From Kiritimatiellia bacterium (GTDB lineage: Bacteria; Verrucomicrobiota; Kiritimatiellia; UBA8416; JABMPJ01), in NCBI GenBank assembly GCA_030745755.1, contig JASLOA010000004.1:1-64000 (forward strand): a stretch of DNA of 64,000 nt. The letters run 5' to 3'. A program made the translations under genes and the position numbers. A model generated the notes under the pieces. The model worked only from the letters and a program-made list of their open reading frames with translations, made no database searches and was not told where the DNA came from. Positions 1-64,000 of the stretch are shown here, in pieces (the stretch's first letter is position 1; each line of letters opens with the position of its first letter).

Positions 1-112
1 TGACCGTCAAGAGTGATGTGCGCCCCGCATATCTCAGAGCCCCTGTTTTGCCTTTACTCGGTCGCGCCCGTATCCTATATTCCCGCCCGTTGTCTTCACA
101 ACGGCACATCGC

Positions 113-215
113 GGGCTTGCCCGGCGAAGTGCGAAACACGAAGACGGGCTTGCCCGGCGAAGTGCCGCTGAAAGCGGGACGACTTGTCCGGCGAAGCTCG
201 AAGAGCAAAGACGGA
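113..215. repeat. Three short direct repeats upstream of the tRNA
   Basis: The word GGCTTGCCCGGCGAAGTGC occurs twice (about 115-132 and 148-165), and a diverged third copy, CTTGTCCGGCGAAGCTCG, lies at about 183-200. The third runs into GAAGAGCAAAGACGGAAG and resembles the small GC-rich hairpin repeats seen between genes in many environmental bacteria. No gene is supported between 1 and 219; the long open frame there runs through the tRNA and is not coding. Confidence 0.5.
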
Positions 216-219
216 AGAC

Positions 220-295
220 GGGCGATTAACTCAGCGGCTAGAGTGCCACCTTCACACGGTGGAAGTCACAGGTTCAAATCCTGTATCGCCCACCA
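220..295 (+). tRNA. tRNA-Val (anticodon CAC), CCA end encoded
   Basis: The cloverleaf folds completely. The acceptor stem pairs GGGCGAT with ATCGCCC, the D stem pairs ACTC with GAGT, the anticodon stem pairs CCACC with GGTGG around the loop TTCACAC, and the T stem pairs ACAGG with CCTGT around TTCAAAT. The discriminator is A and CCA is encoded. The anticodon CAC reads valine GUG. The 3' part is copied at 4188-4237, so this gene is the probable insertion target of the DNA that follows. No terminator follows directly; a good one sits behind the downstream copy at 4246-4269. Confidence 0.95.
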
Positions 296-298
296 TCC
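249..298 (+). repeat. Left copy of tRNA 3'-half direct repeat (attL-like)
   Basis: Fifty bases from the anticodon loop to just past CCA are repeated at 4188-4237 with two mismatches (260-261 against 4199-4200). Duplication of a tRNA 3' end at the far side of foreign DNA is the usual footprint of tRNA-targeted integration. The enclosed 3.9 kb holds accessory genes and pseudogenes but no recognisable integrase, so it would be a decayed or non-autonomous island. Confidence 0.75.
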
Positions 299-541
299 GC
301 CTCCCGTCTCAATCACTTCCCGTCGACTGAAGACGAGCATTCACGAGAGACTGTACGGCGTGGAAGTGCTCAAGCCGGTCCGCGTCAGTCCCGCATCCAC
401 CTCTTGGAGACGGAATCCTGACGGTGCGCTTCACGCACCGTCGGAATGTGATCCGTATCTTCGGTGCCGGCTACTGGCGAAAGGGGAAGAAGACATATGA
501 GCAAGAAAATCACATACACTGACGGCCCTATTGGCAGGCGA

Positions 542-1659
542 AGGGGTCACGTCTTAACATGTAACATCCTCCTTGCGTAGGAGCACGCTGTCCAGTAGTG
601 TTCGGGCATGGCAAGACCGCTACGAGTTGATGTTGCTGATGGGCTGTACCATGTGATGGCACGGGGAATTGAGGGGCGGGCGATCTTCGGCGATGACCGG
701 GATCGTTGGCATTTTCTGGACCTGCTGGCCAAGCTGCCGGAGCGCTTCCGGGTGATCGTCCATGCCTATGTCTGCATGGAGTCACATTATCATCTCATCC
801 TGCAGACCCCGGACGCGAACCTGAGCCAGGCCATGCACTGGTTCAATGTGAGCTACAGCGCCTGGTTCAACGCCCGCCGTAACCGGAAAGGACACCTCTT
901 CCAAGGACGCTTCAAGAGCGTGGGCATCGAGAACATGGCGTGGGCCTATGAGCTGAGCGTGTACCTCCATCTCAATCCACTGCGCATCAAGGCCCTCGGT
1001 CTGAGCAAACGTGACCGTGCAGGCGCACGTCTGGGACAAGGGCGATCCCTCTCTGACGACGTACTCAAGGAGCGCCTGAAGAAGCTGCGGTCCTATCGAT
1101 GGAGCTCATACCGTGCGTATGCGGGCTACACATCGGTGCCTGACTGGTTGCACGTTGAGGCAATTCTCGAGATGGCCGCCAAGCAGCCATCTCGTCGCGT
1201 ATCAGCCTACCGCCGGCAGCTACGCGAGCGGCTGACAGAGGGCGCTGATCCTGACAAGCTGGATACGCTTCGCGATAGGGTTGCTATCGGAAGTGCGGCC
1301 TTTGTCGCTCAGGTGAAACACGGACTGGGGACTATCGGTAGAGAAACAGACGGCAAGCGTGAGCTGCGTCGCAGCCTGTCGTTCCAGGACGTTTCCGGGG
1401 CCTTGGAGGACGCCTACGGCATGGATTGGGCAACGCTCCTTGGTCGCTATGGTGATCCCGCCAAATGGCTGGTTTTGCGCATCGCCCGCCGCTACACCGG
1501 CATGACATTGGCGCAACTGGGCGAGGCCGCTGGCGGCATGGACTATGCGGCCGTCGGCATGGCGCTGCGGCGCCTGGACCGGAAGCTGCCCGATGCTCCC
1601 GAGCTACGGCGGCTGGAGGCCCAAATAGTAGAGATGTTAGATGTTAAGACGTGACCCCT
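542..1659 (+). mobile_element. RAYT transposon-like unit with 19-bp terminal inverted repeats
   Basis: The left end AGGGGTCACGTCTTAACAT (542-560) is the exact reverse complement of 1641-1659. The pairing continues inwards with one mismatch (TAACATC at 562-568 pairs with 1633-1639). The only gene inside is the Y1-type transposase at 608-1654, whose stop codon lies within the right repeat. No target-site duplication was identified. Confidence 0.8.
608..1654 (+). CDS. REP-associated tyrosine transposase (Y1_Tnp, RAYT) with DnaA-like C-terminus
   Basis: This is a 348-residue single-strand DNA transposase of the IS200-like Y1 superfamily. The N-terminal 190 residues show the expected pattern: an opening MARPLRVDVADGLYHVMARG, the His-x-His metal motif at residues 60-62 (SHYHL), and a tyrosine at 83 (VSYSAWFNARRNRKGHLFQGR) in the position of the nucleophile. 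The C-terminal 120 residues contain LAQLGEAAGGMDYAAVGMA, which resembles the helix-turn-helix of DnaA domain IV, a known appendage of some RAYTs. The ATG at 608 is chosen because the family always starts close to the MARPLR motif. The gene lies inside matching inverted repeats, and its stop codon is formed by the right one. The frame is intact, so activity is possible. Confidence 0.9.
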   Translation: MARPLRVDVADGLYHVMARGIEGRAIFGDDRDRWHFLDLLAKLPERFRVIVHAYVCMESHYHLILQTPDANLSQAMHWFNVSYSAWFNARRNRKGHLFQGRFKSVGIENMAWAYELSVYLHLNPLRIKALGLSKRDRAGARLGQGRSLSDDVLKERLKKLRSYRWSSYRAYAGYTSVPDWLHVEAILEMAAKQPSRRVSAYRRQLRERLTEGADPDKLDTLRDRVAIGSAAFVAQVKHGLGTIGRETDGKRELRRSLSFQDVSGALEDAYGMDWATLLGRYGDPAKWLVLRIARRYTGMTLAQLGEAAGGMDYAAVGMALRRLDRKLPDAPELRRLEAQIVEMLDVKT

Positions 1660-1713
1660 CTAGCCCCAAAGGAGACACTTGACGTAGCTACGTCGCGTAT
1701 ATACACTATCATC

Positions 1714-1995
1714 ATGAAGTTCGAATGGGATGAAAGGAAGAACCGGGAGAACATGAAGAAGCATGGCATCGACTTTGCCGATGCTATTGAAGTCTTTCGG
1801 CATCCCATGCTCACCGGTCTCGACGATCGTGAGGACTACGGTGAAGACAGGTAGCGCAGCATCGGCTTAATGAGAAGCACGGTAGCTGTGGTGGTATATC
1901 TCGAGTGGGACGGAGAGGACCGAATTCGGTTCATCTCCGCCAGAAGGGCATTGCGACATGAAAGAAAACAATACGAAACGGAAATCCGGTACTGA
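1714..1995 (+). pseudogene. brnT: BrnT-like toxin gene with an internal stop
   Basis: The frame opens with MKFEWDERKNRENMKKHGID, the hallmark start of BrnT ribonuclease toxins, and runs through DDREDYGEDR. A TAG at 1852-1854 interrupts it where the family has tryptophan (TGG). Beyond the stop the same frame continues without a shift through RSIGLM, VVVYLEWDGEDRIRFISARR and RHERKQYE, the expected BrnT C-terminus, to a TGA at 1993-1995. Reading through gives 93 residues, normal for the family. The 3' end overlaps the antitoxin gene at 1958, as in intact brnTA operons. The simplest reading is a single nonsense mutation; suppression of the stop is the alternative. Confidence 0.85.
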
Positions 1996-2227
1996 CTGGA
2001 AGCGTCTTGAGCGGATGACGGATGAAGAGATCGACGTCTCGGATATCCCCCCGTTGGATGAAGCATTCTTCAAGAATGCCACATTGCGGATGCCCACAAG
2101 CAAGAAGGCTGTATCACTGCGTCTTGACTCCGATCTTCTTGATTGGTTCAGAGAACAGGGCAAGGGATACCAGACCAAGATCAATGCTGTCTTGCGAGTG
2201 TACATGCGGGCAATGAAAGCACACTGA
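1958..2227 (+). CDS. brnA: BrnA-family antitoxin
   Basis: This 89-residue protein has the BrnA layout. An N-terminal toxin-binding part contains the TDEEIDVSDIPPLDEAFFKNA type of motif, followed by a ribbon-helix-helix DNA-binding half (KKAVSLRLDSDLLDWFREQGKGYQTKINAVLRVY). Known BrnA proteins neutralise BrnT by forming a complex and repress the operon. The start ATG at 1958 lies inside the 3' end of brnT. The antitoxin is intact although its toxin carries a stop codon, so this locus may now act only as an orphan antitoxin or repressor. Confidence 0.85.
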   Translation: MKENNTKRKSGTDWKRLERMTDEEIDVSDIPPLDEAFFKNATLRMPTSKKAVSLRLDSDLLDWFREQGKGYQTKINAVLRVYMRAMKAH

Positions 2228-2263
2228 AGACGAGCCAGATGCCAACAACCGAATCGAACGCGA

Positions 2264-2306
2264 CTTCGGGTTAGCCGCGCCGCTTCGCTTTGCGGCCAAC
2301 CCGAAG
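2264..2306. repeat. Long imperfect hairpin downstream of brnA
   Basis: CTTCGGGTT at 2264-2272 pairs with AACCCGAAG at 2298-2306, and GCCGC at 2274-2278 pairs with GCGGC at 2292-2296. Weaker pairing extends outwards towards GAACG and CGTTGAG. It could be a transcription terminator for brnTA without a T tract, or an attC-like recombination site. Only one copy was seen in the window. Confidence 0.45.
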
Positions 2307-2312
2307 CGGACG

Positions 2313-2621
2313 TTGAGCCATCTCAGACGGCTTACTCGAGAGGGCCGTGCGCTCTTGGATAAGCGCCCCTTGGACGAGATCGCCCATGCCAAGTGGTACG
2401 ACCGGGCGGAGCGCTATCTCGATCGCAACATGCCACATGTCCAGGTACTCCCTCCCGACCAACTCATCTCGATCAAGATGCCGGACTTGATGAGCCCCAC
2501 TCACAAACGGCCGCATCCGCTGGATGCCGCCATGAGCCGCAGCGAACAGAGCCAGAAGCTGATCCAGAAGATGCTCAGCATCATTGCCAGCGCCAAGAAC
2601 ACTGGAACTGTGAAGTCATAG
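2313..2621 (+). CDS. Hypothetical protein, weakly supported
   Basis: This is a 102-residue open frame following the hairpin behind brnA. The C-terminal part (MSRSEQSQKLIQKMLSIIAS) would be an amphipathic helix. I recognise no family. It overlaps on the opposite strand the decayed end of another gene (see 2501-2821), so one of the two readings must be incidental. It is kept as a low-confidence entry because nothing else explains 2313-2500. Confidence 0.25.
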   Translation: MSHLRRLTREGRALLDKRPLDEIAHAKWYDRAERYLDRNMPHVQVLPPDQLISIKMPDLMSPTHKRPHPLDAAMSRSEQSQKLIQKMLSIIASAKNTGTVKS

Positions 2622-2821
2622 AGGCCCAGCCGGTGAGCCATATACGCGCGCTCGATCAGGGGACGCCGGGATGCGAACCGATCTGGCAGATTTTCAAGAA
2701 GACGAGGCATGGCGTCCTCAAAGTACGTGGTAAGTGCCCGATCAGCATCGGCGAATTGGCCTCGTTTGATGAGCGAGGCCAGTTTTGGAGGCCAGTCGGC
2801 AGGCATGTCCCAAAGAGTCAT
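2501..2821 (-). pseudogene. Fragment of a conserved hypothetical protein
   Basis: The minus-strand reading MTLWDMPADWPPKLASLIKR leads into KRGQFADADRALTTYFED and RRPLIERAYMAHRLGLYDFT followed by VPVFLA. This looks like genuine protein. A helical stretch of the type 'AHRxGxYxLSIPVFLAQADGI' is common in a widespread uncharacterised family. Here the conserved 'QADG' that should follow VPVFLA is lost, and the frame degenerates from about 2590 downwards. A one-base restoration would continue the frame as DDAEHLLDQLLALFA, but that is not proof. I call it a decayed gene in the island; function unknown. Confidence 0.5.
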
Positions 2822-2854
2822 TAACCAGCCCCTTCCGGCGGGCAGGTTTCCGTC

Positions 2855-3163
2855 GTGAATGTTCACGGAACCAACTATGTGCGCATCGTCTAGGATGAAC
2901 TGGCCGCTGCCACGGGATCTGTTGTCGTCACCATGTTCGAGATGCGGATTCCGCAGGACGCGGCGGAATCCAGCCCGGCGCTGAGACTGGTCAACGACCT
3001 GATTGCTGCACACCAACGCGGCGTGGACGTCAAAGTGCTCCTTGATCTGCGCGCGAAGTATGATCCGGAATCAGATGCTCCTATTCGTGATTACAGGAAC
3101 GGAGTCGCGGCGGATATGCTGGCATATGCTGGGGTTGACGTCTCTTACTGTCCTGCCCCTTAG
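2855..3163 (+). pseudogene. Phospholipase D-like gene, N-terminal part (interrupted)
   Basis: Reading from GTG at about 2855 gives VNVHGTNYVRIV, a TAG stop, then DELAAATGSVVVTMFEMRIP and LRLVNDLIAAHQRGVDVKVL, then RDYRNGVAADMLAYAGVDVS. This is the pattern of the first half of a PLD-like domain: a strand ending in a substrate-facing motif, then a helix and a 'GVxVxVLLD' strand. The reading breaks off at CPAP-stop just before the first HxK motif would be due. The missing second half appears about 750 bp further on (3920-4044). The gene is therefore dead twice over, by the in-frame stop and by interruption. Confidence 0.65.
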
Positions 3164-3342
3164 GAGTAGCTCACATGCGTTGGCTTCCACACGACGCCCT
3201 TGAACGGGCGACCTGCGGCACGGGCCATTTCCTGTGCCATGGTCTGCATGCGGATGAGAGCGGCCATCTTGGTCTCGAACGGGGCCGCCGCGAGGTCTGC
3301 GCGTGCCTGCGCTTTGCGGTCAATTGCCTGCTTCAGGTCCAT
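3160..3342 (-). CDS. Small conserved partner of the upstream nucleotidyltransferase
   Basis: This 60-residue protein begins MDLKQAIDRKAQARADLAAA and continues FETKMAALIRMQTMAQEMAR. It is charged, helical and has no membrane segment. The ATG at 3340-3342 lies inside the last codons of the nucleotidyltransferase gene upstream (23-bp overlap in another frame), so the two are translationally coupled. Small proteins of this kind commonly accompany stand-alone nucleotidyltransferase genes in mobile regions and are suspected toxin-antitoxin partners; that role is inference. Its end coincides with the break point in the PLD pseudogene, so the pair appears to be one inserted cassette. Confidence 0.65.
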   Translation of the reverse strand: MDLKQAIDRKAQARADLAAAPFETKMAALIRMQTMAQEMARAAGRPFKGVVWKPTHVSYS

Positions 3343-3892
3343 AGTGTCTCTCCCATTGTTCCGTCAGGCCATGCCGTGATAGAATGTCAAAAAAGACATC
3401 CTGGTCAAATGCGTCACGGTGACTCTCGGCGATTAGCGCCAGCTTGGCGCGGTCCTTGGGTCGATGAATCCGCAGCATGTTGGCCATAAGGTGTTCCAGT
3501 GTGAGAACGCGGGTCGCCACGCCCTCGATCTGCACCGCGACAGCCTTCTTCATCGCCTCCTCCAGCAGGCCCGGTTCTGCGGGTATGAACTGGACCGGTA
3601 CGCCTTCGACCACCACGCGGTCTTCCTCTCCGAATGCGTATCCTCTCCGCCTCAGGTCTGCAAAGAGCGGGCTGGGATCGATTAGAAGGCCGGAGCCAGG
3701 GAAATGGCAGACAACGTCGAAGTCGTATGTCAATACGGGTTCAATGTAGTACAGGACGCCCACGGCACCGCCGATGGCATATTCAACGAGAAGTCCACTC
3801 TCCACGAGTTCACTGAGAACCTGCAAGACCGGGCCCAATACACTCCCCGTCACACTCTCGAGGGGAGGGGCGCTTTTGCTGCCGCTGTTCAT
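3320..3892 (-). CDS. Nucleotidyltransferase-fold protein (MNT/AbiEii-like)
   Basis: This is a 190-residue cytoplasmic protein. Residues 38-60 (EYAIGGAVGVLYYIEPVLTYDFDVV) match the active-site pattern of minimal nucleotidyltransferases: a GG motif followed by Asp-x-Asp. The later stretch LTLEHLMANMLRIHRPKDRAKLALI is typical of the helical half of this group. Such enzymes often act as the toxin or the modifying antitoxin in two-gene defence or toxin-antitoxin systems. Its partner is the overlapping small gene at 3160-3342. The cassette sits inside a phospholipase D pseudogene within the tRNA-flanked island, which points to recent gain. The exact reaction and target are unknown. Confidence 0.75.
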   Translation of the reverse strand: MNSGSKSAPPLESVTGSVLGPVLQVLSELVESGLLVEYAIGGAVGVLYYIEPVLTYDFDVVCHFPGSGLLIDPSPLFADLRRRGYAFGEEDRVVVEGVPVQFIPAEPGLLEEAMKKAVAVQIEGVATRVLTLEHLMANMLRIHRPKDRAKLALIAESHRDAFDQDVFFDILSRHGLTEQWERHYGPEAGN

Positions 3893-3919
3893 GCCATAAC
3901 GCTAGCGTGCGTCTGTGCG

Positions 3920-4152
3920 GTTGTCGATGATGGAATCAGAAGGTCATCCATCGATGGCCACACGGTAATCGTCGGCAGCCATAACTGGACATGCTCCGGG
4001 CTTGCTCAGAACATCGAGAACAGCTCGATTATCCCGAACATGAAGGCACCCGGGACCGTGCCTTCCAAGGCTGGGTCATTCAGAAAATCGCCGGTCTGCA
4101 GCTCTGCATCAACCACCTCGGTGCTCAGCTCGACCAACTGCAAGCGGAGTGA
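3920..4152 (+). pseudogene. Phospholipase D-like gene, C-terminal fragment
   Basis: SIDGHTVIVGSHNWTCSGLA followed by NIENSSII (about 3948-4035) is the second PLD motif region ('VIVGSxNWT') in the right order after the N-terminal piece at 2855-3163. The region just before it, where HDK should stand, reads DDGIRRSS and is corrupted. After IIPNM the reading shifts frame; another frame carries FQGWVIQKIAGLQLCINHLG and ends QLDQLQAE with a TGA at 4150-4152. That may be the original C-terminus or a different gene fragment. Confidence 0.6.
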
Positions 4153-4187
4153 TCGTCGACCGGCCGATGTGCGCGCCCCGAAGCTTG

Positions 4188-4237
4188 CCTTCACACGGCA
4201 GAAGTCACAGGTTCAAATCCTGTATCGCCCACCATCC
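4188..4237 (+). repeat. Right copy of tRNA-Val 3'-half (attR-like)
   Basis: This matches 249-298 in 48 of 50 positions, from the anticodon loop through TTCAAAT, the acceptor 3' strand and CCA. The 5' half of a tRNA is missing (the preceding bases are unrelated), so it is not a functional tRNA. It marks the far junction of the 3.9-kb insertion. Confidence 0.8.
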
Positions 4238-4245
4238 AAAAGTTC

Positions 4246-4269
4246 AAGGCCGCCGCAGGCGGCCTTTCT
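4246..4269 (+). terminator. Rho-independent terminator, probably originally of the tRNA
   Basis: AAGGCCGCC pairs with GGCGGCCTT around a GCA loop and is followed by TCTCATTT. It begins nine bases after the tRNA-copy repeat. I infer that it once ended the tRNA-Val transcript and was separated from the tRNA by the island. Confidence 0.7.
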
Positions 4270-4315
4270 CATTTAGGATGGCAGGCCACCCATGGGATTG
4301 CGTAGAGTCAGCGCC

Positions 4316-4582
4316 ATGGCTTTCGCATTCACATATGTTCTGCTGTGCTCCGATGAAAACTGGTACATAGGATCCACAGACGACCTAAAACGGTGCATCA
4401 AGCAACACGAAGACGGTGAATGCAGGAACACATCCAAGCGGCTACCTGTCGAGCTCGTGTACTTCGAAGGATGCCGTTCGCTCGGGGCCGCTCGTGACAG
4501 AGAACGTCAGCTGAAGAGTGGGTTTGGTCGCGGCTACCTTAACAAGAGATTGTCTTACGAGAGGTCCTGCCCGCCCTCCTGA
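4316..4582 (+). CDS. GIY-YIG nuclease domain protein
   Basis: This 88-residue protein is almost entirely a GIY-YIG domain. It has YVLLCSDENWYIGSTDDLKR at residues 7-26, with the two aromatic strands and the conserved Arg, then ELVYFEGCRSLGAARDRERQLK with the catalytic-type Glu (about residue 64), and GRGYLNKRL at the end. The length matches stand-alone UPF0213/YhbQ-like proteins. The ATG at 4316 is chosen because the domain starts six residues later; an upstream ATG at 4292 would add eight residues. The gene is bracketed by direct repeats of the tRNA 3' end (4223-4236 and 4610-4623), suggesting that it moved as a small tRNA-targeting cassette, like homing nucleases. Confidence 0.85.
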   Translation: MAFAFTYVLLCSDENWYIGSTDDLKRCIKQHEDGECRNTSKRLPVELVYFEGCRSLGAARDRERQLKSGFGRGYLNKRLSYERSCPPS

Positions 4583-4609
4583 CTGGGAGCGAAGCGACCT
4601 GTCGGAGGG

Positions 4610-4623
4610 TATCGCCCACCATC
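4610..4623 (+). repeat. Third copy of the tRNA acceptor 3' end
   Basis: TATCGCCCACCATC is identical to 284-297 (acceptor strand, CCA and two flanking bases of tRNA-Val) and to 4223-4236. It lies 27 bp behind the GIY-YIG stop codon. A chance 14-base identity is very unlikely in a window of this size. Confidence 0.75.
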
Positions 4624-4680
4624 TTGTCAGGCTTGGACCTCCGAGTTACGTCAGAGTACACCTAGACCACCGGTCAATCC

Positions 4681-5724
4681 CTATGCGCTCTGCTTCGTGA
4701 TCGCCTCCAGTACTCCGGCAATGTCGCGCTCAAAGATGGGCAGATACGCTTCGGCAACGTAGTTACTGTCATCCGCGATGTCGAAGTCGATTCCGCTGCC
4801 GTACAAGTCGTCACGCGCCTGCCGCATGGCAACTCGCATCTTCGATGACACGATGTACTCATCAACGCGGGCCTCATCCAGGTTCCATGCCTCTCGCCAG
4901 ACCGACGTCAGTCCGCGGGCAAGCGGCCGCCAGCTTACCCAGCGAGGAGAAAGCTCTTGGTTGGGGAACATCACAGGTCCCCACCGTTCTCGGTCGATCC
5001 AGTAGTTCTTAGTCTTTCCTTCGGTTCGGACGGCGACGAAACCAGCATTCGCGAGTGCCGAGAGAACGCTTTGCACACGCATGTGGTTGAAGCACAGCAA
5101 TTCCGCGATGCGTCGGGCATGTCCGCCTTCTGCCGTCAGCAGATAGACGATAACATCGGCACGGATGTTGATCCCGAACAGGGCGCGAGAACGGAAGATG
5201 ACGTTGGCCGGATGACGCATGTTCACCGACTGCGTCATGCCACGCGTTTGGATGGCCTCACGCATGAGTCCGTATCGTTCGAAATGCGCATCCGGTTCCT
5301 CAACAGCCGACATCACCTCGTCTGGAGCACTCCGGAACAGCGATTCTGAAGTGGGCTGTGAGTTGTCATGATATCGCTTGGCTACGCCTCGCCACTTCAT
5401 TGACTTGTCACGATCACACATCCATGCCGCCATTGCGCCCATTACCTTTGGGCAGCCAATCCGGTCTTGTTTCATGATGGCGGACAGACGCTGTGTGTTG
5501 ACCCATGAACCGTTTGTCTCCAGCCAGTCCAGCACTTCATCGAAGAGGCGTGCGTCGTGACGGCCGATCTCACTCGTGAATGCCAACAGCACCTCCGGGT
5601 CGATCACTCGGTCGCAGCGCCCTACTGAGGATCCGGATACTCCCAGCCTGCACCACTGCTGCCAGACGAAGTCTACCAGGCGCTCTTTCAGCTCACTTCG
5701 GAATGTCATTGCAGATGTTGTCAT
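4681..5724 (-). CDS. Winged-helix-type protein, partner of nucleotidyltransferase
   Basis: This 347-residue cytoplasmic protein has no signal or membrane segment. Residues 190-250 (INIRADVIVYLLTAEGGHAR, then RIAELLCFNHMRVQSVLSAL and a basic wing-like FVAVRTEGKTKNYWI) look like a winged helix in the style of MarR/ArsR regulators. The flanking parts are unfamiliar. The ATG overlaps the end of the nucleotidyltransferase gene by 32 bp, so the two form one translationally coupled unit. The arrangement resembles AbiE-type systems (regulator or antitoxin plus nucleotidyltransferase toxin), though gene order and sizes differ. I infer a regulatory or antitoxin role, acting on the palindrome at 6311-6345. 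A second ATG at 5709 is an alternative start. Confidence 0.65.
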   Translation of the reverse strand: MTTSAMTFRSELKERLVDFVWQQWCRLGVSGSSVGRCDRVIDPEVLLAFTSEIGRHDARLFDEVLDWLETNGSWVNTQRLSAIMKQDRIGCPKVMGAMAAWMCDRDKSMKWRGVAKRYHDNSQPTSESLFRSAPDEVMSAVEEPDAHFERYGLMREAIQTRGMTQSVNMRHPANVIFRSRALFGINIRADVIVYLLTAEGGHARRIAELLCFNHMRVQSVLSALANAGFVAVRTEGKTKNYWIDRERWGPVMFPNQELSPRWVSWRPLARGLTSVWREAWNLDEARVDEYIVSSKMRVAMRQARDDLYGSGIDFDIADDSNYVAEAYLPIFERDIAGVLEAITKQSA

Positions 5725-6307
5725 ATCCCAGCGCTCCCACTATCAGGCGTATGCGGTCCCGGAACTGCGGCGATGTTTCGCGGTCCAACAACCACTCAGC
5801 AGCGGAGCGGACCTCTTCTTCAGATGGTTTAATTCGGTCAACCAGATCCTCCAGATGTCTGGCGCGCGCTTTTGGGTCCATCGCGGCCAACAGCTTGAAA
5901 TGAACCTGGTCCAGGCGACTTATGAAGAACGCCTTCAGCAATGGCCCGTATTCGCGTTCCTCCCATCGGCTCGTCATGCCCTTCGGTGCACCGTACACCG
6001 TTAGGACATCCTTCGGCCCCATGTTCAGCCAGTCCTCGTCCAGTTGTAGGTCCGCCGCAACCCAAGCGACAACCTGGCAGAAGTCGGCCGGCAGAGCCCT
6101 GTCTGACCGAAGTACAAGTCCCGATTCAGTCTCCTCAACAATTGCCAACACGTCGACCTCTCGAGTTGTTCGTTGGGCTATATTCAGCACGTTCAGCGCA
6201 CTGCCTCCGCAAATCACCAAGGCAATAGGGTCTGTGTACTCGTACAGTAGACGCGACCCCAGCCGCTGCAAGGCTCCCTCAATCTGATCTGGATTATCGA
6301 AACTCAT
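5693..6307 (-). CDS. Nucleotidyltransferase-like protein (DUF6036/AbiEii-like)
   Basis: This 204-residue protein shows ALVICGGSALNVLNIAQRTT (residues 29-48) followed by REVDVLAIV. That is the GG(S/A)AL helix and acidic strand of nucleotidyltransferase-fold proteins of the DUF6036/AbiEii neighbourhood. Only one of the two usual acidic residues is evident, so catalysis is uncertain. The start at 6307 is preferred over an upstream in-frame ATG (6376) because it begins right behind a promoter and operator and because the upstream residues are unlike the family. It overlaps the winged-helix gene downstream. A role in defence or toxin-antitoxin function is inference from the pairing. Confidence 0.7.
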   Translation of the reverse strand: MSFDNPDQIEGALQRLGSRLLYEYTDPIALVICGGSALNVLNIAQRTTREVDVLAIVEETESGLVLRSDRALPADFCQVVAWVAADLQLDEDWLNMGPKDVLTVYGAPKGMTSRWEEREYGPLLKAFFISRLDQVHFKLLAAMDPKARARHLEDLVDRIKPSEEEVRSAAEWLLDRETSPQFRDRIRLIVGALGYDNICNDIPK

Positions 6308-6310
6308 AAC

Positions 6311-6345
6311 TGCAATGTAGCATACGATATGTATGCTACACTGCA
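6311..6345 (-). promoter_or_regulatory. Palindromic operator overlapping the promoter of the nucleotidyltransferase operon
   Basis: TGTAGCATAC at 6316-6325 and GTATGCTACA at 6331-6340 form a perfect inverted repeat with a 5-bp centre, and TGCA flanks it on both sides. On the minus strand TTGCAG (-35) and TATGCT (-10) stand 16 bp apart within it, and the ATG at 6307 follows about 11 bp after the -10 box. That would make a leaderless or nearly leaderless transcript, autorepressed by a protein binding the palindrome. The 6346-6608 stretch upstream shows nothing else. Confidence 0.7.
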
Positions 6346-6608
6346 AGTATAATCTGCGCCACAGGCACAGCAACACCCCTCACTCATTGAGTTGGCCTGC
6401 TGTTGACCAGCGATGACGACCACCGGAGGCAGGATGAAGCGGATGGCAGGTGATACCGACAGCGACCATTCTGGCGATCACTTCTGCCCTCGAAATGGGC
6501 CTTAAACAGTTAGGGTAAGGCTCCTCGACAACACATTTCCGTGGAGACTAACTGACTCATAGGCAACAACTTGGGTCGGTCCGACCCCAATCCTGCCAAT
6601 CCCATATT

Positions 6609-9600
6609 CTACATTGGTCCAGACAGGCACAGAAGTGTGCCATCGACGGTGCATAGGTAGAGCGCGCCGCGTGCGGCAGCCAGGCCGTCAAATACAGGCG
6701 GCGATGCAAGGGCGTGCGTGAATGCCATGGCCCCGTCTTGGGTGTTGAATCCCTGCAGAAGGCCAGTGTCGATTGGGCCGGACTGTGCAGCGCCCGTGCG
6801 ATTGGGGTCCAGCGGATCGGAATTGCCCGCGGCAAACAGCGTACCTTCGGTAAGTACCAGGGCCCGCACTCTCATGTTGACCGGAACGCGCCAGCCAGAA
6901 GTGGCACTGCGTCGCAGCTCGACGTCGCTGATGTTGGGTTTGCGGAACAGATTGTACTCGCCTTGTCCGGGTTTATTCATGTTGTGCTTGTTGCCCCTAT
7001 GGCTTTCCTTGTTGCTATAGGAGTCCGCGCCATAGATAAATCTGTCGTTGAAGCAGAGTAGATGGCCAATGATATCGCCACCGAACACACCTTCTGGACG
7101 CGTTCCGAGGCTCTTGGTCCAGTAGGTGCGGAACGCATACGTGTCGTCCTCAAAGTTGCTGCTTGCTCCAGAGGAAAGCGCGGGCTTGCCCGGGTAGACC
7201 CTCTTCAGCCCGGCCATGCTTATTGTGTGGTTGCCCATCACCAGATGCTCGCCGTGCTTGACAATCATATTGTTCATGCTCGCGACAACCGGATCGATCG
7301 GGGCCTGTGCCGTCGTCGCTCCGGTGTCGAGGTTGAGGCGGGCCAGAAGGATGCCACCATCCATCCCTGTATGCCTGCCCGCGGTGGCGTAGACCTCGCC
7401 GTTTTCCACCAGAACGCTCCCCAGGATCGGACGCGCCGACTCGATACGCCCATAGGCGACAATCAGCGGGTCTGCCGGGGCGGGCTGGTACCGCCAGACG
7501 AGTTGCCCGTCTTCTGCGTTCAGGCAGTACACGCTTCCATCGCGACACCCGAATACAAAACGCCCGCGGGCATAGGTCGGCGATTGGTCCACCCGGTTGC
7601 CGGCGACGAAGTCCCAGAGCGGTTTGCCCGTGTTCGAATCGAAGGCCAATATAGAATGCGATTCGACGGCGGAGACCACCACCTTGCCGTCGGCAATGAC
7701 CGGCGAGGTGAGTCGTCCGCCAATTTGTGTCTTCCACGCGACTTTAGGGTTCGCCGGCACCTGGGTCGCGAGATATCCCGCTCGCTCAGCTGTGCCTCGG
7801 TAGATAGGCCAATCCTCTGTCGCCGGGGCAGCGGCCTTTAGTTTCGCGCCGTAGGCCGGTCCCTTGATGAGGCGTCCCGCCTCGGGGTTCATGCTCTTGG
7901 GATCCTTCCCCGAGCCCGGCGCCATGGCCATATCGCCCCGCAGGTAGGGATTGCATCGGCAATCCGTCGGGAAGGTGTAGAGCATCCCATTTGCAGGCAT
8001 CCATCCATGGCCGCAGACACTTCGCCCGGATCGGATGCTTGTCTTCTTGCCCGTTTCAATATCGAAAAAGGTGCTCTTTCCGGCGATCAGATATCTCGCG
8101 GTGGCGGTATCCGGAGCACATCCTTTCGGATAGTCCTTGATGGGAATCTTGCGCACCGTCTTGCCAGTTTGCGGATCCAGTGCTGACCAGTTAGGGTCCT
8201 TGATCTTCCTGCCTATCATCTTCCCCACCGCTTTGGGGTCTGCTTTTTGCTCGCCGCGAACCCAGAGTTGCCCATCCACACGGAAGAAGTCCAAGAAGTT
8301 CTCTCCGTGTGCATACATGGTGAATGGAGTGCTCCACAGGTAGGCGCCGTCTTTTGCGTCCATGCCGTGAATGTTGGTCGGGTTCTTCGCCGTGCCACAG
8401 ATCAGGACACCGTCAATCACCGTGCGTAGGCGGATATCCTTGAGCTCGGGATCGCTAAGGGCCTCGTACTTCTGTCGCCAGATTTCCTTGCCGTCGGCTA
8501 TCCGCAGGCAGGCGAGCTCACGGCTGTTTTTGAGGTACGCATAGACAAATCCGTCTTGCGCGATGACATTATCTGAGGTCTGTTCGGATGTCCAAATCGC
8601 CTTTCCTGAAATCCGATCTACTGCCCGTATCGGGCCGCCGCCGGTCAGCACAAGACGGTCGCCAACCAGCAGGACGCTTGTCGGCTTGTCTTCAAACACG
8701 GTGATCGTCTTGCCGTTCGAGGCATCGAGGGCGTGAAGTGTTCCGCCCGGTTCCAACGCGGAGTAGAGGCGATCGGCGGTGGCACACATTGCGGTATCCC
8801 TGAACGTGCGGTTGAGGTCCTGGGTTGCCTCTTTCACGATGGGCAGCTCGCGTCGCCAGAGCACAAGTCCGTTGTATGCGTCGCGGCAGACGAACACGGG
8901 ACGGGCGGGAGCGACGTAGAAGCGGGGGCCTTCGTCCACCAGCATGAAGTTGCGGCCGCCAGCGGAGACCGAACCATTGGGGTGGTCCTTATGGCTGCGG
9001 GAGCGTCGCTGACCGGAGATCCATCTCAAATGAACAGGGGGGCCGACGAGCGTATCCGCCGACGTCCTGCTGCGGGCACTGTCGCGACCAAACTGGGGCC
9101 ACTCATCCATGCCGGCCGGTCGACGCTTGGTGATGATGATCCAGGGCTGCCCCTGTATTCGAATGCGCTTCAGTTTGACAACCTTGGCAGACAACGTCTT
9201 CGCCAGCCATGCTTCATCTTGCTTCGATACATGGAGAAACGCCTGGCCGTTGGGAGAGAGGCATCGAACCAGATCGGCCACATCTATTCCCTGGTCAGGC
9301 CCGAAGGTCTCGGCCACAAAAATGCTCACGATACCGTCGGCATAGGGCAGTCTGCCCGGGGCGACTATCATGGCAGTGGCCCGAGAGTCATGACTCTGGG
9401 CACGGACATGCTCGCGAAGCTGAAGGGTTCTCGCCTCGGTAGCTGCGAGCGTCTGCAGCAGAAATTGCGGTCGCTTCGAGAACGCATCGGCCAGCGTTGT
9501 GTCCCCGTTGTCTAGCAAAACCACCAATCCGCCGGTGCGTTCTGCCTGCTTCACAACGTCCGCCACGAGCGATGACGCAGGCTTTGCGTCCAACGTGGCC

Positions 9601-9644
9601 CCGGCCGCGAGAAGCATTGATACCGCTAAGAATCTGTAGATCAT
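6609..9644 (-). CDS. Secreted PQQ-like beta-propeller protein with methyltransferase-like N-terminal domain
   Basis: This 1011-residue protein starts with a signal peptide (MIYRFLAVSMLLAAGATLDA). Residues about 25-175 resemble a class I methyltransferase fold that has lost a clear SAM site (LPYADGIVSIFVAE, then LSPNGQAFLHV). From about residue 185 to the end are PQQ/BamB-type propeller blades, recognisable by repeated 'LYALDxxxGKxxW' units such as LHALDASNGKTITVFE, RISGKAIWTSE, DSNTGKPLWDF and LNAEDGQLVWRY. Large proteins of this mixed type are common in planctomycetes and relatives and are presumed periplasmic scaffolds or redox proteins; the substrate is unknown. The promoter at 9674-9739 belongs to the shared motif family. 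Its last 38 codons are duplicated as a remnant at 19297-19410. Confidence 0.8.
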   Translation of the reverse strand: MIYRFLAVSMLLAAGATLDAKPASSLVADVVKQAERTGGLVVLLDNGDTTLADAFSKRPQFLLQTLAATEARTLQLREHVRAQSHDSRATAMIVAPGRLPYADGIVSIFVAETFGPDQGIDVADLVRCLSPNGQAFLHVSKQDEAWLAKTLSAKVVKLKRIRIQGQPWIIITKRRPAGMDEWPQFGRDSARSRTSADTLVGPPVHLRWISGQRRSRSHKDHPNGSVSAGGRNFMLVDEGPRFYVAPARPVFVCRDAYNGLVLWRRELPIVKEATQDLNRTFRDTAMCATADRLYSALEPGGTLHALDASNGKTITVFEDKPTSVLLVGDRLVLTGGGPIRAVDRISGKAIWTSEQTSDNVIAQDGFVYAYLKNSRELACLRIADGKEIWRQKYEALSDPELKDIRLRTVIDGVLICGTAKNPTNIHGMDAKDGAYLWSTPFTMYAHGENFLDFFRVDGQLWVRGEQKADPKAVGKMIGRKIKDPNWSALDPQTGKTVRKIPIKDYPKGCAPDTATARYLIAGKSTFFDIETGKKTSIRSGRSVCGHGWMPANGMLYTFPTDCRCNPYLRGDMAMAPGSGKDPKSMNPEAGRLIKGPAYGAKLKAAAPATEDWPIYRGTAERAGYLATQVPANPKVAWKTQIGGRLTSPVIADGKVVVSAVESHSILAFDSNTGKPLWDFVAGNRVDQSPTYARGRFVFGCRDGSVYCLNAEDGQLVWRYQPAPADPLIVAYGRIESARPILGSVLVENGEVYATAGRHTGMDGGILLARLNLDTGATTAQAPIDPVVASMNNMIVKHGEHLVMGNHTISMAGLKRVYPGKPALSSGASSNFEDDTYAFRTYWTKSLGTRPEGVFGGDIIGHLLCFNDRFIYGADSYSNKESHRGNKHNMNKPGQGEYNLFRKPNISDVELRRSATSGWRVPVNMRVRALVLTEGTLFAAGNSDPLDPNRTGAAQSGPIDTGLLQGFNTQDGAMAFTHALASPPVFDGLAAARGALYLCTVDGTLLCLSGPM

Positions 9645-9673
9645 CGCATTATCCTCCTATAGCAGACAGAACC

Positions 9674-9739
9674 ATAGTAACCGGCAGAGGCAGGGCTAGC
9701 CAATGTGCGAGTCCTGTATATTGTCGGCACATTCCCGAC
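9674..9739 (-). promoter_or_regulatory. Shared-motif promoter for the PQQ-propeller gene
   Basis: Read on the minus strand: GTCGGGAATG (9730-9739), 26 nt, TTGGCT (-35, 9698-9703), 18 nt, TACTAT (-10, 9674-9679). A GGAGGA ribosome site precedes the ATG at 9644. The surrounding 87 bp are nearly identical to 25029-25115 and similar to the reverse complement of 30190-30310. Confidence 0.75.
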
Positions 9740-9813
9740 TTCGACGGGGACAACCCGGACCCATAGCCATATCCTCACTCTGGAACGTGCAGTGACAGCA
9801 CTGGCTCCATAAT

Positions 9814-9879
9814 GTCGGAAATGTACCGTAAATCACGGAACTGACCCCCTTGTTGCATACAGCGGGACGCTGGTATATT
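9814..9879 (+). promoter_or_regulatory. Shared-motif promoter for the SGNH hydrolase gene
   Basis: GTCGGAAATG (9814-9823), 26 nt containing the dyad CCGT-AAATC-ACGG, TTGTTG (-35, 9850-9855), 18 nt, TATATT (-10, 9874-9879). AGGAG lies at 9898-9902, ahead of the ATG at 9908. Copies with the same geometry lie at 18742-18807 and 25415-25481. Confidence 0.8.
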
Positions 9880-9907
9880 TGAGTCTAACCCTAAGTTAGG
9901 AGTCATC

Positions 9908-10729
9908 ATGTTCATGCAAGTTCGCAGGCAAATCGGTGCGGTGGGAGTCACGTTGTATCTCACCGCCATTCTGCTTTCGGTCGCGACGGCGCACGGAGCC
10001 GGGGAGCAAGCGGCAGCGGCGATATCGACGCCCACACACCATGCCGTCACAGCGGCACCCAGGATTGACGGGTGGTGGTTCGCTCTACAGGCCGAGAATA
10101 TCGATCTGATGAAGAAGGGCGACATCGATCTGCTGATGGTGGGCGATTCGATCACGCACAATTTTGCAAACGAAAAGGTTGGGCTGAAGGTGTGGGAGAA
10201 GCACTTCGTTCCGCTCAAGGCTATCAATCTCGGGGCTGGCGGCGATCGCACGCAGCACGTCTTGTGGCGTCTGAACCATCTGCCTGTCATGAAGCAGGCG
10301 CCCAAAGGCGCGGTCGTCCTGATAGGCACCAACAACATGGGCTGGGGTACCGATACACCGCAGCAGACCGGCGATGGCATCAAGGCTATTGTCATGAAAC
10401 TCAAGGAGCTCTATCCCGACATGGACGTTCTTGTTCTCGGCGTGCTGCCCCGAAGGCGCAAGCTCGATCACCCACACCGCAAACGAATCATCGAACTCAA
10501 TGCCCTCCTGCCGGACCTGCTCAAAGACATCAAGGGCGTGAAGTTCCTGAACATTGGCCCCGCGTTTCTCGATGAGGCCGGTTTCCTGTCGCCAGAGATG
10601 ATGCCCGATGGCACACATCCCAGCGAGAAGGGTCACGAGATCTTGACCGCAGCCATCATGCCTGAGCTGGAGAGAATGCTCGCTCCAGATGGTGACGCGG
10701 CTCCGGGGGATGACGCCGTTAAGGAGTGA
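9908..10729 (+). CDS. Secreted SGNH/GDSL-family esterase
   Basis: This 273-residue protein has an N-terminal signal segment (residues about 11-30) and a full SGNH hydrolase signature. Block I is VGDSIT (Ser81), block II includes the NLGAGGDRTQHVLWRL glycine, block III is GTNN (Asn142), and block V is PDGTHP (Asp233, His236). The 'GWW..L..ENIDLMKKGDIDLLMVGDSIT' opening is of the type seen in PAF-acetylhydrolase-like bacterial lipases and carbohydrate esterases. It heads the locus-1 operon: the A-type metalloprotease follows 33 bp later and the SUMF1 gene after that. I infer removal of acyl groups from glycans ahead of the proteases. Two broken copies lie at 18837 and 25511. Confidence 0.85.
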   Translation: MFMQVRRQIGAVGVTLYLTAILLSVATAHGAGEQAAAAISTPTHHAVTAAPRIDGWWFALQAENIDLMKKGDIDLLMVGDSITHNFANEKVGLKVWEKHFVPLKAINLGAGGDRTQHVLWRLNHLPVMKQAPKGAVVLIGTNNMGWGTDTPQQTGDGIKAIVMKLKELYPDMDVLVLGVLPRRRKLDHPHRKRIIELNALLPDLLKDIKGVKFLNIGPAFLDEAGFLSPEMMPDGTHPSEKGHEILTAAIMPELERMLAPDGDAAPGDDAVKE

Positions 10730-10762
10730 TCCAGTTCCAGAAAAAGCCACCAAGGAGCATCC

Positions 10763-13700
10763 ATGCATAAGGCTGTGTTGACCGTTATCTCTTTGTTGGC
10801 GTGCCAGGCTGCGATCGCTGCGGGGTACGATTTCTACGCCAACACGGTGTACCCGGGCGCGAACCTGCGGCCGGATGTTGACCTGTACGAGGTCAAGAAG
10901 TCCGGGGGCGGCGATCCGCTGGCCTACGAAAGACGCGAGGTCGATTGGTGGCCACGCAAGGGCGTCGACATCATTGCGGTTAAGAAAGGGATGCCGCTGC
11001 GCACATGGACGTTGCGTGCCGGGCCTCTCAAGACAATCAGTGCCGGCGAAGTGAAGCCGGTGTTGGAGGAGATGGAGACGCTTGAGGCCAAGCAGAACTG
11101 TGGCGATCGCTTCTTCCGCAGGATCAGGGGCTACCTGTATCCGCCGGCAAGCGGCGAGTTCACGTTTGTGTTTGCTGCCGACGATCAGGGCTCGTTGTTC
11201 CTGAGCACAGATGAGAAGCCGGAGAACAAGAAGCGGATAGCCTGGAACCCGGTTTGGGCGAAGCACAGACGATGGAACATGTTCCCCTCGCAGACCTCAG
11301 ACAAGATCACGCTCGAGAAAGGTAAGCGTTACTACATAGAGGTCGTTCACCAGGAACAATCCTTCGGCGACCACGTGTCGGTCGGCTGGAAGGGCCCGAG
11401 CATTGACGCGATCACGATCATTGACGGCGAGTTTCTGTCAGGCCTCGACGGCAAGCGCGGCAAGATCGTGGCCGAGCGCAAGACGACGCCGGTGCTCGGT
11501 AAACGCCAGGCCTGGTCGGCTCCCGGGCAGTTCGAGGCCCACCTCATCGGCTTCCGTGGCATGGGCAACACCATGACCAGCAAGTTTGGCGGCGGCGACG
11601 GCGGTCCGCGTGAGCCTGGCGTAGTCCTGCGCCTGCCGGACGGGCGTAAGCGTTTCTTCGGCACCGGCAGCTTTAGCGAGCAGGACAAGACCTACATCAT
11701 GGACCTCTACGTGAAGGAAATGACGCGGATCAAGAAGGGCCTGGTCAAGAGGGAGTACATCAAGCGGCCGAACGCCAAGTTCCCGGACAGCGCCAAGCCC
11801 GGCGAGCCCGGCACGACGCACGTCGAGAGCGAGCATGTCGTGTGGATGTCCGGTAGTCAGGCGGGGAGCGACGACGATCCGTGGATGAATGAGTTGGAGC
11901 CGGAGAAAGCCCAGTGGTACCGCGATGGCTCGATCGAGTGCGCGGAGTACTTCTGGGCCCTGAACGAATATGCCGGCCACCTCATGCCGTTCTGGGACCA
12001 TACGAAGCTTCACAAATACCAGATCACCGTGCCCGGCACGAAGCGCGACGGCTACCTGGTGATTCCCGGCTATGCCGGCGGCGGCTATGGCGGCTGCGGC
12101 ATCAAGGGCGCCGGCGGCGGTCCGTGGGCCGGCGCGCTGTTCCACGAATGGGGGCACGGTGCAAGGCCAGCCCCGCAAGGGATCGGCAGCGGCGAAGCCT
12201 TGGCCGATACGTACCAGACATTTCCCGATCCGGGCAACATGAAAGGCAACCACCACATCGCCCGGCCTTGGCGCAACGTGTTCAATGGCGATGGCGGCTA
12301 TGGTTTTACCGTCTTCTACAACATGACCGGCGAGGATCCGAACTGGGGCTACGGCGGCTTCGCCGCGATGCCCTTTGGTGAAGCAGAATGCGTATTCATG
12401 ACCATGGCGCGTACCGGCGAGCAGCGCGGGATGTTCAAGGACGGGATACGGGGATTCGGCGACACGGTCGGCGAATACGGCGCGCGACTGACAACCTTCG
12501 ACTGTGAGCTTGAAGATAGTTACCGCCGTACCTACTTCGCGCCTACACGCAACTGGCTCGAGACGGTCGACGCCGACAAGCGGATCTACCGCATCCCACT
12601 CGAGGAGGCATCCGAACCGTTCGGTATCAACATAACCCGGCTCGTGGCCGACGAGCAGGCAGGCAGGATCGTTGTGGACTTCAGCGGCTTGCACGATCCC
12701 GAGCTCTACAGTGACTGGCGCGCCTGCATCATTGCCGTTTCGGCGGACGGTACACGTCGCTACTCCCCGATGTGGAGCAAGGGGAAGATGTCATTGCGCC
12801 TTGAGCCGGGCGATCTGTCGCACTGGCTCAGCGTTGCGGCGACACCGACCGCGCTCTATGCGGCCAAAAGCGGCGGACGTCGCGGCGGTGTGGATAAGAG
12901 GAAGCTATACAGTGGGCGCCATTCGTATCGCTATCCGTGGTCGGTTCAGTTGACCGGCGCGCGTCCGGGGTCCCCGCGTGAATGTCGCGCGGATATGGAT
13001 GATGCCGATCTTCTCTACAAGGTGGTCGATTCGATACCGGCGCCCCATGACAAACCTGCTGGTGCGCGCCTGCTCAAGAAGCTCAAGGCCTTGCGTGCCG
13101 CCCTGGACGAAGAGCGGGACAAGCCCGGCCTGACGGACGCACAATCCTATACCGTCATGAATGTGTATGGTGATGTTCAGACTGAGATCGACCGCATGAG
13201 CAAGGGCGCGCGTCATCCCAACGGCGGCGGCTGGGTGCAGGCTACGGCAACGGTGGCGCCGACGGCTTATGTGGGCCCGAACGCCATGGTGCTGGATGGC
13301 GCTCACGTGTTGGACAACGCTATTATCGATGAGTTTGGTGTCGTAATGGGAACGGCCGTCGTGTCCGGCCACGCGAGAGTTTGCGGGCAGGGCGTGGTCA
13401 GAGACAAGGCGACGGTCGGCGGCTACTCACGTGTGTGGCAGACTCTCAAAGGGGAGGATGCTGCGAAGCTCATGCCCAAACGGCCCGGCGCAAAAGATGT
13501 CCATGAGTTTGGGTTGTGGGCCAACTACGCGATGGATCGGGGCGACAGCACAATACTTGAGGACTGGTACCGGTTCGCGTTTAGCGCCGACAGGGGTTAC
13601 GCCGCAGACCTGACACCCGTGCTCAACGGTTATCTCTATGGGAAGCCGGAATTTGTGGCTGATGGCGAGCATCTCGGATTCCGCTTTGATGGCAAGAGGC

Positions 13701-15745
13701 AACACGGCGAGCTTTGTCCGAGGGTGGCCGATCTTGGGGCCATCACGGTCAACATCTCACTCAAACCCGAGGGTAAGGGCGAACAGGCGATCTTTGATTT
13801 CGGATGTTCGGCGGACGACTGCCTCGTATTGAAGATAGCTGGCAACGGGAAACCTGAGCTGGTTGCGACTGTTGGTGGAGAGACGGTTTTGACGCTGGCC
13901 GGCAAGATGCCGCTCGCCACGGGCGCGTGGGCCAACCTGCGCGTTGAGATTGACGGCAAGAAGGCTGTGTTGTGGGTGGATGGCAAGAAGGCTAACGAGA
14001 AATCGACGACCTTCAGGCCGTGCGACGTGTTCCCGGGCGGAGGCGTGAAACGCAACACCATCGCGGCAGCACGTGACGGCAAGCACCACTTCGCCGGTGT
14101 GCTGGATCAGGTGGTCATCTACCATGCCGTGCACGCAGACTATGCAGGACTTCCAGAGCCCACCCTCGATTCACCCGTGCGCCCGACTCCGGATTACATT
14201 GCTGCGTTGGCAGAAAAGTACGGCAATCTGAAGGCTCTGAATGCCAAGGCCCGCGCAATGGAAGGGGAGCTGATGGCTCCGTACAGGGAAATGGAGAAGC
14301 AATCCAAGGCTCGCCAGCAGGAGATCATGGATCGCTCCCCTGAGTATGTTCAGGCGGTCGCTGATCAGAAGGCGGCAGAAGAGGCCCTTGAGCAGCGAAA
14401 GCGTGAATTGACCAAAGCGTTCGACAAGCTTCCTGAAAACATAGAAATGCAGAAGAAGATCAGCGATGCCCGCGCGAAGAATGATGCGCTGCGCAACAAG
14501 ATCAATGCTCTTGAGCGCAAGGCCTTTGAGCCCGATGAGCAGCTGGTTGCGCTTAAGAAACAGCGGGACGAAGCAGAGACGACGCGCCGAGCCGTTGAGC
14601 AGGAACTGAGGAAGGAATTCGACAAACGGCCAAAGACTGTTGAGGCGCGCGCCGAGATCGATCCGCTGCGCAAGCAGGCGAACGCGTTGAGGTCAGAGGT
14701 GCAGAAGCTGGAGAAGGATGCAATGCAGGCAGACGAGGAGCTCCAGCAATTGCGCGCGAAGCGCGCCAAGTGTGAGGCCGATCGGGGCGCGCGTCAAAAG
14801 GTTCTGAGACCTGAGTTTGATGCCGGCGAGGATGCTGCGGAGTTGGCAGGTAAGGCTGATGATGCGCGCGAACGGCGACACAACAACGAACTGACCAAGG
14901 AGGAGCGCGACAAGGCTGCGAGGGAAGAAGACGCCCTTCGCCGCAAGTGGAATGAGATGTGGCATGGCTTCTTGAGGGCCGACGCGACCTACAATGGGGC
15001 TGATCGAGCTCGGAGCGAATTGAACAGGCCGATCCACGAGCGGGAAACATCGGCTCGCGAAGGTGTCCGCAAGAACAGCGAGGTCGCGCGGAATTACGAT
15101 AAACTGAACAACAAGGTGAGAGAGCTGGATGACCAACTGCGCAGGAAGTTCGATCTGGAGCTCAACAACAATGAGCGATATGCCGCAGCTCAGGCCAGTC
15201 GGATCCAGAGCGACCAGGCGATCCGCAATCGACAGGAGGACTTGCGTGCGGATCTGAGAGTATCGGCGCCGATCTATCGTGAGCAGAAGAGGGCTGAGCA
15301 GCGGCTGCGCAATGCTGAGCAGGAACTACGCGGAACACGCGAGTTGGTTGTGGGCAAGGGCGCTGTCGACCTCGAGCGGAAGGTCGGCGAGACAAAGGGC
15401 GCAGTGGTCGAGGCGGAGAAGGTCGCGTGGAAGGCGTACGGCCCCGAGCGGGGGTGGCTCTACAGCTTCAACAACCAGGGCTATCGAGGATACTACAATA
15501 CGGCCTACAACCACTACCTTGGCGGTCACGCCAAGGCTATTGTTGGTGGCGGCGAGATGCGCGAGGACACCAACTTCCTTGAGGCATTGGCGAAGGCCGT
15601 CTCAGGCGATGATCCTGGCTGGCGTACCAAAGTTGACTGGGATTGGCGTGTGAGAGAGGAGATCGATGGCAGCATCGCCGATGCGCCCCTGATGAGGAAA
15701 TGGCTCGAACGCGTGCGCGGCCCGGTGATGATGGAGAAGCCATGA
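10763..15745 (+). CDS. Giant secreted metalloprotease, type A (PA14, HEWGH, beta-helix, LamG, coiled coil)
   Basis: This 1660-residue protein has a signal peptide (MHKAVLTVISLLACQAAIAA). A PA14-like domain at about 110-215 (YLYPPASGEFTFVFAADDQG) may bind glycans. A zinc-protease core follows, with HEWGH at 461-465 and GEALADTY soon after, which may supply a third ligand. A beta-rich module near 630-720 (LYSDWRACIIAVSADG) is shared with A'. A left-handed beta-helix-like stretch at about 817-900 (HPNGGGWVQATATVAPTAYV, then repeated 'ATV..G.A.V' turns) is followed by a LamG/concanavalin-like domain at about 940-1130 and a long charged coiled coil at about 1146-1546. The peptidase resembles DUF6055/Svx-like or M60-like gluzincins; the assignment is tentative. 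Its N-terminal end is duplicated as a remnant at 19179-19280. Confidence 0.75.
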   Translation: MHKAVLTVISLLACQAAIAAGYDFYANTVYPGANLRPDVDLYEVKKSGGGDPLAYERREVDWWPRKGVDIIAVKKGMPLRTWTLRAGPLKTISAGEVKPVLEEMETLEAKQNCGDRFFRRIRGYLYPPASGEFTFVFAADDQGSLFLSTDEKPENKKRIAWNPVWAKHRRWNMFPSQTSDKITLEKGKRYYIEVVHQEQSFGDHVSVGWKGPSIDAITIIDGEFLSGLDGKRGKIVAERKTTPVLGKRQAWSAPGQFEAHLIGFRGMGNTMTSKFGGGDGGPREPGVVLRLPDGRKRFFGTGSFSEQDKTYIMDLYVKEMTRIKKGLVKREYIKRPNAKFPDSAKPGEPGTTHVESEHVVWMSGSQAGSDDDPWMNELEPEKAQWYRDGSIECAEYFWALNEYAGHLMPFWDHTKLHKYQITVPGTKRDGYLVIPGYAGGGYGGCGIKGAGGGPWAGALFHEWGHGARPAPQGIGSGEALADTYQTFPDPGNMKGNHHIARPWRNVFNGDGGYGFTVFYNMTGEDPNWGYGGFAAMPFGEAECVFMTMARTGEQRGMFKDGIRGFGDTVGEYGARLTTFDCELEDSYRRTYFAPTRNWLETVDADKRIYRIPLEEASEPFGINITRLVADEQAGRIVVDFSGLHDPELYSDWRACIIAVSADGTRRYSPMWSKGKMSLRLEPGDLSHWLSVAATPTALYAAKSGGRRGGVDKRKLYSGRHSYRYPWSVQLTGARPGSPRECRADMDDADLLYKVVDSIPAPHDKPAGARLLKKLKALRAALDEERDKPGLTDAQSYTVMNVYGDVQTEIDRMSKGARHPNGGGWVQATATVAPTAYVGPNAMVLDGAHVLDNAIIDEFGVVMGTAVVSGHARVCGQGVVRDKATVGGYSRVWQTLKGEDAAKLMPKRPGAKDVHEFGLWANYAMDRGDSTILEDWYRFAFSADRGYAADLTPVLNGYLYGKPEFVADGEHLGFRFDGKRQHGELCPRVADLGAITVNISLKPEGKGEQAIFDFGCSADDCLVLKIAGNGKPELVATVGGETVLTLAGKMPLATGAWANLRVEIDGKKAVLWVDGKKANEKSTTFRPCDVFPGGGVKRNTIAAARDGKHHFAGVLDQVVIYHAVHADYAGLPEPTLDSPVRPTPDYIAALAEKYGNLKALNAKARAMEGELMAPYREMEKQSKARQQEIMDRSPEYVQAVADQKAAEEALEQRKRELTKAFDKLPENIEMQKKISDARAKNDALRNKINALERKAFEPDEQLVALKKQRDEAETTRRAVEQELRKEFDKRPKTVEARAEIDPLRKQANALRSEVQKLEKDAMQADEELQQLRAKRAKCEADRGARQKVLRPEFDAGEDAAELAGKADDARERRHNNELTKEERDKAAREEDALRRKWNEMWHGFLRADATYNGADRARSELNRPIHERETSAREGVRKNSEVARNYDKLNNKVRELDDQLRRKFDLELNNNERYAAAQASRIQSDQAIRNRQEDLRADLRVSAPIYREQKRAEQRLRNAEQELRGTRELVVGKGAVDLERKVGETKGAVVEAEKVAWKAYGPERGWLYSFNNQGYRGYYNTAYNHYLGGHAKAIVGGGEMREDTNFLEALAKAVSGDDPGWRTKVDWDWRVREEIDGSIADAPLMRKWLERVRGPVMMEKP

Positions 15746-15764
15746 AAGAGTAGAAATGGGGAAT

Positions 15765-15850
15765 CGGTTAACGAGAACGGCGACGAGAACGGATTACGAG
15801 TAGGGACTCCCTCAATCGTCCACCATTCTCGTCGCCGCTCTCGTTCACCG
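15765..15850. repeat. Palindromic intergenic repeat, copy 1
   Basis: GGTTAACGAGAACGGCGACG at the left pairs imperfectly with CGTCGCCGCTCTCGTTCACC at the right, about 22 of 25 positions in all, around GGATTACGAG and CAATCGTCCACC. Related copies lie at 33634-33752, 33885-34007, 42260-42344 and 63270-63333. This is a REP-like family. Confidence 0.7.
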
Positions 15851-15881
15851 CAGTCGACAGGCAAATGAGGGAAATAACACC

Positions 15882-16856
15882 ATGAAGGCACGAACAGCAA
15901 AAGCCGCATCGCTCGCGTTGCTTCTCGCATGCAGCACCGTGCGTGCCGATGACGCGGCGGGAATGAAGAGGCTGGCGGCAGGGGACTGGACGGTGCCGGG
16001 CATCGAGCTGGAGATGAAGCGGATACCGGCCGGCAGTTTCACGATGGGTAGTCCCAAGAGCGAAGCGCATCGGCGCGATGATGAGGTCCAGCACAGGGTC
16101 GAGATATCGAAGCCGTTCTACATGGGCGTCTACGAAGTTACCCAGGGCCAGTTCTACAAACTGATGATGCCGAAGGATTACGACTACAAGGCGTGGCAGT
16201 ACAAGCGCGGCCCTGTCGCCGACGGCGCAGCCTATCATTTTCGGCCGCGGCCCCATGGCATCATGTTCAACGACAGCTCCGTGGGCGGCCCGGTGCAGTT
16301 GCAGTATCCCATGGAATGCATTAGCTGGGAACGGTCGCGTGAGTTCTGCCGGAAGCTCACGGAGACCGAGCGCAAGGCTGGACGCCTGCCGGAAGGCTAT
16401 GTCTACAGGCTGCCTACCGAGGCGGAATGGGAATACGCCTGTCGTGCAGGCACCAAGGGTCCCTACAATGTTGATAGTGACCCTGCAAACATCAAGAGCT
16501 TGAAGAAGTTTGCGTTCTATGGCGGCAACAACTGGTGGCAGACGCGTACCAGTAAGTGCGGCGACCATCGCCTGCCCAATGCGTGGGGTTTATACGACAT
16601 GCATGGCAATGTGTACGAGTGGTGCCTTGACTGGTATGGCGCGTATCCTTCAGCCACCTCACCGCAGGCGGACCCGACAGGTCCGGCGGAAGGCAAGGAG
16701 AAGGTCGTGCGTGGCGGGTGTTTCTACCTGGACGACGACAATGCACACATGTTCCTGCGTTCGGCGAGCCGCTATTCAGTGCCGCCGGACGTCGACTTCT
16801 ACGGTATCGTCGGCATGCGCCTTGTGCTTGCGCCAGTTGTCGCGGGGGCAAACTGA
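15882..16856 (+). CDS. Secreted SUMF1 (FGE-sulfatase) domain protein
   Basis: This 324-residue protein has a signal peptide (up to about residue 22, VRADD). One SUMF1 domain fills the rest: ELEMKRIPAGSFTMGSPKSE, the YMGVYEVTQGQFYKLM motif, YRLPTEAEWEYACRAGT, NAWGLYDMHGNVYEW and a closing IVGMRLVLA. Formylglycine-generating enzymes carry a Cys pair near 'VRGGSW...C.R'; here the region reads VRGGCFYLDDDNAHMFLRSA with only one misplaced Cys, and no sulfatase is encoded nearby. I therefore infer a non-catalytic ligand-binding role or an unknown function. It follows the A-type protease in the locus-1 operon with a palindromic repeat between. In locus 2 the equivalent domain is fused to the esterase. 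Confidence 0.85.
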   Translation: MKARTAKAASLALLLACSTVRADDAAGMKRLAAGDWTVPGIELEMKRIPAGSFTMGSPKSEAHRRDDEVQHRVEISKPFYMGVYEVTQGQFYKLMMPKDYDYKAWQYKRGPVADGAAYHFRPRPHGIMFNDSSVGGPVQLQYPMECISWERSREFCRKLTETERKAGRLPEGYVYRLPTEAEWEYACRAGTKGPYNVDSDPANIKSLKKFAFYGGNNWWQTRTSKCGDHRLPNAWGLYDMHGNVYEWCLDWYGAYPSATSPQADPTGPAEGKEKVVRGGCFYLDDDNAHMFLRSASRYSVPPDVDFYGIVGMRLVLAPVVAGAN

Positions 16857-16904
16857 AAATATCAAGTCTAGTGCAGTCGCGCACACGTCACCGACCCTCG
16901 CGCC

Positions 16905-16985
16905 AATATCGCGGAGGATCTGATCTCCCTGATCGAGGGCCGCATCGTAGGCCACCAACGCGAGCGCGCCGAAGCTTCTGCGTGA
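16905..16985 (+). pseudogene. Short protein remnant between SUMF1 and AAA_14 genes
   Basis: The 293-bp gap 16857-17149 has no complete gene. One frame reads NIAEDLISLIEGRIVGHQRE followed by RAEASA and a stop (TGA at 16983-16985). This has the composition of a true C-terminus, but no start or upstream part is visible. Family unknown. Confidence 0.3.
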
Positions 16986-17149
16986 ACGCCGGAGGGCCCT
17001 GTTGAGATGCCGGATGAGGATCTCACAGGTACAGTTCTTCAGTCACTATCGTTGAGAGCTCAACAGGGGTAAATGCTCCTCCAAGCATGTGGGGAGGCCG
17101 GCAGGCCAAGCCGCCGGTGAAGGGGGCGTGTGACATGGACGCTGGAAGG

Positions 17150-18454
17150 TCAGAGGAGCCACTTCCAGGCTGGGATTGCGGCTATCTGAGTGCCGTCGTA
17201 CTCCAGAGTCTTCTCTTCGTTCCGGGTAACGACGACGGCTTCCGGGATTCCAAAGAACCGGACGGCGGCGGCCAATGGGGCGACTTCTCGCTCCACGGTT
17301 TCCGGTGACGACAGGTCGCTGCAGACCTGGACGGCGAGGGCCGGGTTGCCCCGATTGTCCACGGCAATGAAGTCGACTTCCTGGCGTTTCGACCGCGTCA
17401 GATAGTAGTACAGACGGTCAAAAGAACGCCTCAGGTGCAGATAGACCAAGTTCTCCAAGGCTCTTGCGAACGAACCATCCCACACGTTGCTGTTTCGAAC
17501 TGCCAGCGCCCAGTCGATACAGTAGACCTTCTTGTAGTTGCGCTCCTGTTCCTTCTGCGAATGTGAGTAGATCGGTACCGAGCACATCAACCAGGCATCC
17601 TCTGCCCAGCGCAAGTAGTCCCGAACCGAATCGCGACTCGTCGCATGTCCGGCTTGCTTCAGATGGACATAGGCGCTCTGGAGCGTGTGCGGCTTGGCAA
17701 TATTGGACAGCAGATGCCGATAGAGCTGCGTGCAGTGCATCGGCTTGCTGACGTTATACCGTTGAATCACATCGCGCAGGATCATGGTGTCAAAATACTC
17801 GCGCAGCAGCGCCTCGCGAAGGGGCTCATCAGCCAACACCACGGCGGGATACGCACCCCATGCCAGGTAGGCATCGAACAGGCGAGCGGCCTCTGCTTGA
17901 CCCTTGGTTGATGCCGGTGAATGCTTGAAGCCGCGGAAATTGAGAAACTCCTTGAACGAGAGCGGATAGACCGTGGAGGAGACGGACTTTCCTCGCAGCT
18001 CGGTGGCAATCTCATCCCGCAACAGCTTCGATGATGACCCGGTGACAATCACCTTCCAGTTCGGGTTGCGGGAGAGGTCAATCACATAGGACTCCCACCC
18101 TTGGATCTTATGGATCTCGTCCAGGACAAAGACCGCGGGTGTCTTTAGATCACACTCCGGCGTGGCTTCCAGGAAGACGCTCTGAATCTGCCGCAGTTCT
18201 GAGGCCTCGAGTGCTCCCAGAATCGGGTTGTCGAAATCGACAGGACAAACATGGCGAGTGTCAGGAAGGGCGCCTTGGGCAATCAAGTCGTCGGCCACTT
18301 GAAGTGAGCGGAAGCTCTTGCCCGCCCGACGGGCGCCGACAATCGTCGACACCATGCGGTCCGCGAGATGCACGGGCGCTTCGCGTGGAACGTACTCAGG
18401 TATGCCAAGCTCCCTGAAGTCCGCGATCTTGCGATGTATCTCTTCCTTGATCAT
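17150..18454 (-). CDS. AAA_14/DUF4143 family ATPase
   Basis: This 434-residue cytoplasmic protein has a Walker A motif GARRAGKS at residues 40-47, Walker B with FVLDEIHKIQGWE (110-122) and the arginine-rich KVIVTGSSSKLLRDEIATEL typical of AAA_14. The C-terminal DUF4143 region contains AWGAYPAVV and ends in a nuclease-like module, YYYLTRSKRQEVDFIAVDNRGNP followed by LAVQVCSD. The pattern ExVDF...(I/V)Q(V/A) resembles a PD-(D/E)xK site. Members of this family are widespread, often mobile, and of unclear function. It is transcribed against the locus-1 genes and separates the intact from the decayed copies, so it probably arrived by insertion. Its 5' side carries a palindrome at 18502-18524. Confidence 0.88.
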   Translation of the reverse strand: MIKEEIHRKIADFRELGIPEYVPREAPVHLADRMVSTIVGARRAGKSFRSLQVADDLIAQGALPDTRHVCPVDFDNPILGALEASELRQIQSVFLEATPECDLKTPAVFVLDEIHKIQGWESYVIDLSRNPNWKVIVTGSSSKLLRDEIATELRGKSVSSTVYPLSFKEFLNFRGFKHSPASTKGQAEAARLFDAYLAWGAYPAVVLADEPLREALLREYFDTMILRDVIQRYNVSKPMHCTQLYRHLLSNIAKPHTLQSAYVHLKQAGHATSRDSVRDYLRWAEDAWLMCSVPIYSHSQKEQERNYKKVYCIDWALAVRNSNVWDGSFARALENLVYLHLRRSFDRLYYYLTRSKRQEVDFIAVDNRGNPALAVQVCSDLSSPETVEREVAPLAAAVRFFGIPEAVVVTRNEEKTLEYDGTQIAAIPAWKWLL

Positions 18455-18501
18455 GGCGCCTTTCCTTATTTGCGGCGTATAATAAGTCGGTACATGCTGG
18501 G

Positions 18502-18524
18502 TTGCGGCTATATATTAGTCGCAA
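18502..18524 (-). promoter_or_regulatory. Palindrome in the AAA_14 gene promoter region
   Basis: TTGCGRCTA and TAGYCGCAA face each other across ATATA (23 bp in all). A TATTAT-like -10 element (minus strand) lies about 25 bp closer to the gene. It is probably an operator, though the binding protein is unknown. Confidence 0.45.
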
Positions 18525-18657
18525 CGTGGCGCCGTTGTCAACCGGAGAGCGTGGCGAAAACGCGCGAGCCCTTTTTTCTTGCTATCAGGAACTATTCATC
18601 TTCTCTCCCCGGGGACGGGTCGGGAGGCGGCGTTATCACGCATCGTGTCGGAATGTC

Positions 18658-18715
18658 GCCAACTGGTGAGCGAACGGGTCCCCTATGGGCTTGCCCTGCG
18701 CCTCGGTGAAGCTCT
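18658..18715. repeat. Promoter-proximal repeat element, copy 1
   Basis: GCCAACTGGTGAGCGAA, then GGGTCCC, then ATGGGCTTGCCCTGCGCCTC and TGAAGC recur at 48582-48641 with few changes. Both copies end about 30 bp before the GTCGGAAATG motif of a promoter. It may be an extended regulatory region or the remnant of a duplicated segment. The rest of 18455-18657 shows nothing coding. Confidence 0.6.
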
Positions 18716-18741
18716 GGCTCGTTGGTTCTAATTTCCATGAT

Positions 18742-18807
18742 GTCGGGAATGTACCGTTAATCACGGAGCTGACCCCCTTGTTGCATGCAGCGGGATGGAG
18801 CTATCGT
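18742..18807 (+). promoter_or_regulatory. Shared-motif promoter in front of the deleted SGNH copy
   Basis: GTCGGGAATG (18742-18751), 26 nt with CCGT-TAATC-ACGG, TTGTTG (18778-18783), 18 nt, TATCGT (18802-18807). AGGAG precedes the ATG at 18837. The -10 box is weaker than in the 9814 copy. Confidence 0.65.
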
Positions 18808-18836
18808 TTGCTTCTAATCCTAAGTGAGGAGTCACT

Positions 18837-19145
18837 ATGGTCATGCGAGTTCGCAGGCAAATCGGTGCTGTGGGAGTCACGCTGCATCTCACCGCCATGC
18901 TGCCTTCGGTCGCGACGACGGACGGAGCCGGGCAGCAAGCGGCAGCGACGATATCGACACCAACACCCCACGCCGTCACACCGGCACCCAGGATTGACGG
19001 GTGGTGGTTCGCTCTACAGGCCGAAAGCATCGACCTGATGAAGAAGGGCCGCGAGATCTTGACTGAAGCCATCATGCCTGAGCAGAAGAGAATGCTCGGA
19101 ACAGATGGTGACGCGGCTTCGGGCGATGGCGACGTTCAGGAGTGA
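18837..19145 (+). pseudogene. SGNH hydrolase copy with a 513-bp in-frame internal deletion
   Basis: The 102-residue frame is the paralogue of 9908-10729. Residues 1-71 follow it closely (VRRQIGAVGVTL, PRIDGWWFALQAESIDLMKK), then it jumps to EILTEAIMPEQKRMLGTDGD, the C-terminus. The missing 171 codons contain all catalytic blocks (GDS, GTNN, DGTH). In the intact gene the deletion ends lie at two AGAAGGG words (10113-10119 and 10626-10632), and one AGAAGGG remains here, so slippage or short-homology recombination explains it. The frame is open with promoter, ribosome site and signal peptide, so a small secreted peptide could still be made, but no esterase activity is possible. Confidence 0.85.
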
Positions 19146-19178
19146 TCGAATTCCAGAAGCATCCACCACGGAGAATCC

Positions 19179-19280
19179 ATGCATAAGGCTGTGTTGATCG
19201 TTATCTCTCTGTTGGCGTGCCAGGCTGCGATCGCGGCGGATTATGATTTCTACGCCAACACGATGTACCCGGGAGCGTAG
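19179..19280 (+). pseudogene. 5' remnant of a type A metalloprotease gene
   Basis: The 33-residue frame (LIVISLLACQAAIAADYDFY, then ANTMYPGA and a stop) is nearly identical to the signal peptide and first residues of the A-type gene at 10763. It stands the same distance behind the SGNH copy as the intact A gene stands behind the intact SGNH gene. After GGAGCG the homology stops. Confidence 0.85.
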
Positions 19281-19296
19281 GGCAAGAGGGGGTCGA

Positions 19297-19410
19297 TATT
19301 CTGCATTGGCCCAGACAGGCACTGAAGCGTGCCATCGACGGTGCATAGGGAGAGAGCGCCGCGTGCGGCAACAAGACCATCGAATATGGGCGGCGAGGGA
19401 AGGGCGTGCG
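19297..19410 (-). pseudogene. 3' remnant of a PQQ-propeller gene
   Basis: On the minus strand this reads PPIFDGLVAARGALSLCTVD followed by GTLQCLSGPM. It matches the last residues of the propeller gene ending at 6609. The stop codon is changed to CAG, so the reading runs on. It abuts directly on the end of the B-type gene (19413). Together with the two preceding remnants it is a collapsed copy of the propeller-SGNH-A neighbourhood. Confidence 0.85.
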
Positions 19411-19412
19411 GG

Positions 19413-22400
19413 TCACCGCCCAGCCCTGCCGTCGCCTGCCCCCTGTGCCGCCCGCTCAAGCTCTGCGGCCGTGCGCGGATAGTCATAGGCCTTCAGGTCA
19501 GCGATAGCACCTTTGAACATGTACTTCGCGCCTTCCGTGGGGTTCAGCATGCCTCCGATGGTCATCGGGTAGCCGCCGATGGTGTCCATTGTGGCAAAGT
19601 CGCTCTTCCCATCCAGTTTGCCATCGCGGTACACGCGCACCTCGGTCCGCGCGCCGCCGTCGTAGACCCATGCCAGGTGCGTCCACTTGCCTGTCACATC
19701 GCGATTGGTGTTCCAGGCGACTCCGGCTCGGCTCGGCTTCACGAGTGCCTTCCTCTGCCTTCCGCCGAATCCGAGCGATACATGGCGCCGCGCGACTTCC
19801 TTGTTCATTGCGAATAGCCTGGCGTCACCGTCCTCGTCGCAATAGGCCCACATCTCGATGGTGAACGGATGGTCGTCGGTCAGCCCTTTGGGCAACGTGA
19901 TGTCAGACTGAAGCATCGCCTTGCCGTTGAACACAACGGCCTTGCGCCCGCCAAGCGTCTTCACTTCCGCGCTGCGATCGATATCAACCGACATCCCGAA
20001 CTGGCCGTTCAGCTTGCCGGTGTTCTCAATACGCCCAATCGCCTCACCATCCCTGGCATTTCCGACGTTGATGGCCACCTGCAGGTTCCGCGTGGCAGCG
20101 CTCTCGCCGGCCGTGAGCTTCTTGATGTCGCCAGCGCTCAACGCCTTGTCGAAGATGCGTAGCTCACGCAAGATGCCGTACTCCCCCGCATCACCAATGG
20201 TGAGCCTGCCCGCACGCGCAATACCGTAATCCACCTTCTCCTCTCGGAGCAAACGGCCGTCCCGGTAGAGCTTCGCTATGCCATTCTCATACGTAACGGC
20301 AAACTTCATCCACTGGCATACCAGTCCCGCATTGCCGATTGGGTAGTTGAACGACTTCTCTCCGCGTCCTCTATTCCCTTGCTTTCCCCATTCTAGGCAG
20401 GGGCGGCCGGACGCGCCGGACAACACAATACCTGTGCTATCGGGTGCCTCGCCCCACGACACAATCCGTTGTTCGGCGGCGCCGTATCTGCTGCCGAAAT
20501 CATAGTAGATGGTGAACGGACCGTTCGTCAGGCAATCCGGCGCAGCGAACGAAGATTCAAGCCTCAGGCCCTTTGCGAGCTGGACGCCGGTCCGTCCCCG
20601 GAACTCCTGGGCCGTCAGCGCAAACGTGGTACCAAGCGTCGCCGGCACGAATGTGCCGCCAGCCTTGCCCCTGTTATTCCATGCGGCAAGCTTACCGTCG
20701 GACAGCTGATCGGCCTCCAAGTCCAGGATGACACCTTCACGGGTAGTGAAAGACCACAGTGGGCCATTGCCTGCACGCCAGTAGTAGACCTTGCCCGGTG
20801 CCAGCTCAGGCCTGAACTCGCCGGGCGCGAACACTCCCACAGGCTTTACTGCATTCGGTGCATCGCCAAGATAGACCTGCTCCTTGTCACCACCAGCTAA
20901 TCCTTTGCCCCAGCTCAAAGCCGGACGCCGACTCGCAACCGCCATACCACGATCTGCCGGCACCGGCTTGTGCGGCACGGCGATGAAATCATTCCTGCTG
21001 TTCTCGGCCAGTTGCTCGGCAGTCAGCGCAAGCTGATGCACGCGCAGCACGGCTATCGCGCCATTGAATGACTTGCGCCAGTTCCAGCGCTGTCTGTCAT
21101 AGTGCCCGCCGAGATGCAGGTAGTCACCATCGTCGGCCCACAACACGCCATCCTGCTCGCCCACCTTCTGGCCGTTGCGGTAGATCTCGGTCTTGCCCGA
21201 GACCCGTGCCGAGTCGGTCATCCGCTTGCCCTTCTTCGCCTCACCCTTGAAGACCATGGCCATATGCTGCCACCCCGGCTGCAGGTGCGCCGCGCCGAGC
21301 TGGAAGCTCTTGCCCCACTCGAGGACGACCTCGTCACTCGACTGAGCGTCAGAGTAGACCCAGGCTTCGAGCGTCCCGCTGACCGGACCTTCAGCAGCGG
21401 CACTGCCCTTGGCATCGATCACGCCGATCATCCTGTCCATACCGTCGAAGTATGGCGCCGGTATGCCTGCGACGTCCTGGAACTTGGGCGCACTGCCGGA
21501 ATAGTGCCAGAAGCTGTGGATATCGTTGTGAATCCGGCCCTGCAGCGTGCCGTGGTTGGCAGCGCTCCGTAGCCACGGCTTGTTCATGCGTTTTGAGTAG
21601 AGCGGACGATGATACTCGGCGCCAACTTCACTGAGGAACCGCGTGTCGATGTCGACATAGAGCTTCCCACCCACATGCGGGGGAACGCGCCGCTGGTAGA
21701 AGGCGAGTTCGTCCGCAAAATGGTTTTCCACCTGCTCGTGATCGATGTCGTAGTTGTAGGCGCGGACATGCGCGACTGCGCCTTTGAAGCCGCCGACAAC
21801 CTGCCCGTCGGTAACACCGCCGCCAACGAACATGCGCACGTTAGGCTTCAGCGCCAGCTTGTGCTTGGCGCGCTGGATCTCCTTCCCATCAACGTAGATC
21901 AGGAACTTACCTTCGGTATCATCCAACCCGCCGCTCTCGAACACCCAGGCCACGTGATGCCAGCCGTCAGCAAGCGCAACGCCAGATACCTCACCGGAAA
22001 TCCCCGCGTTGAGCTGGTAGGCAATCGTATTGGGTCCCACTTTGAGCCGGGCGCCCTCTGAGTCCGGCCCCCAACCGAGAATAGTCTGTGTGCCATCAGC
22101 TTCCGGACCGCAGTTGACCCACAGTTCGACCGACCACTCGCGGTTGTCCTGGAAGCCCTGCTTCGTGTCCAGGTTCCAGAGCATGGCATCATCGCCATCA
22201 AAGAGAACCGCCGTGACCCCGTCAATCGTCTCAAGGCTGGGGTCGCCGAGATTCTCGAATGCACCTGTGGACTCGGGATCTCTGACAGGGCGCGTGGTCC
22301 CGTCAGGCAGGTCCTGTATATTCACCAGGCCGCCGCGATTCTCCCAACGCGTCACGGTGTCATTCCGACTGACGGCCAGTCCGTCGGCTGGATGCAATTC

Positions 22401-24983
22401 GACAGCAAGCGCGCCGGGCAAATACTCTGCCAGCAGAAAGTACATCTCCCGGTCTTCCGTGAGCAGATCCTCGCGCCCGCTGGCCTGGACATACTGGTGA
22501 GCGCACACCGCCATGTTCTCGCCAATGTTGGCGGAGGCATAGTCGCCCAGCCACGCATTGTTGTCACCGTGCGCAATGAACACCTCAAGCAGTCTCTTAT
22601 CGAAATCGTCCGATATCGCGTTCAGTCCATTGTGAAGCTGATGCCCCATCTCGTGGAGCTGCAAGCCCCAATTCGGTATGCCTCCGTAGCTGCCGCAATT
22701 GAACCCGCGCGGCCTTGCCTTGCCCTCGAACGTGCCGACCGTGCTGCCCCACGGACCCGCCATGTATTGGCGCCTCAGGTCCGCGCTCTTGCGCAGGAAC
22801 ATGCTGGTGCCATAGGTAACAGCCCAGAGGTCATCTTCGTCCGCACCGGGAGTACTGATGCTGGGATGGCCCATCCCCTCCATCACGCGCGCACCGGGAC
22901 GACCGGGCTCGATTTCGTCGAAATAGGGCTCACTTACCGGCACGTCAGCCTCGGCCGTGAAGTAGTTCTTTGTCGTGAAGCTCCAGACGTCTCCGGGCGT
23001 GACCGTGTCATCCTGCTGCACACACTCGATCCGCCAGTAGTAGGTCCGTCCCGGCTTGAGTGCCCGGATGTTGTTGTAGCTGTTGCGGCCAACCTTTGCC
23101 AGCGGCTCGGTGGCGGCAAGCACGGCTTCTTCAGTTTCGGCGATGTAGAGGCGACGTTCCTTGGCATCGCTGTCATCCTTCCACCTGAAATCGCCCAGCA
23201 GGTTGACCGTGCTGCCGTCTTCGGGGAACGGCTCAAACGCCTGGCCCCTGGTCACCCGGAACGACCAGAGGTCACCGGCAACCACAATCTTGCCGGCCGC
23301 ATCAAGCTGATCGACACGCCAGTAGTAAATACGCCCCGGCTTCAGCTCCACATCCTCAGCGGCCTCCGCGGTGACTTCTTTGAGGAGACTCTTACTGTTC
23401 TCCACCTCGGCTTTGTCTGGCGAAAGATAGACGCGGTACTTTGCAACGCCCTTCGAGCCGGCCATCCAGCTCAACGCCACCTTCGTGTCGTTGTAGTCGC
23501 TGCCGTCCGCGGGACTCGCGCCGAAGGCACTCGTCAGATCGGCTTCCCGGCGCACATCAAGATCATCGAGAGCGCGGTCATACAGCCGCGTGTCGCCGAT
23601 GTAGCCGCGATACCAGCCCGACGGCCCGTCATACGCCGTATACCAACGGCTGCCCCAATGGACACCCATGAAGAGATGCTGATCATCGTCACGTGGCAGA
23701 ATCTTGCCCGGTTTGCCGTCCGCCGTGGCCGTCACGAACGAGCCCACGCCATTGGCCCACCTGCGCTGCTGGTTGCCGTAGTTGGCATAGTCCGTGTCGC
23801 CGCAGGCGAGCATACGATAGTAGTAGCGCCTGCCCGGTTCGAGGCCCTCGATCTTCGAAGAGAACGGCCCCGGGTTCACCCACCCGACTTTATCATAGTG
23901 CTCCCACATCCCTATGTGACGATGCTGCATCCAGTAGTGGGAATCGAACAGGCCCAGGTAGGTCACCACATAGGCCTGCTCGCCGCCTGCGGTGTTCAAC
24001 TGCCCATTCAGCGTGACTGACGTGCTTGTGATCTCCGTCGGCTCGGCCAGCTCTGGGAGGCGGTCATACTTCACGGTGTGCTTCAGCACCCCGTTCTCAT
24101 AGACCTTGAACTCGCCTTCAATGCCACCCGTATAGACGTAGGCCATATGCGTCCATTCAGGCACAGGAGCCTGAACATCGCGGCCCGGAACAGGGAAGTC
24201 CCCGCCCAGCCCTGCGATATAGCAGGAGCCCCAGTTCCGCGACAGTTTCCAGTCAATACTGGTGCCGTGATTGCCACCGAGACTGTGCCAACTCATCAGC
24301 ACCTCCGGATCATCCCAATCCGGCTTCTCAGGATGGCAAATCCACGTCGAGAGCGTGAAGGGCTTGCCTTCAGCCAGTGATTTCGGCGCGAGCACGTCAG
24401 CCGTCATCCCGTTGTATTCCGGATCGATGTACCAGCGTGAGTAATCGAAGCGCACGCCTTTGCGGCCGTTGATCTCCTCAACAATCGGCGTCTTGTTCAT
24501 CGAGTGAAACGCGCCGCCAAGTGCGCCGTTGTTCTTCCAGCTCTCCAGCGGGCCCAAAGGGAGATCAGCCGTCTTCATGTCCAACAGCGGCTTCTCGTCC
24601 GGCGTGCGCTCTATATCAAGCACCTCTTCCGGGAACTTCGCCATCCTGTTGAGGATATAGCCCAGGTCGCGCGCCGTGAAATGGAACAGTGGCACTTCCA
24701 CAACATCGCCGTCAGCTTCCTTGATCAGGGCGCGGTTATTGTTTTTCACGCCGAGGAATGTGCCCTCGACCAGGGCCGCCTTATTGTGCGAATGCCAGCC
24801 AGTGTTGTCCCCGATGTTCTGGTCGAACGGCCGCGGCTCTGTATAGGCCTTCGTACTGACCCGCCTTAGAGTCTTTGGAACCGACGTGGCTTCGGCGGCG
24901 ACACTGTGGATGGTCAGCGCCAGTAGCAGGGCGTAGCGTCCCAGACGAACGAATCGGCGACGTGTTCTTGGTAATGGTTTCAC
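19413..24983 (-). CDS. Giant secreted metalloprotease, type B (HEMGH with multiple LamG domains)
   Basis: This 1856-residue protein starts at a GTG (AAGGA ribosome site 8 nt upstream). The N-terminus is a signal with a Tat-like TRRRFVRLG. LamG-type jelly rolls recur, marked by phrases such as ESWKNNGALGGAF, WTHMAYVYTGGIEGEFKVYE, DGWHHVAWVFE, GKFLIYVDGKEI, YFDGMDRMI, FAVTYENGIAKLYRDG and WTHLAWVYDGGARTEVRVYR: about five domains, with fibronectin-III-like segments ('GRxYYWRVD') between. The protease core lies near residues 680-880, with HEMGH at 777-781 and NIGENMAV (Glu822), a gluzincin-like HExxH plus distal Glu. The 42444-47945 protein has the same order. I infer secreted or surface digestion of glycoproteins, the LamG domains binding glycans. 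Its promoter is at 25041-25106. Confidence 0.8.
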   Translation of the reverse strand: MKPLPRTRRRFVRLGRYALLLALTIHSVAAEATSVPKTLRRVSTKAYTEPRPFDQNIGDNTGWHSHNKAALVEGTFLGVKNNNRALIKEADGDVVEVPLFHFTARDLGYILNRMAKFPEEVLDIERTPDEKPLLDMKTADLPLGPLESWKNNGALGGAFHSMNKTPIVEEINGRKGVRFDYSRWYIDPEYNGMTADVLAPKSLAEGKPFTLSTWICHPEKPDWDDPEVLMSWHSLGGNHGTSIDWKLSRNWGSCYIAGLGGDFPVPGRDVQAPVPEWTHMAYVYTGGIEGEFKVYENGVLKHTVKYDRLPELAEPTEITSTSVTLNGQLNTAGGEQAYVVTYLGLFDSHYWMQHRHIGMWEHYDKVGWVNPGPFSSKIEGLEPGRRYYYRMLACGDTDYANYGNQQRRWANGVGSFVTATADGKPGKILPRDDDQHLFMGVHWGSRWYTAYDGPSGWYRGYIGDTRLYDRALDDLDVRREADLTSAFGASPADGSDYNDTKVALSWMAGSKGVAKYRVYLSPDKAEVENSKSLLKEVTAEAAEDVELKPGRIYYWRVDQLDAAGKIVVAGDLWSFRVTRGQAFEPFPEDGSTVNLLGDFRWKDDSDAKERRLYIAETEEAVLAATEPLAKVGRNSYNNIRALKPGRTYYWRIECVQQDDTVTPGDVWSFTTKNYFTAEADVPVSEPYFDEIEPGRPGARVMEGMGHPSISTPGADEDDLWAVTYGTSMFLRKSADLRRQYMAGPWGSTVGTFEGKARPRGFNCGSYGGIPNWGLQLHEMGHQLHNGLNAISDDFDKRLLEVFIAHGDNNAWLGDYASANIGENMAVCAHQYVQASGREDLLTEDREMYFLLAEYLPGALAVELHPADGLAVSRNDTVTRWENRGGLVNIQDLPDGTTRPVRDPESTGAFENLGDPSLETIDGVTAVLFDGDDAMLWNLDTKQGFQDNREWSVELWVNCGPEADGTQTILGWGPDSEGARLKVGPNTIAYQLNAGISGEVSGVALADGWHHVAWVFESGGLDDTEGKFLIYVDGKEIQRAKHKLALKPNVRMFVGGGVTDGQVVGGFKGAVAHVRAYNYDIDHEQVENHFADELAFYQRRVPPHVGGKLYVDIDTRFLSEVGAEYHRPLYSKRMNKPWLRSAANHGTLQGRIHNDIHSFWHYSGSAPKFQDVAGIPAPYFDGMDRMIGVIDAKGSAAAEGPVSGTLEAWVYSDAQSSDEVVLEWGKSFQLGAAHLQPGWQHMAMVFKGEAKKGKRMTDSARVSGKTEIYRNGQKVGEQDGVLWADDGDYLHLGGHYDRQRWNWRKSFNGAIAVLRVHQLALTAEQLAENSRNDFIAVPHKPVPADRGMAVASRRPALSWGKGLAGGDKEQVYLGDAPNAVKPVGVFAPGEFRPELAPGKVYYWRAGNGPLWSFTTREGVILDLEADQLSDGKLAAWNNRGKAGGTFVPATLGTTFALTAQEFRGRTGVQLAKGLRLESSFAAPDCLTNGPFTIYYDFGSRYGAAEQRIVSWGEAPDSTGIVLSGASGRPCLEWGKQGNRGRGEKSFNYPIGNAGLVCQWMKFAVTYENGIAKLYRDGRLLREEKVDYGIARAGRLTIGDAGEYGILRELRIFDKALSAGDIKKLTAGESAATRNLQVAINVGNARDGEAIGRIENTGKLNGQFGMSVDIDRSAEVKTLGGRKAVVFNGKAMLQSDITLPKGLTDDHPFTIEMWAYCDEDGDARLFAMNKEVARRHVSLGFGGRQRKALVKPSRAGVAWNTNRDVTGKWTHLAWVYDGGARTEVRVYRDGKLDGKSDFATMDTIGGYPMTIGGMLNPTEGAKYMFKGAIADLKAYDYPRTAAELERAAQGAGDGRAGR

Positions 24984-25040
24984 GGCAATTCCTTCTTTCT
25001 TCAGGCGGAGGATTCAGGTGTCCAACTTGCAGACAGAACC

Positions 25041-25106
25041 ATAGTAACCGGCAGAGGCAGGGCCGGCCAATGTGCGAGTCCTGTATATTGTCGGCACATT
25101 TCCGAC
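25041..25106 (-). promoter_or_regulatory. Shared-motif promoter for the type B gene
   Basis: On the minus strand: GTCGGAAATG (25097-25106), 26 nt, TTGGCC (25065-25070), 18 nt, TACTAT (25041-25046). The block 25029-25115 is almost identical to 9662-9751 upstream of the propeller gene. Confidence 0.75.
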
Positions 25107-25179
25107 CTCGACGGCTCTGACCCGCCCCAGTTGCACGAGCGCTAACCTGCATATTTTACGAGTGCTCGTGAAACAGCAG

Positions 25180-25345
25180 GAATGACGAAACACCCAAGCA
25201 GCCAAATACCCAAATCCGAAGAGTCCTATCTGTAAGGCCTCTTGAATTTGCGGACCGTGGATTCTTGCATGGGGCACTTCCAGAGGAGCTTTGGAGTTCG
25301 GAATTGGGAATTCCTTGGGTATTTGGGTACTTCGTCATTGGGTAT
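25180..25345. repeat. Long imperfect palindrome of A/C-rich words
   Basis: AATGACGAAACACCCAAG and CCAAATACCCAAA on the left are mirrored by TTGGGTATTTGGGTACTTCG and TCATT on the right (about 25313-25343). No gene is supported between 24984 and 25510, and this palindrome fills much of the gap. It resembles the short-word iterated repeats of environmental bacteria. Confidence 0.5.
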
Positions 25346-25414
25346 TTCCGAACACTTCGCCTCTCTGGTGAAATGTTCGGGCTAAGAGATATACCATCTG
25401 TAGAGTGCTGCGAT

Positions 25415-25481
25415 GTCGGAAATGTGACGTGAATCAACGGAACTGACCCCCTTGTTGAATAAGGCGGGACGATGATATAGT
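25415..25481 (+). promoter_or_regulatory. Shared-motif promoter before the third SGNH leader
   Basis: GTCGGAAATG (25415-25424), here 27 nt (one more than elsewhere), TTGTTG (25452-25457), 18 nt, TATAGT (25476-25481). GAGGAG precedes the ATG at 25511. Confidence 0.6.
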
Positions 25482-25510
25482 TCGAGTCTGACGAGAAGCG
25501 AGGAGTCACC

Positions 25511-25600
25511 ATGTTCATGCAGGTTCACAGACAAATCGGCGCCGGCAGAGTCACGTTGTGTCTCGCGGCGGTTATCCTGTCGGTCGCAACGGCATTGTGC
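25511..25600 (+). pseudogene. Third SGNH copy, leader and signal peptide only
   Basis: MFMQVHRQIGAGRVTLCLAA followed by VILSVATA matches the start of the SGNH hydrolase at 9908 (MFMQVRRQIGAVGVTLYLTA). Homology stops after about 29 codons at GGCATTGTGC. The promoter and ribosome site are kept, but the enzyme body is gone. Confidence 0.8.
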
Positions 25601-25611
25601 ATATCCCCATG

Positions 25612-25640
25612 TTGCAAGCACCCCACCCCATCTATAGAAT
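25612..25640 (+). promoter_or_regulatory. Possible sigma-70-type promoter of the ABC cluster
   Basis: TTGCAA (25612-25617), 17 nt, TAGAAT (25635-25640), about 40 bp before the ATG at 25683. It lacks the GTCGGAAATG motif. Confidence 0.45.
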
Positions 25641-25682
25641 ACGCCAATCAAGAATGTTCGCCAATATAGGGAAATGTGAACG

Positions 25683-26771
25683 ATGCGGGGGAAAGTAGAT
25701 TCCTATTTAGCTGGAATGAGTCTGGCGCGAAGACTGATGAGATCCTGGGTCTTCGTGAGCATGATTGCTATACCGGGCTTGGTGTTCGCATGCTCTACAC
25801 CGGTATTTGACTTTGCTCTGCAACACTGGGCGCCCGACTCCTACGGAATACAGGCATCACACTCGGCAGAACCAAGTGGTGATGAGGCGGCGGCAATTGA
25901 ACTTCTGACTGAAAGCGCGGCCGGTGCGAATATCAGCAATAGCTTCTCTATCGCATCTGATGCACCACCGACCATCACCGTCTCATATCCCCGTTCAGCC
26001 CGGATACAGAAGCCTGTCTGGCAGGCACCGCTGACACTGAAGAGTGTTGAGAAGGTTGTGGGGTCACCCGTTCGCAAGATGTTGGTAGAGGAAATTGCCG
26101 CAGGTCGGTGCGCTGTCTGGTTGTTTCTCGAATCGGGCAACAAGGAACTGGATGACGCGGCGGAACAGAGGTTGCGAGCGTCACTGACCGAGTTAGAGAA
26201 GACGTTGCTGCTTCCCGAGCGTCCGGATACAGATGAGGCCGAAGGAATTGCGCCCACGAATGCTGCTCGCAAAGCATCGTTTGCTGTAATACGCCTGTCA
26301 CGCAACGACCCGGCTGAATCATTTCTTGTTAGCAACCTTTTGAATTCTGAATCCGATCTGCATGAGTTCGCAGAGCCCATGGCGTTCCCTGTCTTCGGAA
26401 GAGGCAGGGCGCTCTACGCAATCGTGGGAAAAGGGATCAATGCGGATATCGTCGAGAGGGCTTCCGTCTTTGTGACGGGCTCGTGCTCATGCGAGGTGAA
26501 GAGCGGTAATCCAGGTGTAGATCTCCTTATCAGCGCGAATTGGAACGACGTCTTGACGAAATTCGAGTATAAGGAAGATGCGCTGCCGCCGCTTACCGGA
26601 ATAGCGAGTGGTGTGCCAGTGGCATCTGCTCCTGTTGCGGTAGAGGACGCAATAGCTTCCGATGCAGGGGGAAACACCGCGAAGAACACAATCATTGCTC
26701 TTGCCGGGCTCGCGGCTCTTGTCTTCATTGGCAGTCTGATCGTCTTGTGGCGGGCAAAGAAATCACAATGA
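25683..26771 (+). CDS. Membrane-anchored exported protein with CxxPVF motif, first gene of an ABC cluster
   Basis: This 362-residue protein has an N-terminal hydrophobic segment (about residues 20-36) ending in LVFAC, a possible lipobox. Directly after come CSTPVFDFALQHWAPDSYGI, a motif I recognise from uncharacterised planctomycete-type proteins encoded next to FtsX-like permeases. A single C-terminal membrane helix (IIALAGLAALVFIGSLIVLW) is followed by basic residues, so most of the protein should lie outside the cytoplasmic membrane. A second Cys motif, GSCSCEVK, lies near residue 265 and might bind metal or form a disulfide. The stop overlaps the permease start (ATGA), so these are one operon. 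The function is unknown; a periplasmic partner of the transporter is the natural guess. Confidence 0.7.
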   Translation: MRGKVDSYLAGMSLARRLMRSWVFVSMIAIPGLVFACSTPVFDFALQHWAPDSYGIQASHSAEPSGDEAAAIELLTESAAGANISNSFSIASDAPPTITVSYPRSARIQKPVWQAPLTLKSVEKVVGSPVRKMLVEEIAAGRCAVWLFLESGNKELDDAAEQRLRASLTELEKTLLLPERPDTDEAEGIAPTNAARKASFAVIRLSRNDPAESFLVSNLLNSESDLHEFAEPMAFPVFGRGRALYAIVGKGINADIVERASVFVTGSCSCEVKSGNPGVDLLISANWNDVLTKFEYKEDALPPLTGIASGVPVASAPVAVEDAIASDAGGNTAKNTIIALAGLAALVFIGSLIVLWRAKKSQ

Positions 26772-28015
26772 ATATTCTGCACCTTACAACACGGGAAATA
26801 GCACACAGGAAGCTGAGCTTTGGCATAGGTGTGCTCTCCATAGCTATCGCTGTTGGCGCGTTGATGGGATCGCTGATCCTTCTAAAGGCACATGATCAGA
26901 GGACGGCGACGATCCTGCGTGAGAAGGAAGAGGCGTTGGTGCAGAACACCAAGGCGCTGGATGACGATGTGCGCAGGGCTATGCTGAAGCTGGGTTTCAA
27001 TCTTGTTATAATTCCTAAGGATCAGAATCTGGGTGACTGGTATGCTGATGACTACGCAGCAAAGTCCATGCCGGAAGAATATGTGACGCGTCTGGCAGAG
27101 TCCGGCATAGTTACGGTCCGACACTTCCTGCCCAGCCTCCAGCAGAGGATTACCTGGCCGGAGAAGAAACGAACGATCATTCTTGTTGGTACGCGAGGTG
27201 AAGTTCCTAACCTTCACAAGAATCTGGTAAAGCCGCTCGTTCAGCCGGTACCTGCAGGCACCATCGTTCTCGGCTACGAACTGCACAACAGCATGGGCTT
27301 AAAGGAGGGGGATGAAGTAACACTGATGGGCAGACAGCTTGCTGTGCACCAGTGCTATGACGAAAGGGGAACGAAAGACGATATCACTGCGTGGATAAGC
27401 CTGCCCGAAGCACAAGAGCTTCTGGACAAGAAGGGCAAGATCAACGCGATTCTTGCTCTGCAGTGTAACTGCCCCGGGTCAGAGATACATAACATTAGAC
27501 GTGAGATTGCGAAGACTCTGCCTGACACTAAGGTTGTCGAAAGGGCTTCAAAGCTGGTGGCGCGCGAAGAGGCGCGGTATCGGGTGAAGGCCGAAGGTCG
27601 CGCTGCTCTGCAGAGAGAGATTGATGGGCGCAATACGCTCCGGCAGGAGCGCGAACAGCTGACTGCTCTTCTTATTCCGATTATTATGATTGCCTGTGCT
27701 GCGTGGGTTGGTTTTCTTGCGTTCGGGAATGTTCGCGACCGCGAAGCGGAGATTGGCATACTGCGCTCACTTGGCGTTGGGTCTATGAAGATTTTCGCCA
27801 TCTTCCTGCTGCGCGCGGCTGCGATGGGTGTGGCGGGTGGCGCATTGGGTCTGCTGGCTGGACTCGCTTTGGGTCAGAAGATGGCTGTCGATTCAGACGC
27901 ACCAATGATCCTGCTGGCTCTACTCGTTGCGCCGATTCTTAGCCTGGTGGCAAGCTGGATACCGGCGCTCATTGCGACGCAGCAGGATCCTGCAGAAATC
28001 TTGAGGAAAGAATGA
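26768..28015 (+). CDS. FtsX/MacB-type ABC transporter permease
   Basis: This 415-residue protein has one N-terminal membrane helix (LSFGIGVLSIAIAVGALMGS), a large extracytoplasmic domain (about residues 40-290) and three C-terminal helices (LLIPIIMIACAAWVGFLAFG; FAIFLLRAAAMGVAGGALGL; MILLALLVAPILSLVASWIP). This is the classic FtsX layout. The cytoplasmic loop FGNVRDREAEIGILRSLGV is the coupling motif that contacts the ATPase. The end IPALIATQQDPAEILRKE is typical of MacB/LolE relatives. The start at 26768 shares ATGA with the previous stop. Such permeases do mechanotransmission or lipoprotein/peptide extraction rather than solute import. The cargo is unknown. Confidence 0.88.
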   Translation: MNILHLTTREIAHRKLSFGIGVLSIAIAVGALMGSLILLKAHDQRTATILREKEEALVQNTKALDDDVRRAMLKLGFNLVIIPKDQNLGDWYADDYAAKSMPEEYVTRLAESGIVTVRHFLPSLQQRITWPEKKRTIILVGTRGEVPNLHKNLVKPLVQPVPAGTIVLGYELHNSMGLKEGDEVTLMGRQLAVHQCYDERGTKDDITAWISLPEAQELLDKKGKINAILALQCNCPGSEIHNIRREIAKTLPDTKVVERASKLVAREEARYRVKAEGRAALQREIDGRNTLRQEREQLTALLIPIIMIACAAWVGFLAFGNVRDREAEIGILRSLGVGSMKIFAIFLLRAAAMGVAGGALGLLAGLALGQKMAVDSDAPMILLALLVAPILSLVASWIPALIATQQDPAEILRKE

Positions 28016-28674
28016 CACTGAAGCTTGAGAATGTGACAAAGAGCTACCGGAAGGCAGGCGTAGATATAGACGCCGTGGATACTGTGTCTCTCAGCATTCA
28101 GCCAGGTGAATTCGCGTCGGTGACGGGCGCCAGTGGCTGCGGGAAGACAACGCTCTTGCTCCTGGTGGGCGGTCTCCTGCACCCGTCATCAGGGACAGTC
28201 AGCATCTGTGATATTGAACCTTACGGGCTTTCGTCCAATAAGCGCGCGCGATTCAGAGCAGAGCATATCGGGTTCGTGTTTCAGCAGTTCTGCCTCATAC
28301 CATACCTTGATGTGCGTGAGAATATAGTCTCTGCCGCGCTGGCGGCCCGACACCCAAATGCCGAACTACGCGCTGAGGAACTCATGGAGCAGTTCAATTT
28401 GAGCGATCGGGCGAAGCATTTGGCGGAAGAACTGAGCACGGGCGAAAGACAACGCACCGCATTGGCAAGAGCCATGCTGAACAAGCCAAAGGTGTTGCTT
28501 GCTGACGAGCCTACAGGGAATCTTGATGACGCGAATGCCGAAGTGGTCCTCAAAGCACTGGCCGGCTTCGCGGGGAATGGCGGCTCTGTGCTGCTGGTCA
28601 CGCATGATGCGCGCGCCGCAGGCTATGCTGACACTACGCATCGTATGCAGGGCGGCAAGCTGTCAGTGGACTGA
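28012..28674 (+). CDS. ABC transporter ATP-binding protein (LolD/MacB type)
   Basis: This 220-residue ATPase has Walker A GASGCGKT (39-46), a Q-loop in FVFQQFCLIPYLDVRENI, a signature motif ELSTGERQRTALARAM (Thr in place of the usual Gly in LSGGE), Walker B KVLLADEPTGNLD and the H-loop VLLVTHDAR. The sequence pattern is that of the LolD/FtsE/MacB class. It overlaps the permease by four bases and ends the three-gene cluster. A short spacer leads into the RAYT element. Confidence 0.92.
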   Translation: MTLKLENVTKSYRKAGVDIDAVDTVSLSIQPGEFASVTGASGCGKTTLLLLVGGLLHPSSGTVSICDIEPYGLSSNKRARFRAEHIGFVFQQFCLIPYLDVRENIVSAALAARHPNAELRAEELMEQFNLSDRAKHLAEELSTGERQRTALARAMLNKPKVLLADEPTGNLDDANAEVVLKALAGFAGNGGSVLLVTHDARAAGYADTTHRMQGGKLSVD

Positions 28675-28707
28675 TCTTAAGAAAAGGAGAGGACGCTTAG
28701 GGACGCT

Positions 28708-30178
28708 TAGGGACAGGCCAGCAGCACGCCAATCCTGCTCGTAAGAGCGGGTCCGCTGGATTCTTGGTCATTCTGACCGTTTCAGGTCCTCCAGCATCCC
28801 AATTCAGGCATCTCTGCTGCAATCGCGGAAGGCCGAAATCATCATAAGTGCTTGATTATCAACGACCGGCCTCGATCTTTGCAAAATCTTTACAACTTTT
28901 TTCCGGAAATCAGGGGTCGAGATTACTTCAAGGGGGTAGAGGGGCGCGCTGTCGCGTTCCGCGAAAACCCGAGGAGTAGAGCTATGAGAGTGTCCCGGAT
29001 AAAGGAAGAAGGCGCCGCCCACTACCACATCATGTCCCGCATCGTCGATCGACAGATGCTCATGAATCCCAGCGAGAAGGAGTACTTCCGAAAGCTGATG
29101 CGAGCCGTCGAGGCCTTCTCGGGCTGCCAGGTCATTACGCACGCCACGCTCAACAATCACTGGCACTGCCTAGTGCATGTCCCCGAACGGCAACCGGTTT
29201 CTGATGAAGAGCTGCTCATCCGACTGAGACACCTCTACAGCCGGACGGAGGTGCAGGGCATTGCCCAGTCGATCCAGTACCACCGCGACAATGGCCATGA
29301 ACAGGCCGCCGAAGCGATCAAGGCGCGTTACACCTGTAGGATGTATGACCTCTCCGAATTCGTCAAAACGCTCAAGCAGCGCTACACCCAATCCTACAAC
29401 CGCCGGCATGGACGCAAAGGCACGCTATGGGAGGAGCGCTACAAGAGCGTACTGGTGGGCGGGCGCGGCGCACTACTCACCATTGCCGCCTACATCGATC
29501 TGAACGCCGTCCGCGCCAGAATTGTCGAGGACCCCGGCAGTTACCGTTTCTGCGGCTACGGCGAAGCAGTGGGCGGATCAAAGGCCGCCCGTGAAGGCAT
29601 CATGACACTGTTCGAGCACCTCGACCACAAATCCGACTGGAAAGAAGCCGCCCGCCTCTACCGCCAGCAGCTCTTCGTCCGCGGCGAACAGCTTGCCGAA
29701 GACCCCAAACCCGGATTCAGCCCCGAAGCCGTCCAGGCCGTCCTTGACGCGGGCGGCACCCTCCCGAAGGGACAGGCCCTGCGCTGTCGTGTCCGCTACT
29801 TCAGTGACGGGGTGATCCTGGGCAGCCGCAGCTTTGTGGATGAAGCCTTCAAACGGCATCGCGACTACTTCAGTCCCGATCGCGCAACTGGGGCGCGTGC
29901 CATGAAGCACGGGCAGTGGGAAGGATTATGCACGGCCCGCCGCCTGCGCATGAGCGTGATCCAGGTACCCCACCTGGCTTAGCCCGGTCGGGCCAATCAC
30001 AACGGCCGCATCCACCGCCAACCTGGCCGGCGCCACCGGAGGTCTGCCCACAACCGGCGATTCCGGCCGTGCTCCAGTGAGATCCCCCTCTGGGGAGTCG
30101 AAGTCGCCGGCAGATCAGCCACAAACCAGGCCCCACAGCCAAAATCCGCACGGCACCTTCACAGCTGGCCTGTCCCTA
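28708..30178 (+). mobile_element. Second RAYT unit with 15-bp inverted repeats
   Basis: TAGGGACAGGCCAGC (28708-28722) is the exact reverse complement of 30164-30178. The left end is preceded by the tandem word GGACGCTTAG (28691-28710). The interior holds the transposase at 28984-29982 and non-coding flanks with GC-rich hairpins (29990-30080). Confidence 0.75.
28984..29982 (+). CDS. REP-associated tyrosine transposase (Y1_Tnp), second type
   Basis: This 332-residue protein starts MRVSRIKEEGAAHYHIMSRI. The upstream in-frame extension to 28852 is unlike the family, so the ATG at 28984 (behind GGAG) is preferred. The metal motif is NNHWHCLVHV (His59, His61), and the presumed nucleophile is in KQRYTQSYNRRHGRKGTLWE. 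An insertion of about 60 residues between these motifs (RLRHLYSRTEVQGIAQSIQY and on) separates it from the RAYT at 608, to which it is only distantly related. The frame is intact. Matching inverted repeats surround it. RAYTs mobilise short palindromic repeats; the TAGGGACAGG ends are candidate substrates. Confidence 0.88.
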   Translation: MRVSRIKEEGAAHYHIMSRIVDRQMLMNPSEKEYFRKLMRAVEAFSGCQVITHATLNNHWHCLVHVPERQPVSDEELLIRLRHLYSRTEVQGIAQSIQYHRDNGHEQAAEAIKARYTCRMYDLSEFVKTLKQRYTQSYNRRHGRKGTLWEERYKSVLVGGRGALLTIAAYIDLNAVRARIVEDPGSYRFCGYGEAVGGSKAAREGIMTLFEHLDHKSDWKEAARLYRQQLFVRGEQLAEDPKPGFSPEAVQAVLDAGGTLPKGQALRCRVRYFSDGVILGSRSFVDEAFKRHRDYFSPDRATGARAMKHGQWEGLCTARRLRMSVIQVPHLA

Positions 30179-30233
30179 CTCCCTTCGTTCCAGAGCGAGG
30201 ATATGGCTATGGGTCCGGGTTGTCCCCGTCGAA

Positions 30234-30298
30234 GTCGGAAATGTGCCTGAAATATACAGGACTCGCACATTGGTAGTCCTGCCTCTACAGCTTACAAT
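30234..30298 (+). promoter_or_regulatory. Shared-motif promoter for the SASA-SUMF1 gene
   Basis: GTCGGAAATG (30234-30243), 26 nt with the dyad CCTG-AAATATA-CAGG, TTGGTA (30270-30275), 17 nt, TACAAT (30293-30298). The block 30190-30310 is similar to the reverse complement of 9662-9784. The transcript would have a leader of about 310 nt containing the repeat at 30349-30480. Confidence 0.7.
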
Positions 30299-30348
30299 CC
30301 TTCTGTCTGCGCGCTGGAAAACGAACGGAACGAGGCGCTAGTTAAGAA

Positions 30349-30480
30349 GGCATTAGGTGCTAGGCGTTAGTTGTTAGGGACCGAGGTCAGGAATTTGGGC
30401 TCGTAGGAGTCTACTAATGCCTAACGCCTAATGCCTAACTCCTTTCCCTGCTAGCGCTTAGCGCCTAACGCCTAACTCCT
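30349..30480. repeat. Iterated heptamer repeat arranged as a palindrome
   Basis: Words of the type GCCTAAC, GCCTAAT and their reverse complements GTTAGGC, ATTAGGT recur: GGCATTAGGTGCTAGGCGTT at the left, CTAATGCCTAACGCCTAATG and GCGCCTAACGCCTAACTCCT at the right. It lies in the presumed leader of the SASA-SUMF1 gene and could fold into a long hairpin. Confidence 0.65.
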
Positions 30481-30616
30481 GGGGGAGAACAACCTGCCCG
30501 CGGTGCTACAGCGTTGCAGGCGGGCCAATCAGCTATAAGTACCTCATGAAACGCGGATTAGCCCGCAACCGGGGCAGGATTCTTGACAAAACGAAAACCA
30601 CCATCAGGAGAGAACG

Positions 30617-33600
30617 ATGAAACGATGTGTATGGCTACTCATGGCGGCTTTGCTTTGGGCCGGTGTTGCCCAAGCGGAACTGAAGGTAGCAGGGATCCTG
30701 GGCGACCACATGGTCTTGCAGCGGCAGGAATCCGTTCCGATTTGGGGAAGCGCCAATCCGGGCGACGTGGTGACCGTTGAATTCGCGGGGCAGAAGAAAG
30801 CCGCCACCTCCGACAAAGCCGGCCGGTGGAAGGTGCAGCTCGACTCGATGAAAGCATCCAGCAAGGGACGTGCCCTCGTAGTCAGCGACAAGACAACCCG
30901 CTTCACTTTGGACGATGTCCTCGTCGGCGAGGTCTGGCTATGCTCGGGCCAATCGAACATGGACTACGAATTCGCCGGCGGTCGACGTGGCAAGCGAAAC
31001 CTGCTTGCTGCCTTTGACGCCGAGGCTGACTATCCCACCATTCGACATTTCGCCGTGGCAGAGAAATCCGCCATCTCGCCGCAGAGCAACCCAGCCAAAC
31101 CGGCATCCTGGCAAGTCTGCTCTCCGGAGACCGTAGCGAGTTTCTCCGCAGTGGGTTACTTCTTTGGCCGCATGGTCCACAAAGAAACGGGCGTTCCGGT
31201 CGGCCTGATTACCTCGGCCGTGGGCGGAACGAAGATCGACGCGTGGGCCCCAGCGCAAGAGCTGGCCAAGGTGCCCGGCTGTGAGACTGCGGTCGGTGCG
31301 GTGCTCGAGCGTGCAAAGGATGTCGCGGCCGGCACGTTCACGATGGAAGGGGCGATGGATAAATGGACGGCCAAGTGTGATCCGGGTCTGGGTTGGAAAT
31401 CCCCGACCTACGATGCATCCGGCTGGAAGACCATGCCCGTCCCTACACGCTGGGGATCGGCGAAGGACAAGGCGCTGGCAACATTCAAAGGGCTGGTCTG
31501 GTTTCGACGCACGGTGACTCTGCCCGTCGATTTCGTCGGGAAGGACCTCGTCGTGAGCGTTGCCCAGATTGACGACCGCGACGCGACGTTCTTCAATGGG
31601 GAACGAATCGGATCCGGCATGAGCTTCAATATACCTCGCCGCTACACGGTTCCGGCGAAGTGGGTCAAAGCTGGCCCGAACGTCATCGCGGTTCGCGTGT
31701 GGAACGGATGGGGCGATGGAGGCATCTGGGGGGAGGCCAAGGACGTGTCGGTCTACCCGAAAGGTCAGCCCGAGAAAGCAATCTCACTCGCAGGCGACTG
31801 GCGGTACAAGGAGAGTCTCCCGGCCGGTCAGGGATGGCCCGCGCCTGTGCGTATGGGAATCAAGTCGCGAGAGAATATGGCGACGGGACTATATAACGGC
31901 ATGATCGCCCCGGTGGTTCCCTACGCGATTCGCGGTGCGATTTGGTATCAGGGCGAGTCCAACGGAAACGAAGGTCGTTCCTATATGCTCAAGACACGGG
32001 CGTTGGTCGAAGGCTGGCGAAGCGCATGGGGCCAAGGCGAATTCCCGTTCTACTATGTGCAGCTGGCGAACTTCCAGGATCCCGGAACATCTCCCGAAGG
32101 CGGCGATGGATGGGCGAAGATTCGGATGGCCCAACTGAAGGCGCTCGACATACAGAACACCGGGATGGCCGTCGCGATCGAACTCGCCGACGCGGAGAAT
32201 CCGAAGGATGTTCACCCCGAAAACAAAAAGGACGTCGGCGAACGCCTCGCATTGTGGGCCCTGGCGAAAGACTATGGCAAGAAGGTCGAATACAGCGGGC
32301 CCCTCTACAAGAGCATGACGATCAAGGGCCGCGATGCGATCATTCACTTCGACCATGTGGGCAGCGGCTTGATGGTGGCCACAAAGGTCGGGATAGAACC
32401 GGCGAAAGAAGTCGCCGGCGGAACACTGAAGGAGTTTTCGATTTCCGGTGCCGATGGCCAATGGCACCTCGCTGACGCGAAGATCGTCGGCGATACGGTT
32501 GTCGTGTCGAGCAAGGACGTCGCCAGACCGGTGGCGGTCCGATATGCCTACACCATGAACCCCGCGGGCGCGAACTTGTACAACAAAGCAGGCTTGCCTG
32601 CATCGCCGTTCACGACCGACGATCACTGGCATGACCCCCCGAAAGAAGAAAAGAGTAGCCCTGCCGCAGCAGTGACAACCGAGCCGCCCAAGGCAACGCT
32701 CTCGCTGGCGCATATGAAACAACTGCAGGCCGGCATCTACGAAGTCCCGAAATCGCACGGCCTATTGCTGACGCGAATCGCACCGGGCACCTTCATCATG
32801 GGCAGCCCGGCCGATGAAGTCGGACGCCAACCCCACGAAACGCAACGATCGATCACGATCACCAAAGCATTCTACATGGGCATCGTCGAGGTCACGCAAG
32901 CACAGTACCTCAACGCGATGCACCCGGACCACATGGAATTCTGTCAGAACAAAGGGCCCTGGGGTCACACGCTACCGACGATCTTCAAGGGCGGCCCGTG
33001 GGGCGTCGATCGCAGTGCGGGCATCAATGCCGGCCTCGAGAGTGATCACCCGATGGACATGCTCACCTGGGTCGAAGCCTCGCAATATGCTGCATGGCTG
33101 AACAAGCGAGAAGCCGCTGCGGGCCGACTGCCGAAAGGTTATGTCTACCGCCTGCCCACCGAGGCTGAGTGGGAATACGCCTGCCGCGCCGGAACGAAAG
33201 GTCCCTTCGGCACGGCCGGTGAGATCACGGAATTCTTCGGGTTCAGCCCCAGCGACTTCGATGGAAACGTGCGGCCCCCCTATGGCCGTCGCAAACCCAA
33301 CGCGTGGGGCCTGTACGACATGCACGGCTCGCTCTACGAGTGGGTCCAGGACTGGCACGGCCCCTACGACACGACACAAACCACCGACCCCGCAGGACTA
33401 TCCGCTGGCAAGGAGAAGATCGTCCGCGGCGGCTCGTATATCTCATACAAAGAGAAAGATGACGGCGTCGAAACTACGCCCGCCCAGCGAATGCGGACCA
33501 TCCGCAGCGCGTCGCGAAACCATTTCCCGCCGGACTACTCCCTACCCATCACCGGAATGCGAATCGTTCTGGCGCCGGCACTGACGCCCGCTTCAGTCAA

Positions 33601-33640
33601 TAGTTCAATGAAAAGTAATGGAAACGGGGGAAACGGTTAA
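30617..33640 (+). CDS. Secreted sialate O-acetylesterase fused to a SUMF1 domain
   Basis: This 1007-residue protein has a signal peptide cleaved near AQA-EL (residue 20). Residues 21-700 follow the sialate 9-O-acetylesterase (SASA/SIAE) plan: MVLQRQESVPIWGSANPGDV, the nucleophile block CSGQSNMDYE (Ser110 or Ser114 region), an inserted jelly-roll-like part (about 235-400, FKGLVWFRRTVTLPVDFVGK), and GAIWYQGESNG. Residues about 715-995 are a SUMF1 domain (APGTFIMGSPADEV, YRLPTEAEWEYACRAGT, NAWGLYDMHGSLYEW, RGGSYISYKEKDD). As in the gene at 15882, the FGE cysteines are missing. The last codons and the stop lie within a palindromic repeat. The fusion joins functions that are separate genes in locus 1. 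Expected role: deacetylation of sialic acids or other glycans outside the cell. Confidence 0.85.
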   Translation: MKRCVWLLMAALLWAGVAQAELKVAGILGDHMVLQRQESVPIWGSANPGDVVTVEFAGQKKAATSDKAGRWKVQLDSMKASSKGRALVVSDKTTRFTLDDVLVGEVWLCSGQSNMDYEFAGGRRGKRNLLAAFDAEADYPTIRHFAVAEKSAISPQSNPAKPASWQVCSPETVASFSAVGYFFGRMVHKETGVPVGLITSAVGGTKIDAWAPAQELAKVPGCETAVGAVLERAKDVAAGTFTMEGAMDKWTAKCDPGLGWKSPTYDASGWKTMPVPTRWGSAKDKALATFKGLVWFRRTVTLPVDFVGKDLVVSVAQIDDRDATFFNGERIGSGMSFNIPRRYTVPAKWVKAGPNVIAVRVWNGWGDGGIWGEAKDVSVYPKGQPEKAISLAGDWRYKESLPAGQGWPAPVRMGIKSRENMATGLYNGMIAPVVPYAIRGAIWYQGESNGNEGRSYMLKTRALVEGWRSAWGQGEFPFYYVQLANFQDPGTSPEGGDGWAKIRMAQLKALDIQNTGMAVAIELADAENPKDVHPENKKDVGERLALWALAKDYGKKVEYSGPLYKSMTIKGRDAIIHFDHVGSGLMVATKVGIEPAKEVAGGTLKEFSISGADGQWHLADAKIVGDTVVVSSKDVARPVAVRYAYTMNPAGANLYNKAGLPASPFTTDDHWHDPPKEEKSSPAAAVTTEPPKATLSLAHMKQLQAGIYEVPKSHGLLLTRIAPGTFIMGSPADEVGRQPHETQRSITITKAFYMGIVEVTQAQYLNAMHPDHMEFCQNKGPWGHTLPTIFKGGPWGVDRSAGINAGLESDHPMDMLTWVEASQYAAWLNKREAAAGRLPKGYVYRLPTEAEWEYACRAGTKGPFGTAGEITEFFGFSPSDFDGNVRPPYGRRKPNAWGLYDMHGSLYEWVQDWHGPYDTTQTTDPAGLSAGKEKIVRGGSYISYKEKDDGVETTPAQRMRTIRSASRNHFPPDYSLPITGMRIVLAPALTPASVNSSMKSNGNGGNG

Positions 33641-33752
33641 CGAGAGCGGCGACGAGAAAGGATTACGATCCGCCTTCGCCCTGCGGGCTACGGCGCGACA
33701 GGGCAGAGATTTTCCCAATCGTCGACCATTCTCGTCGCCGCTATCGTCAACC
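33634..33752. repeat. Palindromic intergenic repeat, copy 2 (with nested hairpin)
   Basis: GGTTAACGAGAGCGGCGACG on the left pairs with CGTCGCCGCTATCGTCAACC on the right, interrupted by a nested CGCCTTCGCCCTGCGGGCTA hairpin. The stop codon of the SASA-SUMF1 gene (33638-33640) is supplied by the repeat. Confidence 0.7.
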
Positions 33753-33793
33753 GATCTAGGTGTTCTCTTAGACTAGGGGACAGGGCAGGGGAG

Positions 33794-33850
33794 CACGCTA
33801 AAGCGTGGACTACATACTGGGAAAGTGTATGTAGTACAGGCTTTAGCCTG
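33794..33850. repeat. Hairpin repeat (GCTAAAGC...GCTTTAGC)
   Basis: GCTAAAGCGTGGACTACATA (33797-33816) pairs with the complement in 33828-33847 with two mismatches, around TGGGAAA. It may act as a bidirectional terminator or be a REP of another family. Confidence 0.6.
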
Positions 33851-33884
33851 ATGCGGATGGACAGGTAAAAGAATGAAAACGGGA

Positions 33885-34007
33885 AACGGTTGAGGAGAAC
33901 GGCGACCCAGCCTTCGCGCTTCGCGGCTACGGCGGGCAGGCTGAGAGCGGATTACGAGGAGAGATTCTCTCAATCGTCCGCCATTCTCGTCGCCGCTATC
34001 GTCAACC
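33885..34007. repeat. Palindromic intergenic repeat, copy 3 (with nested hairpin)
   Basis: The ends are like copy 2, with a different nested GC hairpin (CCTTCGCGCTTCGCGGCTAC) and CAATCGTCCGCC. Copies 2 and 3 and the hairpin between them occupy almost all of the 400-bp gap in front of the A' gene. Confidence 0.7.
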
Positions 34008-34040
34008 AAAATGGACAGGAAAATGGGGGAGAAGACAGAT

Positions 34041-37000
34041 ATGCCGCTACCCCCCACACACACAAAGCTAATGAAGTACGCCACACACATCCTTACCGCC
34101 TCTGCGATCCTTTCGGGGGCGATTTGCCTGGCGGCCCCGCCGAAGACGGAGTCTCGCTCCGATCAGTCCTTCCACGATTTCCATTACGACGCACGCTACC
34201 CGGGCTACCGTCGCGGCGACGTAAGCTTGGACAAAGTCACCCAAAAGGGAAACGGCGACCTGAAGACCTACCACGAACGCCGCGTCGAATGGTGGCCTAA
34301 GCGCGGGGTGGACGTGGTCCCACTGGCTGACATCCCCCATGCGCCGCTTCGCACGTGGACGGTGAAGAAACACCTCCCCCACAACTTCTATGTCGAGAAC
34401 CTGCCTCGGGGACAATTCAAAGCGCACCTGCTGGGCTTTCGCGGTGTGGGCGACCCGTACCCGATGGACCCGAAGGACCCCGATTCGTTCCACTGCCCCG
34501 CCGTCGTGTTGCGACTGGCCGACGGCCGGAAACGTATCTTCCTCGGCGAGTATTTCACCCCGGAAGATCGGCAATACATCATCAAGACCTACATGAAAGA
34601 GCGCAAGCGGGTGGATGCGACGCTCCTGAAGGAAGAGTACCATGTAACGGCCCGGGATGCAGAACATCCCGAGGGCGAAAGTCATCTCTACAAACCCGGC
34701 AAGGTGCGGTTCGACACGACGCACTTCACCGTCCCAACCGGGTCGCAAAGCCCCACGGATCGCCCCGCGAGCCACTGGATCAACGTCAAGAAGCAAGACG
34801 AAACCCGGGCGATGCGGAACCACTATCTCAGTCAGCTCGAAAGCTTCTGGGCCTACATGGAGTACGCCGGTTGTCATATGCGATTCTGGAAAGACCCGGT
34901 GATGCACAAATACTCCATCCGCATCGGCGGAACGCTGTACGACGGCCATGAGGTCGTGGGCAGCGAACGCGGGGGCGGCGGAGGAGGCTATAGTGGCTGC
35001 ACGACAGGCGGCCCGTGGATCGAGATCGTGTTCCATGAGTGGGGACACGGAATGCAGACGGCGAATATCTTGTCGTTGGGTGGTGGCGAGACCGGCTCGG
35101 ACGGATGCGCCATCATGGCTGAACCCCATGTCGTCGCCAAAGCGGACCACCAGATGCTCAAGCCGTGGAAGAACTTCTTTCATGGCGCCTACCCAGGCAC
35201 GGGCGGATACGAAATGCTCGCCGACGACCCGAACTGGGGATACGCAGTCGTCCCCATCCTGCTGGGTATGGCCAGCGAGGAAGACCTGACCCCAATGCAC
35301 GTGATTGCTCACCTGGGCGAAGAACGCGGCATCTGGCCCAAAGGACAAGGGATTCGCGGAATGGGCGACCTGATGGGCCAAATCGGTGCACGATTTGCCG
35401 AATTTGACGTACAGCAGGAGTACCAATTCCGAGGATGGAACGGCACGGCGAACTTCTCCTACCTCGAAGCCGTCGACCCGGCCAAGGGACTCTATCGCTG
35501 CCCGCCCTACGAGGCGCCCGAGCCATTCGGTGTACACGCCTCGCGACTCGTAGCCAAGAAGGACGCGAAAGAGATCAGCGTCGACTTCAAAGGCCAATTT
35601 GACCCGGAGACCTATTCCGATTGGCGTGCGTGCATCGTCGCGGTCGGCAAGGACGGCACCTGCCGGTACTCGCCGCTGTGGAACAAGGGCACGATGACGA
35701 TGAAAGTTCAGCCGGGCGACCGACGCTACTGGCTAACCGTCACAGCCACCCCAACGGCCCTGCTGGAATCGGCCGGCACGCTCTACCAAGGTGCGTTTGC
35801 GTTCCGGTACCCCTTTGACGTGGTGCTAGAGAATTGCCGACCCGCCCGATCCTTGGGCATCGTCGCAACGAAAGAACGCGCGTTCCTGCTGGGTCTGTAT
35901 GACCGTCAGCGTGCACACGACCCGGCGCTGTTCACCAGCGAGGCGGCACGCGAAACATTTATGAACTCCCTCAAGCCCAGCGCCGCGATGGCTGAAGCAA
36001 CGCTCGAAAAGGAAGGGCTCTTGAAGAAGGAGAAACCTGCCGCCCGCGATCACCGACGCATGGGTACGCTCCGAAGCCGCATGGAACGCCCAAGTCTGCT
36101 GCTGGACGACCGAGGCGGCCATCGCCATCCCAACGGTGGCGGATGGATTTCGTCGACCTCGTTTGCCGCGCCGACGGCCTACGTCGGCCCGGAGTGCATG
36201 GTCCTCGAAGGCGCGAAGGTGCTCGACCATGCCTCACTCGTCAACGGCGCCGTCGCAATAGGCAAGGGCGCTGTCGTGAAGAATCACGCCCGACTCAGCG
36301 GCAAGGGCGCCGCGATAGGCTTGGTCGAAGTGGGCGGATACGCCCGCGTCATTCGCCCGATCGCCAACCATATTACAGCCCAGATGGACCCCCTGTCGGT
36401 CAAAACCACCGTCGTGCCGGTCGTGCCGATGCGCATCAAAGACCTCTCCGCCGATGGACTCTTTGCCAACTACGATTGCCGCCGCCCCGAGACCGTCCTG
36501 TTCGAGGACTGCCTCAAAGAACGGACGACCGGGCCCTTCTTCCTGGGCCATCACACCGACGCGAAGGAAATCTTCTTCGACGGCATCCTGGTGAACAAAC
36601 CGGGCTTCGAAGCATTTGGCCGTGCCGATGGCGCGCTGCTGTTCGACGGAGAAACGCAATACGCAGAAGCCGACCCCGCCGTGGCGGACCTCGGCGAGAT
36701 CACCGTGATCTTGCGGGTACGCCCTGCCACCACGAAAGGCCAACAGGTGCTCTTCGATTTCGGTAGCGGACCGGGCGACTACTTCCGACTCGCCCTGCAC
36801 GGCGCCGAACCCGTGCTCGAGTGGAGCGCCGGTGGCAAGAGTGACTCGCTCACGTCAAGCGTCGCACTTCAAGCGGGCCAGTGGGCCGTCTGTCGCGTGG
36901 AGATCAGCGGAACGGCCGCATCTCTCTTCGTAGGCGACAAACAGGTCGCGTCTAAGGCGACGACGTTCCGTCCGGCACAGGCCTGTGTCCCGGGGCAAGG

Positions 37001-38315
37001 GCGTCGCAACTACATCTTCCGATCACGCGATGAGGCGACCCCCGCCTACAGCGCCGGCGCGCTCGACTACCTGCGAATCTACTACCTGGCACTGGGTGGC
37101 AAGCCCGCACCGGCTACGCCGCTGATCAGCCCGGTCAAGCCCATGGCTGAAATTCTCAAGATGGAAGACGAAGAGTTCGGCGACCGAAGCGCACGCGTGC
37201 AGGTCTATCAGGATCTGTTCCGCAGTTCGTCGCTGGCCAAGACGATGCGGGACTATAACGACCGATTCGAAGCCCGCGCTGTGGAGAATTCGATGGGCCC
37301 GACGGCGGAGACCCGAGAGGCGGTAATCGCGTTGCGTGCAAGAATCGAGCAACTCGAAGCCGACATCGAAACGAAGAGCAAGTCGGTCAAGCGCGAGTAC
37401 GACGCGAGGAAGAAGCCCGCCGCAAAACCCAAGACAATGGCAAAAAGCGTGCACGAGCGCATCGCCGAATTGGAAAAGAAGCGTCACGCGTTGCGTCCTG
37501 CGATGAAGGCCGAATCGGCCGCCGCGGAGAAAGCCCACAAGGCTGAGGTGGCTCGCATTGAGACGACGAAGGAATACGCCGCCTATCAGGCCGCCAAGGC
37601 AGAGCGAGACCGACAGCGGGCCCTCGAACGCGAGAGCAGGAAACAGGCCGACGCGATAAGGGACGAGGTGCGAAAGAGCGTGCTGGAGGCCAATCCGGAC
37701 CTCGAAGCGAAGGAGGTAGACGCGCGGACCTCCGATCAACTGCTGAAGAACAAGCCCTACATCGAAACCGCTGTCCGGGCCGCCTACGCACAGCAGAAAG
37801 CACGCGAAAAGCTGCCCGAATTGCCGATTCCAGAGCCCAAACCGACCCCCGCGAAGGCGGAGTTCGACGCGTTGGGCCGCGAGATCAACCAGTTGAGAGG
37901 TCGGTCGCGTAACAGCAGGCCCGAGGCCGGTTTCGAGGCAGTGAAGCGGAAAGCACTCGCCCCGCTCACCGACGAACTGGGCCAACTCAAGGGCGAACTG
38001 ACGGCGATGTTGGCCCGCAACTCGCTGGCCGCCCGCCCGGATGAGTATCGCATGCGTGAGGTGACGAGGTACAAACGGCAACAGATGGTCGGTCGGAACA
38101 GTCAGCTATGGTCCAATGCCGCCCAGATCATGGCCGGCCCGGACGCGCCCGACGATCGCAAGCAGCTCCGCGCTGCCCTGACAGACCAGGGCACCTGGCA
38201 CACCGAATGCGATTGGGACACGATGAACAAGTGGGAAAAGGATTTTGACAATCTGAACCCGCGCCTAAAACGCTGGCTGCGTCGAGCGAAACCCTATCGT
38301 TATGCCGACAAATAG
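34041..38315 (+). CDS. Giant secreted metalloprotease, type A' (HEWGH, beta-helix, LamG, coiled coil)
   Basis: This 1424-residue protein is the paralogue of the gene at 10763 but lacks the PA14 domain. The start at 34041 is chosen for its GGGGGAGAA ribosome site; the signal peptide is ILTASAILSGAICLAA. Shared features in order: a RVEWWPKRGVDVV opening, FKAHLLGFRGVGD, a glycine-rich loop (GGGGGGYSGC) before HEWGH at about residue 332, LYSDWRACI-like YSDWRACIVAVGKDGT, HPNGGGWI plus the left-handed helix repeats (about 693-770, SFAAPTAYVGPECMVLEGAK), LamG (about 870-1030, EITVILRVRPATTKGQQVLF), and a charged coiled coil (about 1050-1320). The ending (WDTMNKWEKDFDNLNPRLKR) resembles the A end. 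The GH106-like gene follows 32 bp later. Confidence 0.75.
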   Translation: MPLPPTHTKLMKYATHILTASAILSGAICLAAPPKTESRSDQSFHDFHYDARYPGYRRGDVSLDKVTQKGNGDLKTYHERRVEWWPKRGVDVVPLADIPHAPLRTWTVKKHLPHNFYVENLPRGQFKAHLLGFRGVGDPYPMDPKDPDSFHCPAVVLRLADGRKRIFLGEYFTPEDRQYIIKTYMKERKRVDATLLKEEYHVTARDAEHPEGESHLYKPGKVRFDTTHFTVPTGSQSPTDRPASHWINVKKQDETRAMRNHYLSQLESFWAYMEYAGCHMRFWKDPVMHKYSIRIGGTLYDGHEVVGSERGGGGGGYSGCTTGGPWIEIVFHEWGHGMQTANILSLGGGETGSDGCAIMAEPHVVAKADHQMLKPWKNFFHGAYPGTGGYEMLADDPNWGYAVVPILLGMASEEDLTPMHVIAHLGEERGIWPKGQGIRGMGDLMGQIGARFAEFDVQQEYQFRGWNGTANFSYLEAVDPAKGLYRCPPYEAPEPFGVHASRLVAKKDAKEISVDFKGQFDPETYSDWRACIVAVGKDGTCRYSPLWNKGTMTMKVQPGDRRYWLTVTATPTALLESAGTLYQGAFAFRYPFDVVLENCRPARSLGIVATKERAFLLGLYDRQRAHDPALFTSEAARETFMNSLKPSAAMAEATLEKEGLLKKEKPAARDHRRMGTLRSRMERPSLLLDDRGGHRHPNGGGWISSTSFAAPTAYVGPECMVLEGAKVLDHASLVNGAVAIGKGAVVKNHARLSGKGAAIGLVEVGGYARVIRPIANHITAQMDPLSVKTTVVPVVPMRIKDLSADGLFANYDCRRPETVLFEDCLKERTTGPFFLGHHTDAKEIFFDGILVNKPGFEAFGRADGALLFDGETQYAEADPAVADLGEITVILRVRPATTKGQQVLFDFGSGPGDYFRLALHGAEPVLEWSAGGKSDSLTSSVALQAGQWAVCRVEISGTAASLFVGDKQVASKATTFRPAQACVPGQGRRNYIFRSRDEATPAYSAGALDYLRIYYLALGGKPAPATPLISPVKPMAEILKMEDEEFGDRSARVQVYQDLFRSSSLAKTMRDYNDRFEARAVENSMGPTAETREAVIALRARIEQLEADIETKSKSVKREYDARKKPAAKPKTMAKSVHERIAELEKKRHALRPAMKAESAAAEKAHKAEVARIETTKEYAAYQAAKAERDRQRALERESRKQADAIRDEVRKSVLEANPDLEAKEVDARTSDQLLKNKPYIETAVRAAYAQQKAREKLPELPIPEPKPTPAKAEFDALGREINQLRGRSRNSRPEAGFEAVKRKALAPLTDELGQLKGELTAMLARNSLAARPDEYRMREVTRYKRQQMVGRNSQLWSNAAQIMAGPDAPDDRKQLRAALTDQGTWHTECDWDTMNKWEKDFDNLNPRLKRWLRRAKPYRYADK

Positions 38316-38347
38316 ACCCACCCAGAGCAAGCCAACACGGAGTAGTT

Positions 38348-40630
38348 ATGAGTCTTGCGCAACGTGATCCATCGTTTCGAGACCGGTTTCTGTCAGGCGA
38401 TCAGCCGGACGGTGGCGTTGTGCTGTGGTGGCTGAATGGGACACTGACTCGAGAGAAAATATATGAGCAGTTGTCCTATTTCAAACACGTGGACGGATTT
38501 GGCGGGATCGCGCCGCTGACGCTGTTCAGATTCCGGGGAAAAACCGAGCCGGAGTATTTGTCCGAGGGGTATTTTGAGTTCTATCAATACATTCTCGACA
38601 CGGCCCGTGAGCTTGAATTGACGGTGGTCTTCTATGACGATTGCGATTTTCCGACCGGCTCGGCAGGGGGGAAGATCCGCGAGGAATGTCCGCAGCATTT
38701 GATGAAATACCTCTGCCGGAGAACCGCCCGAAACACGACCGAGCAGAAGGGGCTTTCTGATTCGATTTCCATCGCGTTTGACGGGAAGTTGATGTCGGCT
38801 GTGGCTAGACGGGTGTCCGATAACTCGTATCATGTGGTGACTGACGCGCTGGAGTGCCAGCCCATCGCGACGGCAGAAGATCAGGTCGAGAGCTATCGCG
38901 CAATATGGCGATGTGGCGAAGGTGTCTTGCCGGCGGAGGAAAATCGGCGGTGGGAACTTCAGGTGTTCTCCGCGCCCATCACGAACAAGACGGGTTTGTG
39001 GCTGATCGATTTTCTGTCGCCGGAGGCTGTCGAAGCGATGTTGAGCGCGACCTATGAGCAGTTCTACCGCCGATTCGGCGAGCACTTTGGTACGACGATC
39101 AAGATGAGTTTCTTCGACGATCTCGCGGTGGCCGACGCGCCCGACAACGCGCTGTGGACGGACGGGTTCAACGAGAAGTTCGAGGCCCGATATGGCTATG
39201 ATCCGTCGACGTTGTATCCTGCGTTGTTTGAGGATATTGGCGAGTCGACGCGAGCGGCCCGGGCGCAGTTGCTGGACTTTCGCAATGACTTGTTTTCGCG
39301 GGGGTTCCCCAAGGTGGTTGAGGAATGGGCCCACACGCACGGGATCAAATGTTCGGGCCATCCGGGGGGGAGCTATCGGGCGGCTCCGCTGGAAGCAGCC
39401 GGCGACGCGATCAAGTTCTACAAGCACCAAGGCTATCCGCTGACCGACTGCATCTGCTCGTTGGACAACGGGATGGATGGCTTCAAGATACCCGCGGCCG
39501 CTACGCACACATACGACAAATCTCTACTCGTATGCGAGACGTTTGGCGCGTTCCTGAATCGCGAGTGCGACCAGACGACGCCGTATCGAACAGCCATGCA
39601 GTTGTACACGCGAGGCGTGAACTATATGCTCCCGCACGGGGCGTGGTATGACATGGACAATATCAACATTTACCCCGAAGTTACGTCGCGTCACCCCGTG
39701 TTCGGTGATGAGGTCAAGCCCTTCAACACGTGGGTTTCGCGATGCGAGCCACTCTTGCGGGCAGGGCGGCACGTTGCAGACATCGCGGTCTATTACCCGA
39801 TCGACGATCTGTGTTCGCGGTTCACGTTTGCTCCCGGTGCGGACGGCCGCGGGCGATTGCTCCCGCACGGCACGGATTACTATGAGGTCAACCGGATTCT
39901 CTTTGCGGAGCTTCGGCGAGATTTCACCTTCGTCCATCCGGAAGTCCTTATCGACAACACGACGGTATCCGATGGCTGGCTTCATCTGAATAACCGCGTC
40001 AATCACGAGCATTGGAAGGTGCTGATTTTACCGACGTGCGAGACGATTCAGGTCGAGGCCTTGCGGAAGATCAAAGCCTTCCATGACGATGGCGGAATTG
40101 TGATCGCCACCGGTGCATTGCCGGCGTATTCGTTCGAGCTGGACTGCGATGTGGAAGTCCGGCAGTTGGCGGAGTCGATATTCGATCCGGCCTTGGGTGG
40201 CTGTGGGCGATTTGTTCCCTATGCCACGGAGGAGTCGTTGGCGGCGGAGTTGGATTCGTTGGATCATGTGTGGGATGTGCGTTGGTCGGACACGACCGAG
40301 CTCCCCAAGCGTGATGCCCAGTGGGAGTTGAAGGGGGTGCATGGCGATTGGTACCGCGGTGGGAATCGTCAGTTCACCTATATTCACCGCCACGTGGATC
40401 GGGCGGCGGGCCAGGCTGGAATGGAAGTATACTACTTCGCCAATTCGAGCGATGAGTCCGTCCGTAGCGAGATCACGCTACGCGGCGAGCATCGGCTGGA
40501 AGCGTGGGACCCCAAAACCGTACAGAGTCAACCGCTGCCCGTTGAGACCAGCGATGGCCAAACACGATTCACCCTAACCCTCCCGCCAGTCAGTTCCCTA
40601 TTCGTAGTCTCTCAGCCTGACGAAGAGTGA
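38348..40630 (+). CDS. Cytoplasmic glycoside hydrolase, GH106-like (putative alpha-L-rhamnosidase)
   Basis: This 760-residue protein has no signal peptide. The opening DGGVVLWWLNGTLTREKIYE, then FGGIAPLTLFRFRGK and ELTVVFYDDCDFPTGSAGG, has the (beta/alpha)8 barrel pattern of the GH106/'glycosyl hydrolase' group found in Lentisphaerae and Bacteroidetes. Further barrel strands include IKMSFFDDLAVADAPDN, IKCSGHPGG, LVCETFGAF and NYMLPHGAWYD. The C-terminal part has a GATase-like strand (HWKVLILPTCETIQVEALRK) and an Ig-like tail. The acidic pair in FFDD and FYDD are candidate catalytic residues. The substrate is uncertain. Lack of a signal implies that it works on imported oligosaccharides released by the secreted proteins of the locus. 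Confidence 0.6.
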   Translation: MSLAQRDPSFRDRFLSGDQPDGGVVLWWLNGTLTREKIYEQLSYFKHVDGFGGIAPLTLFRFRGKTEPEYLSEGYFEFYQYILDTARELELTVVFYDDCDFPTGSAGGKIREECPQHLMKYLCRRTARNTTEQKGLSDSISIAFDGKLMSAVARRVSDNSYHVVTDALECQPIATAEDQVESYRAIWRCGEGVLPAEENRRWELQVFSAPITNKTGLWLIDFLSPEAVEAMLSATYEQFYRRFGEHFGTTIKMSFFDDLAVADAPDNALWTDGFNEKFEARYGYDPSTLYPALFEDIGESTRAARAQLLDFRNDLFSRGFPKVVEEWAHTHGIKCSGHPGGSYRAAPLEAAGDAIKFYKHQGYPLTDCICSLDNGMDGFKIPAAATHTYDKSLLVCETFGAFLNRECDQTTPYRTAMQLYTRGVNYMLPHGAWYDMDNINIYPEVTSRHPVFGDEVKPFNTWVSRCEPLLRAGRHVADIAVYYPIDDLCSRFTFAPGADGRGRLLPHGTDYYEVNRILFAELRRDFTFVHPEVLIDNTTVSDGWLHLNNRVNHEHWKVLILPTCETIQVEALRKIKAFHDDGGIVIATGALPAYSFELDCDVEVRQLAESIFDPALGGCGRFVPYATEESLAAELDSLDHVWDVRWSDTTELPKRDAQWELKGVHGDWYRGGNRQFTYIHRHVDRAAGQAGMEVYYFANSSDESVRSEITLRGEHRLEAWDPKTVQSQPLPVETSDGQTRFTLTLPPVSSLFVVSQPDEE

Positions 40631-40663
40631 CGCCCTCTGTTCGGGCGAAAGCCGGCACAACGG

Positions 40664-42139
40664 CTACGCCAGATCGATCGCAAGAGCATTGGTATAATCG
40701 GTCGGAAGCTTTTCCGGCAGCTCGACGGTCAGCACACCAAAGGCCTGGCTGAAGCGGCACTCACCGGCACCCAGAAGCCTGACGGATGCGACCCGGTCGG
40801 CCTCGGTCAGGCTCTTGATGACCGCCACGCGCTTCTCGGGCACACCAAGCATAAAGGCATACAGCGTGTTGCCCTTGGCGACAAAACGGTAATCCGAACT
40901 GTTCCAGGCAACTTTTTCCTCGCTGAAGCCCTCGAGCAGTACGCGGCTATCTCCTTCCCCATACTCACGCCAGGGCCGCGTGCCGTAGATCGCTTCGCCG
41001 CAGACGGCGAACCAATTGGCCAGCTCTTCCAAGAGGTAACGCGTCTCGTCGTCGATCGTGCCGTCCGGCTTCTGCAGAATGTTCAGCAGCATGCAGCCGT
41101 TCTTGGCGATGATATCGATCAGCATCTCGATGACGTGCCCCGGCTTCTTGAAGGCCTGCTTCACATCGTAGAACCAGTTGCCGATACAGGTATCGGTCTG
41201 CCACGGCTCGGGATTGATCCCGGGCAGCTGGCTCTTTTCGATATCCAGAACGCCCACCTTATAGATCTCGGGACGCCGGTCTTTCTGGTTGTAGACGGCC
41301 CGGTTCTCGCCATGTTGCGCGATCGATGTGTTGTAGAGATGTGCGACGACATCAAGGCCCTGTGCAAAGTCAGCATCTCCCGGTTCCGACTCATCATGTG
41401 CCCCGAATGGCAAGACTCCGTCGGAGTAGAGCAGGTCCGGCTGGTAGAGATCCACCACCTCGCGCAACACGGCCTGCCAGTAGTCACGGAACTTCGCGTT
41501 GGGGGTATACCACGGGCGGCACGTCAGCCATTTGGAGAGATCCTCGCCTGTCCGCACGTGTTCGTAGTTGTCGAGGTAGAAGTCGCGGTAAGCCGGATCA
41601 TTGCCGTCGTAGGGAACGCCGGCATAGGGACCATCGACATCGGCCCCCTTGTTCGTACGCCACCACGAAAAGGTGGTGGCCAGATGTTCGGTCAGCCCAA
41701 AGGGCATGTCCTGGGCTTTCGCGGCAGCCTTCCAGAGGCCGCAGATATCCTTCATCGGCCCGACCTGCATCGAGTTGAAGCGGTTAAGCTTGCTGGGATA
41801 GTTGAAGAAATGGTCGTGATGCATGGCCTGGCCGACGAAGTAGCGAGCTCCGGCCTTCCTGTAGAGCGCCATCAACTCCTCGGGATCAAACTTCTCCGCC
41901 TTCCAGAGGGCGCAAATGTCCTTGTAACCGAACTCGGATGGATGTCCGTAGTGACGAACGTGATAAAGGTTCTGCGGGTGGCCCTGCACATACATGTGGC
42001 GCGCATACCAGTCCCCGTACATGGGCACGCTCTGCGGCCCCCAGTGACTCCAGATCCCGAACTTCGCATCCCGAAACCACGCCGGACACTCGTACTGTTG
42101 TAGCGATTGAAACGTCGGCTCAAATGTGTTTGTACTCAT
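40664..42139 (-). CDS. Alpha-L-fucosidase (GH29), cytoplasmic
   Basis: This 491-residue protein matches GH29: PAWFRDAKFGIWSHWGPQSV at the N-terminus, ALWKAEKFDPEELMALYRKA then GARYFVGQAMHHDHF, FGLTEHLATTFSWW, and DLLYSDGVLPFG with the Asp expected as nucleophile. The closing part (CMLLNILQKPDGTIDDETRY) is also typical. No signal peptide is visible. The start at 42139 follows GGGGAAACTTGATC; a TTG two codons earlier is an alternative. It is convergent with the GH106-like gene. The pair suggests that locus 2 handles fucose- and perhaps rhamnose-containing glycans inside the cell. Confidence 0.85.
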   Translation of the reverse strand: MSTNTFEPTFQSLQQYECPAWFRDAKFGIWSHWGPQSVPMYGDWYARHMYVQGHPQNLYHVRHYGHPSEFGYKDICALWKAEKFDPEELMALYRKAGARYFVGQAMHHDHFFNYPSKLNRFNSMQVGPMKDICGLWKAAAKAQDMPFGLTEHLATTFSWWRTNKGADVDGPYAGVPYDGNDPAYRDFYLDNYEHVRTGEDLSKWLTCRPWYTPNAKFRDYWQAVLREVVDLYQPDLLYSDGVLPFGAHDESEPGDADFAQGLDVVAHLYNTSIAQHGENRAVYNQKDRRPEIYKVGVLDIEKSQLPGINPEPWQTDTCIGNWFYDVKQAFKKPGHVIEMLIDIIAKNGCMLLNILQKPDGTIDDETRYLLEELANWFAVCGEAIYGTRPWREYGEGDSRVLLEGFSEEKVAWNSSDYRFVAKGNTLYAFMLGVPEKRVAVIKSLTEADRVASVRLLGAGECRFSQAFGVLTVELPEKLPTDYTNALAIDLA

Positions 42140-42169
42140 GATCAAGTTTCCCCGCTTGTTGTGTGGGTT

Positions 42170-42185
42170 CTGTCAAAGCTGACAG
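42170..42185 (-). promoter_or_regulatory. Small palindrome upstream of the fucosidase gene
   Basis: CTGTCA-AAGC-TGACAG is a perfect 6-bp inverted repeat with a 4-bp centre, about 30 bp before the fucosidase start. It may be an operator; no clear -35/-10 pair was assigned. Confidence 0.4.
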
Positions 42186-42259
42186 CCCGTATTCTTGCCT
42201 AATGCTATTTGTTACAGGGGTGGCCATGTTGTGACCTTCTCCCGTTTTACTGCCATGTC

Positions 42260-42344
42260 GGTGGACGATAGCGGGCGACGAGAGCGGTGGACGATGAGAC
42301 GCTCTCCACTCGTTACCCGCTCTCGTCGCCCGCCATCGTCAACC
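42260..42344. repeat. Palindromic intergenic repeat, copy 4
   Basis: GGTGGACGATAGCGGGCGAC and the following GAGAGCGG pair with CCGCTCTCGTCGCCCGCCAT then CGTCAACC. It is the most symmetrical copy of the family. It fills the gap between the fucosidase promoter and the end of the B' gene; 42345-42443 is AT-rich and shows nothing else. Confidence 0.75.
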
Positions 42345-42443
42345 CAGTCCCCTCTTCATGACTTTTTCTTAAAATTTTTTGACCGAATCGTTGTGTGTTC
42401 AGTTCTCTCAACTTCCCGTTGCAGCCCCTCAGTCGTAGAAGCG

Positions 42444-45400
42444 CTAGTCCGAGATCTCGTCTTTCGCCAACGGATGATCGGTGAGCATTGCTTTGTCCGC
42501 GGCGGATTGGATTTCTTTTGCGGTTCGGGGGTAGTTGTATACCGTCAGCGAGCGGATGGCTCCGTTGAAGGGGTTGGTTTCGCCTTGGGTGTCGCCGAAA
42601 CCGGCGCCGAGGTACATCGAGTATCCGGGCAGTGTCGCGATCGACGTGGTGCGGTCGGCGACTTGTTGGCCATTGATGTAGATGCGGGCCTGGCTCCGCG
42701 GTCCACCGTCGTAGACGTAGGTCACGTGCATCCACTGGTCGGCTTGGACGCCCTTCGGGAGCGAGCGGTTGTATCCGACGCCCTGAGAGATGCCCGTGTT
42801 ACCCGGGGAACCGAAGTAGGTTTCTCCCCGCACGCGTCCAAGCTGTGGCGACAGGGCGAAGACGGCCTCTTTCGTATTCAGCTTCTTGGGACGAATCATC
42901 ATCTCGACCGTGAACGGGCAATCGGCCGTCAGCGTGGCCGGCGTCTTGGCTGTAGACATCATGTAGGTCGTCTTGCCGTTGAACTCGACGGCTCGCAGCC
43001 CATCTACCGTGGTGACGGTCGGCGTGTGGTCCACATCGGGAATCGTCGCGAACGAACCCTTCAGCGACCCGGTGTTCTTCAGCATCGAGACCCGCTGATT
43101 CTTTTTCACGTCTTGGCCCACGCGGACGTTGACCAGGGCTTCATCGTCGCCCACGGTGTGGTCCCTGGCGAGGGCCTGGACCTCGTCGGCCGACAAGGCT
43201 CGCCCCAGAATCTTCAGCGAATGCAGGTAGACATAATTGATGCCGTTTTGCTTCGATCCGATCACCAGCTTACCGTCGCCGGGGATGTCGATCCCGTCGC
43301 ATTCCATCTCGTTGGTCATTCGCCCATCGACGTAATATTTCAGCATCTTGCCGTCGTAGACGAGCGACACGTTGCGCCACATGTAGGCCATGTGCGGATT
43401 GAAATCGTTGTCCTCACGAATGTTGTAATGCGTTTCACGTTTTGGGGCACGGGAGAACGCAACCTTCACCTGTTTCTTCTGTGCGTCGAGGCTATGTGCC
43501 GTAAACGCGATCGCGTCTTGCGGCAGCTGCACACCGTAGTCAAAGGCGGCGCCGTCACCGCACCAGCTCAGGACGCGGGGCCCGCGCCGTTGGCTGACCT
43601 CGTCGACGATTTGGACGTTCAGCGTGAACGGACCTTTTTTCAGCGCTTCGGGCGTGTCGAACGTTGCGGTCAACGTCCGGCCGGGGGTCATCTTGATCGC
43701 ATGGACCTTATTGAACACCATGCCGGTGAGACCAAAGATGTCGCCGCGTTTTCCTGCGACGAAATCGACCTTGGCCGACCCGGTGTTTTTCCATTCGTCC
43801 AGCTTGCCGGGGGGCAGGGCCTCGGCCTGCAGTGCGATCAGCGCCGGCGGGGTCTTGCGGGCCGGCGGAACCACGCCACTGCCGCCCTTGGCGAACACAT
43901 GCGACGTCGCGTTGGCGGCGATTTGCTCGGGGGTCAATTTGCCCTTGTGCAAACGCACGGCTGCGATGGATCCGTTGAAGTAGTCCTTCCAGTTCCATCG
44001 GATATCGTCATATCGTCCGCCGAGGTGCATTCGCTGATTCGCCTTGGGTGCGAGCGCGCCGACGGTTTTCTTGATCGGGCTGCCGTTGACGTACACGTTC
44101 GCGGGGCCATCAAACACCACCGTCACCGCCTGTTGTCCCTTGGGCAGGTTGTCGGCGGTCAGCAGGAAATCGCCCCATTGCAGAATCACTTCGCCGGGGT
44201 TCTCTGCCTGGTTGTCCAGCCACAATTCCAGCGTGCCGGGTGCGTTCCTGATGAGCTCAGCGGTCGGCTCGAACCCAGAGACCATGCGGTCCATACCGTC
44301 GAAGGTCGGGATCTTCCCGCCCAGCTTCTTTCTCAATACCGGCGTGCTTCCGGAGTATCCCCACGTCGTCGCGTGAATATCGTTATGCACGCGCCCGCCA
44401 AGGATGCCCTTGTTGCTCCAGCTCCGCAGCCACGGTTTTCGCAGGCGTTTGGGGTACGTCGGCTGATGATACCGCTTCTGCGTGTCGGCCAGCAGGCGCG
44501 CGTCCAAGTCGATGAACAACTTGTCGGCCACCGCCAAATCGTCGCGGGTGAAGCTCGGCAATTGCATCGAATAGAACCGACGCACTTGATACTCGGTCAG
44601 GTCGTAATCGTAAATCTTCACCGACGCCAACGCGCCAAGCAAACCGTCGCTGACCTTGCCGCGGGCATCCACTCGACCGCCGACATAAATCGACTGCTTC
44701 TGCGGAATGCTGAATGTCATCGGCGTCTCGTGTTCGAGGATTCCGTTCACATAGACGCGGTACAGGCCCACGCCGGTGTCGATCGAGCCTTCTTCGCCCG
44801 GCCCCTTGTAGACCTGTATGACATGGTTCCAGTGGCCCTTCGGCAGGTTCAGCCTGGCGGTCTTCTTTTGGCCATGATCGTAGATCGTTCCGTCGCGGTT
44901 CAGATAGAAGCCGGTTCCGTTGTCATCTTTTTCGCCCCATCCGGCGATGAGTTGCTCGGCGCTGCCGGAGGCGTCCGCAGCTTGGTAGACCCAGTATTCG
45001 ATACTGAACGGCAAGTTTCGGCTGAGGTTCCATTTGATCTTCTCGTCCCACTTGAATGCGGTGGTTCCGTCGAAGCTGACGGCAGAGACGCCGGCGACGG
45101 TGGTGAGTGTGGGCTTGCCGCCGTAGGGGAGGAAGCTTCCCTTGGTTCCGGGTCTGGGGTAGAGCCGGGCGGTGGTTCCATTCCAGGCTTTGATCCAGGC
45201 ATTGTTGTTCCACTTCGTCACATGTCCCGACGCATCGGTTTCGACATCGGTGTTTGCATCGAGATCGACCATCCGATCGCCCGGAAGGTAGTCCGTCAGC
45301 GCGACGGCCTGTCGATAGTTGTTACTGAACATGGCTTCGCGTCTGGCAGGATCACCAAATGCCTGCATGAAGACGGCCATATTCTCGTGGTAGTTGTTGG

Positions 45401-47945
45401 CGTTGTATCCGGCGAGACCGATGTTGGTATCGGCGGTCCCCAGCCAGATATCCTCGATCAGAGAGAAGTACCCAGGAACACCAAAGCCCAGCAGATTGAA
45501 GACCTCGTGTCCCATCTCGTGCACGAGCAGCAAGTCCTTCGATTCGACTCCGCCGTAGCTCTGTCCCGTGCCAAACCCGCGGAAGAAGGGCTTGCCTGAT
45601 CCTTCATAGGAGGTGAGGGTGCTTGCGATGTTTCGCTGTGCTGCCAGGGCGAGCAGGTATCGGTTTTTTCCGTACATCTCGGTGGTTGCGATGACTTTGT
45701 GGAGCATCATGTCCTGATCGGATCCCATCGAGGCCACGGCGCCGGGGCCGAAGTCCAACTTCACTATTTTCGCACCGCGACCGGCGGATTGGTTTGAGTC
45801 CAGGTTCGGCAACGACGAGGGAATGTCTCGCTCGGGGGTGAAGTAGGGCTTGGTTGTGAACGACCACGTGTCGCCCTTGGCGATGTAGGAGGTGAGCAGT
45901 TTTCCGGGTTTCATTCCGTGGTGGGGTTGGCCTTTAACCTTCGGTTCGGTTCCCGGCTCGCGTGTTTCGTATGCGATATCGACGCGCCAGTAGTAGGTCT
46001 TTCCGGGAACGGTCTCGGTTCCGTTCAGCTGATACTCCGAGGTGCCTCCCCAGCGACCGGGGCGTACCCGCGCGAGGGGTTCGGTCATCGCGTCGAGTTC
46101 CTCTGGTGTTTCAGCTACATACAAATGCTGAGAGGAGGCGGCCGGCGCCGGGCCGCCCGTCCATTTCAGCGTGTAGATCGTGTTGACCGATTCGCCCTCA
46201 GCCGGGTTGGGGTCTCGTGCGATTCCCGTGCCCGCGGAGAACGACCAGACGTCGCCTGCGACCAGGAGATTTCCCTTGTCGTCCAGCTGGTCGACGGCCC
46301 AGAAGTAGGTGCGTCCGGGAAGTGTGTCAAACCGCGGCAAGGAGGACTCTTTCGTGCGTGTGGCCTTGGCGCTCCGGTTCTTCACGGCCTCTTCGTCCAG
46401 CGACAGGGCGACATCGTATTGCGTCGCCTCCGGGTGGGCGGCAGACCAACGCGGCGTGGCAAACTGTGCCATCATCTTTTCTTTGTCCGCCGGTTGGGGG
46501 CCCGCTGCCTTCGTGAACCCGGCATTCAGGCGGACACCCAGTGGCGTCATCGCGTAGTCGTACAGCCGTAGGTCGGCGATTCCACCGTCGAGGACGCTGA
46601 GCACATCGGGTCCCTGAGCGGCCATATACCACGCCGATCCCCAGTTTCCGCCAAGGAAGAAATGTTTCCGCCTATCTTCGGGGATGGTTTTTCCGGGCGT
46701 CTTTCCATCTTCGCTGGGGGTGACGAACGATCCGGGCCCATACATCCACCGCCGCATCGGATTGAGGGTGTAGCTCCCGTGGTCCGTGCCGTAATCGATG
46801 CTCATGATTCGGTAGTAGTATCGGGTTCCTGGCTCGAGCTTCTCGAACGAGAATTGCACCTCGCCCTCCGGTGCCCACGCGATCGACGCACACTGATCCC
46901 AACGCCAATGCCGCATCTGGAACCAATGCTTATGGTCGACCTTGTCGAGGTAGCACGAGACGGTGGCCGTCCCATTTTTCGCAAGCAACTGCGCCTGGAC
47001 CGTCGCGGACTCGGACGTCAGCTTCGTGACGGTGGGTGTCTCGACAATACTGTCGTACTGCGTTTCGTAGGTCATCTCGCCATCGACATAGACGCGGAAC
47101 ACCCCATCGTCTCCGCCGGTGTAGGTGTAGGTCACATGCTGCCATCGGTCGGCGGGATGGATCCCGGTGTGTCCCTTGCGGTCGCCCTTCGTGCCGCGTG
47201 CTGTTTTGCTCATGCCGCCGATATCGCACTCGCGTCCATGGTTGAGGATCGTGCCGTGGTCACCCCCGATGCTATGCCAGGACAGAAGCGTTCTCCCACC
47301 CTCGACGGATGCATCGGTTTGTGTGTACAGCCAGGCCGAGGCGGTGAATGGCTGCTTTTGGTCCAAACGATCCTCGAGCGTGAAGCTGCTGGTCATCATC
47401 TCGAACTTCGGTGGCGCGAACTGCCCCTTCTTGTTGGTCTCAAAGAAGATGCCTTTTCTTCCCTGCACCTCGCGAACGTGCGGCGGGTAGTTGATCTTCA
47501 CAAACTCGCCCCCGAGCGTGCCGGTGTTTTTTACTTCCTTCAGCGGCCCGATGGGCAAATCGTCCACCGTGACGTGGATGAGTCGGTTTTTGCTCTTTTC
47601 ATCACCGGAGAAGGTCCAATGCGTCATTTCCCTGGGGAAGTCACGCAGAGCCATCTGCGAAAGCAGGTAGCACATGTCCGGGGCCGAGAAGTAAAAGAGC
47701 GGAACCCGCAGGTTCTTGCCCGTCTTGGGGTCGATGAGATTCGCGCGGTACTCTTCGAGCGAGTCTAGCTTGCCCCGGAAGTTTCCCGTCTTGTTCCCCC
47801 AATGCTGGAATACTCTGTCCTGGGTCGGTTCCGGGGTGAAGGCCTGGGTCGTCTTCTCAATTCCCGCATGGGCTATCCCGCCACACAGCGTCGCCAATAC
47901 GAGGAGTCCTACCGTCAACGTCCGATACCGATTCGAATGAGTCAT
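42444..47945 (-). CDS. Giant secreted metalloprotease, type B' (HEMGH with multiple LamG domains)
   Basis: This 1833-residue protein is the paralogue of the gene at 19413. The start at 47945 is preferred for GGAG six bases upstream and a clean signal peptide (TLTVGLLVLATLCGGIAHA); the frame stays open to 48083. Domain order: an N-terminal module (VPLFYFSAPDMCYLLSQMAL), LamG (KNTGTLGGEF; WQHVTYTYTGGDDGVFRVYV), fibronectin-like segments (GRTYFWAVDQLDDKGN), a protease core with LLVHEMGHEV (HEMGH at about 809-813) and NNYHENMAV about 40 residues later, then four more LamG modules (WNHVIQVYKG; WGDFLLTADNLPKGQQ; KMLKYYVDG; WMHVTYVYDGGPRSQARIYI). The order equals that of B. No GTCGGAAATG-type promoter was found in front of it. 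Confidence 0.8.
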   Translation of the reverse strand: MTHSNRYRTLTVGLLVLATLCGGIAHAGIEKTTQAFTPEPTQDRVFQHWGNKTGNFRGKLDSLEEYRANLIDPKTGKNLRVPLFYFSAPDMCYLLSQMALRDFPREMTHWTFSGDEKSKNRLIHVTVDDLPIGPLKEVKNTGTLGGEFVKINYPPHVREVQGRKGIFFETNKKGQFAPPKFEMMTSSFTLEDRLDQKQPFTASAWLYTQTDASVEGGRTLLSWHSIGGDHGTILNHGRECDIGGMSKTARGTKGDRKGHTGIHPADRWQHVTYTYTGGDDGVFRVYVDGEMTYETQYDSIVETPTVTKLTSESATVQAQLLAKNGTATVSCYLDKVDHKHWFQMRHWRWDQCASIAWAPEGEVQFSFEKLEPGTRYYYRIMSIDYGTDHGSYTLNPMRRWMYGPGSFVTPSEDGKTPGKTIPEDRRKHFFLGGNWGSAWYMAAQGPDVLSVLDGGIADLRLYDYAMTPLGVRLNAGFTKAAGPQPADKEKMMAQFATPRWSAAHPEATQYDVALSLDEEAVKNRSAKATRTKESSLPRFDTLPGRTYFWAVDQLDDKGNLLVAGDVWSFSAGTGIARDPNPAEGESVNTIYTLKWTGGPAPAASSQHLYVAETPEELDAMTEPLARVRPGRWGGTSEYQLNGTETVPGKTYYWRVDIAYETREPGTEPKVKGQPHHGMKPGKLLTSYIAKGDTWSFTTKPYFTPERDIPSSLPNLDSNQSAGRGAKIVKLDFGPGAVASMGSDQDMMLHKVIATTEMYGKNRYLLALAAQRNIASTLTSYEGSGKPFFRGFGTGQSYGGVESKDLLLVHEMGHEVFNLLGFGVPGYFSLIEDIWLGTADTNIGLAGYNANNYHENMAVFMQAFGDPARREAMFSNNYRQAVALTDYLPGDRMVDLDANTDVETDASGHVTKWNNNAWIKAWNGTTARLYPRPGTKGSFLPYGGKPTLTTVAGVSAVSFDGTTAFKWDEKIKWNLSRNLPFSIEYWVYQAADASGSAEQLIAGWGEKDDNGTGFYLNRDGTIYDHGQKKTARLNLPKGHWNHVIQVYKGPGEEGSIDTGVGLYRVYVNGILEHETPMTFSIPQKQSIYVGGRVDARGKVSDGLLGALASVKIYDYDLTEYQVRRFYSMQLPSFTRDDLAVADKLFIDLDARLLADTQKRYHQPTYPKRLRKPWLRSWSNKGILGGRVHNDIHATTWGYSGSTPVLRKKLGGKIPTFDGMDRMVSGFEPTAELIRNAPGTLELWLDNQAENPGEVILQWGDFLLTADNLPKGQQAVTVVFDGPANVYVNGSPIKKTVGALAPKANQRMHLGGRYDDIRWNWKDYFNGSIAAVRLHKGKLTPEQIAANATSHVFAKGGSGVVPPARKTPPALIALQAEALPPGKLDEWKNTGSAKVDFVAGKRGDIFGLTGMVFNKVHAIKMTPGRTLTATFDTPEALKKGPFTLNVQIVDEVSQRRGPRVLSWCGDGAAFDYGVQLPQDAIAFTAHSLDAQKKQVKVAFSRAPKRETHYNIREDNDFNPHMAYMWRNVSLVYDGKMLKYYVDGRMTNEMECDGIDIPGDGKLVIGSKQNGINYVYLHSLKILGRALSADEVQALARDHTVGDDEALVNVRVGQDVKKNQRVSMLKNTGSLKGSFATIPDVDHTPTVTTVDGLRAVEFNGKTTYMMSTAKTPATLTADCPFTVEMMIRPKKLNTKEAVFALSPQLGRVRGETYFGSPGNTGISQGVGYNRSLPKGVQADQWMHVTYVYDGGPRSQARIYINGQQVADRTTSIATLPGYSMYLGAGFGDTQGETNPFNGAIRSLTVYNYPRTAKEIQSAADKAMLTDHPLAKDEISD

Positions 47946-48199
47946 GAGGGTCTCCATAGGGGTGTCCGATTCTCGAACACGAGCTCGTACGTACCATAGC
48001 GTCCAGTCGGCATCGTTGGGGCTCAGGGCCAGACCCAGGCTTAGCACTTTGCTAGCAACCTCTCTCACCGCTCCTACGTACATCGCGTTATCCTTCTGCC
48101 TCTGTAATCAGCTTGGCCTTTACTGCAGTCTCACCCCATCACCCATCAAGGCCGCGAAAGACCTGCACCGGACCAGTTAATGTTCTGCGACCCCATGAC

Positions 48200-48479
48200 C
48201 TATGGACTGCACCGTAACACCAGACGCTTGGCCGCTTTGGCCCATTGCGTCAGCCGTTCTGGATGTTCGTGGCATGTGGCGATTTCGTGGTGGATCACTT
48301 CGACATGGCAGCCTTTGGATTTCTCCAGGATGTCCTCGAGATATACCATGTCCTGCGCCACATCCCACCCCGGTCGTGATATCGATGCAGCACTGGGTTT
48401 GATCGAGTAGATGTAGCCGGTACCAATTGCTTCCGCCGCGACGGCGACTCTCTCAAGCGGATTCTGTGTCGTTTTTCAT
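48200..48479 (-). pseudogene. Uroporphyrinogen decarboxylase-like gene, collapsed remnant
   Basis: On the minus strand an ATG at 48477-48479 (MKNDTESA, then a stop) lies behind a promoter. In another frame the C-terminal part of a URO-D-like protein follows: PLERVAVAAEAIGTGYIYSI, KPSAASISRPGWDVAQDMVY, LEDILEKSKGCHVEVIHHEI, then HPERLTQWAKAAKRLV and a stop. The pattern 'VE.I..DI.T....P.RL..W...A' is that of the family's last helices. The barrel is missing, so the gene has both ends but lost its middle. Related URO-D-like proteins often act as cobalamin-dependent methyltransferases. Confidence 0.65.
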
Positions 48480-48488
48480 ACCACCAAA

Positions 48489-48553
48489 GCTTTACGCATC
48501 GATAGCCTTGCGATCAAGAGTACGCTTCCGTAGAAAACAGGGACATTTCCGAT
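48489..48553 (-). promoter_or_regulatory. Shared-motif promoter in front of the URO-D-like remnant
   Basis: On the minus strand: ATCGGAAATG (48544-48553), exactly 26 nt, TTGATC (48512-48517), 17 nt, TAAAGC (48489-48494, weak). GGTGGT precedes the ATG at 48479. Confidence 0.5.
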
Positions 48554-48581
48554 GCTCAGGTGAGAGCATGCGTATGGCGGT

Positions 48582-48641
48582 GCCAACTGGTGAGCGAATG
48601 GGGTCCCATATGGGCTTGCCCTGCGCCTCGATGAAGCCCTG
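48582..48641. repeat. Promoter-proximal repeat element, copy 2
   Basis: GCCAACTGGTGAGCGAATGG, then GTCCCATATGGGCTTGCCCT and GCGCCTCGATGAAGCC match 18658-18715. It lies between two divergent shared-motif promoters (48489-48553 and 48674-48739). The following GACGTGCAG-ACAGCAC words also recur at about 9786-9800. Confidence 0.6.
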
Positions 48642-48673
48642 GGACGTGCAGCAACAGCACGGGGCTACAGGAA

Positions 48674-48739
48674 GTCGGAAATGACACCCTAATGTACGGT
48701 TTCGTGCCGTTGGTGTGTGCCCCTCGTCGAACCTATACT
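48674..48739 (+). promoter_or_regulatory. Shared-motif promoter for the MoxR/vWA operon
   Basis: GTCGGAAATG (48674-48683), 26 nt, TTGGTG (48710-48715), 18 nt, TATACT (48734-48739). Transcription would begin about 80 nt before the ATG at 48829. The geometry equals that of the propeller, SGNH and B promoters. Confidence 0.75.
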
Positions 48740-48828
48740 GTGGTGTCAGCATTGAGGTGGGAAAGGTGTGTGTTGCCGGGGGTGCGTGGGCTGAATATGG
48801 GGAATGCGAGAAACAGAAAGGGCGCGTC

Positions 48829-50421
48829 ATGATCGATCGACGTGATTCGGAAATCAGATCGTCGTGGTTCCGCATGTTGTCTGTCGCCGTTCTGGCGTCG
48901 GTTTTTCTGACCTCCGTGCCCGTCGCCTTCGGGCAGGCTGGCCGAGGTGCATCCGCGGATGACTGGTTTGTCAAATCTGCTAAGGACAGGAAAGAACAGT
49001 TGCAGCAGGGCATCAAGGGCGGTGAGAAACGCGATATCATTCCCTCTGTGCCCGGTATGCCGATTCCGCAAACCGACCGGATGAAGCCGCCGTCGCCTGA
49101 TTTCCTGTTGGCGAAAGTAAAGTGGGGCAAGGCTGCGATTATCGGCGATGAGTTGACTCAGGATTGGAATCTCGCGCCCAATGATATGCTGGAGTTTCAC
49201 CGGAAGGCGCGCAGCAGGGATTTCAAGTATATGCCCACCCAGACGTCCATCCATGAGTTCAGTTTTGACCCGCACCTGATGCCCTCCATTCTGTTGAGCG
49301 GTGTTCGTGAGTTGAATTTTTCTCCGGAAGGCATCAATCGACTCCGCAAATACGTTCTGGCTGGTGGGATGATTGTATGCGACTCGGTTTACGGATCGCC
49401 GTGGTTCTATGAATCGGCGAAGAAGCTGTTTGATGAGATGTTCCCTGAGTCACGGTTCAGGAAGCTGCCGCCGGATCACCCGCTCTTTCACATGGTGGCT
49501 GATCTTGATACGGCAACCTACCGCTGCGGCGGCGAGGAAGAGGATGGTAAACCGTTTTTGGAAGGGCTTTACATTGGCAGTCGTGTTGGCGTGTTGGTGT
49601 CGAAGTACGGCCTGGGCTGTGGTCTGGCCGGCGAGATGGATGTCTTTGAAAAGTTGGAGGCGAAAGGGCTTAAACCCAAGGCGTATAGCCAGGAGACCGC
49701 CCGGCTGATCGGCGAGAACCTGGCTCCGTACATCGTCGGCTACGGTCGGGTGGGGGAAGCGGAGGGTAAGGTCGAGCTGTTCGGAAAGCTTGATGAGAAT
49801 GCGCCCACATCCGAATTCATCTTTGCCCAGGTGAAGCATGAGGGTGCCTGGAATGCGCATCCGGGTGCGGCACGACAGTTGTTGATGAAGCTGGAAAAGG
49901 ATTCCGCTATTCCCGTCAACTTCAAGCGCGTGACAGTCGATCTTGCGCGCGACGACATTGACGCCTATCCCTTCTTGTTCTTCACCGGGCTGGACGATTT
50001 CGTCTTGACTGATCAGCAGATCGCCGCCTTGCGTAAACACGTCATGCGCGGCGGCACGCTCGTCGTCAATAATGCGCTCGGACTGGCGACGTTTCATCAG
50101 GCCGTGGTTCGCGAGATGCGGCGTGCATTTCCGCAAAGCGAACTGGCGCTGCTGCCGCAAACGCATGAGATATTCCGCAACTTGCACACGATTAAGCATG
50201 TCAGATATACCCCCACGCTGATGAAGGACAAGGGCGAGGAGCTGAAGGGGCGCCCCGTTCTGTTTGGTGCGAAAGTGGCAGGTAGACTGAGTGTGATTTA
50301 TAGCCCGTACGATGTTGAGGGCGGCTGGAACGAGGTCCGCTATCCCTTGAGTCGAGGATATCAGTCAGCCTCAGCGAAACAACTGGGTTGTAATATCGTG
50401 ATGTATGCGATGGAACATTGA
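48829..50421 (+). CDS. Exported protein with two DUF4159 domains
   Basis: This 530-residue protein's start at 48829 is chosen because a signal segment follows (MLSVAVLASVFLTSVPVAFG); the upstream open frame is unlike protein. The first DUF4159-like half runs from about residue 60 to 260 (LSGVRELNFSPEGINRLRKY, VLAGGMIVCDSVYG) and the second from about 310 to 520 (YPFLFFTGLDDFVLTDQQIA, HVMRGGTLVVNNALG, GRLSVIYSPYDVEGGW). DUF4159 is regularly found with MoxR, DUF58 and BatA genes and has a glutamine-amidotransferase-like fold; its function is unknown. It is first in the operon, 13 bp before the MoxR gene. Confidence 0.8.
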   Translation: MIDRRDSEIRSSWFRMLSVAVLASVFLTSVPVAFGQAGRGASADDWFVKSAKDRKEQLQQGIKGGEKRDIIPSVPGMPIPQTDRMKPPSPDFLLAKVKWGKAAIIGDELTQDWNLAPNDMLEFHRKARSRDFKYMPTQTSIHEFSFDPHLMPSILLSGVRELNFSPEGINRLRKYVLAGGMIVCDSVYGSPWFYESAKKLFDEMFPESRFRKLPPDHPLFHMVADLDTATYRCGGEEEDGKPFLEGLYIGSRVGVLVSKYGLGCGLAGEMDVFEKLEAKGLKPKAYSQETARLIGENLAPYIVGYGRVGEAEGKVELFGKLDENAPTSEFIFAQVKHEGAWNAHPGAARQLLMKLEKDSAIPVNFKRVTVDLARDDIDAYPFLFFTGLDDFVLTDQQIAALRKHVMRGGTLVVNNALGLATFHQAVVREMRRAFPQSELALLPQTHEIFRNLHTIKHVRYTPTLMKDKGEELKGRPVLFGAKVAGRLSVIYSPYDVEGGWNEVRYPLSRGYQSASAKQLGCNIVMYAMEH

Positions 50422-50434
50422 GGGTTAGTTAAAG

Positions 50435-51610
50435 ATGACGGAATTGCAACATAACGATAAGCTGGCATCCTTTCCGCTGGACCTGTCACCGTCTCCCGTG
50501 GTGGAGGAAGACAACAGCGGCTTCGAGGACGGGTTGTCGGAGCATACGCTGGAGCTGGTCGCGCAACTTGCCGCAACGCGCAAGCATCTACTGGAAGAGG
50601 TCGGCCAGGTGATCGTGGGGCAGAAGGATGTGCTCGACCTGATCATGATCTCCCTGTTCGCCGGGGGGCATTGCCTGATGACCGGCGTCCCGGGCCTGGC
50701 CAAGACCCTGATGGTCAGCAGTCTCTCGAAGACCCTGTCGCTCGCGTTTAAGCGGATTCAGTTTACGCCGGACCTGATGCCGACGGACATCACTGGAACC
50801 ATGGTGTTGGCGGAGGGGCATGAAAAGCACCGCTCCTTCGTCTTCCAAAGTGGTCCGATTTTCACCAATATGCTGCTGGCGGACGAGATCAACCGTACGC
50901 CGCCAAAGACGCAGGCCGCGTTGCTCGAAGGTATGGAAGAAAGGTCTGTGACCGTCGGCGGAGCGACCCACGCCCTGCCGAAACCGTTCCTGGTTCTGGC
51001 CACGCAGAACCCGATCGAGCAGGAAGGGACGTATCCCTTGCCGGTCGCGCAATTGGACCGTTTTCTGTTTATGGTCAATGTCGATTACCCCTCGCTGGAC
51101 GAGGAAGAGGAAATCCTGATCAGGACCACCCTGGATTCCATGCCCGGCCTGGATGCTATGATTACCCGCGAGCAGATCATGCAGTTTCAGCGCCTTGTGC
51201 GGCGTGTTCCGGTGAGTCGCTACGTCGCGAACTATGCCATGCGTCTTTCCCGGGCGACGCGCCCCGATGACCCCATCGCTCCCGACTTCATTCCGAAATG
51301 GGTGCAATGGGGCAGCGGTCCCCGGGCCGGGCAGTCCCTGCTGCTGGCGGCGAAAGCCCACGTTCTGCTCAGCGGCCGGTTCAATGTCTCTGTGAACGAC
51401 ATTCGCAAGTTCGTTCATCCTGTTTTGCGGCACCGTTTTGGTTTGAGCTTTACCGCTGCCAGCGAAGGGTATGATCCCGACACTGTCATTGACTGGCTGC
51501 TCAAGGCCGTGCCGGTGATCTATGATGATCAACAGAAACCGAAGTTTATGGATAAGGTGCGGAGCTCGCTGCGCCGCAGGAAGAAAGCGCGTGTGATACA
51601 ACATGGCTAA
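50435..51610 (+). CDS. MoxR-family AAA+ ATPase, first copy
   Basis: This 391-residue protein has an N-terminal extension of about 50 residues, then the MoxR core. Walker A is GVPGLAKT (84-91), the [14 protein letters not shown] motif follows, Walker B is [20 protein letters not shown], and the sensor region is [20 protein letters not shown] with DRF. MoxR ATPases act as chaperones that activate or insert partner proteins, typically together with vWA proteins, as encoded here directly downstream. The stop overlaps the DUF58 start by eight bases. A second MoxR (62246) lies in the same operon. Confidence 0.93.
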
Positions 51611-52493
51611 GAAACTGGGTACCTATAAATATCTGCCCTCGGGCACGGCCGACCATCTGCGGAATCTGCAGATCTCGGTCACCAAGCGGATGGACTGCGG
51701 CCTGCAGGGGCGGCACCGGTCATCGACGTTCGGCTCTTCCGTGGAGTTTGCGGAGTACCGGGAATATATGCAGGGCGATCCGATCGAGCGGATCGACTGG
51801 AATGTCTATGCTCGCACGGATAAATATGTGATCCGGCGCTTCCATGACGAAGTCAATATCCGGGCCAACATTCTGTTGGACACCTCGGAGAGCATGTCCT
51901 TCCACGATCTCGGATCGATGTCCAAGATGGACTACGGGTGTCACCTGGCGGCGGCCCTGATGTATGTCATGATTAACCAGGGCGATTCGACCAGCATGAT
52001 TACCTTTGACGACGATCTGCGTGACATACACGAACCCGCCGCGACCCTGGGCGGCCTGCGGCCCATGCTCAAGGGACTGGAAGAGATTGTGCCGAAGGGC
52101 AAAAGCAACCTAGAGCAGTCCCTGGCCAAGGCAACCGAGTTCATCCGGGGACGATCGCTGGTGGTCGTCATTTCCGACCTGCTTCAGGATCCGCGCCAAA
52201 CGCTCAAAGGCATCGGCAGTCTCAGTTACGCGGGCCATGACGTGACGGTGTTTCATGTGCTGGACCCTGCCGAGATCCGCCTGCCCCAGGAGGGTCTGAT
52301 TGAGGTCGAATGCCTTGAATCGCACAAGAAGATGAATGTCGATCTCGACGACTTCCGCGATCTGTACCTGCAGAGAGTCCGCCAGTACTTGGACGACGTT
52401 CGCATTGGGTGTGCCAACGAGGGGGCCAACTACATACTGGTCGATACATCAACTGATTTGCATGATGCGTTACTTAAGAGGGCCACAAGCTGA
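51603..52493 (+). CDS. DUF58 domain protein (vWA-like)
   Basis: This 296-residue protein has the DUF58 signature [20 protein letters not shown] followed by [21 protein letters not shown] vWA-like core follows with a metal-site motif [11 protein letters not shown]. No membrane segments are seen. DUF58 proteins accompany MoxR ATPases and are thought to be their clients or adaptors. The gene overlaps its neighbours on both sides (8 bp upstream, 1 bp downstream), consistent with tight co-translation. Confidence 0.93.
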
Positions 52494-54652
52494 TGACAAT
52501 TGGTGCCGCATTATTCTTGGGTTTACTGCCGCTGGCTGCGGCGCCCGTTGTGTTTCATATGCTGATGCGACGCAATCGCAAGACGGTACTGTTTTCGACG
52601 GAACTGTTCTTTGACAGCATGAAGCCGCGATTGTCGTTTCATCGCAAGTTTCGCGAGCCGCTACTCCTGGCGGCCAGAACGCTGTTGCTGCTGTTCCTGC
52701 TTCTTGCCCTGGCGCGCATGGCGTTTCCGGGAATGGGCAGTTTTCTGGGCTTGAGCGGTGATCAAGCGGTCGTGGTTGTGATCGACAACTCCAGCTCCAT
52801 GGCGGGGCAGGTCGCGGGCGGTGATCGCACTAAATTGAGTGTGGCGCTTGAGGGTGCACGCGTGCTCTTGAAGAACATGGATGAACGCGGACAGGCCGCG
52901 GTGGTACTTCTAGTGCCGGACCCGGCGGCGGCCCGCTTTGGTGGCATGACCACCGACAAAGAGAACCTGTTGAATTTCCTCGAGTCGATTCGTGTGACCG
53001 AAGCGACCGGTGATACCGCGAGATCGCTTCTGCGTGCCACTAAGCTGCTCAAGGATGTGGCGCCCGCCGGCGGTGGTTCGATGCATATCTTCACAGACGT
53101 CCAGGAGGCGGAATGGACGGGGACAGCACTGGCGGCGGGCGATCTGGACGCGGGCGTGAGTGTTTTCGTTCATCGCCTGCCCAGTGCCGAGCCTGATATC
53201 CCGAATGTCTGCCCGCTGCGGGCCGAATTATCAGCGCGCCGGATCCTTCCCAATCAGCCGTATTCGCTTCAGCTTCTGCTGCGTAATGATGGCGCCCGGG
53301 ATGTACAGGTTCGAGTCAATCGCACGGATTCGGAGCATCCTCTTATGCAGACCGTTCCTGTTGCGGTGGGTGCCGGAGGCCAGAAATTGGTTAAGCTGCC
53401 GGTCCAGCCGAAAGCCGCCGGGCGTCATTGGGTCCGTGTGCGGATCGAAGGCGATGGCTTTGATGGCGATAATCGGGTCTTTGTTCCGTACATCTGTGAG
53501 AACAAAGGGGACATCTTCTTTCTCGGCGCCAAAGGCACCGGTACCTTCGGCCTGTTGCCGCTGGCTCTGTCGCCCGGTGGCGATGGCCGTTTCACGTCCC
53601 TGGTGCCGGTCTACCTGGAGCCGACCGAGCTGCAGGGCCGCTTGCAGAAGACGCCACCGATGCTCGTGGTCATGACCTGGGCTATGGCGTCGTCGCTGGA
53701 TGCGTCGACGAGCGCCTTGCTGGATCAATACACGCAGCAGGGCGGCCACCTGATGGTGTTGCCGTCCGTCGATGGCGGCAAATCAGCCGGCAAGCCACCG
53801 GCCTGGATTGGGGCCAATGTGGGTCCCCTGCAATCCGTGCCCGTGAGCCTGCCCTTGCGCATTGCCAGTGCGCGGTCTGAATTCTGGTCCGACCTGCGTG
53901 GCTTGGACGGCCGGGTTCGGATCGGAAATGCGTTTGCGAGCAAATATCATCCACTGTCGTTCGTGCAAGACTCCGGTTACGAGCCACTGCTGGCGATCGG
54001 TGAGAACCATCAGATTTTGGCACTGCGCAAACACGGCAAAGGCCAGATCGTGGTGAGCGGTCTGGCCTTTGGGCGCACAGGGGCCTGGAGCACGCTACCG
54101 CGTCAGAAGAGCTTTCTGGTGATGGTGCAACCGGTCGCTTTGGGCGCTGCATCTGGACTGGTCAATGCCAACGTTTCGATTGTCGCGGGCCAGCCGATGC
54201 GCTTGATGCCGGGCGAAGGAAACGAACTGTCGATCACGACCCTGTTGGGCGACCAGGTCGATTGGTCCGGCTTGAGGGACCAGTCGCCGCTGTTGGTGCG
54301 TAGCGGTGCATACATCGTCGCCATGGGCCAACGCGAAAGCTGTCTGACCGTTATGCCATCTGAGCGCGAAGGCCGCAGCCCCTTTATCGAGGGCGACAAA
54401 GTCGAGGGCCTCGCGGGCATCAAGTATCAGATCAGTACACTTTCGGATGAAGATGATTTTCGCGGCGACCTGGACAAATCACTGGCCGGGACCGGTCTGT
54501 TTTTGCCGCTTTTACTTTTGGCCCTGGCCTGCATGATTGCCGAGGGGCTGCTGGGTTCACCGGCCAAGAAATGGAAAGACAGCGTCGCGGCTGATTCTGA
54601 CGATACGCCCTGGAGCGTAACGCCCGCAGGTCCGGATAAGGAGAGGTCGTGA
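52493..54652 (+). CDS. BatA-type membrane protein with vWA domain
   Basis: This 719-residue protein begins with the BatA motif (GLLPLAAAPVVFHMLMRRNR) in a membrane helix. A second helix follows (TLLLLFLLLALARMAFPGMG), then a vWA domain with an intact MIDAS start VVVIDNSSSM, then beta-sandwich and amidotransferase-like regions (MSSLDASTSALLDQYTQQGG). A C-terminal helix (LFLPLLLLALACMIAEGLLG) ends it. Most of the protein would face the periplasm. It shares TGATG with the next gene. In relatives this protein is the presumed client of MoxR. Confidence 0.88.
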   Translation: MTIGAALFLGLLPLAAAPVVFHMLMRRNRKTVLFSTELFFDSMKPRLSFHRKFREPLLLAARTLLLLFLLLALARMAFPGMGSFLGLSGDQAVVVVIDNSSSMAGQVAGGDRTKLSVALEGARVLLKNMDERGQAAVVLLVPDPAAARFGGMTTDKENLLNFLESIRVTEATGDTARSLLRATKLLKDVAPAGGGSMHIFTDVQEAEWTGTALAAGDLDAGVSVFVHRLPSAEPDIPNVCPLRAELSARRILPNQPYSLQLLLRNDGARDVQVRVNRTDSEHPLMQTVPVAVGAGGQKLVKLPVQPKAAGRHWVRVRIEGDGFDGDNRVFVPYICENKGDIFFLGAKGTGTFGLLPLALSPGGDGRFTSLVPVYLEPTELQGRLQKTPPMLVVMTWAMASSLDASTSALLDQYTQQGGHLMVLPSVDGGKSAGKPPAWIGANVGPLQSVPVSLPLRIASARSEFWSDLRGLDGRVRIGNAFASKYHPLSFVQDSGYEPLLAIGENHQILALRKHGKGQIVVSGLAFGRTGAWSTLPRQKSFLVMVQPVALGAASGLVNANVSIVAGQPMRLMPGEGNELSITTLLGDQVDWSGLRDQSPLLVRSGAYIVAMGQRESCLTVMPSEREGRSPFIEGDKVEGLAGIKYQISTLSDEDDFRGDLDKSLAGTGLFLPLLLLALACMIAEGLLGSPAKKWKDSVAADSDDTPWSVTPAGPDKERS

Positions 54653-56865
54653 TGTTAGGCATGCTTGTATGGAAACCGCATCTGGGCACGCTGGCTAATA
54701 GCCTCGTTATCCTGGGTATCATGGGCTGGTTGTACGCCATGTGGTATCGCTACCGGGACCGCTACTCGGGCAAGAAGACACTGCTGCTCCTGGCGCCAAA
54801 GCTGGTCGTTACCCTACTCGTGGTGCTGGCTTTGATGGACCCGGCCTGGCGGGATGTGAAGCCGTCGGAAGATTCTCAAAAAGTGGCCGTCATCAGCGAC
54901 ATCTCAACATCGATGGATGTGGCAGACGATGGATCTGCACCCCGCGCCAAACGCGCCGAAAAGATCGCGGGTGATATCGCCGGCAGCTTGCGGGGCACAG
55001 CCGAGGTGGAGAACTACCGCTTTGACGTCGACATCCTGGGCCCGGAAGAGGTGCCTGCTGAGGGCACCCGCCATACGGATCTGGGTCGGACGGTGGTGTC
55101 GCTTTCGGAGCGCCCGGATGTGTCTGATTGCAAGGCGGTTGTCCTTCTGACGGATGGTGGCGACGAAATGATTCAGAGCCAGCGCCTGCCTCCGGTACCG
55201 ATCTATATTGTTGGCATCGGAACGGACCCGTCGACGTGGAATGATCTGGAAATCAGTAATGCCGAGATTCCCGAAGATGTCGAGTTGGATACGCCGTTCA
55301 AGGTTTCCGCGGATATTGTTGTCCATAGCGCCTCGGGTGGTTTTGCGGCCAAGGCCCAGTCTGTTGACGTGCAGATCGAGAAGCAGGTCGCCGGTGTCTA
55401 CCAGCTCCTGAAGACTGAGAAAGTGGATCCACGATCGGCCAATGGTCGGGTGGAGTTTGATTTGCCGGCCGAGAAGACGCCGGGGGTGTACGAATACCGT
55501 CTATCCGTAAAGGGCATCAAAGGTGAAATGACGGAGTTGAATAACTCGCGCGACTTCGCGGTTCAGGTTCGTGAGAAGAGCATCAACGTCCTCTTGTATG
55601 GCAACATGTTGGATTGGAATTTTGCCCTGCTTAAGCGGGAGTTTGGCGATGACCCAACGATTCAGCTCACGACGGTCTACCGCAAGAACGCCGAGACGGT
55701 GATCATTGACGGCAAACGGCAGGAAGGCGACACGGTGTTTGCGCGCGGGTTTCCCAAGGATGAGGAGCTGCTGGGTCTCTATACGATCATTGTTCTGGGG
55801 TCCTTTCCTTCAGGGATGATTCCGTCCGATTCTTTCACGGCCTTAAAGAATTACGTGGAAGACGGAGGTAAGCTCGTGATGCTTGGCGGCCCGAACTCCT
55901 TTGATAAGGGAGGCTATTATAATACCGCCATTGAGCCCCTTCTGCCATGGAAGAAGAGCACCAGGGGGCAAGGTATCATGGCGGGAATGTTCCCGGTTAT
56001 GGTGCCGCCGGAAGGGGCGTCGCATGGTCTGTTGGGCGCGACGGCGACAATTTTGAAGGGTGTGGGAAGTCCGGTGTTCCATTCGGTCAACAGGGTGGGG
56101 GAGCGCCGCAGCGGTGCTCTCAGTCTGATGAATGCCTCGGTTGGCAGCCGGGTGGTGCCGATTGTTGTCCTGCAGCCGTACGGCAGGGGAGAGACCCTGG
56201 GGGTGGCTACCGATACACTCTGGCGCTGGGGGCGTATGGATGGTGATATCGCCGGCGCGTCTCATCAGTTCTGGCGGGATACGATTCGGTATTTGTCGGG
56301 CGAGATTGAAGGTGGCCGATTCCTGACCGTGAAATGGGATCGCAAACGCTACCGGCCGAGTGAGGAAGGGCTTTTGGATATCGGGGTGGTGGGCCGCTAT
56401 GCTGAGGGCGCGGTGCATTTAGAGGGGACCGTTGAGCATGACGAAAAAACCGTGAACCTGCCGATTGTGCTCAAGCAGGAAAGCGATTTTCAGACTCGGG
56501 TGTTCTTTCCGAAACCGGGCGAATATAGGATCAGGATGGAAGCCACTCTGGCCGGGAATCCACTGGACACCTATGAGCGTATAATCCGCGTTGGGTCGAG
56601 CGTTAGCGAAGGAGCCGATCTCGCGGTCGATCACCCCTTCCTGGAGAGCCTGGCGGCGCGCAGTGGCGGATCGTATAGTCGCGAGGGCGACACCGATGAG
56701 CTCATGGAACGGCTGGATGCGCTGTTGATGTCATCTGCCGACTTGCACGACACGCCGCTGGTAAGGAAGCCGGCACTGTTCAACCTGCTGCCCATCTATA
56801 TCGTTCTTCTGATGGGGGCCCTGTTGTGGGAATGGCTGCTGCGTCGACGTATGAATATTGTCTAG
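54652..56865 (+). CDS. Membrane vWA/glutamine-amidotransferase-like protein
   Basis: This 737-residue protein has two N-terminal helices (LANSLVILGIMGWLYAMWYR; TLLLLAPKLVVTLLVVLALM), a vWA domain with VAVISDISTSMDV (MIDAS DxSxS) and VVLLTDGGDE, beta-domains, then an amidotransferase-like segment with LKNYVEDGGKLVMLGGPNSF. A final membrane helix (LLPIYIVLLMGALLWEWLLR) closes it. It is the second vWA membrane protein of the operon and overlaps the BatA-type gene. The two probably form one membrane complex acted on by the MoxR proteins; that is inference from linkage. Confidence 0.85.
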   Translation: MLGMLVWKPHLGTLANSLVILGIMGWLYAMWYRYRDRYSGKKTLLLLAPKLVVTLLVVLALMDPAWRDVKPSEDSQKVAVISDISTSMDVADDGSAPRAKRAEKIAGDIAGSLRGTAEVENYRFDVDILGPEEVPAEGTRHTDLGRTVVSLSERPDVSDCKAVVLLTDGGDEMIQSQRLPPVPIYIVGIGTDPSTWNDLEISNAEIPEDVELDTPFKVSADIVVHSASGGFAAKAQSVDVQIEKQVAGVYQLLKTEKVDPRSANGRVEFDLPAEKTPGVYEYRLSVKGIKGEMTELNNSRDFAVQVREKSINVLLYGNMLDWNFALLKREFGDDPTIQLTTVYRKNAETVIIDGKRQEGDTVFARGFPKDEELLGLYTIIVLGSFPSGMIPSDSFTALKNYVEDGGKLVMLGGPNSFDKGGYYNTAIEPLLPWKKSTRGQGIMAGMFPVMVPPEGASHGLLGATATILKGVGSPVFHSVNRVGERRSGALSLMNASVGSRVVPIVVLQPYGRGETLGVATDTLWRWGRMDGDIAGASHQFWRDTIRYLSGEIEGGRFLTVKWDRKRYRPSEEGLLDIGVVGRYAEGAVHLEGTVEHDEKTVNLPIVLKQESDFQTRVFFPKPGEYRIRMEATLAGNPLDTYERIIRVGSSVSEGADLAVDHPFLESLAARSGGSYSREGDTDELMERLDALLMSSADLHDTPLVRKPALFNLLPIYIVLLMGALLWEWLLRRRMNIV

Positions 56866-56878
56866 GTGGATGCTTAAC

Positions 56879-58300
56879 ATGAAACATAAAACACAATGCG
56901 GGTGGTACTTCCTGGGGTTGCTTGTTGCCCTCTTGGTTGTGTTGCCGAGTGAGCTGCGCGCGCAGAAGACCAAGAGTCCTCGCAAGCGGAAAGCCATCCT
57001 GCATATGTCGGATGGGGAGCAGCGTGAGGGCGTCATCGAGCTGTCGCGCGGCACGGATTTTCAGTTGACGAACCTGAAACGCGCTGACACCGGTGAGAAT
57101 GCCACGGTAGAGGCAGCCAAGTTTGCGGGCAGGAAGCACAAGATCTACACCTTCAATTTCAATGTTGTCAAAGAGATGAGGTTTGCGCCCCACAGCGAGC
57201 AGTACCTGAAGAAGTTCAAGATGCTCAACGTCAGCTTCCAGGACGAAGTGGATGAAAACGGCAAATCCATGGTGAAGAAAGTGAGGTATGGCTTACCGTA
57301 TCCGGTCATTAAGCCCAAGTGTACCGTTGTCTTTAACAGTGGTGAGGTCGTGACCGGACTCCTCCAAACGCGTGTCGTCTATCTGACGACCGTGGACCCC
57401 GATACCGGTTTCAAGATCAATACCTCTAAGGTGGTGGTGAAATCGAAGTATTCAGGTAAGCCGGGCCAGTCGTATGAGGATCTCGTGCGGGTCAAGCATA
57501 TCCAGATGCTGGATGAGGGGACTCAGTTTGCGCGCAGCATGCCGATCACGTTCAACACTTTTGACTTTGATTCAATCGATACGAACTACGTTCGTATCAA
57601 GGATGCGGGTGATACCAAGCTCCTCGCCCACGGGGTGGTTCCTGAAGAAGTGCTTCTCAAGGCAAATGAGCGCGTGGTCTCCACGAATGGCACGCCGGCT
57701 ACGGCCGAAGCCAGCCTTATACGCATGACCGGACTGACGCAGGATACCTTATCCAAGGTGCGCGTTCAGCAGGAGGCCGATGGCACCGTCAAGGTTCATT
57801 CAACCCTCGGCGAGAATGTATTTCTGGCTGCGCAAATCAACGGCAAGTGGGTGGCCGGCTGGCCGGCCGAGGGCACGGTGCGCACGGAGTTGTTCAAGTC
57901 GGTCGAGAAAGAATTCATGAAAACACTGGATTATTACAATGAACGAAAACTCATTGGGATTATCCCGAAGAAGAACGGTCGAGCGATTCTCGCCCTGGTG
58001 CGGCTTCGCCGAGATATCCCGGACCCGGAGTTTGCCCTGGCGTGGGCGATGAGTACGCGGTGGGGGGATGCGGGAAGTTTCGAGATGGGTGCGGACGGCA
58101 AGTTGTTGGAGTACTACCGCTTGAGCATCTTGAAGTATGTGCGCGACCCCAAAACCGGCGAGATGAGTTTGGAGGATCGCGGTTCGTTCTGTCGCGTGCG
58201 TCTGGATCTTGAAGATGAAACACCGGAGGTGGGTGTGTCACCTGATCTCTGGCCGGTTGTGATGAAGGACGGCAAGCTATTTGTGGGCCCCAAGCAGTGA
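56879..58300 (+). CDS. Exported protein of unknown function in the MoxR operon
   Basis: This 473-residue protein has a signal peptide (YFLGLLVALLVVLPSELRAQ). The start at 56879 is chosen because AGGTGG lies nine bases upstream. The mature part is rich in beta strands and Lys/Val, with phrases such as GEQREGVIELSRGTDFQLTN and CTVVFNSGEVVTGLLQTRVV that look like paired Sm-like or SH3-like strands. A C-terminal part (FKSVEKEFMKTLDYYNERKL, IPDPEFALAWAM) is more helical. I recognise no named family. Its position between membrane vWA genes and the DUF4175-like gene suggests a periplasmic component of the same complex. Confidence 0.7.
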   Translation: MKHKTQCGWYFLGLLVALLVVLPSELRAQKTKSPRKRKAILHMSDGEQREGVIELSRGTDFQLTNLKRADTGENATVEAAKFAGRKHKIYTFNFNVVKEMRFAPHSEQYLKKFKMLNVSFQDEVDENGKSMVKKVRYGLPYPVIKPKCTVVFNSGEVVTGLLQTRVVYLTTVDPDTGFKINTSKVVVKSKYSGKPGQSYEDLVRVKHIQMLDEGTQFARSMPITFNTFDFDSIDTNYVRIKDAGDTKLLAHGVVPEEVLLKANERVVSTNGTPATAEASLIRMTGLTQDTLSKVRVQQEADGTVKVHSTLGENVFLAAQINGKWVAGWPAEGTVRTELFKSVEKEFMKTLDYYNERKLIGIIPKKNGRAILALVRLRRDIPDPEFALAWAMSTRWGDAGSFEMGADGKLLEYYRLSILKYVRDPKTGEMSLEDRGSFCRVRLDLEDETPEVGVSPDLWPVVMKDGKLFVGPKQ

Positions 58301-58382
58301 TCAGTAATCAGTAAGCAGTGATCAGTAAGCAGTAAGCAGTAATCAGTGAGCAGTGGCTGTTTGAGCTGATAACTGATTACTG
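58301..58382. repeat. Iterated heptamer repeat (CAGTAAT/CAGTAAG words)
   Basis: ATCAGTAATCAGTAAGCAGT followed by GATCAGTAAGCAGTAAGCAG and further variants form a tandem of seven-base words. The right end (GATAACTGATTACTG) is the reverse complement of the left words, so the whole can fold back. It occupies the gap between the exported protein and the DUF4175-like gene inside the operon. Confidence 0.7.
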
Positions 58383-58401
58383 GCCGAAAAGGACAGGCAA
58401 C

Positions 58402-61400
58402 ATGAGCCAAGGTGAAGCATTGGATTTCAGGCAGGTCGTCGAACGGGCGAACCGTAGCCTGCATAAGACGTCAGTGATCCTGGGGTTCCTGACGTGGTTT
58501 GCCATAACCGCCACGACGTGGTTGGGCCTCTTTGCCCTCGACAACCTGCTTAATCTGCCCACCGCCTTGCGGTTTCCGTTTGCGATTGTCGGGTTGGTCT
58601 TCACGGTGGTCTCCTTTGCCAAGTATGTCGTTGGCGCCCTGCGCGAGCACCGCAGTGACGACCTGGCCGCTCTGATGCTGGAGGAGCAGTTCGGCATCGA
58701 GGGAAACGTTCTGATCAACACCATGCAGTTCGAAGAGATGGGCTACAGCGATGAACAGAAAGCGTTCATCAATGCCACCGCCAATGCGGCCACGACAGGA
58801 TGGAGCCATGTGCCGCTGCGGGAGTTATGGCAGGTAGACCGCATGACCAAATGGTCGAGTGTGTTTGCCGTGCTCATGGTGCTTTGGATTGGGTACAGCG
58901 TACTGGCGCCGGATTATTTGAGGAGCGCTTTCACCCGCTACGCCTTCAGCTTCTCGGATGCACCCCCTGCGGCCGCATCCATGCTGGTCATGACGCCGGC
59001 AGAGGATTTGACTATTGCCGAATACGACGATCTGGATGTCTCTCTGGATATCAGCGCGTTCGCCAAGGGCAAAGAATTGGTTATCTATCCGTCGATCAAA
59101 TACAAGGAGGGTGTTGGCGTCTTTGATAGCCATAGTGACGACGGCGCGGAAGTCAAGATGCGGCCGGTTGTCGGTAACCCGAACCTCTATCAGTACACCT
59201 TTGAGACCGTTCGCCGGAGCTTCTCTTTCCGCATCTTCGTGGGTAGCACCTATACCCGCAGCGTGCAGGTCACGGTGAATGCGGCGGCTAAGATTGTGGA
59301 ATCGACCTTCACCGTCACGCCGCCGGCCTACGTGGGCATGCCGGCACGGGAGCAAAGCGGACCGCCGAACCCGGTCAAGTGTCTGCCCGCTTCCGAGTTG
59401 GGCGTGCGCATCAAAGTCGATAAGGACATTGAATCGCTGCGTTGGCAGTCGCCAGGTGGCACGAACATGTTTCAGGATGCGGGTGACAGGGTCTGGAAGA
59501 CGACGGTTGAGGTGGGCGACTCCGGCATCAACTACGATCTGATCGCCGTGGTGAAGCATATGCCCGAACCCATTGTCTTGAGCAGTGGCAGCGTGCTGCT
59601 GATGACAGACAGGAAGCCCGACGTGCGCTATGTCGATACCGAAATGAGTCATGTCGTGGTGCCCGGCGCCACGTTGCCTTTGAAATTTGAAGGCAAGGAT
59701 GACTACGGAATGAAGGATATGAAGCTGACGTTTCGCCGCGCCGAGGCCGGCAGTCAACCCGAGGTCCTTCAGGACTGGGACTTTGCGGCGCCCGGCGAAA
59801 GGGATCTGATTGAAAAGATCGTTCGGTTAAAGGTCGATGCCAGCCAGTTTGAACCGGGCAACAAGTACTTTATCGAAGTGCACGGCAATGACTTCTGTCC
59901 CGCCACGGACGCCGCAATATCGGATGCGCTGCTGGTTACAGTGAAGGTCCTGGATGCGAGGCTTTCCGAGGGTGAGTCAGACATGAAGGGTCTCTACGCC
60001 GCGCTGGAGCGGGCCATCCAACTCCAGAGGCAGGCCCTTGATGGAACCGAGGGTCTGCTGGCCAACAGTGATGGTGTCTGGCTTGACTTGAACCGTAAAC
60101 GGCGTGATGACAAAGCGATCCGGGGGGATCTCGATAAATACCACCTACGAATTTTCGGTCAGCAGATGGGGGTGCAGAAAACGCTTCTCGACGGTGTCAG
60201 GACGGTGCCGGATAGGGGCGTACACATGGCGAAGAGAATGAAGAGCATTGCCGAAGTTGAGGCCGTGGAAGCCAATACGCGCGCATTCGCCGCGGGCCGA
60301 GTGCGCCTTGATGCGGGTGCACTGAAGCGCGCCAACGGCTATGGCCCTGGGTCCTCATTCAGGAATACATCCACTCAGGTTATCCGATTCAAAGAGACGC
60401 CGGCACGCTATTTCGGGCTGGTTGTCTATTCGGCTCATGACTGGTCGGGCAAGGCCTTGCTCGATAGCCTGGCCCTCGTGGGTGAGAAGGATGCTTACCT
60501 TGACAGTTCGAGCTGGAAGCTTGTGTCGTCAAGCGTCAAGGATGCGAAGAAAGCCCTGGCGCCGCCTAAGGGACAGAGGTCGACGGGCGGTGTGTCGCTT
60601 GACTCATTACCCGCCAGCTTGATCTTCGATATGGGAAGCGAGCAGACGGTCTCCGGGATCGCTTGTTTGGGTAGAGGCCCTAGTGCCCCTAAGGGTGTTT
60701 CCGTATACCTAAGCACTGCAAAGGCACCCGCGATCGGGCCGATGCCACTTGAGCAGACCCGCGTCGACGGTGAGTTCAGGCACCTGCGAACCGTACAGCA
60801 GCAGATCTATAACGAGCTGCTGGCTTTGAAGGGCGCTGAATTTGAAGCCTTGGCAGAGGCGTCCGATCTTGAGCTTGCGGACTTGCTTGGCGAAGGCGAG
60901 GAGCAAGGCCCTTCGGTCGATGCGGACTTGGAGGACATGAAGGAAAAATTCGAAAACTGGCTGGAAGAGAATGAGGAGAACGAGAAGCTCCGGAATATTA
61001 TCTCTTCGAAGGCTCCGGAAGATTTGACCGAAGACGATGAGAAAGCGTTGGCTGATCTGGATCTGAAGAAGGAAGCGTTGAGGCGCGAACTTGAGGAAAT
61101 GGCCCAGGACCACAGCGGCTATGACTGGGACTTTGCGGATCCGACTGACATCGCGACCTTCGAGGAGACGATGCACAATATCCAGGAGGAGAAGGAGTTG
61201 CTCGAACTGGGCGCGATGGCCATGAAGGATCGAGAGAAGCCGCGGGGCGATATGTCGCGCAATATGGACAACAGTAAAGAGCAGGATGGGGCGATGGAAC
61301 TGGAGACGGGCCAGATGCCCTCGCAATCCGGTGCCATGAAGGAGCCCGGGCATATGGAGAATCCGGAAGATGAAGGTATGCCGCCAGACCTGGGCGAGCT

Positions 61401-62208
61401 GCCGGCGGAGCTTCCTATTCAGATCTCTGAGTTGACCAAGGGACTCGATGAATTGGGGGAGCCCATGCCCGAGTCCGGTAGCGAGATCATGGATATGAAG
61501 GACCCGGCAGGATCGCCTGTTTCGGATAACCTGGACTCTGCGAGTGCGGCCGGACAGATGACCGACCAAACGCCGAACCCGATGGCCAAAGCGAAGGGTC
61601 GTGGGAACGTGGGGCGCGCCGGACAGGCCGATGGCCAGATGGTGGCCGACAAAGCACCCCCCATTCCAGACAATGAGGTGGCAATGCCTGCTCGCGTGTC
61701 TGACTCTCAGGCGGAATCAGGCCAGATTCATGATGAAGACCCCGCGGCGGCATCCTCTGTTGGGGTGGGTAAGGGAACCGGCAAGACGACAGATTTTGAG
61801 AAAAGCGGCAGACTCCCGCCGGATGCATATAACAAGCTGAAGGAACTGATGGGGGCGCCGAAGGAAGAGAGCCAGGAGAACAACCATGGGCTGCTGTTAG
61901 CGCTTCAGCGTCACCATTTGCCCACAACCGACCTTAAGAAAGCCCTCAACCTAATTGAGCAGCTGCGACGCGATGAGAAGAATGGCATCGATGTGAGGCA
62001 AGCGCTGAGCGCAGCGCAGGGACACGTCCGCGCTGCCGAAAGGGCATTGGCGGGCGCCTACGAGCTGCGGGCGAAGGAACTGGCAGAGAGGAAAACCGGC
62101 GAAGCCTTTGAGAGCGATACGGCTGGCGGTGCGGTTCCCGCCGGCTACGAGGATATCGTCAGCAGCTACTTCAGAGCAGTTGCTGAAGAATCCATCAGAC
62201 AGAAATAA
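58402..62208 (+). CDS. DUF4175-like membrane protein
   Basis: This 1268-residue protein has two membrane helices at the N-terminus (about residues 25-75), a third near 155-175 (WSSVFAVLMVLWIGYSVLAP), then a series of Ig-like beta-domains (TPAEDLTIAEYDDLDVSLDI; FTVTPPAYVGMPAREQSGPP; LKFEGKDDYGMKDMKLTFRR) that would be periplasmic. An acidic helical and low-complexity region (about 820-1150, many Glu, Met, Pro and Gly) follows, and the C-terminus is helical. Proteins of this plan stand beside MoxR/BatA genes in planctomycetes and proteobacteria (DUF4175 group). The function is unknown; a scaffold in the vWA membrane complex is plausible. The internal acidic stretch is probably disordered. Confidence 0.7.
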   Translation: MSQGEALDFRQVVERANRSLHKTSVILGFLTWFAITATTWLGLFALDNLLNLPTALRFPFAIVGLVFTVVSFAKYVVGALREHRSDDLAALMLEEQFGIEGNVLINTMQFEEMGYSDEQKAFINATANAATTGWSHVPLRELWQVDRMTKWSSVFAVLMVLWIGYSVLAPDYLRSAFTRYAFSFSDAPPAAASMLVMTPAEDLTIAEYDDLDVSLDISAFAKGKELVIYPSIKYKEGVGVFDSHSDDGAEVKMRPVVGNPNLYQYTFETVRRSFSFRIFVGSTYTRSVQVTVNAAAKIVESTFTVTPPAYVGMPAREQSGPPNPVKCLPASELGVRIKVDKDIESLRWQSPGGTNMFQDAGDRVWKTTVEVGDSGINYDLIAVVKHMPEPIVLSSGSVLLMTDRKPDVRYVDTEMSHVVVPGATLPLKFEGKDDYGMKDMKLTFRRAEAGSQPEVLQDWDFAAPGERDLIEKIVRLKVDASQFEPGNKYFIEVHGNDFCPATDAAISDALLVTVKVLDARLSEGESDMKGLYAALERAIQLQRQALDGTEGLLANSDGVWLDLNRKRRDDKAIRGDLDKYHLRIFGQQMGVQKTLLDGVRTVPDRGVHMAKRMKSIAEVEAVEANTRAFAAGRVRLDAGALKRANGYGPGSSFRNTSTQVIRFKETPARYFGLVVYSAHDWSGKALLDSLALVGEKDAYLDSSSWKLVSSSVKDAKKALAPPKGQRSTGGVSLDSLPASLIFDMGSEQTVSGIACLGRGPSAPKGVSVYLSTAKAPAIGPMPLEQTRVDGEFRHLRTVQQQIYNELLALKGAEFEALAEASDLELADLLGEGEEQGPSVDADLEDMKEKFENWLEENEENEKLRNIISSKAPEDLTEDDEKALADLDLKKEALRRELEEMAQDHSGYDWDFADPTDIATFEETMHNIQEEKELLELGAMAMKDREKPRGDMSRNMDNSKEQDGAMELETGQMPSQSGAMKEPGHMENPEDEGMPPDLGELPAELPIQISELTKGLDELGEPMPESGSEIMDMKDPAGSPVSDNLDSASAAGQMTDQTPNPMAKAKGRGNVGRAGQADGQMVADKAPPIPDNEVAMPARVSDSQAESGQIHDEDPAAASSVGVGKGTGKTTDFEKSGRLPPDAYNKLKELMGAPKEESQENNHGLLLALQRHHLPTTDLKKALNLIEQLRRDEKNGIDVRQALSAAQGHVRAAERALAGAYELRAKELAERKTGEAFESDTAGGAVPAGYEDIVSSYFRAVAEESIRQK

Positions 62209-62245
62209 CAGGTTGAATAGACTCGAAACAAGAGAGAGGTAAGAC

Positions 62246-63265
62246 ATGGAAACATCAGAAAGCACTAACCCCGAAGCCGTCAATCAAACCGAAGCCATCG
62301 CCGCGCTGGCGCGGGCAGGGGAAGCGATCAAGGCCGAAGTGGCAAAGATCATTGTGGGCCAGGTGGACGTGATTAACGAGGTGCTTACGGCTTTCTTTGC
62401 CAGGGGCCATTGCGTTATCGAGGGTGTGCCGGGCCTGGCCAAGACCTTGATGATCAGCAGCCTCTCAGAGACCATGTCGCTGGACTTCACACGTGTGCAG
62501 TTCACGCCTGACCTGATGCCAACGGACATAACCGGGACCACGCTGTTGAACGAGGATGAACACGGCAAGCGGCACTTCACGTTCTCCCGGGGGCCGGTCT
62601 TCACCAACATCCTGTTGGCGGATGAAATTAACCGTACCCCGCCGAAGACACAGGCTGCGCTGCTCGAATCGATGCAGGAGCGCAATGTGAGTGTCGGCGG
62701 CGAGAGCTATAAACTCCCCGAGCCGTTCCTCGTGTTGGCCACGCAGAACCCCATCGAGCAGGAAGGGACCTATGCCCTGCCGGAAGCGCAATTGGATCGC
62801 TTCCTGTTCCTGGTGAAGATCGATTATCCGTCGCTTAGCGAAGAAGAACGGATCCTGTTGTCGACCACGCTGGAGTCGCTGCCGAAGCTTTTGAGCATCA
62901 TTGACGGTCCCACCATCATCCAGATGCAGAAAGCAGTGCGCGGCATTGCGGTGAGTCGCGAGGTGGCCAACTACGCGGCCCGCCTGGCCCGCGCCACCCG
63001 TCCCGGTACTCCTGACGCGCCCGACTTCGTGAATCAGTGGGTGCGCTGGGGATGTGGTCCGCGAGCTGGACAGGCGCTCCTGCTGGCAGGCAAGTCAAAC
63101 GCGGGGCTTAGCGGCCGGAATGAAGTCACGGCCGAAGATGTGAAGAAATTCGTCCACCCGGTGATGCGGCATCGCATGGGGCTGAACTTCGCCGCCGTCA
63201 GCGAAGGCCAGAACACAGACGATATCGTCGACAAGCTTCTGGAACATGTGCCCGAGACGGTGTAG
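62246..63265 (+). CDS. MoxR-family AAA+ ATPase, second copy
   Basis: This 339-residue protein is a close relative of the ATPase at 50435 but without its long N-terminal extension. Walker A is GVPGLAKT (60-67), [13 protein letters not shown] is conserved, Walker B is [20 protein letters not shown], and the sensor is [20 protein letters not shown] with DRF. The C-terminal lid ends RHRMGLNFAAVSEGQ, as in the first copy. A GAGAGAGGTAAG ribosome site precedes the ATG. Two MoxR genes in one operon suggest either two client sets or a hetero-hexamer. A half repeat of the palindromic family follows the stop. Confidence 0.93.
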   Translation: METSESTNPEAVNQTEAIAALARAGEAIKAEVAKIIVGQVDVINEVLTAFFARGHCVIEGVPGLAKTLMISSLSETMSLDFTRVQFTPDLMPTDITGTTLLNEDEHGKRHFTFSRGPVFTNILLADEINRTPPKTQAALLESMQERNVSVGGESYKLPEPFLVLATQNPIEQEGTYALPEAQLDRFLFLVKIDYPSLSEEERILLSTTLESLPKLLSIIDGPTIIQMQKAVRGIAVSREVANYAARLARATRPGTPDAPDFVNQWVRWGCGPRAGQALLLAGKSNAGLSGRNEVTAEDVKKFVHPVMRHRMGLNFAAVSEGQNTDDIVDKLLEHVPETV

Positions 63266-63269
63266 GCAG

Positions 63270-63333
63270 AGAACGGATAACGATGGGGAATCTCCGAATC
63301 GTCAACCGTTCGCGTCGCCGCTATCGTCAACCG
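63270..63333. repeat. Palindromic intergenic repeat, copy 5 (partial)
   Basis: GAGAACGGATAACGATGGGG and AATCGTCAACCGTTCGCGTC then GCCGCTATCGTCAACC match the right half of the family best; the left arm is shortened. It lies between the second MoxR gene and the last gene. Confidence 0.6.
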
Positions 63334-63376
63334 GAGTGGCAATAGTAAGGAAGCTGGAAATGCAAGAGGCCGAAAA

Positions 63377-64000
63377 ATGAATAAACACTCGACACTATGC
63401 TTCTTCACAGCAGCGGCCCTCTGCCTCTCATTGCGCGCTCCCACGAAAGCTGGGGTTATCGGGCAGGTAAAGAATGTGGTGCCTTCGACAATCCGGGTCA
63501 GCCCCGATGGGGAGCATGTTCTCTCGGTAACGGTTGACGCACGGACACAACAGCGACGTGTCAATCTCGATGGCAAACTGCTGCCCGGCTCATATGATGC
63601 CATCGCCAAGGGCACCCCTTTCTTCAGTGAGGATGGTAGGCACCATGCGTTTGTCGGCACGCGCGGCACGAATTGCATGGCGGTGGTGGACGGGGTGGAA
63701 GGGCCCTCCTATGCCATTACAACCAATCGGTGGCCCATTACCGGGGTGATGTTTGGTTCAGATGGTGAGAAGACTCATGTGGCCTATCAGGCAACTGAGA
63801 AGGGCAAGCACTACGTGGTCGTGAATGGCCAGAAGCGGGGTGGTTACGACAGTATCGCAGGTGGAGTGCTGCCCGGGATCTGGGATTTCTATTTTCAGGG
63901 AAGCTATTTCGCCTATCGGGCCAAAGTCGGCGACAAGATGGTGGCGTGCCGCGGGCAGGTCGACCGTGACCGTGTCCATCTGGTCCAGAGCCGGCCCTAT
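63377..64000 (+). CDS. Exported beta-propeller-like protein, cut by the window end
   Basis: The frame is open from the ATG at 63377 to the last base (208 codons, no stop). A signal peptide (LCFFTAAALCLSLRAPTKA) is followed by repeats of the style NVVPSTIRVSPDGEHVLSVT, PFFSEDGRHHAFVGTRG, VMFGSDGEKTHVAYQA and GIWDFYFQGSYFAYRA. These resemble the 'FSPDGxxxAF' strands of WD40/TolB-type propellers. It is probably the next member of the operon or the start of the following one. The C-terminal part is not visible. Confidence 0.6.
   Translation, partial: MNKHSTLCFFTAAALCLSLRAPTKAGVIGQVKNVVPSTIRVSPDGEHVLSVTVDARTQQRRVNLDGKLLPGSYDAIAKGTPFFSEDGRHHAFVGTRGTNCMAVVDGVEGPSYAITTNRWPITGVMFGSDGEKTHVAYQATEKGKHYVVVNGQKRGGYDSIAGGVLPGIWDFYFQGSYFAYRAKVGDKMVACRGQVDRDRVHLVQSRPY

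What the first reader, a model, noticed from the sequence alone, without database searches (positions are those of the whole stretch)
9662..48739. A shared promoter with a fixed-distance upstream motif: candidate regulon for secreted degradation genes and a MoxR operon
Eight promoters carry the 10-mer GTCGGAAATG (at most one change), then exactly 26 nt (27 in one), then TTGnnn, then 17-18 nt, then a TAnnnT-type -10 box. Sites: 9739-9674(-), 9814-9879(+), 18742-18807(+), 25106-25041(-), 25415-25481(+), 30234-30298(+), 48553-48489(-), 48674-48739(+). The 26-nt spacer often holds a short dyad (CCGT..ACGG, CCTG..CAGG). Downstream genes are the propeller protein, SGNH esterase, type B protease, SASA-SUMF1, the DUF4159/MoxR operon and three decayed genes. 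Some copies are homologous blocks, but the 48674 and 48489 copies share little besides the motif and spacing, which argues for selection. A fixed phase to the -35 box suggests an activator touching RNA polymerase.
Basis: seen in the sequence. Interest (0 to 1): 0.85.

Follow-up and report, generated by a model that had tools for sequence, protein, structure and literature searches.

The report
Arabinose-type AraC regulon spread by promoters
The repeated DNA motif is very probably the docking site of a sugar-sensing (arabinose-type, AraC-family) gene switch that turns on about 20 promoters for glycan- and protein-degrading genes in an uncultured Verrucomicrobia-like bacterium, and several of these promoters were copied as ready-made units onto unrelated genes.

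Summary
The eight sites are real: 8 found versus 0.03 expected in a Markov model of the window. They are part of a longer element, GTCGGAATTGTnCC-n-TATTnTACGGTTCTGGCCCCTTG, then a -10 box: two half-sites 21 bp apart abutting the -35. The genome holds 20 copies; 25 control genomes have none below E=0.004. Seventeen lie on an inferred 217-kb scaffold that joins the window's contig to two others.

That scaffold also encodes an AraC-family regulator flanked by two copies, one driving an FGGY kinase plus L-arabinose isomerase, the other a GH4 enzyme. In 18 of 23 loci of this regulator and its relatives, the best match of the locus lies directly upstream of the regulator gene, pointing away from it, usually towards a GH127 beta-L-arabinofuranosidase gene. 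Regulator and motif co-occur (p=8e-8).

Best reading: an L-arabinose-type AraC regulon, local in most of the phylum, expanded here to about 20 promoters. Blocks of 65-90 bp, from operator edge to just past the -10, are shared by unrelated genes, so part of the expansion was promoter copying. There are no expression or binding data; inducer and substrate are inferred.

The parts
9674..9739 (-). operator (two half-sites) + -35 + -10, promoter family A; drives 6609-9644(-)
   Evidence: 33.7 bits
9814..9879 (+). operator + promoter, family B; drives GDSL esterase 9908-10729
   Evidence: 39.1 bits
18742..18807 (+). operator + promoter, family B, before a GDSL paralogue with an internal deletion
   Evidence: (30.4 bits)
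25041..25106 (-). operator + promoter, family A (95% identical to 9739 over 86 bp, unrelated downstream gene)
   Evidence: (34.6 bits)
25415..25481 (+). operator + promoter, family B, 27-nt spacer; promoter plus signal-peptide remnant
   Evidence: (37.4 bits)
30234..30298 (+). operator + promoter, family A; drives SASA-FGE protein 30617-33640
   Evidence: 29.0 bits
48489..48553 (-). operator + promoter, own family; upstream of giant laminin-G gene 42444-48083(-)
   Evidence: 28.7 bits
48674..48739 (+). operator + promoter of the DUF4159/MoxR operon; conserved before the orthologue in genome G001
   Evidence: (32.8 bits)
6609..9644 (-). PQQ/BamB-like beta-propeller protein, 1011 aa
   Evidence: Pfam PF13360 7e-33
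9908..10729 (+). GDSL/SGNH esterase with signal peptide, 273 aa
   Evidence: Pfam PF13472 2e-24
10763..15745 (+). DUF6055/PA14/laminin-G protein, probable same operon as 9908
18837..19145 (+). GDSL paralogue truncated by an internal deletion
19413..24983 (-). giant laminin-G/fn3 protein, 1856 aa
30617..33640 (+). SASA sialate-acetylesterase + FGE (SUMF1-like) protein
42444..48083 (-). giant laminin-G protein, 1879 aa
48757..50421 (+). DUF4159 protein, first gene of the operon
   Evidence: PF13709 7e-56
50435..56865 (+). MoxR ATPase, DUF58, BatA/VWA and GATase1-like genes of the same operon

Best explanation
The motif is the operator of an AraC/XylS-family activator. A dimer sits on two directly repeated half-sites 21 bp apart, the second running into the -35 box, and recruits RNA polymerase when its sugar is bound, most likely L-arabinose or an arabinoside. 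The candidate regulator is the 277-aa protein at C30:5605-6438 of the same genome, about 196 kb from the window's start on an inferred scaffold. In most of the phylum it appears as a local switch next to a GH127 beta-L-arabinofuranosidase gene. In this lineage it commands about 20 promoters: L-arabinose isomerase plus an FGGY kinase, GH127, GH4, Xaa-Pro aminopeptidase, parts of a peptide-type ABC importer, giant secreted proteins and a DUF4159/MoxR operon. Part of the growth came from copying whole operator-promoter units onto unrelated genes. Shown by sequence: motif, spacing, regulator-operator linkage, target genes, copied blocks. Inferred: binding, activation, inducer, and the substrate.
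For: Regulator C30:5605-6438 has AraC_binding + HTH_18 domains, and its best NCBIfam model is E. coli-type AraC, matched over both domains (2e-21). It lies between two operators that face the FGGY kinase/L-arabinose isomerase pair and GH4. L-arabinose isomerase exceeds its NCBIfam cut-off, 808 against 622 bits. Co-occurrence of regulator and motif in 346 genomes: 5 of 8 against 3 of 338, p=8e-8. A matrix trained only on the four expanded genomes ranks the site upstream of the regulator first in its locus in 18 of 23 loci, always divergent, 16 of them scoring above 8. GH127 lies behind the operator in 9 of 13 such loci tested. Two further genomes, G375 and G379, have their only hit upstream of the regulator homologue. 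The self-similarity of the motif peaks at an offset of 21 bp. Regulon GH127s are closest to solved beta-L-arabinofuranosidases, 4qjy (4e-219) and 3wkw (8e-145). Contig overlaps of 139 and 133 bp with reading frames through them place window and regulator on one scaffold.
Against: No expression or binding data. Genomes G001 and G024 carry 11 or more sites but no regulator homologue was found at E<=1e-12; they may be incomplete, or another AraC protein may act there. Regulators of G065 and G032 have only degenerate sites, and 4 of the 23 loci have none. The kinase is not recognised as ribulokinase. Some GH127 enzymes elsewhere act on carrageenan under an AraC regulator (PMC5698469), so the sugar is not certain. 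The 21-bp peak is modest: p=0.03 after testing 10 offsets.
Confidence: 0.83

Rival explanations
1. The sites are passive by-products of repeated DNA (tandem gene duplication, gene conversion) and not a selected regulatory site.
For: Families A and B are homologous blocks, and 66-126 bp repeats link several intergenic regions.
Against: About 13 unrelated promoter families in one genome. The same operator stands before orthologous DUF4159 genes whose flanks have diverged to background. The operator is found alone upstream of the regulator across the phylum.
Confidence: 0.04
2. The operator is real but is bound by a different AraC-type or other regulator in the expanded lineage, while the linked AraC gene only shares an ancestral site.
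For: G001 and G024 have many sites but no detected orthologue; G000 has 21 HTH_18 matches and G001 has 40.
Against: In G000 the orthologue is present and flanked by two operators. In G022 a 94%-identical regulator fragment sits next to a site at a contig end, though that contig may be misbinned. Co-occurrence p=8e-8.
Confidence: 0.1
3. The regulator is the right one but senses another glycan sugar (for example a carrageenan- or pectin-derived sugar) and not L-arabinose.
For: GH127 includes carrageenan 3,6-anhydro-galactosidases under an AraC regulator in Zobellia (PMC5698469). Sulfatase-like reading frames lie on the same contigs (inspection of the ORF list).
Against: Operon with L-arabinose isomerase; GH127s closest to beta-L-arabinofuranosidases; an alpha-L-arabinofuranosidase C-terminal domain protein nearby.
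Confidence: 0.2

Closest known systems
E. coli AraC and the araI1-araI2 operator of araBAD
   Same: AraC_binding plus HTH_18 protein next to arabinose genes; two operator half-sites where binding at the proximal one recruits RNA polymerase (PMC4760080). From memory, those half-sites are direct repeats about 21 bp apart that touch the -35.
   Different: Score far below the AraC equivalog cut-off (76 against 208 bits); different half-site sequence; about 20 dispersed targets, including giant secreted proteins and a MoxR operon.
Bifidobacterial AraQ and BauR arabinose regulons (PMC5928203)
   Same: Arabinose or beta-arabino-oligosaccharide control, with a GH127-type enzyme in the BauR1 regulon; AraQ is a documented lineage-specific expansion to about 20 genes.
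   Different: Regulator families listed there that I read are LacI or ROK type, not AraC family; AraQ expanded into central metabolism, here into secreted degradation genes with copied promoters.
Zobellia CgrA carrageenan regulon (PMC5698469)
   Same: AraC-family regulator next to GH127 genes; dispersed, sugar-induced regulon with sulfatases.
   Different: Bacteroidetes; carrageenan substrate. No comparison of operators was made here.
Putative mobile promoters / promoter propagation (Matus-Garcia et al. 2012, cited in PMC9208149; paper itself not held)
   Same: Near-identical promoter blocks upstream of unrelated genes (concept from memory and from the citing paper).
   Different: Here the copied unit is a regulated operator-promoter of one transcription factor, in one case extended by a signal peptide.

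Membership tests
AraC/XylS transcription factor family | C-terminal two-HTH domain (HTH_18/HTH_AraC) | tested here: met
   PF12833 2e-19, PF00165 1e-13, above cut-offs; model resembles AraC-family structures
AraC/XylS transcription factor family | N-terminal cupin ligand-binding domain | tested here: met
   PF02311 1e-10, above cut-off
AraC orthologue (NCBIfam NF007860) | score above the equivalog cut-off | tested here: not met
   75.8 bits against 208; so 'AraC-like', not filed as AraC
L-arabinose regulon | regulator linked to arabinose catabolic genes | tested here: met
   L-arabinose isomerase above cut-off, behind an operator
L-arabinose regulon | response to L-arabinose | not testable with these tools
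   needs an experiment
Class II activator promoter | operator adjacent to or overlapping the -35 at fixed spacing | tested here: met
   44-site alignment, conserved TTG and -10
Class II activator promoter | activator dependence of transcription | not testable with these tools
   no expression data
Mobile promoter | near-identical promoter upstream of non-homologous genes with sharp ends | tested here: met
   9739 vs 25106, 95% over 86 bp, different Pfam families
Mobile promoter | a carrier or terminal repeats explaining movement | not tested
   no systematic search for insertion sequences or terminal repeats was made

The most novel reading that the evidence does not exclude
A local arabinoside switch became a 20-promoter regulon largely by copy-and-paste of a minimal operator-promoter cassette (about 65-90 bp; once with a signal peptide, in frame, onto an unrelated giant secreted protein), not by point mutation of existing promoters.
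Probability: 0.4. Interest if true: 0.75.

Novelty: new member of a known kind. Interest (0 to 1): 0.6.

Why it matters
It gives a specific, testable transcription factor, operator and target list for an uncultured Verrucomicrobia-like lineage rich in giant secreted proteins, and assigns a probable control signal to proteins of unknown function (laminin-G giants, DUF6055, DUF4159/MoxR). It also offers a natural case for an old question: whether regulons grow by mutation of resident promoters or by copying regulated promoters. Here copied and independent promoters can be told apart in one regulon.

Tried and rejected
Chance occurrence and pure duplication were rejected. A palindromic operator was considered: the best inverted match (0.42) nearly equals the direct-repeat score (0.445), but it pairs half-site 1 with a window that overlaps itself, so the 21-bp direct repeat is preferred. 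G022 was not counted as firm evidence for spread across families: its site-bearing contigs are 92-98% identical to G000, more than the sister genome G001, which suggests misbinning or recent transfer. G024 may have the same problem. The idea that the target is a hydroxyproline-rich glycoprotein (GH127, Xaa-Pro aminopeptidase, peptide importer, and in G024 a 4-hydroxyproline epimerase just above its cut-off) is attractive but unproven.

Full report
OBSERVATION. The eight promoters exist as described. The whole arrangement occurs 8 times in the window and on average 0.03 times in 60 Markov resamplings, maximum 1. The 10-mer alone is less telling, 12 hits against 5.3 expected; it is the arrangement that is informative.

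GENOME-WIDE SCAN. The window is C4:1-64000 of a 3.07-Mb, 63-contig genome. A sequence-only profile from 16 sites (R1), then from 44 sites including relatives (R2), gives 20 sites in this genome at E<1e-5: C4 eleven, C19 three, C30 three, and one each on C48, C5 and C39. In 25 control genomes the best hit has E=0.005. The 44 sites entered the model, so their scores are partly built in; the control genomes and the regulator-locus test below are independent of that.

THE ELEMENT. Consensus AAGTCGGAATTGTGCCGCTATTATACGGTTCTGGCCCCTTG, about 21 bp, then a TAnnnT -10 box. The motif's self-similarity is highest at an offset of 21 bp, two helical turns (0.445; p=0.03 over 10 offsets). Half-site 2 ends in the -35.

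THE REGULATOR. Among the AraC-family (HTH_18) genes of the genome, one, C30:5605-6438, lies between two of the sites: C30:5534(-) facing an FGGY kinase and L-arabinose isomerase, and C30:6794(+) facing a GH4 and a GH32 enzyme. It has AraC_binding and HTH_18 domains; its best NCBIfam model is AraC itself, matched over both domains but below the equivalog cut-off. The predicted model (pLDDT 84) matches AraC-family structures, including the sugar-binding domains of BgaR and AraC at domain level.

CO-OCCURRENCE. Of 346 genomes of the class, 8 have the regulator (E<=1e-22) and 8 have the motif (E<=1e-4); 5 have both, p=8e-8. In G050, G114, G322, and on closer search G313 and G109, the site lies directly upstream of the regulator gene. 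Across the phylum 51 of 388 genomes have a homologue, and two further genomes, G375 and G379, have their only motif hit upstream of it. As a held-out test, a matrix built from 37 sites of G000, G001, G022 and G024 only was scanned over 23 regulator loci: in 18 the top position of the locus lies upstream of the regulator and points away from it, 16 of these with a score above 8. Some loci are close relatives, so they are not all independent. G000 itself, whose sites were in the training set, ranks second there because its other regulator-flanking site ranks first. The gene behind the operator is GH127 in 9 of 13 loci examined.

TARGETS. In the window: a beta-propeller protein, a GDSL esterase, giant laminin-G proteins, a SASA-FGE protein and a DUF4159/MoxR/DUF58/BatA operon. 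Elsewhere: L-arabinose isomerase and FGGY kinase, GH127 (two), GH4, Xaa-Pro aminopeptidase, dipeptide-type ABC ATPases, a URO-D family protein, a GH63/MGH1-like enzyme, and a DUF6055 protein; the C48 site runs into a contig end, but in G001 its counterpart precedes a family-5 solute-binding protein. In G024 a 4-hydroxyproline epimerase carries the site. Regulon GH127s resemble known beta-L-arabinofuranosidases best. The theme is arabinose-containing, possibly protein-bound, glycans; this is inference. GH127 enzymes are known to act on extensin-type arabinosides (PMC10850190, PMC6085000), and others on carrageenan (PMC5698469).

PHYSICAL LINKAGE. C4's right end and C19's left end overlap exactly by 139 bp, C19's right end and C30's left by 133 bp, and reading frames run through both joins. 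So 17 of 20 sites and the regulator lie on an inferred 216.6-kb scaffold, 7% of the genome (p about 2e-17; 7e-10 after collapsing copied families). Same-genus genomes G002-G004 lack both motif and regulator at these thresholds.

COPIED PROMOTERS. Pairwise comparison shows blocks that start at the operator's left edge and end just after the -10, between genes of different families: 9739(-) and 25106(-), 95% over 86 bp; GDSL 9814 and Xaa-Pro aminopeptidase C19:11929, 83% over 75 bp; G001 Xaa-Pro aminopeptidase and a DUF6785 gene, 88% over 83 bp; the kinase promoter in G000 and GH4 in G024, 84% over 67 bp. These blocks include the -35/-10 spacer, which is not conserved between families, so they point to copying, not convergence. 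At C4:103971 the block continues through the leader and the 31-residue signal peptide, then switches to an unrelated 2140-aa protein. By contrast, the orthologous DUF4159 operon with a kept site in diverged flanks shows that the operator is also held by selection. How the units moved is unknown.

LIMITS. No wet data. G001 and G024 lack a detected regulator. G022, and perhaps G024, may contain misbinned contigs, so the expanded regulon is firmly seen only in G000 and its sister G001. Nearest named relative: Verrucomicrobia bacterium AH-558-J18, 86% identity for one window protein. Expansion of arabinose regulons (AraQ, PMC5928203) and mobile promoters (cited in PMC9208149) are known, so the kind is not new; the regulator, the operator and the scale of promoter copying within one regulon are what this adds.

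Noticed in passing
G000 C4:103971-104160 (L039 start; outside the window): Promoter, leader and 31-residue signal peptide highly similar (about 85%) to those of the GDSL gene at 9812, fused in frame to an unrelated 2140-aa laminin-G/endonuclease-like protein.
   Followed up: partly
window 9780-9805 and 48640-48665: Short dyads GTGCAGTGACAGCAC and GTGCAGCAACAGCAC upstream of two operators; possibly a second operator.
   Followed up: no
window 18658-18722 and 48582-48647: 65-bp repeat, 89% identical, upstream of two of the promoters, containing TGGGCTTGCCCTGCGCCTCG.
   Followed up: no
window 18734-19277: GDSL paralogue with a clean internal deletion of about 505 bp but intact promoter and signal peptide.
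   Followed up: partly
G022:C68, C32, C398: Contigs 92-98% identical to G000 although the genome is placed in another family: misbinning or recent transfer.
   Followed up: partly
L200, L205, L215-L231: An AraC-type regulator divergent from a GH127 gene with a shared operator between them recurs across the phylum; a ready target for study in cultured members.
   Followed up: partly
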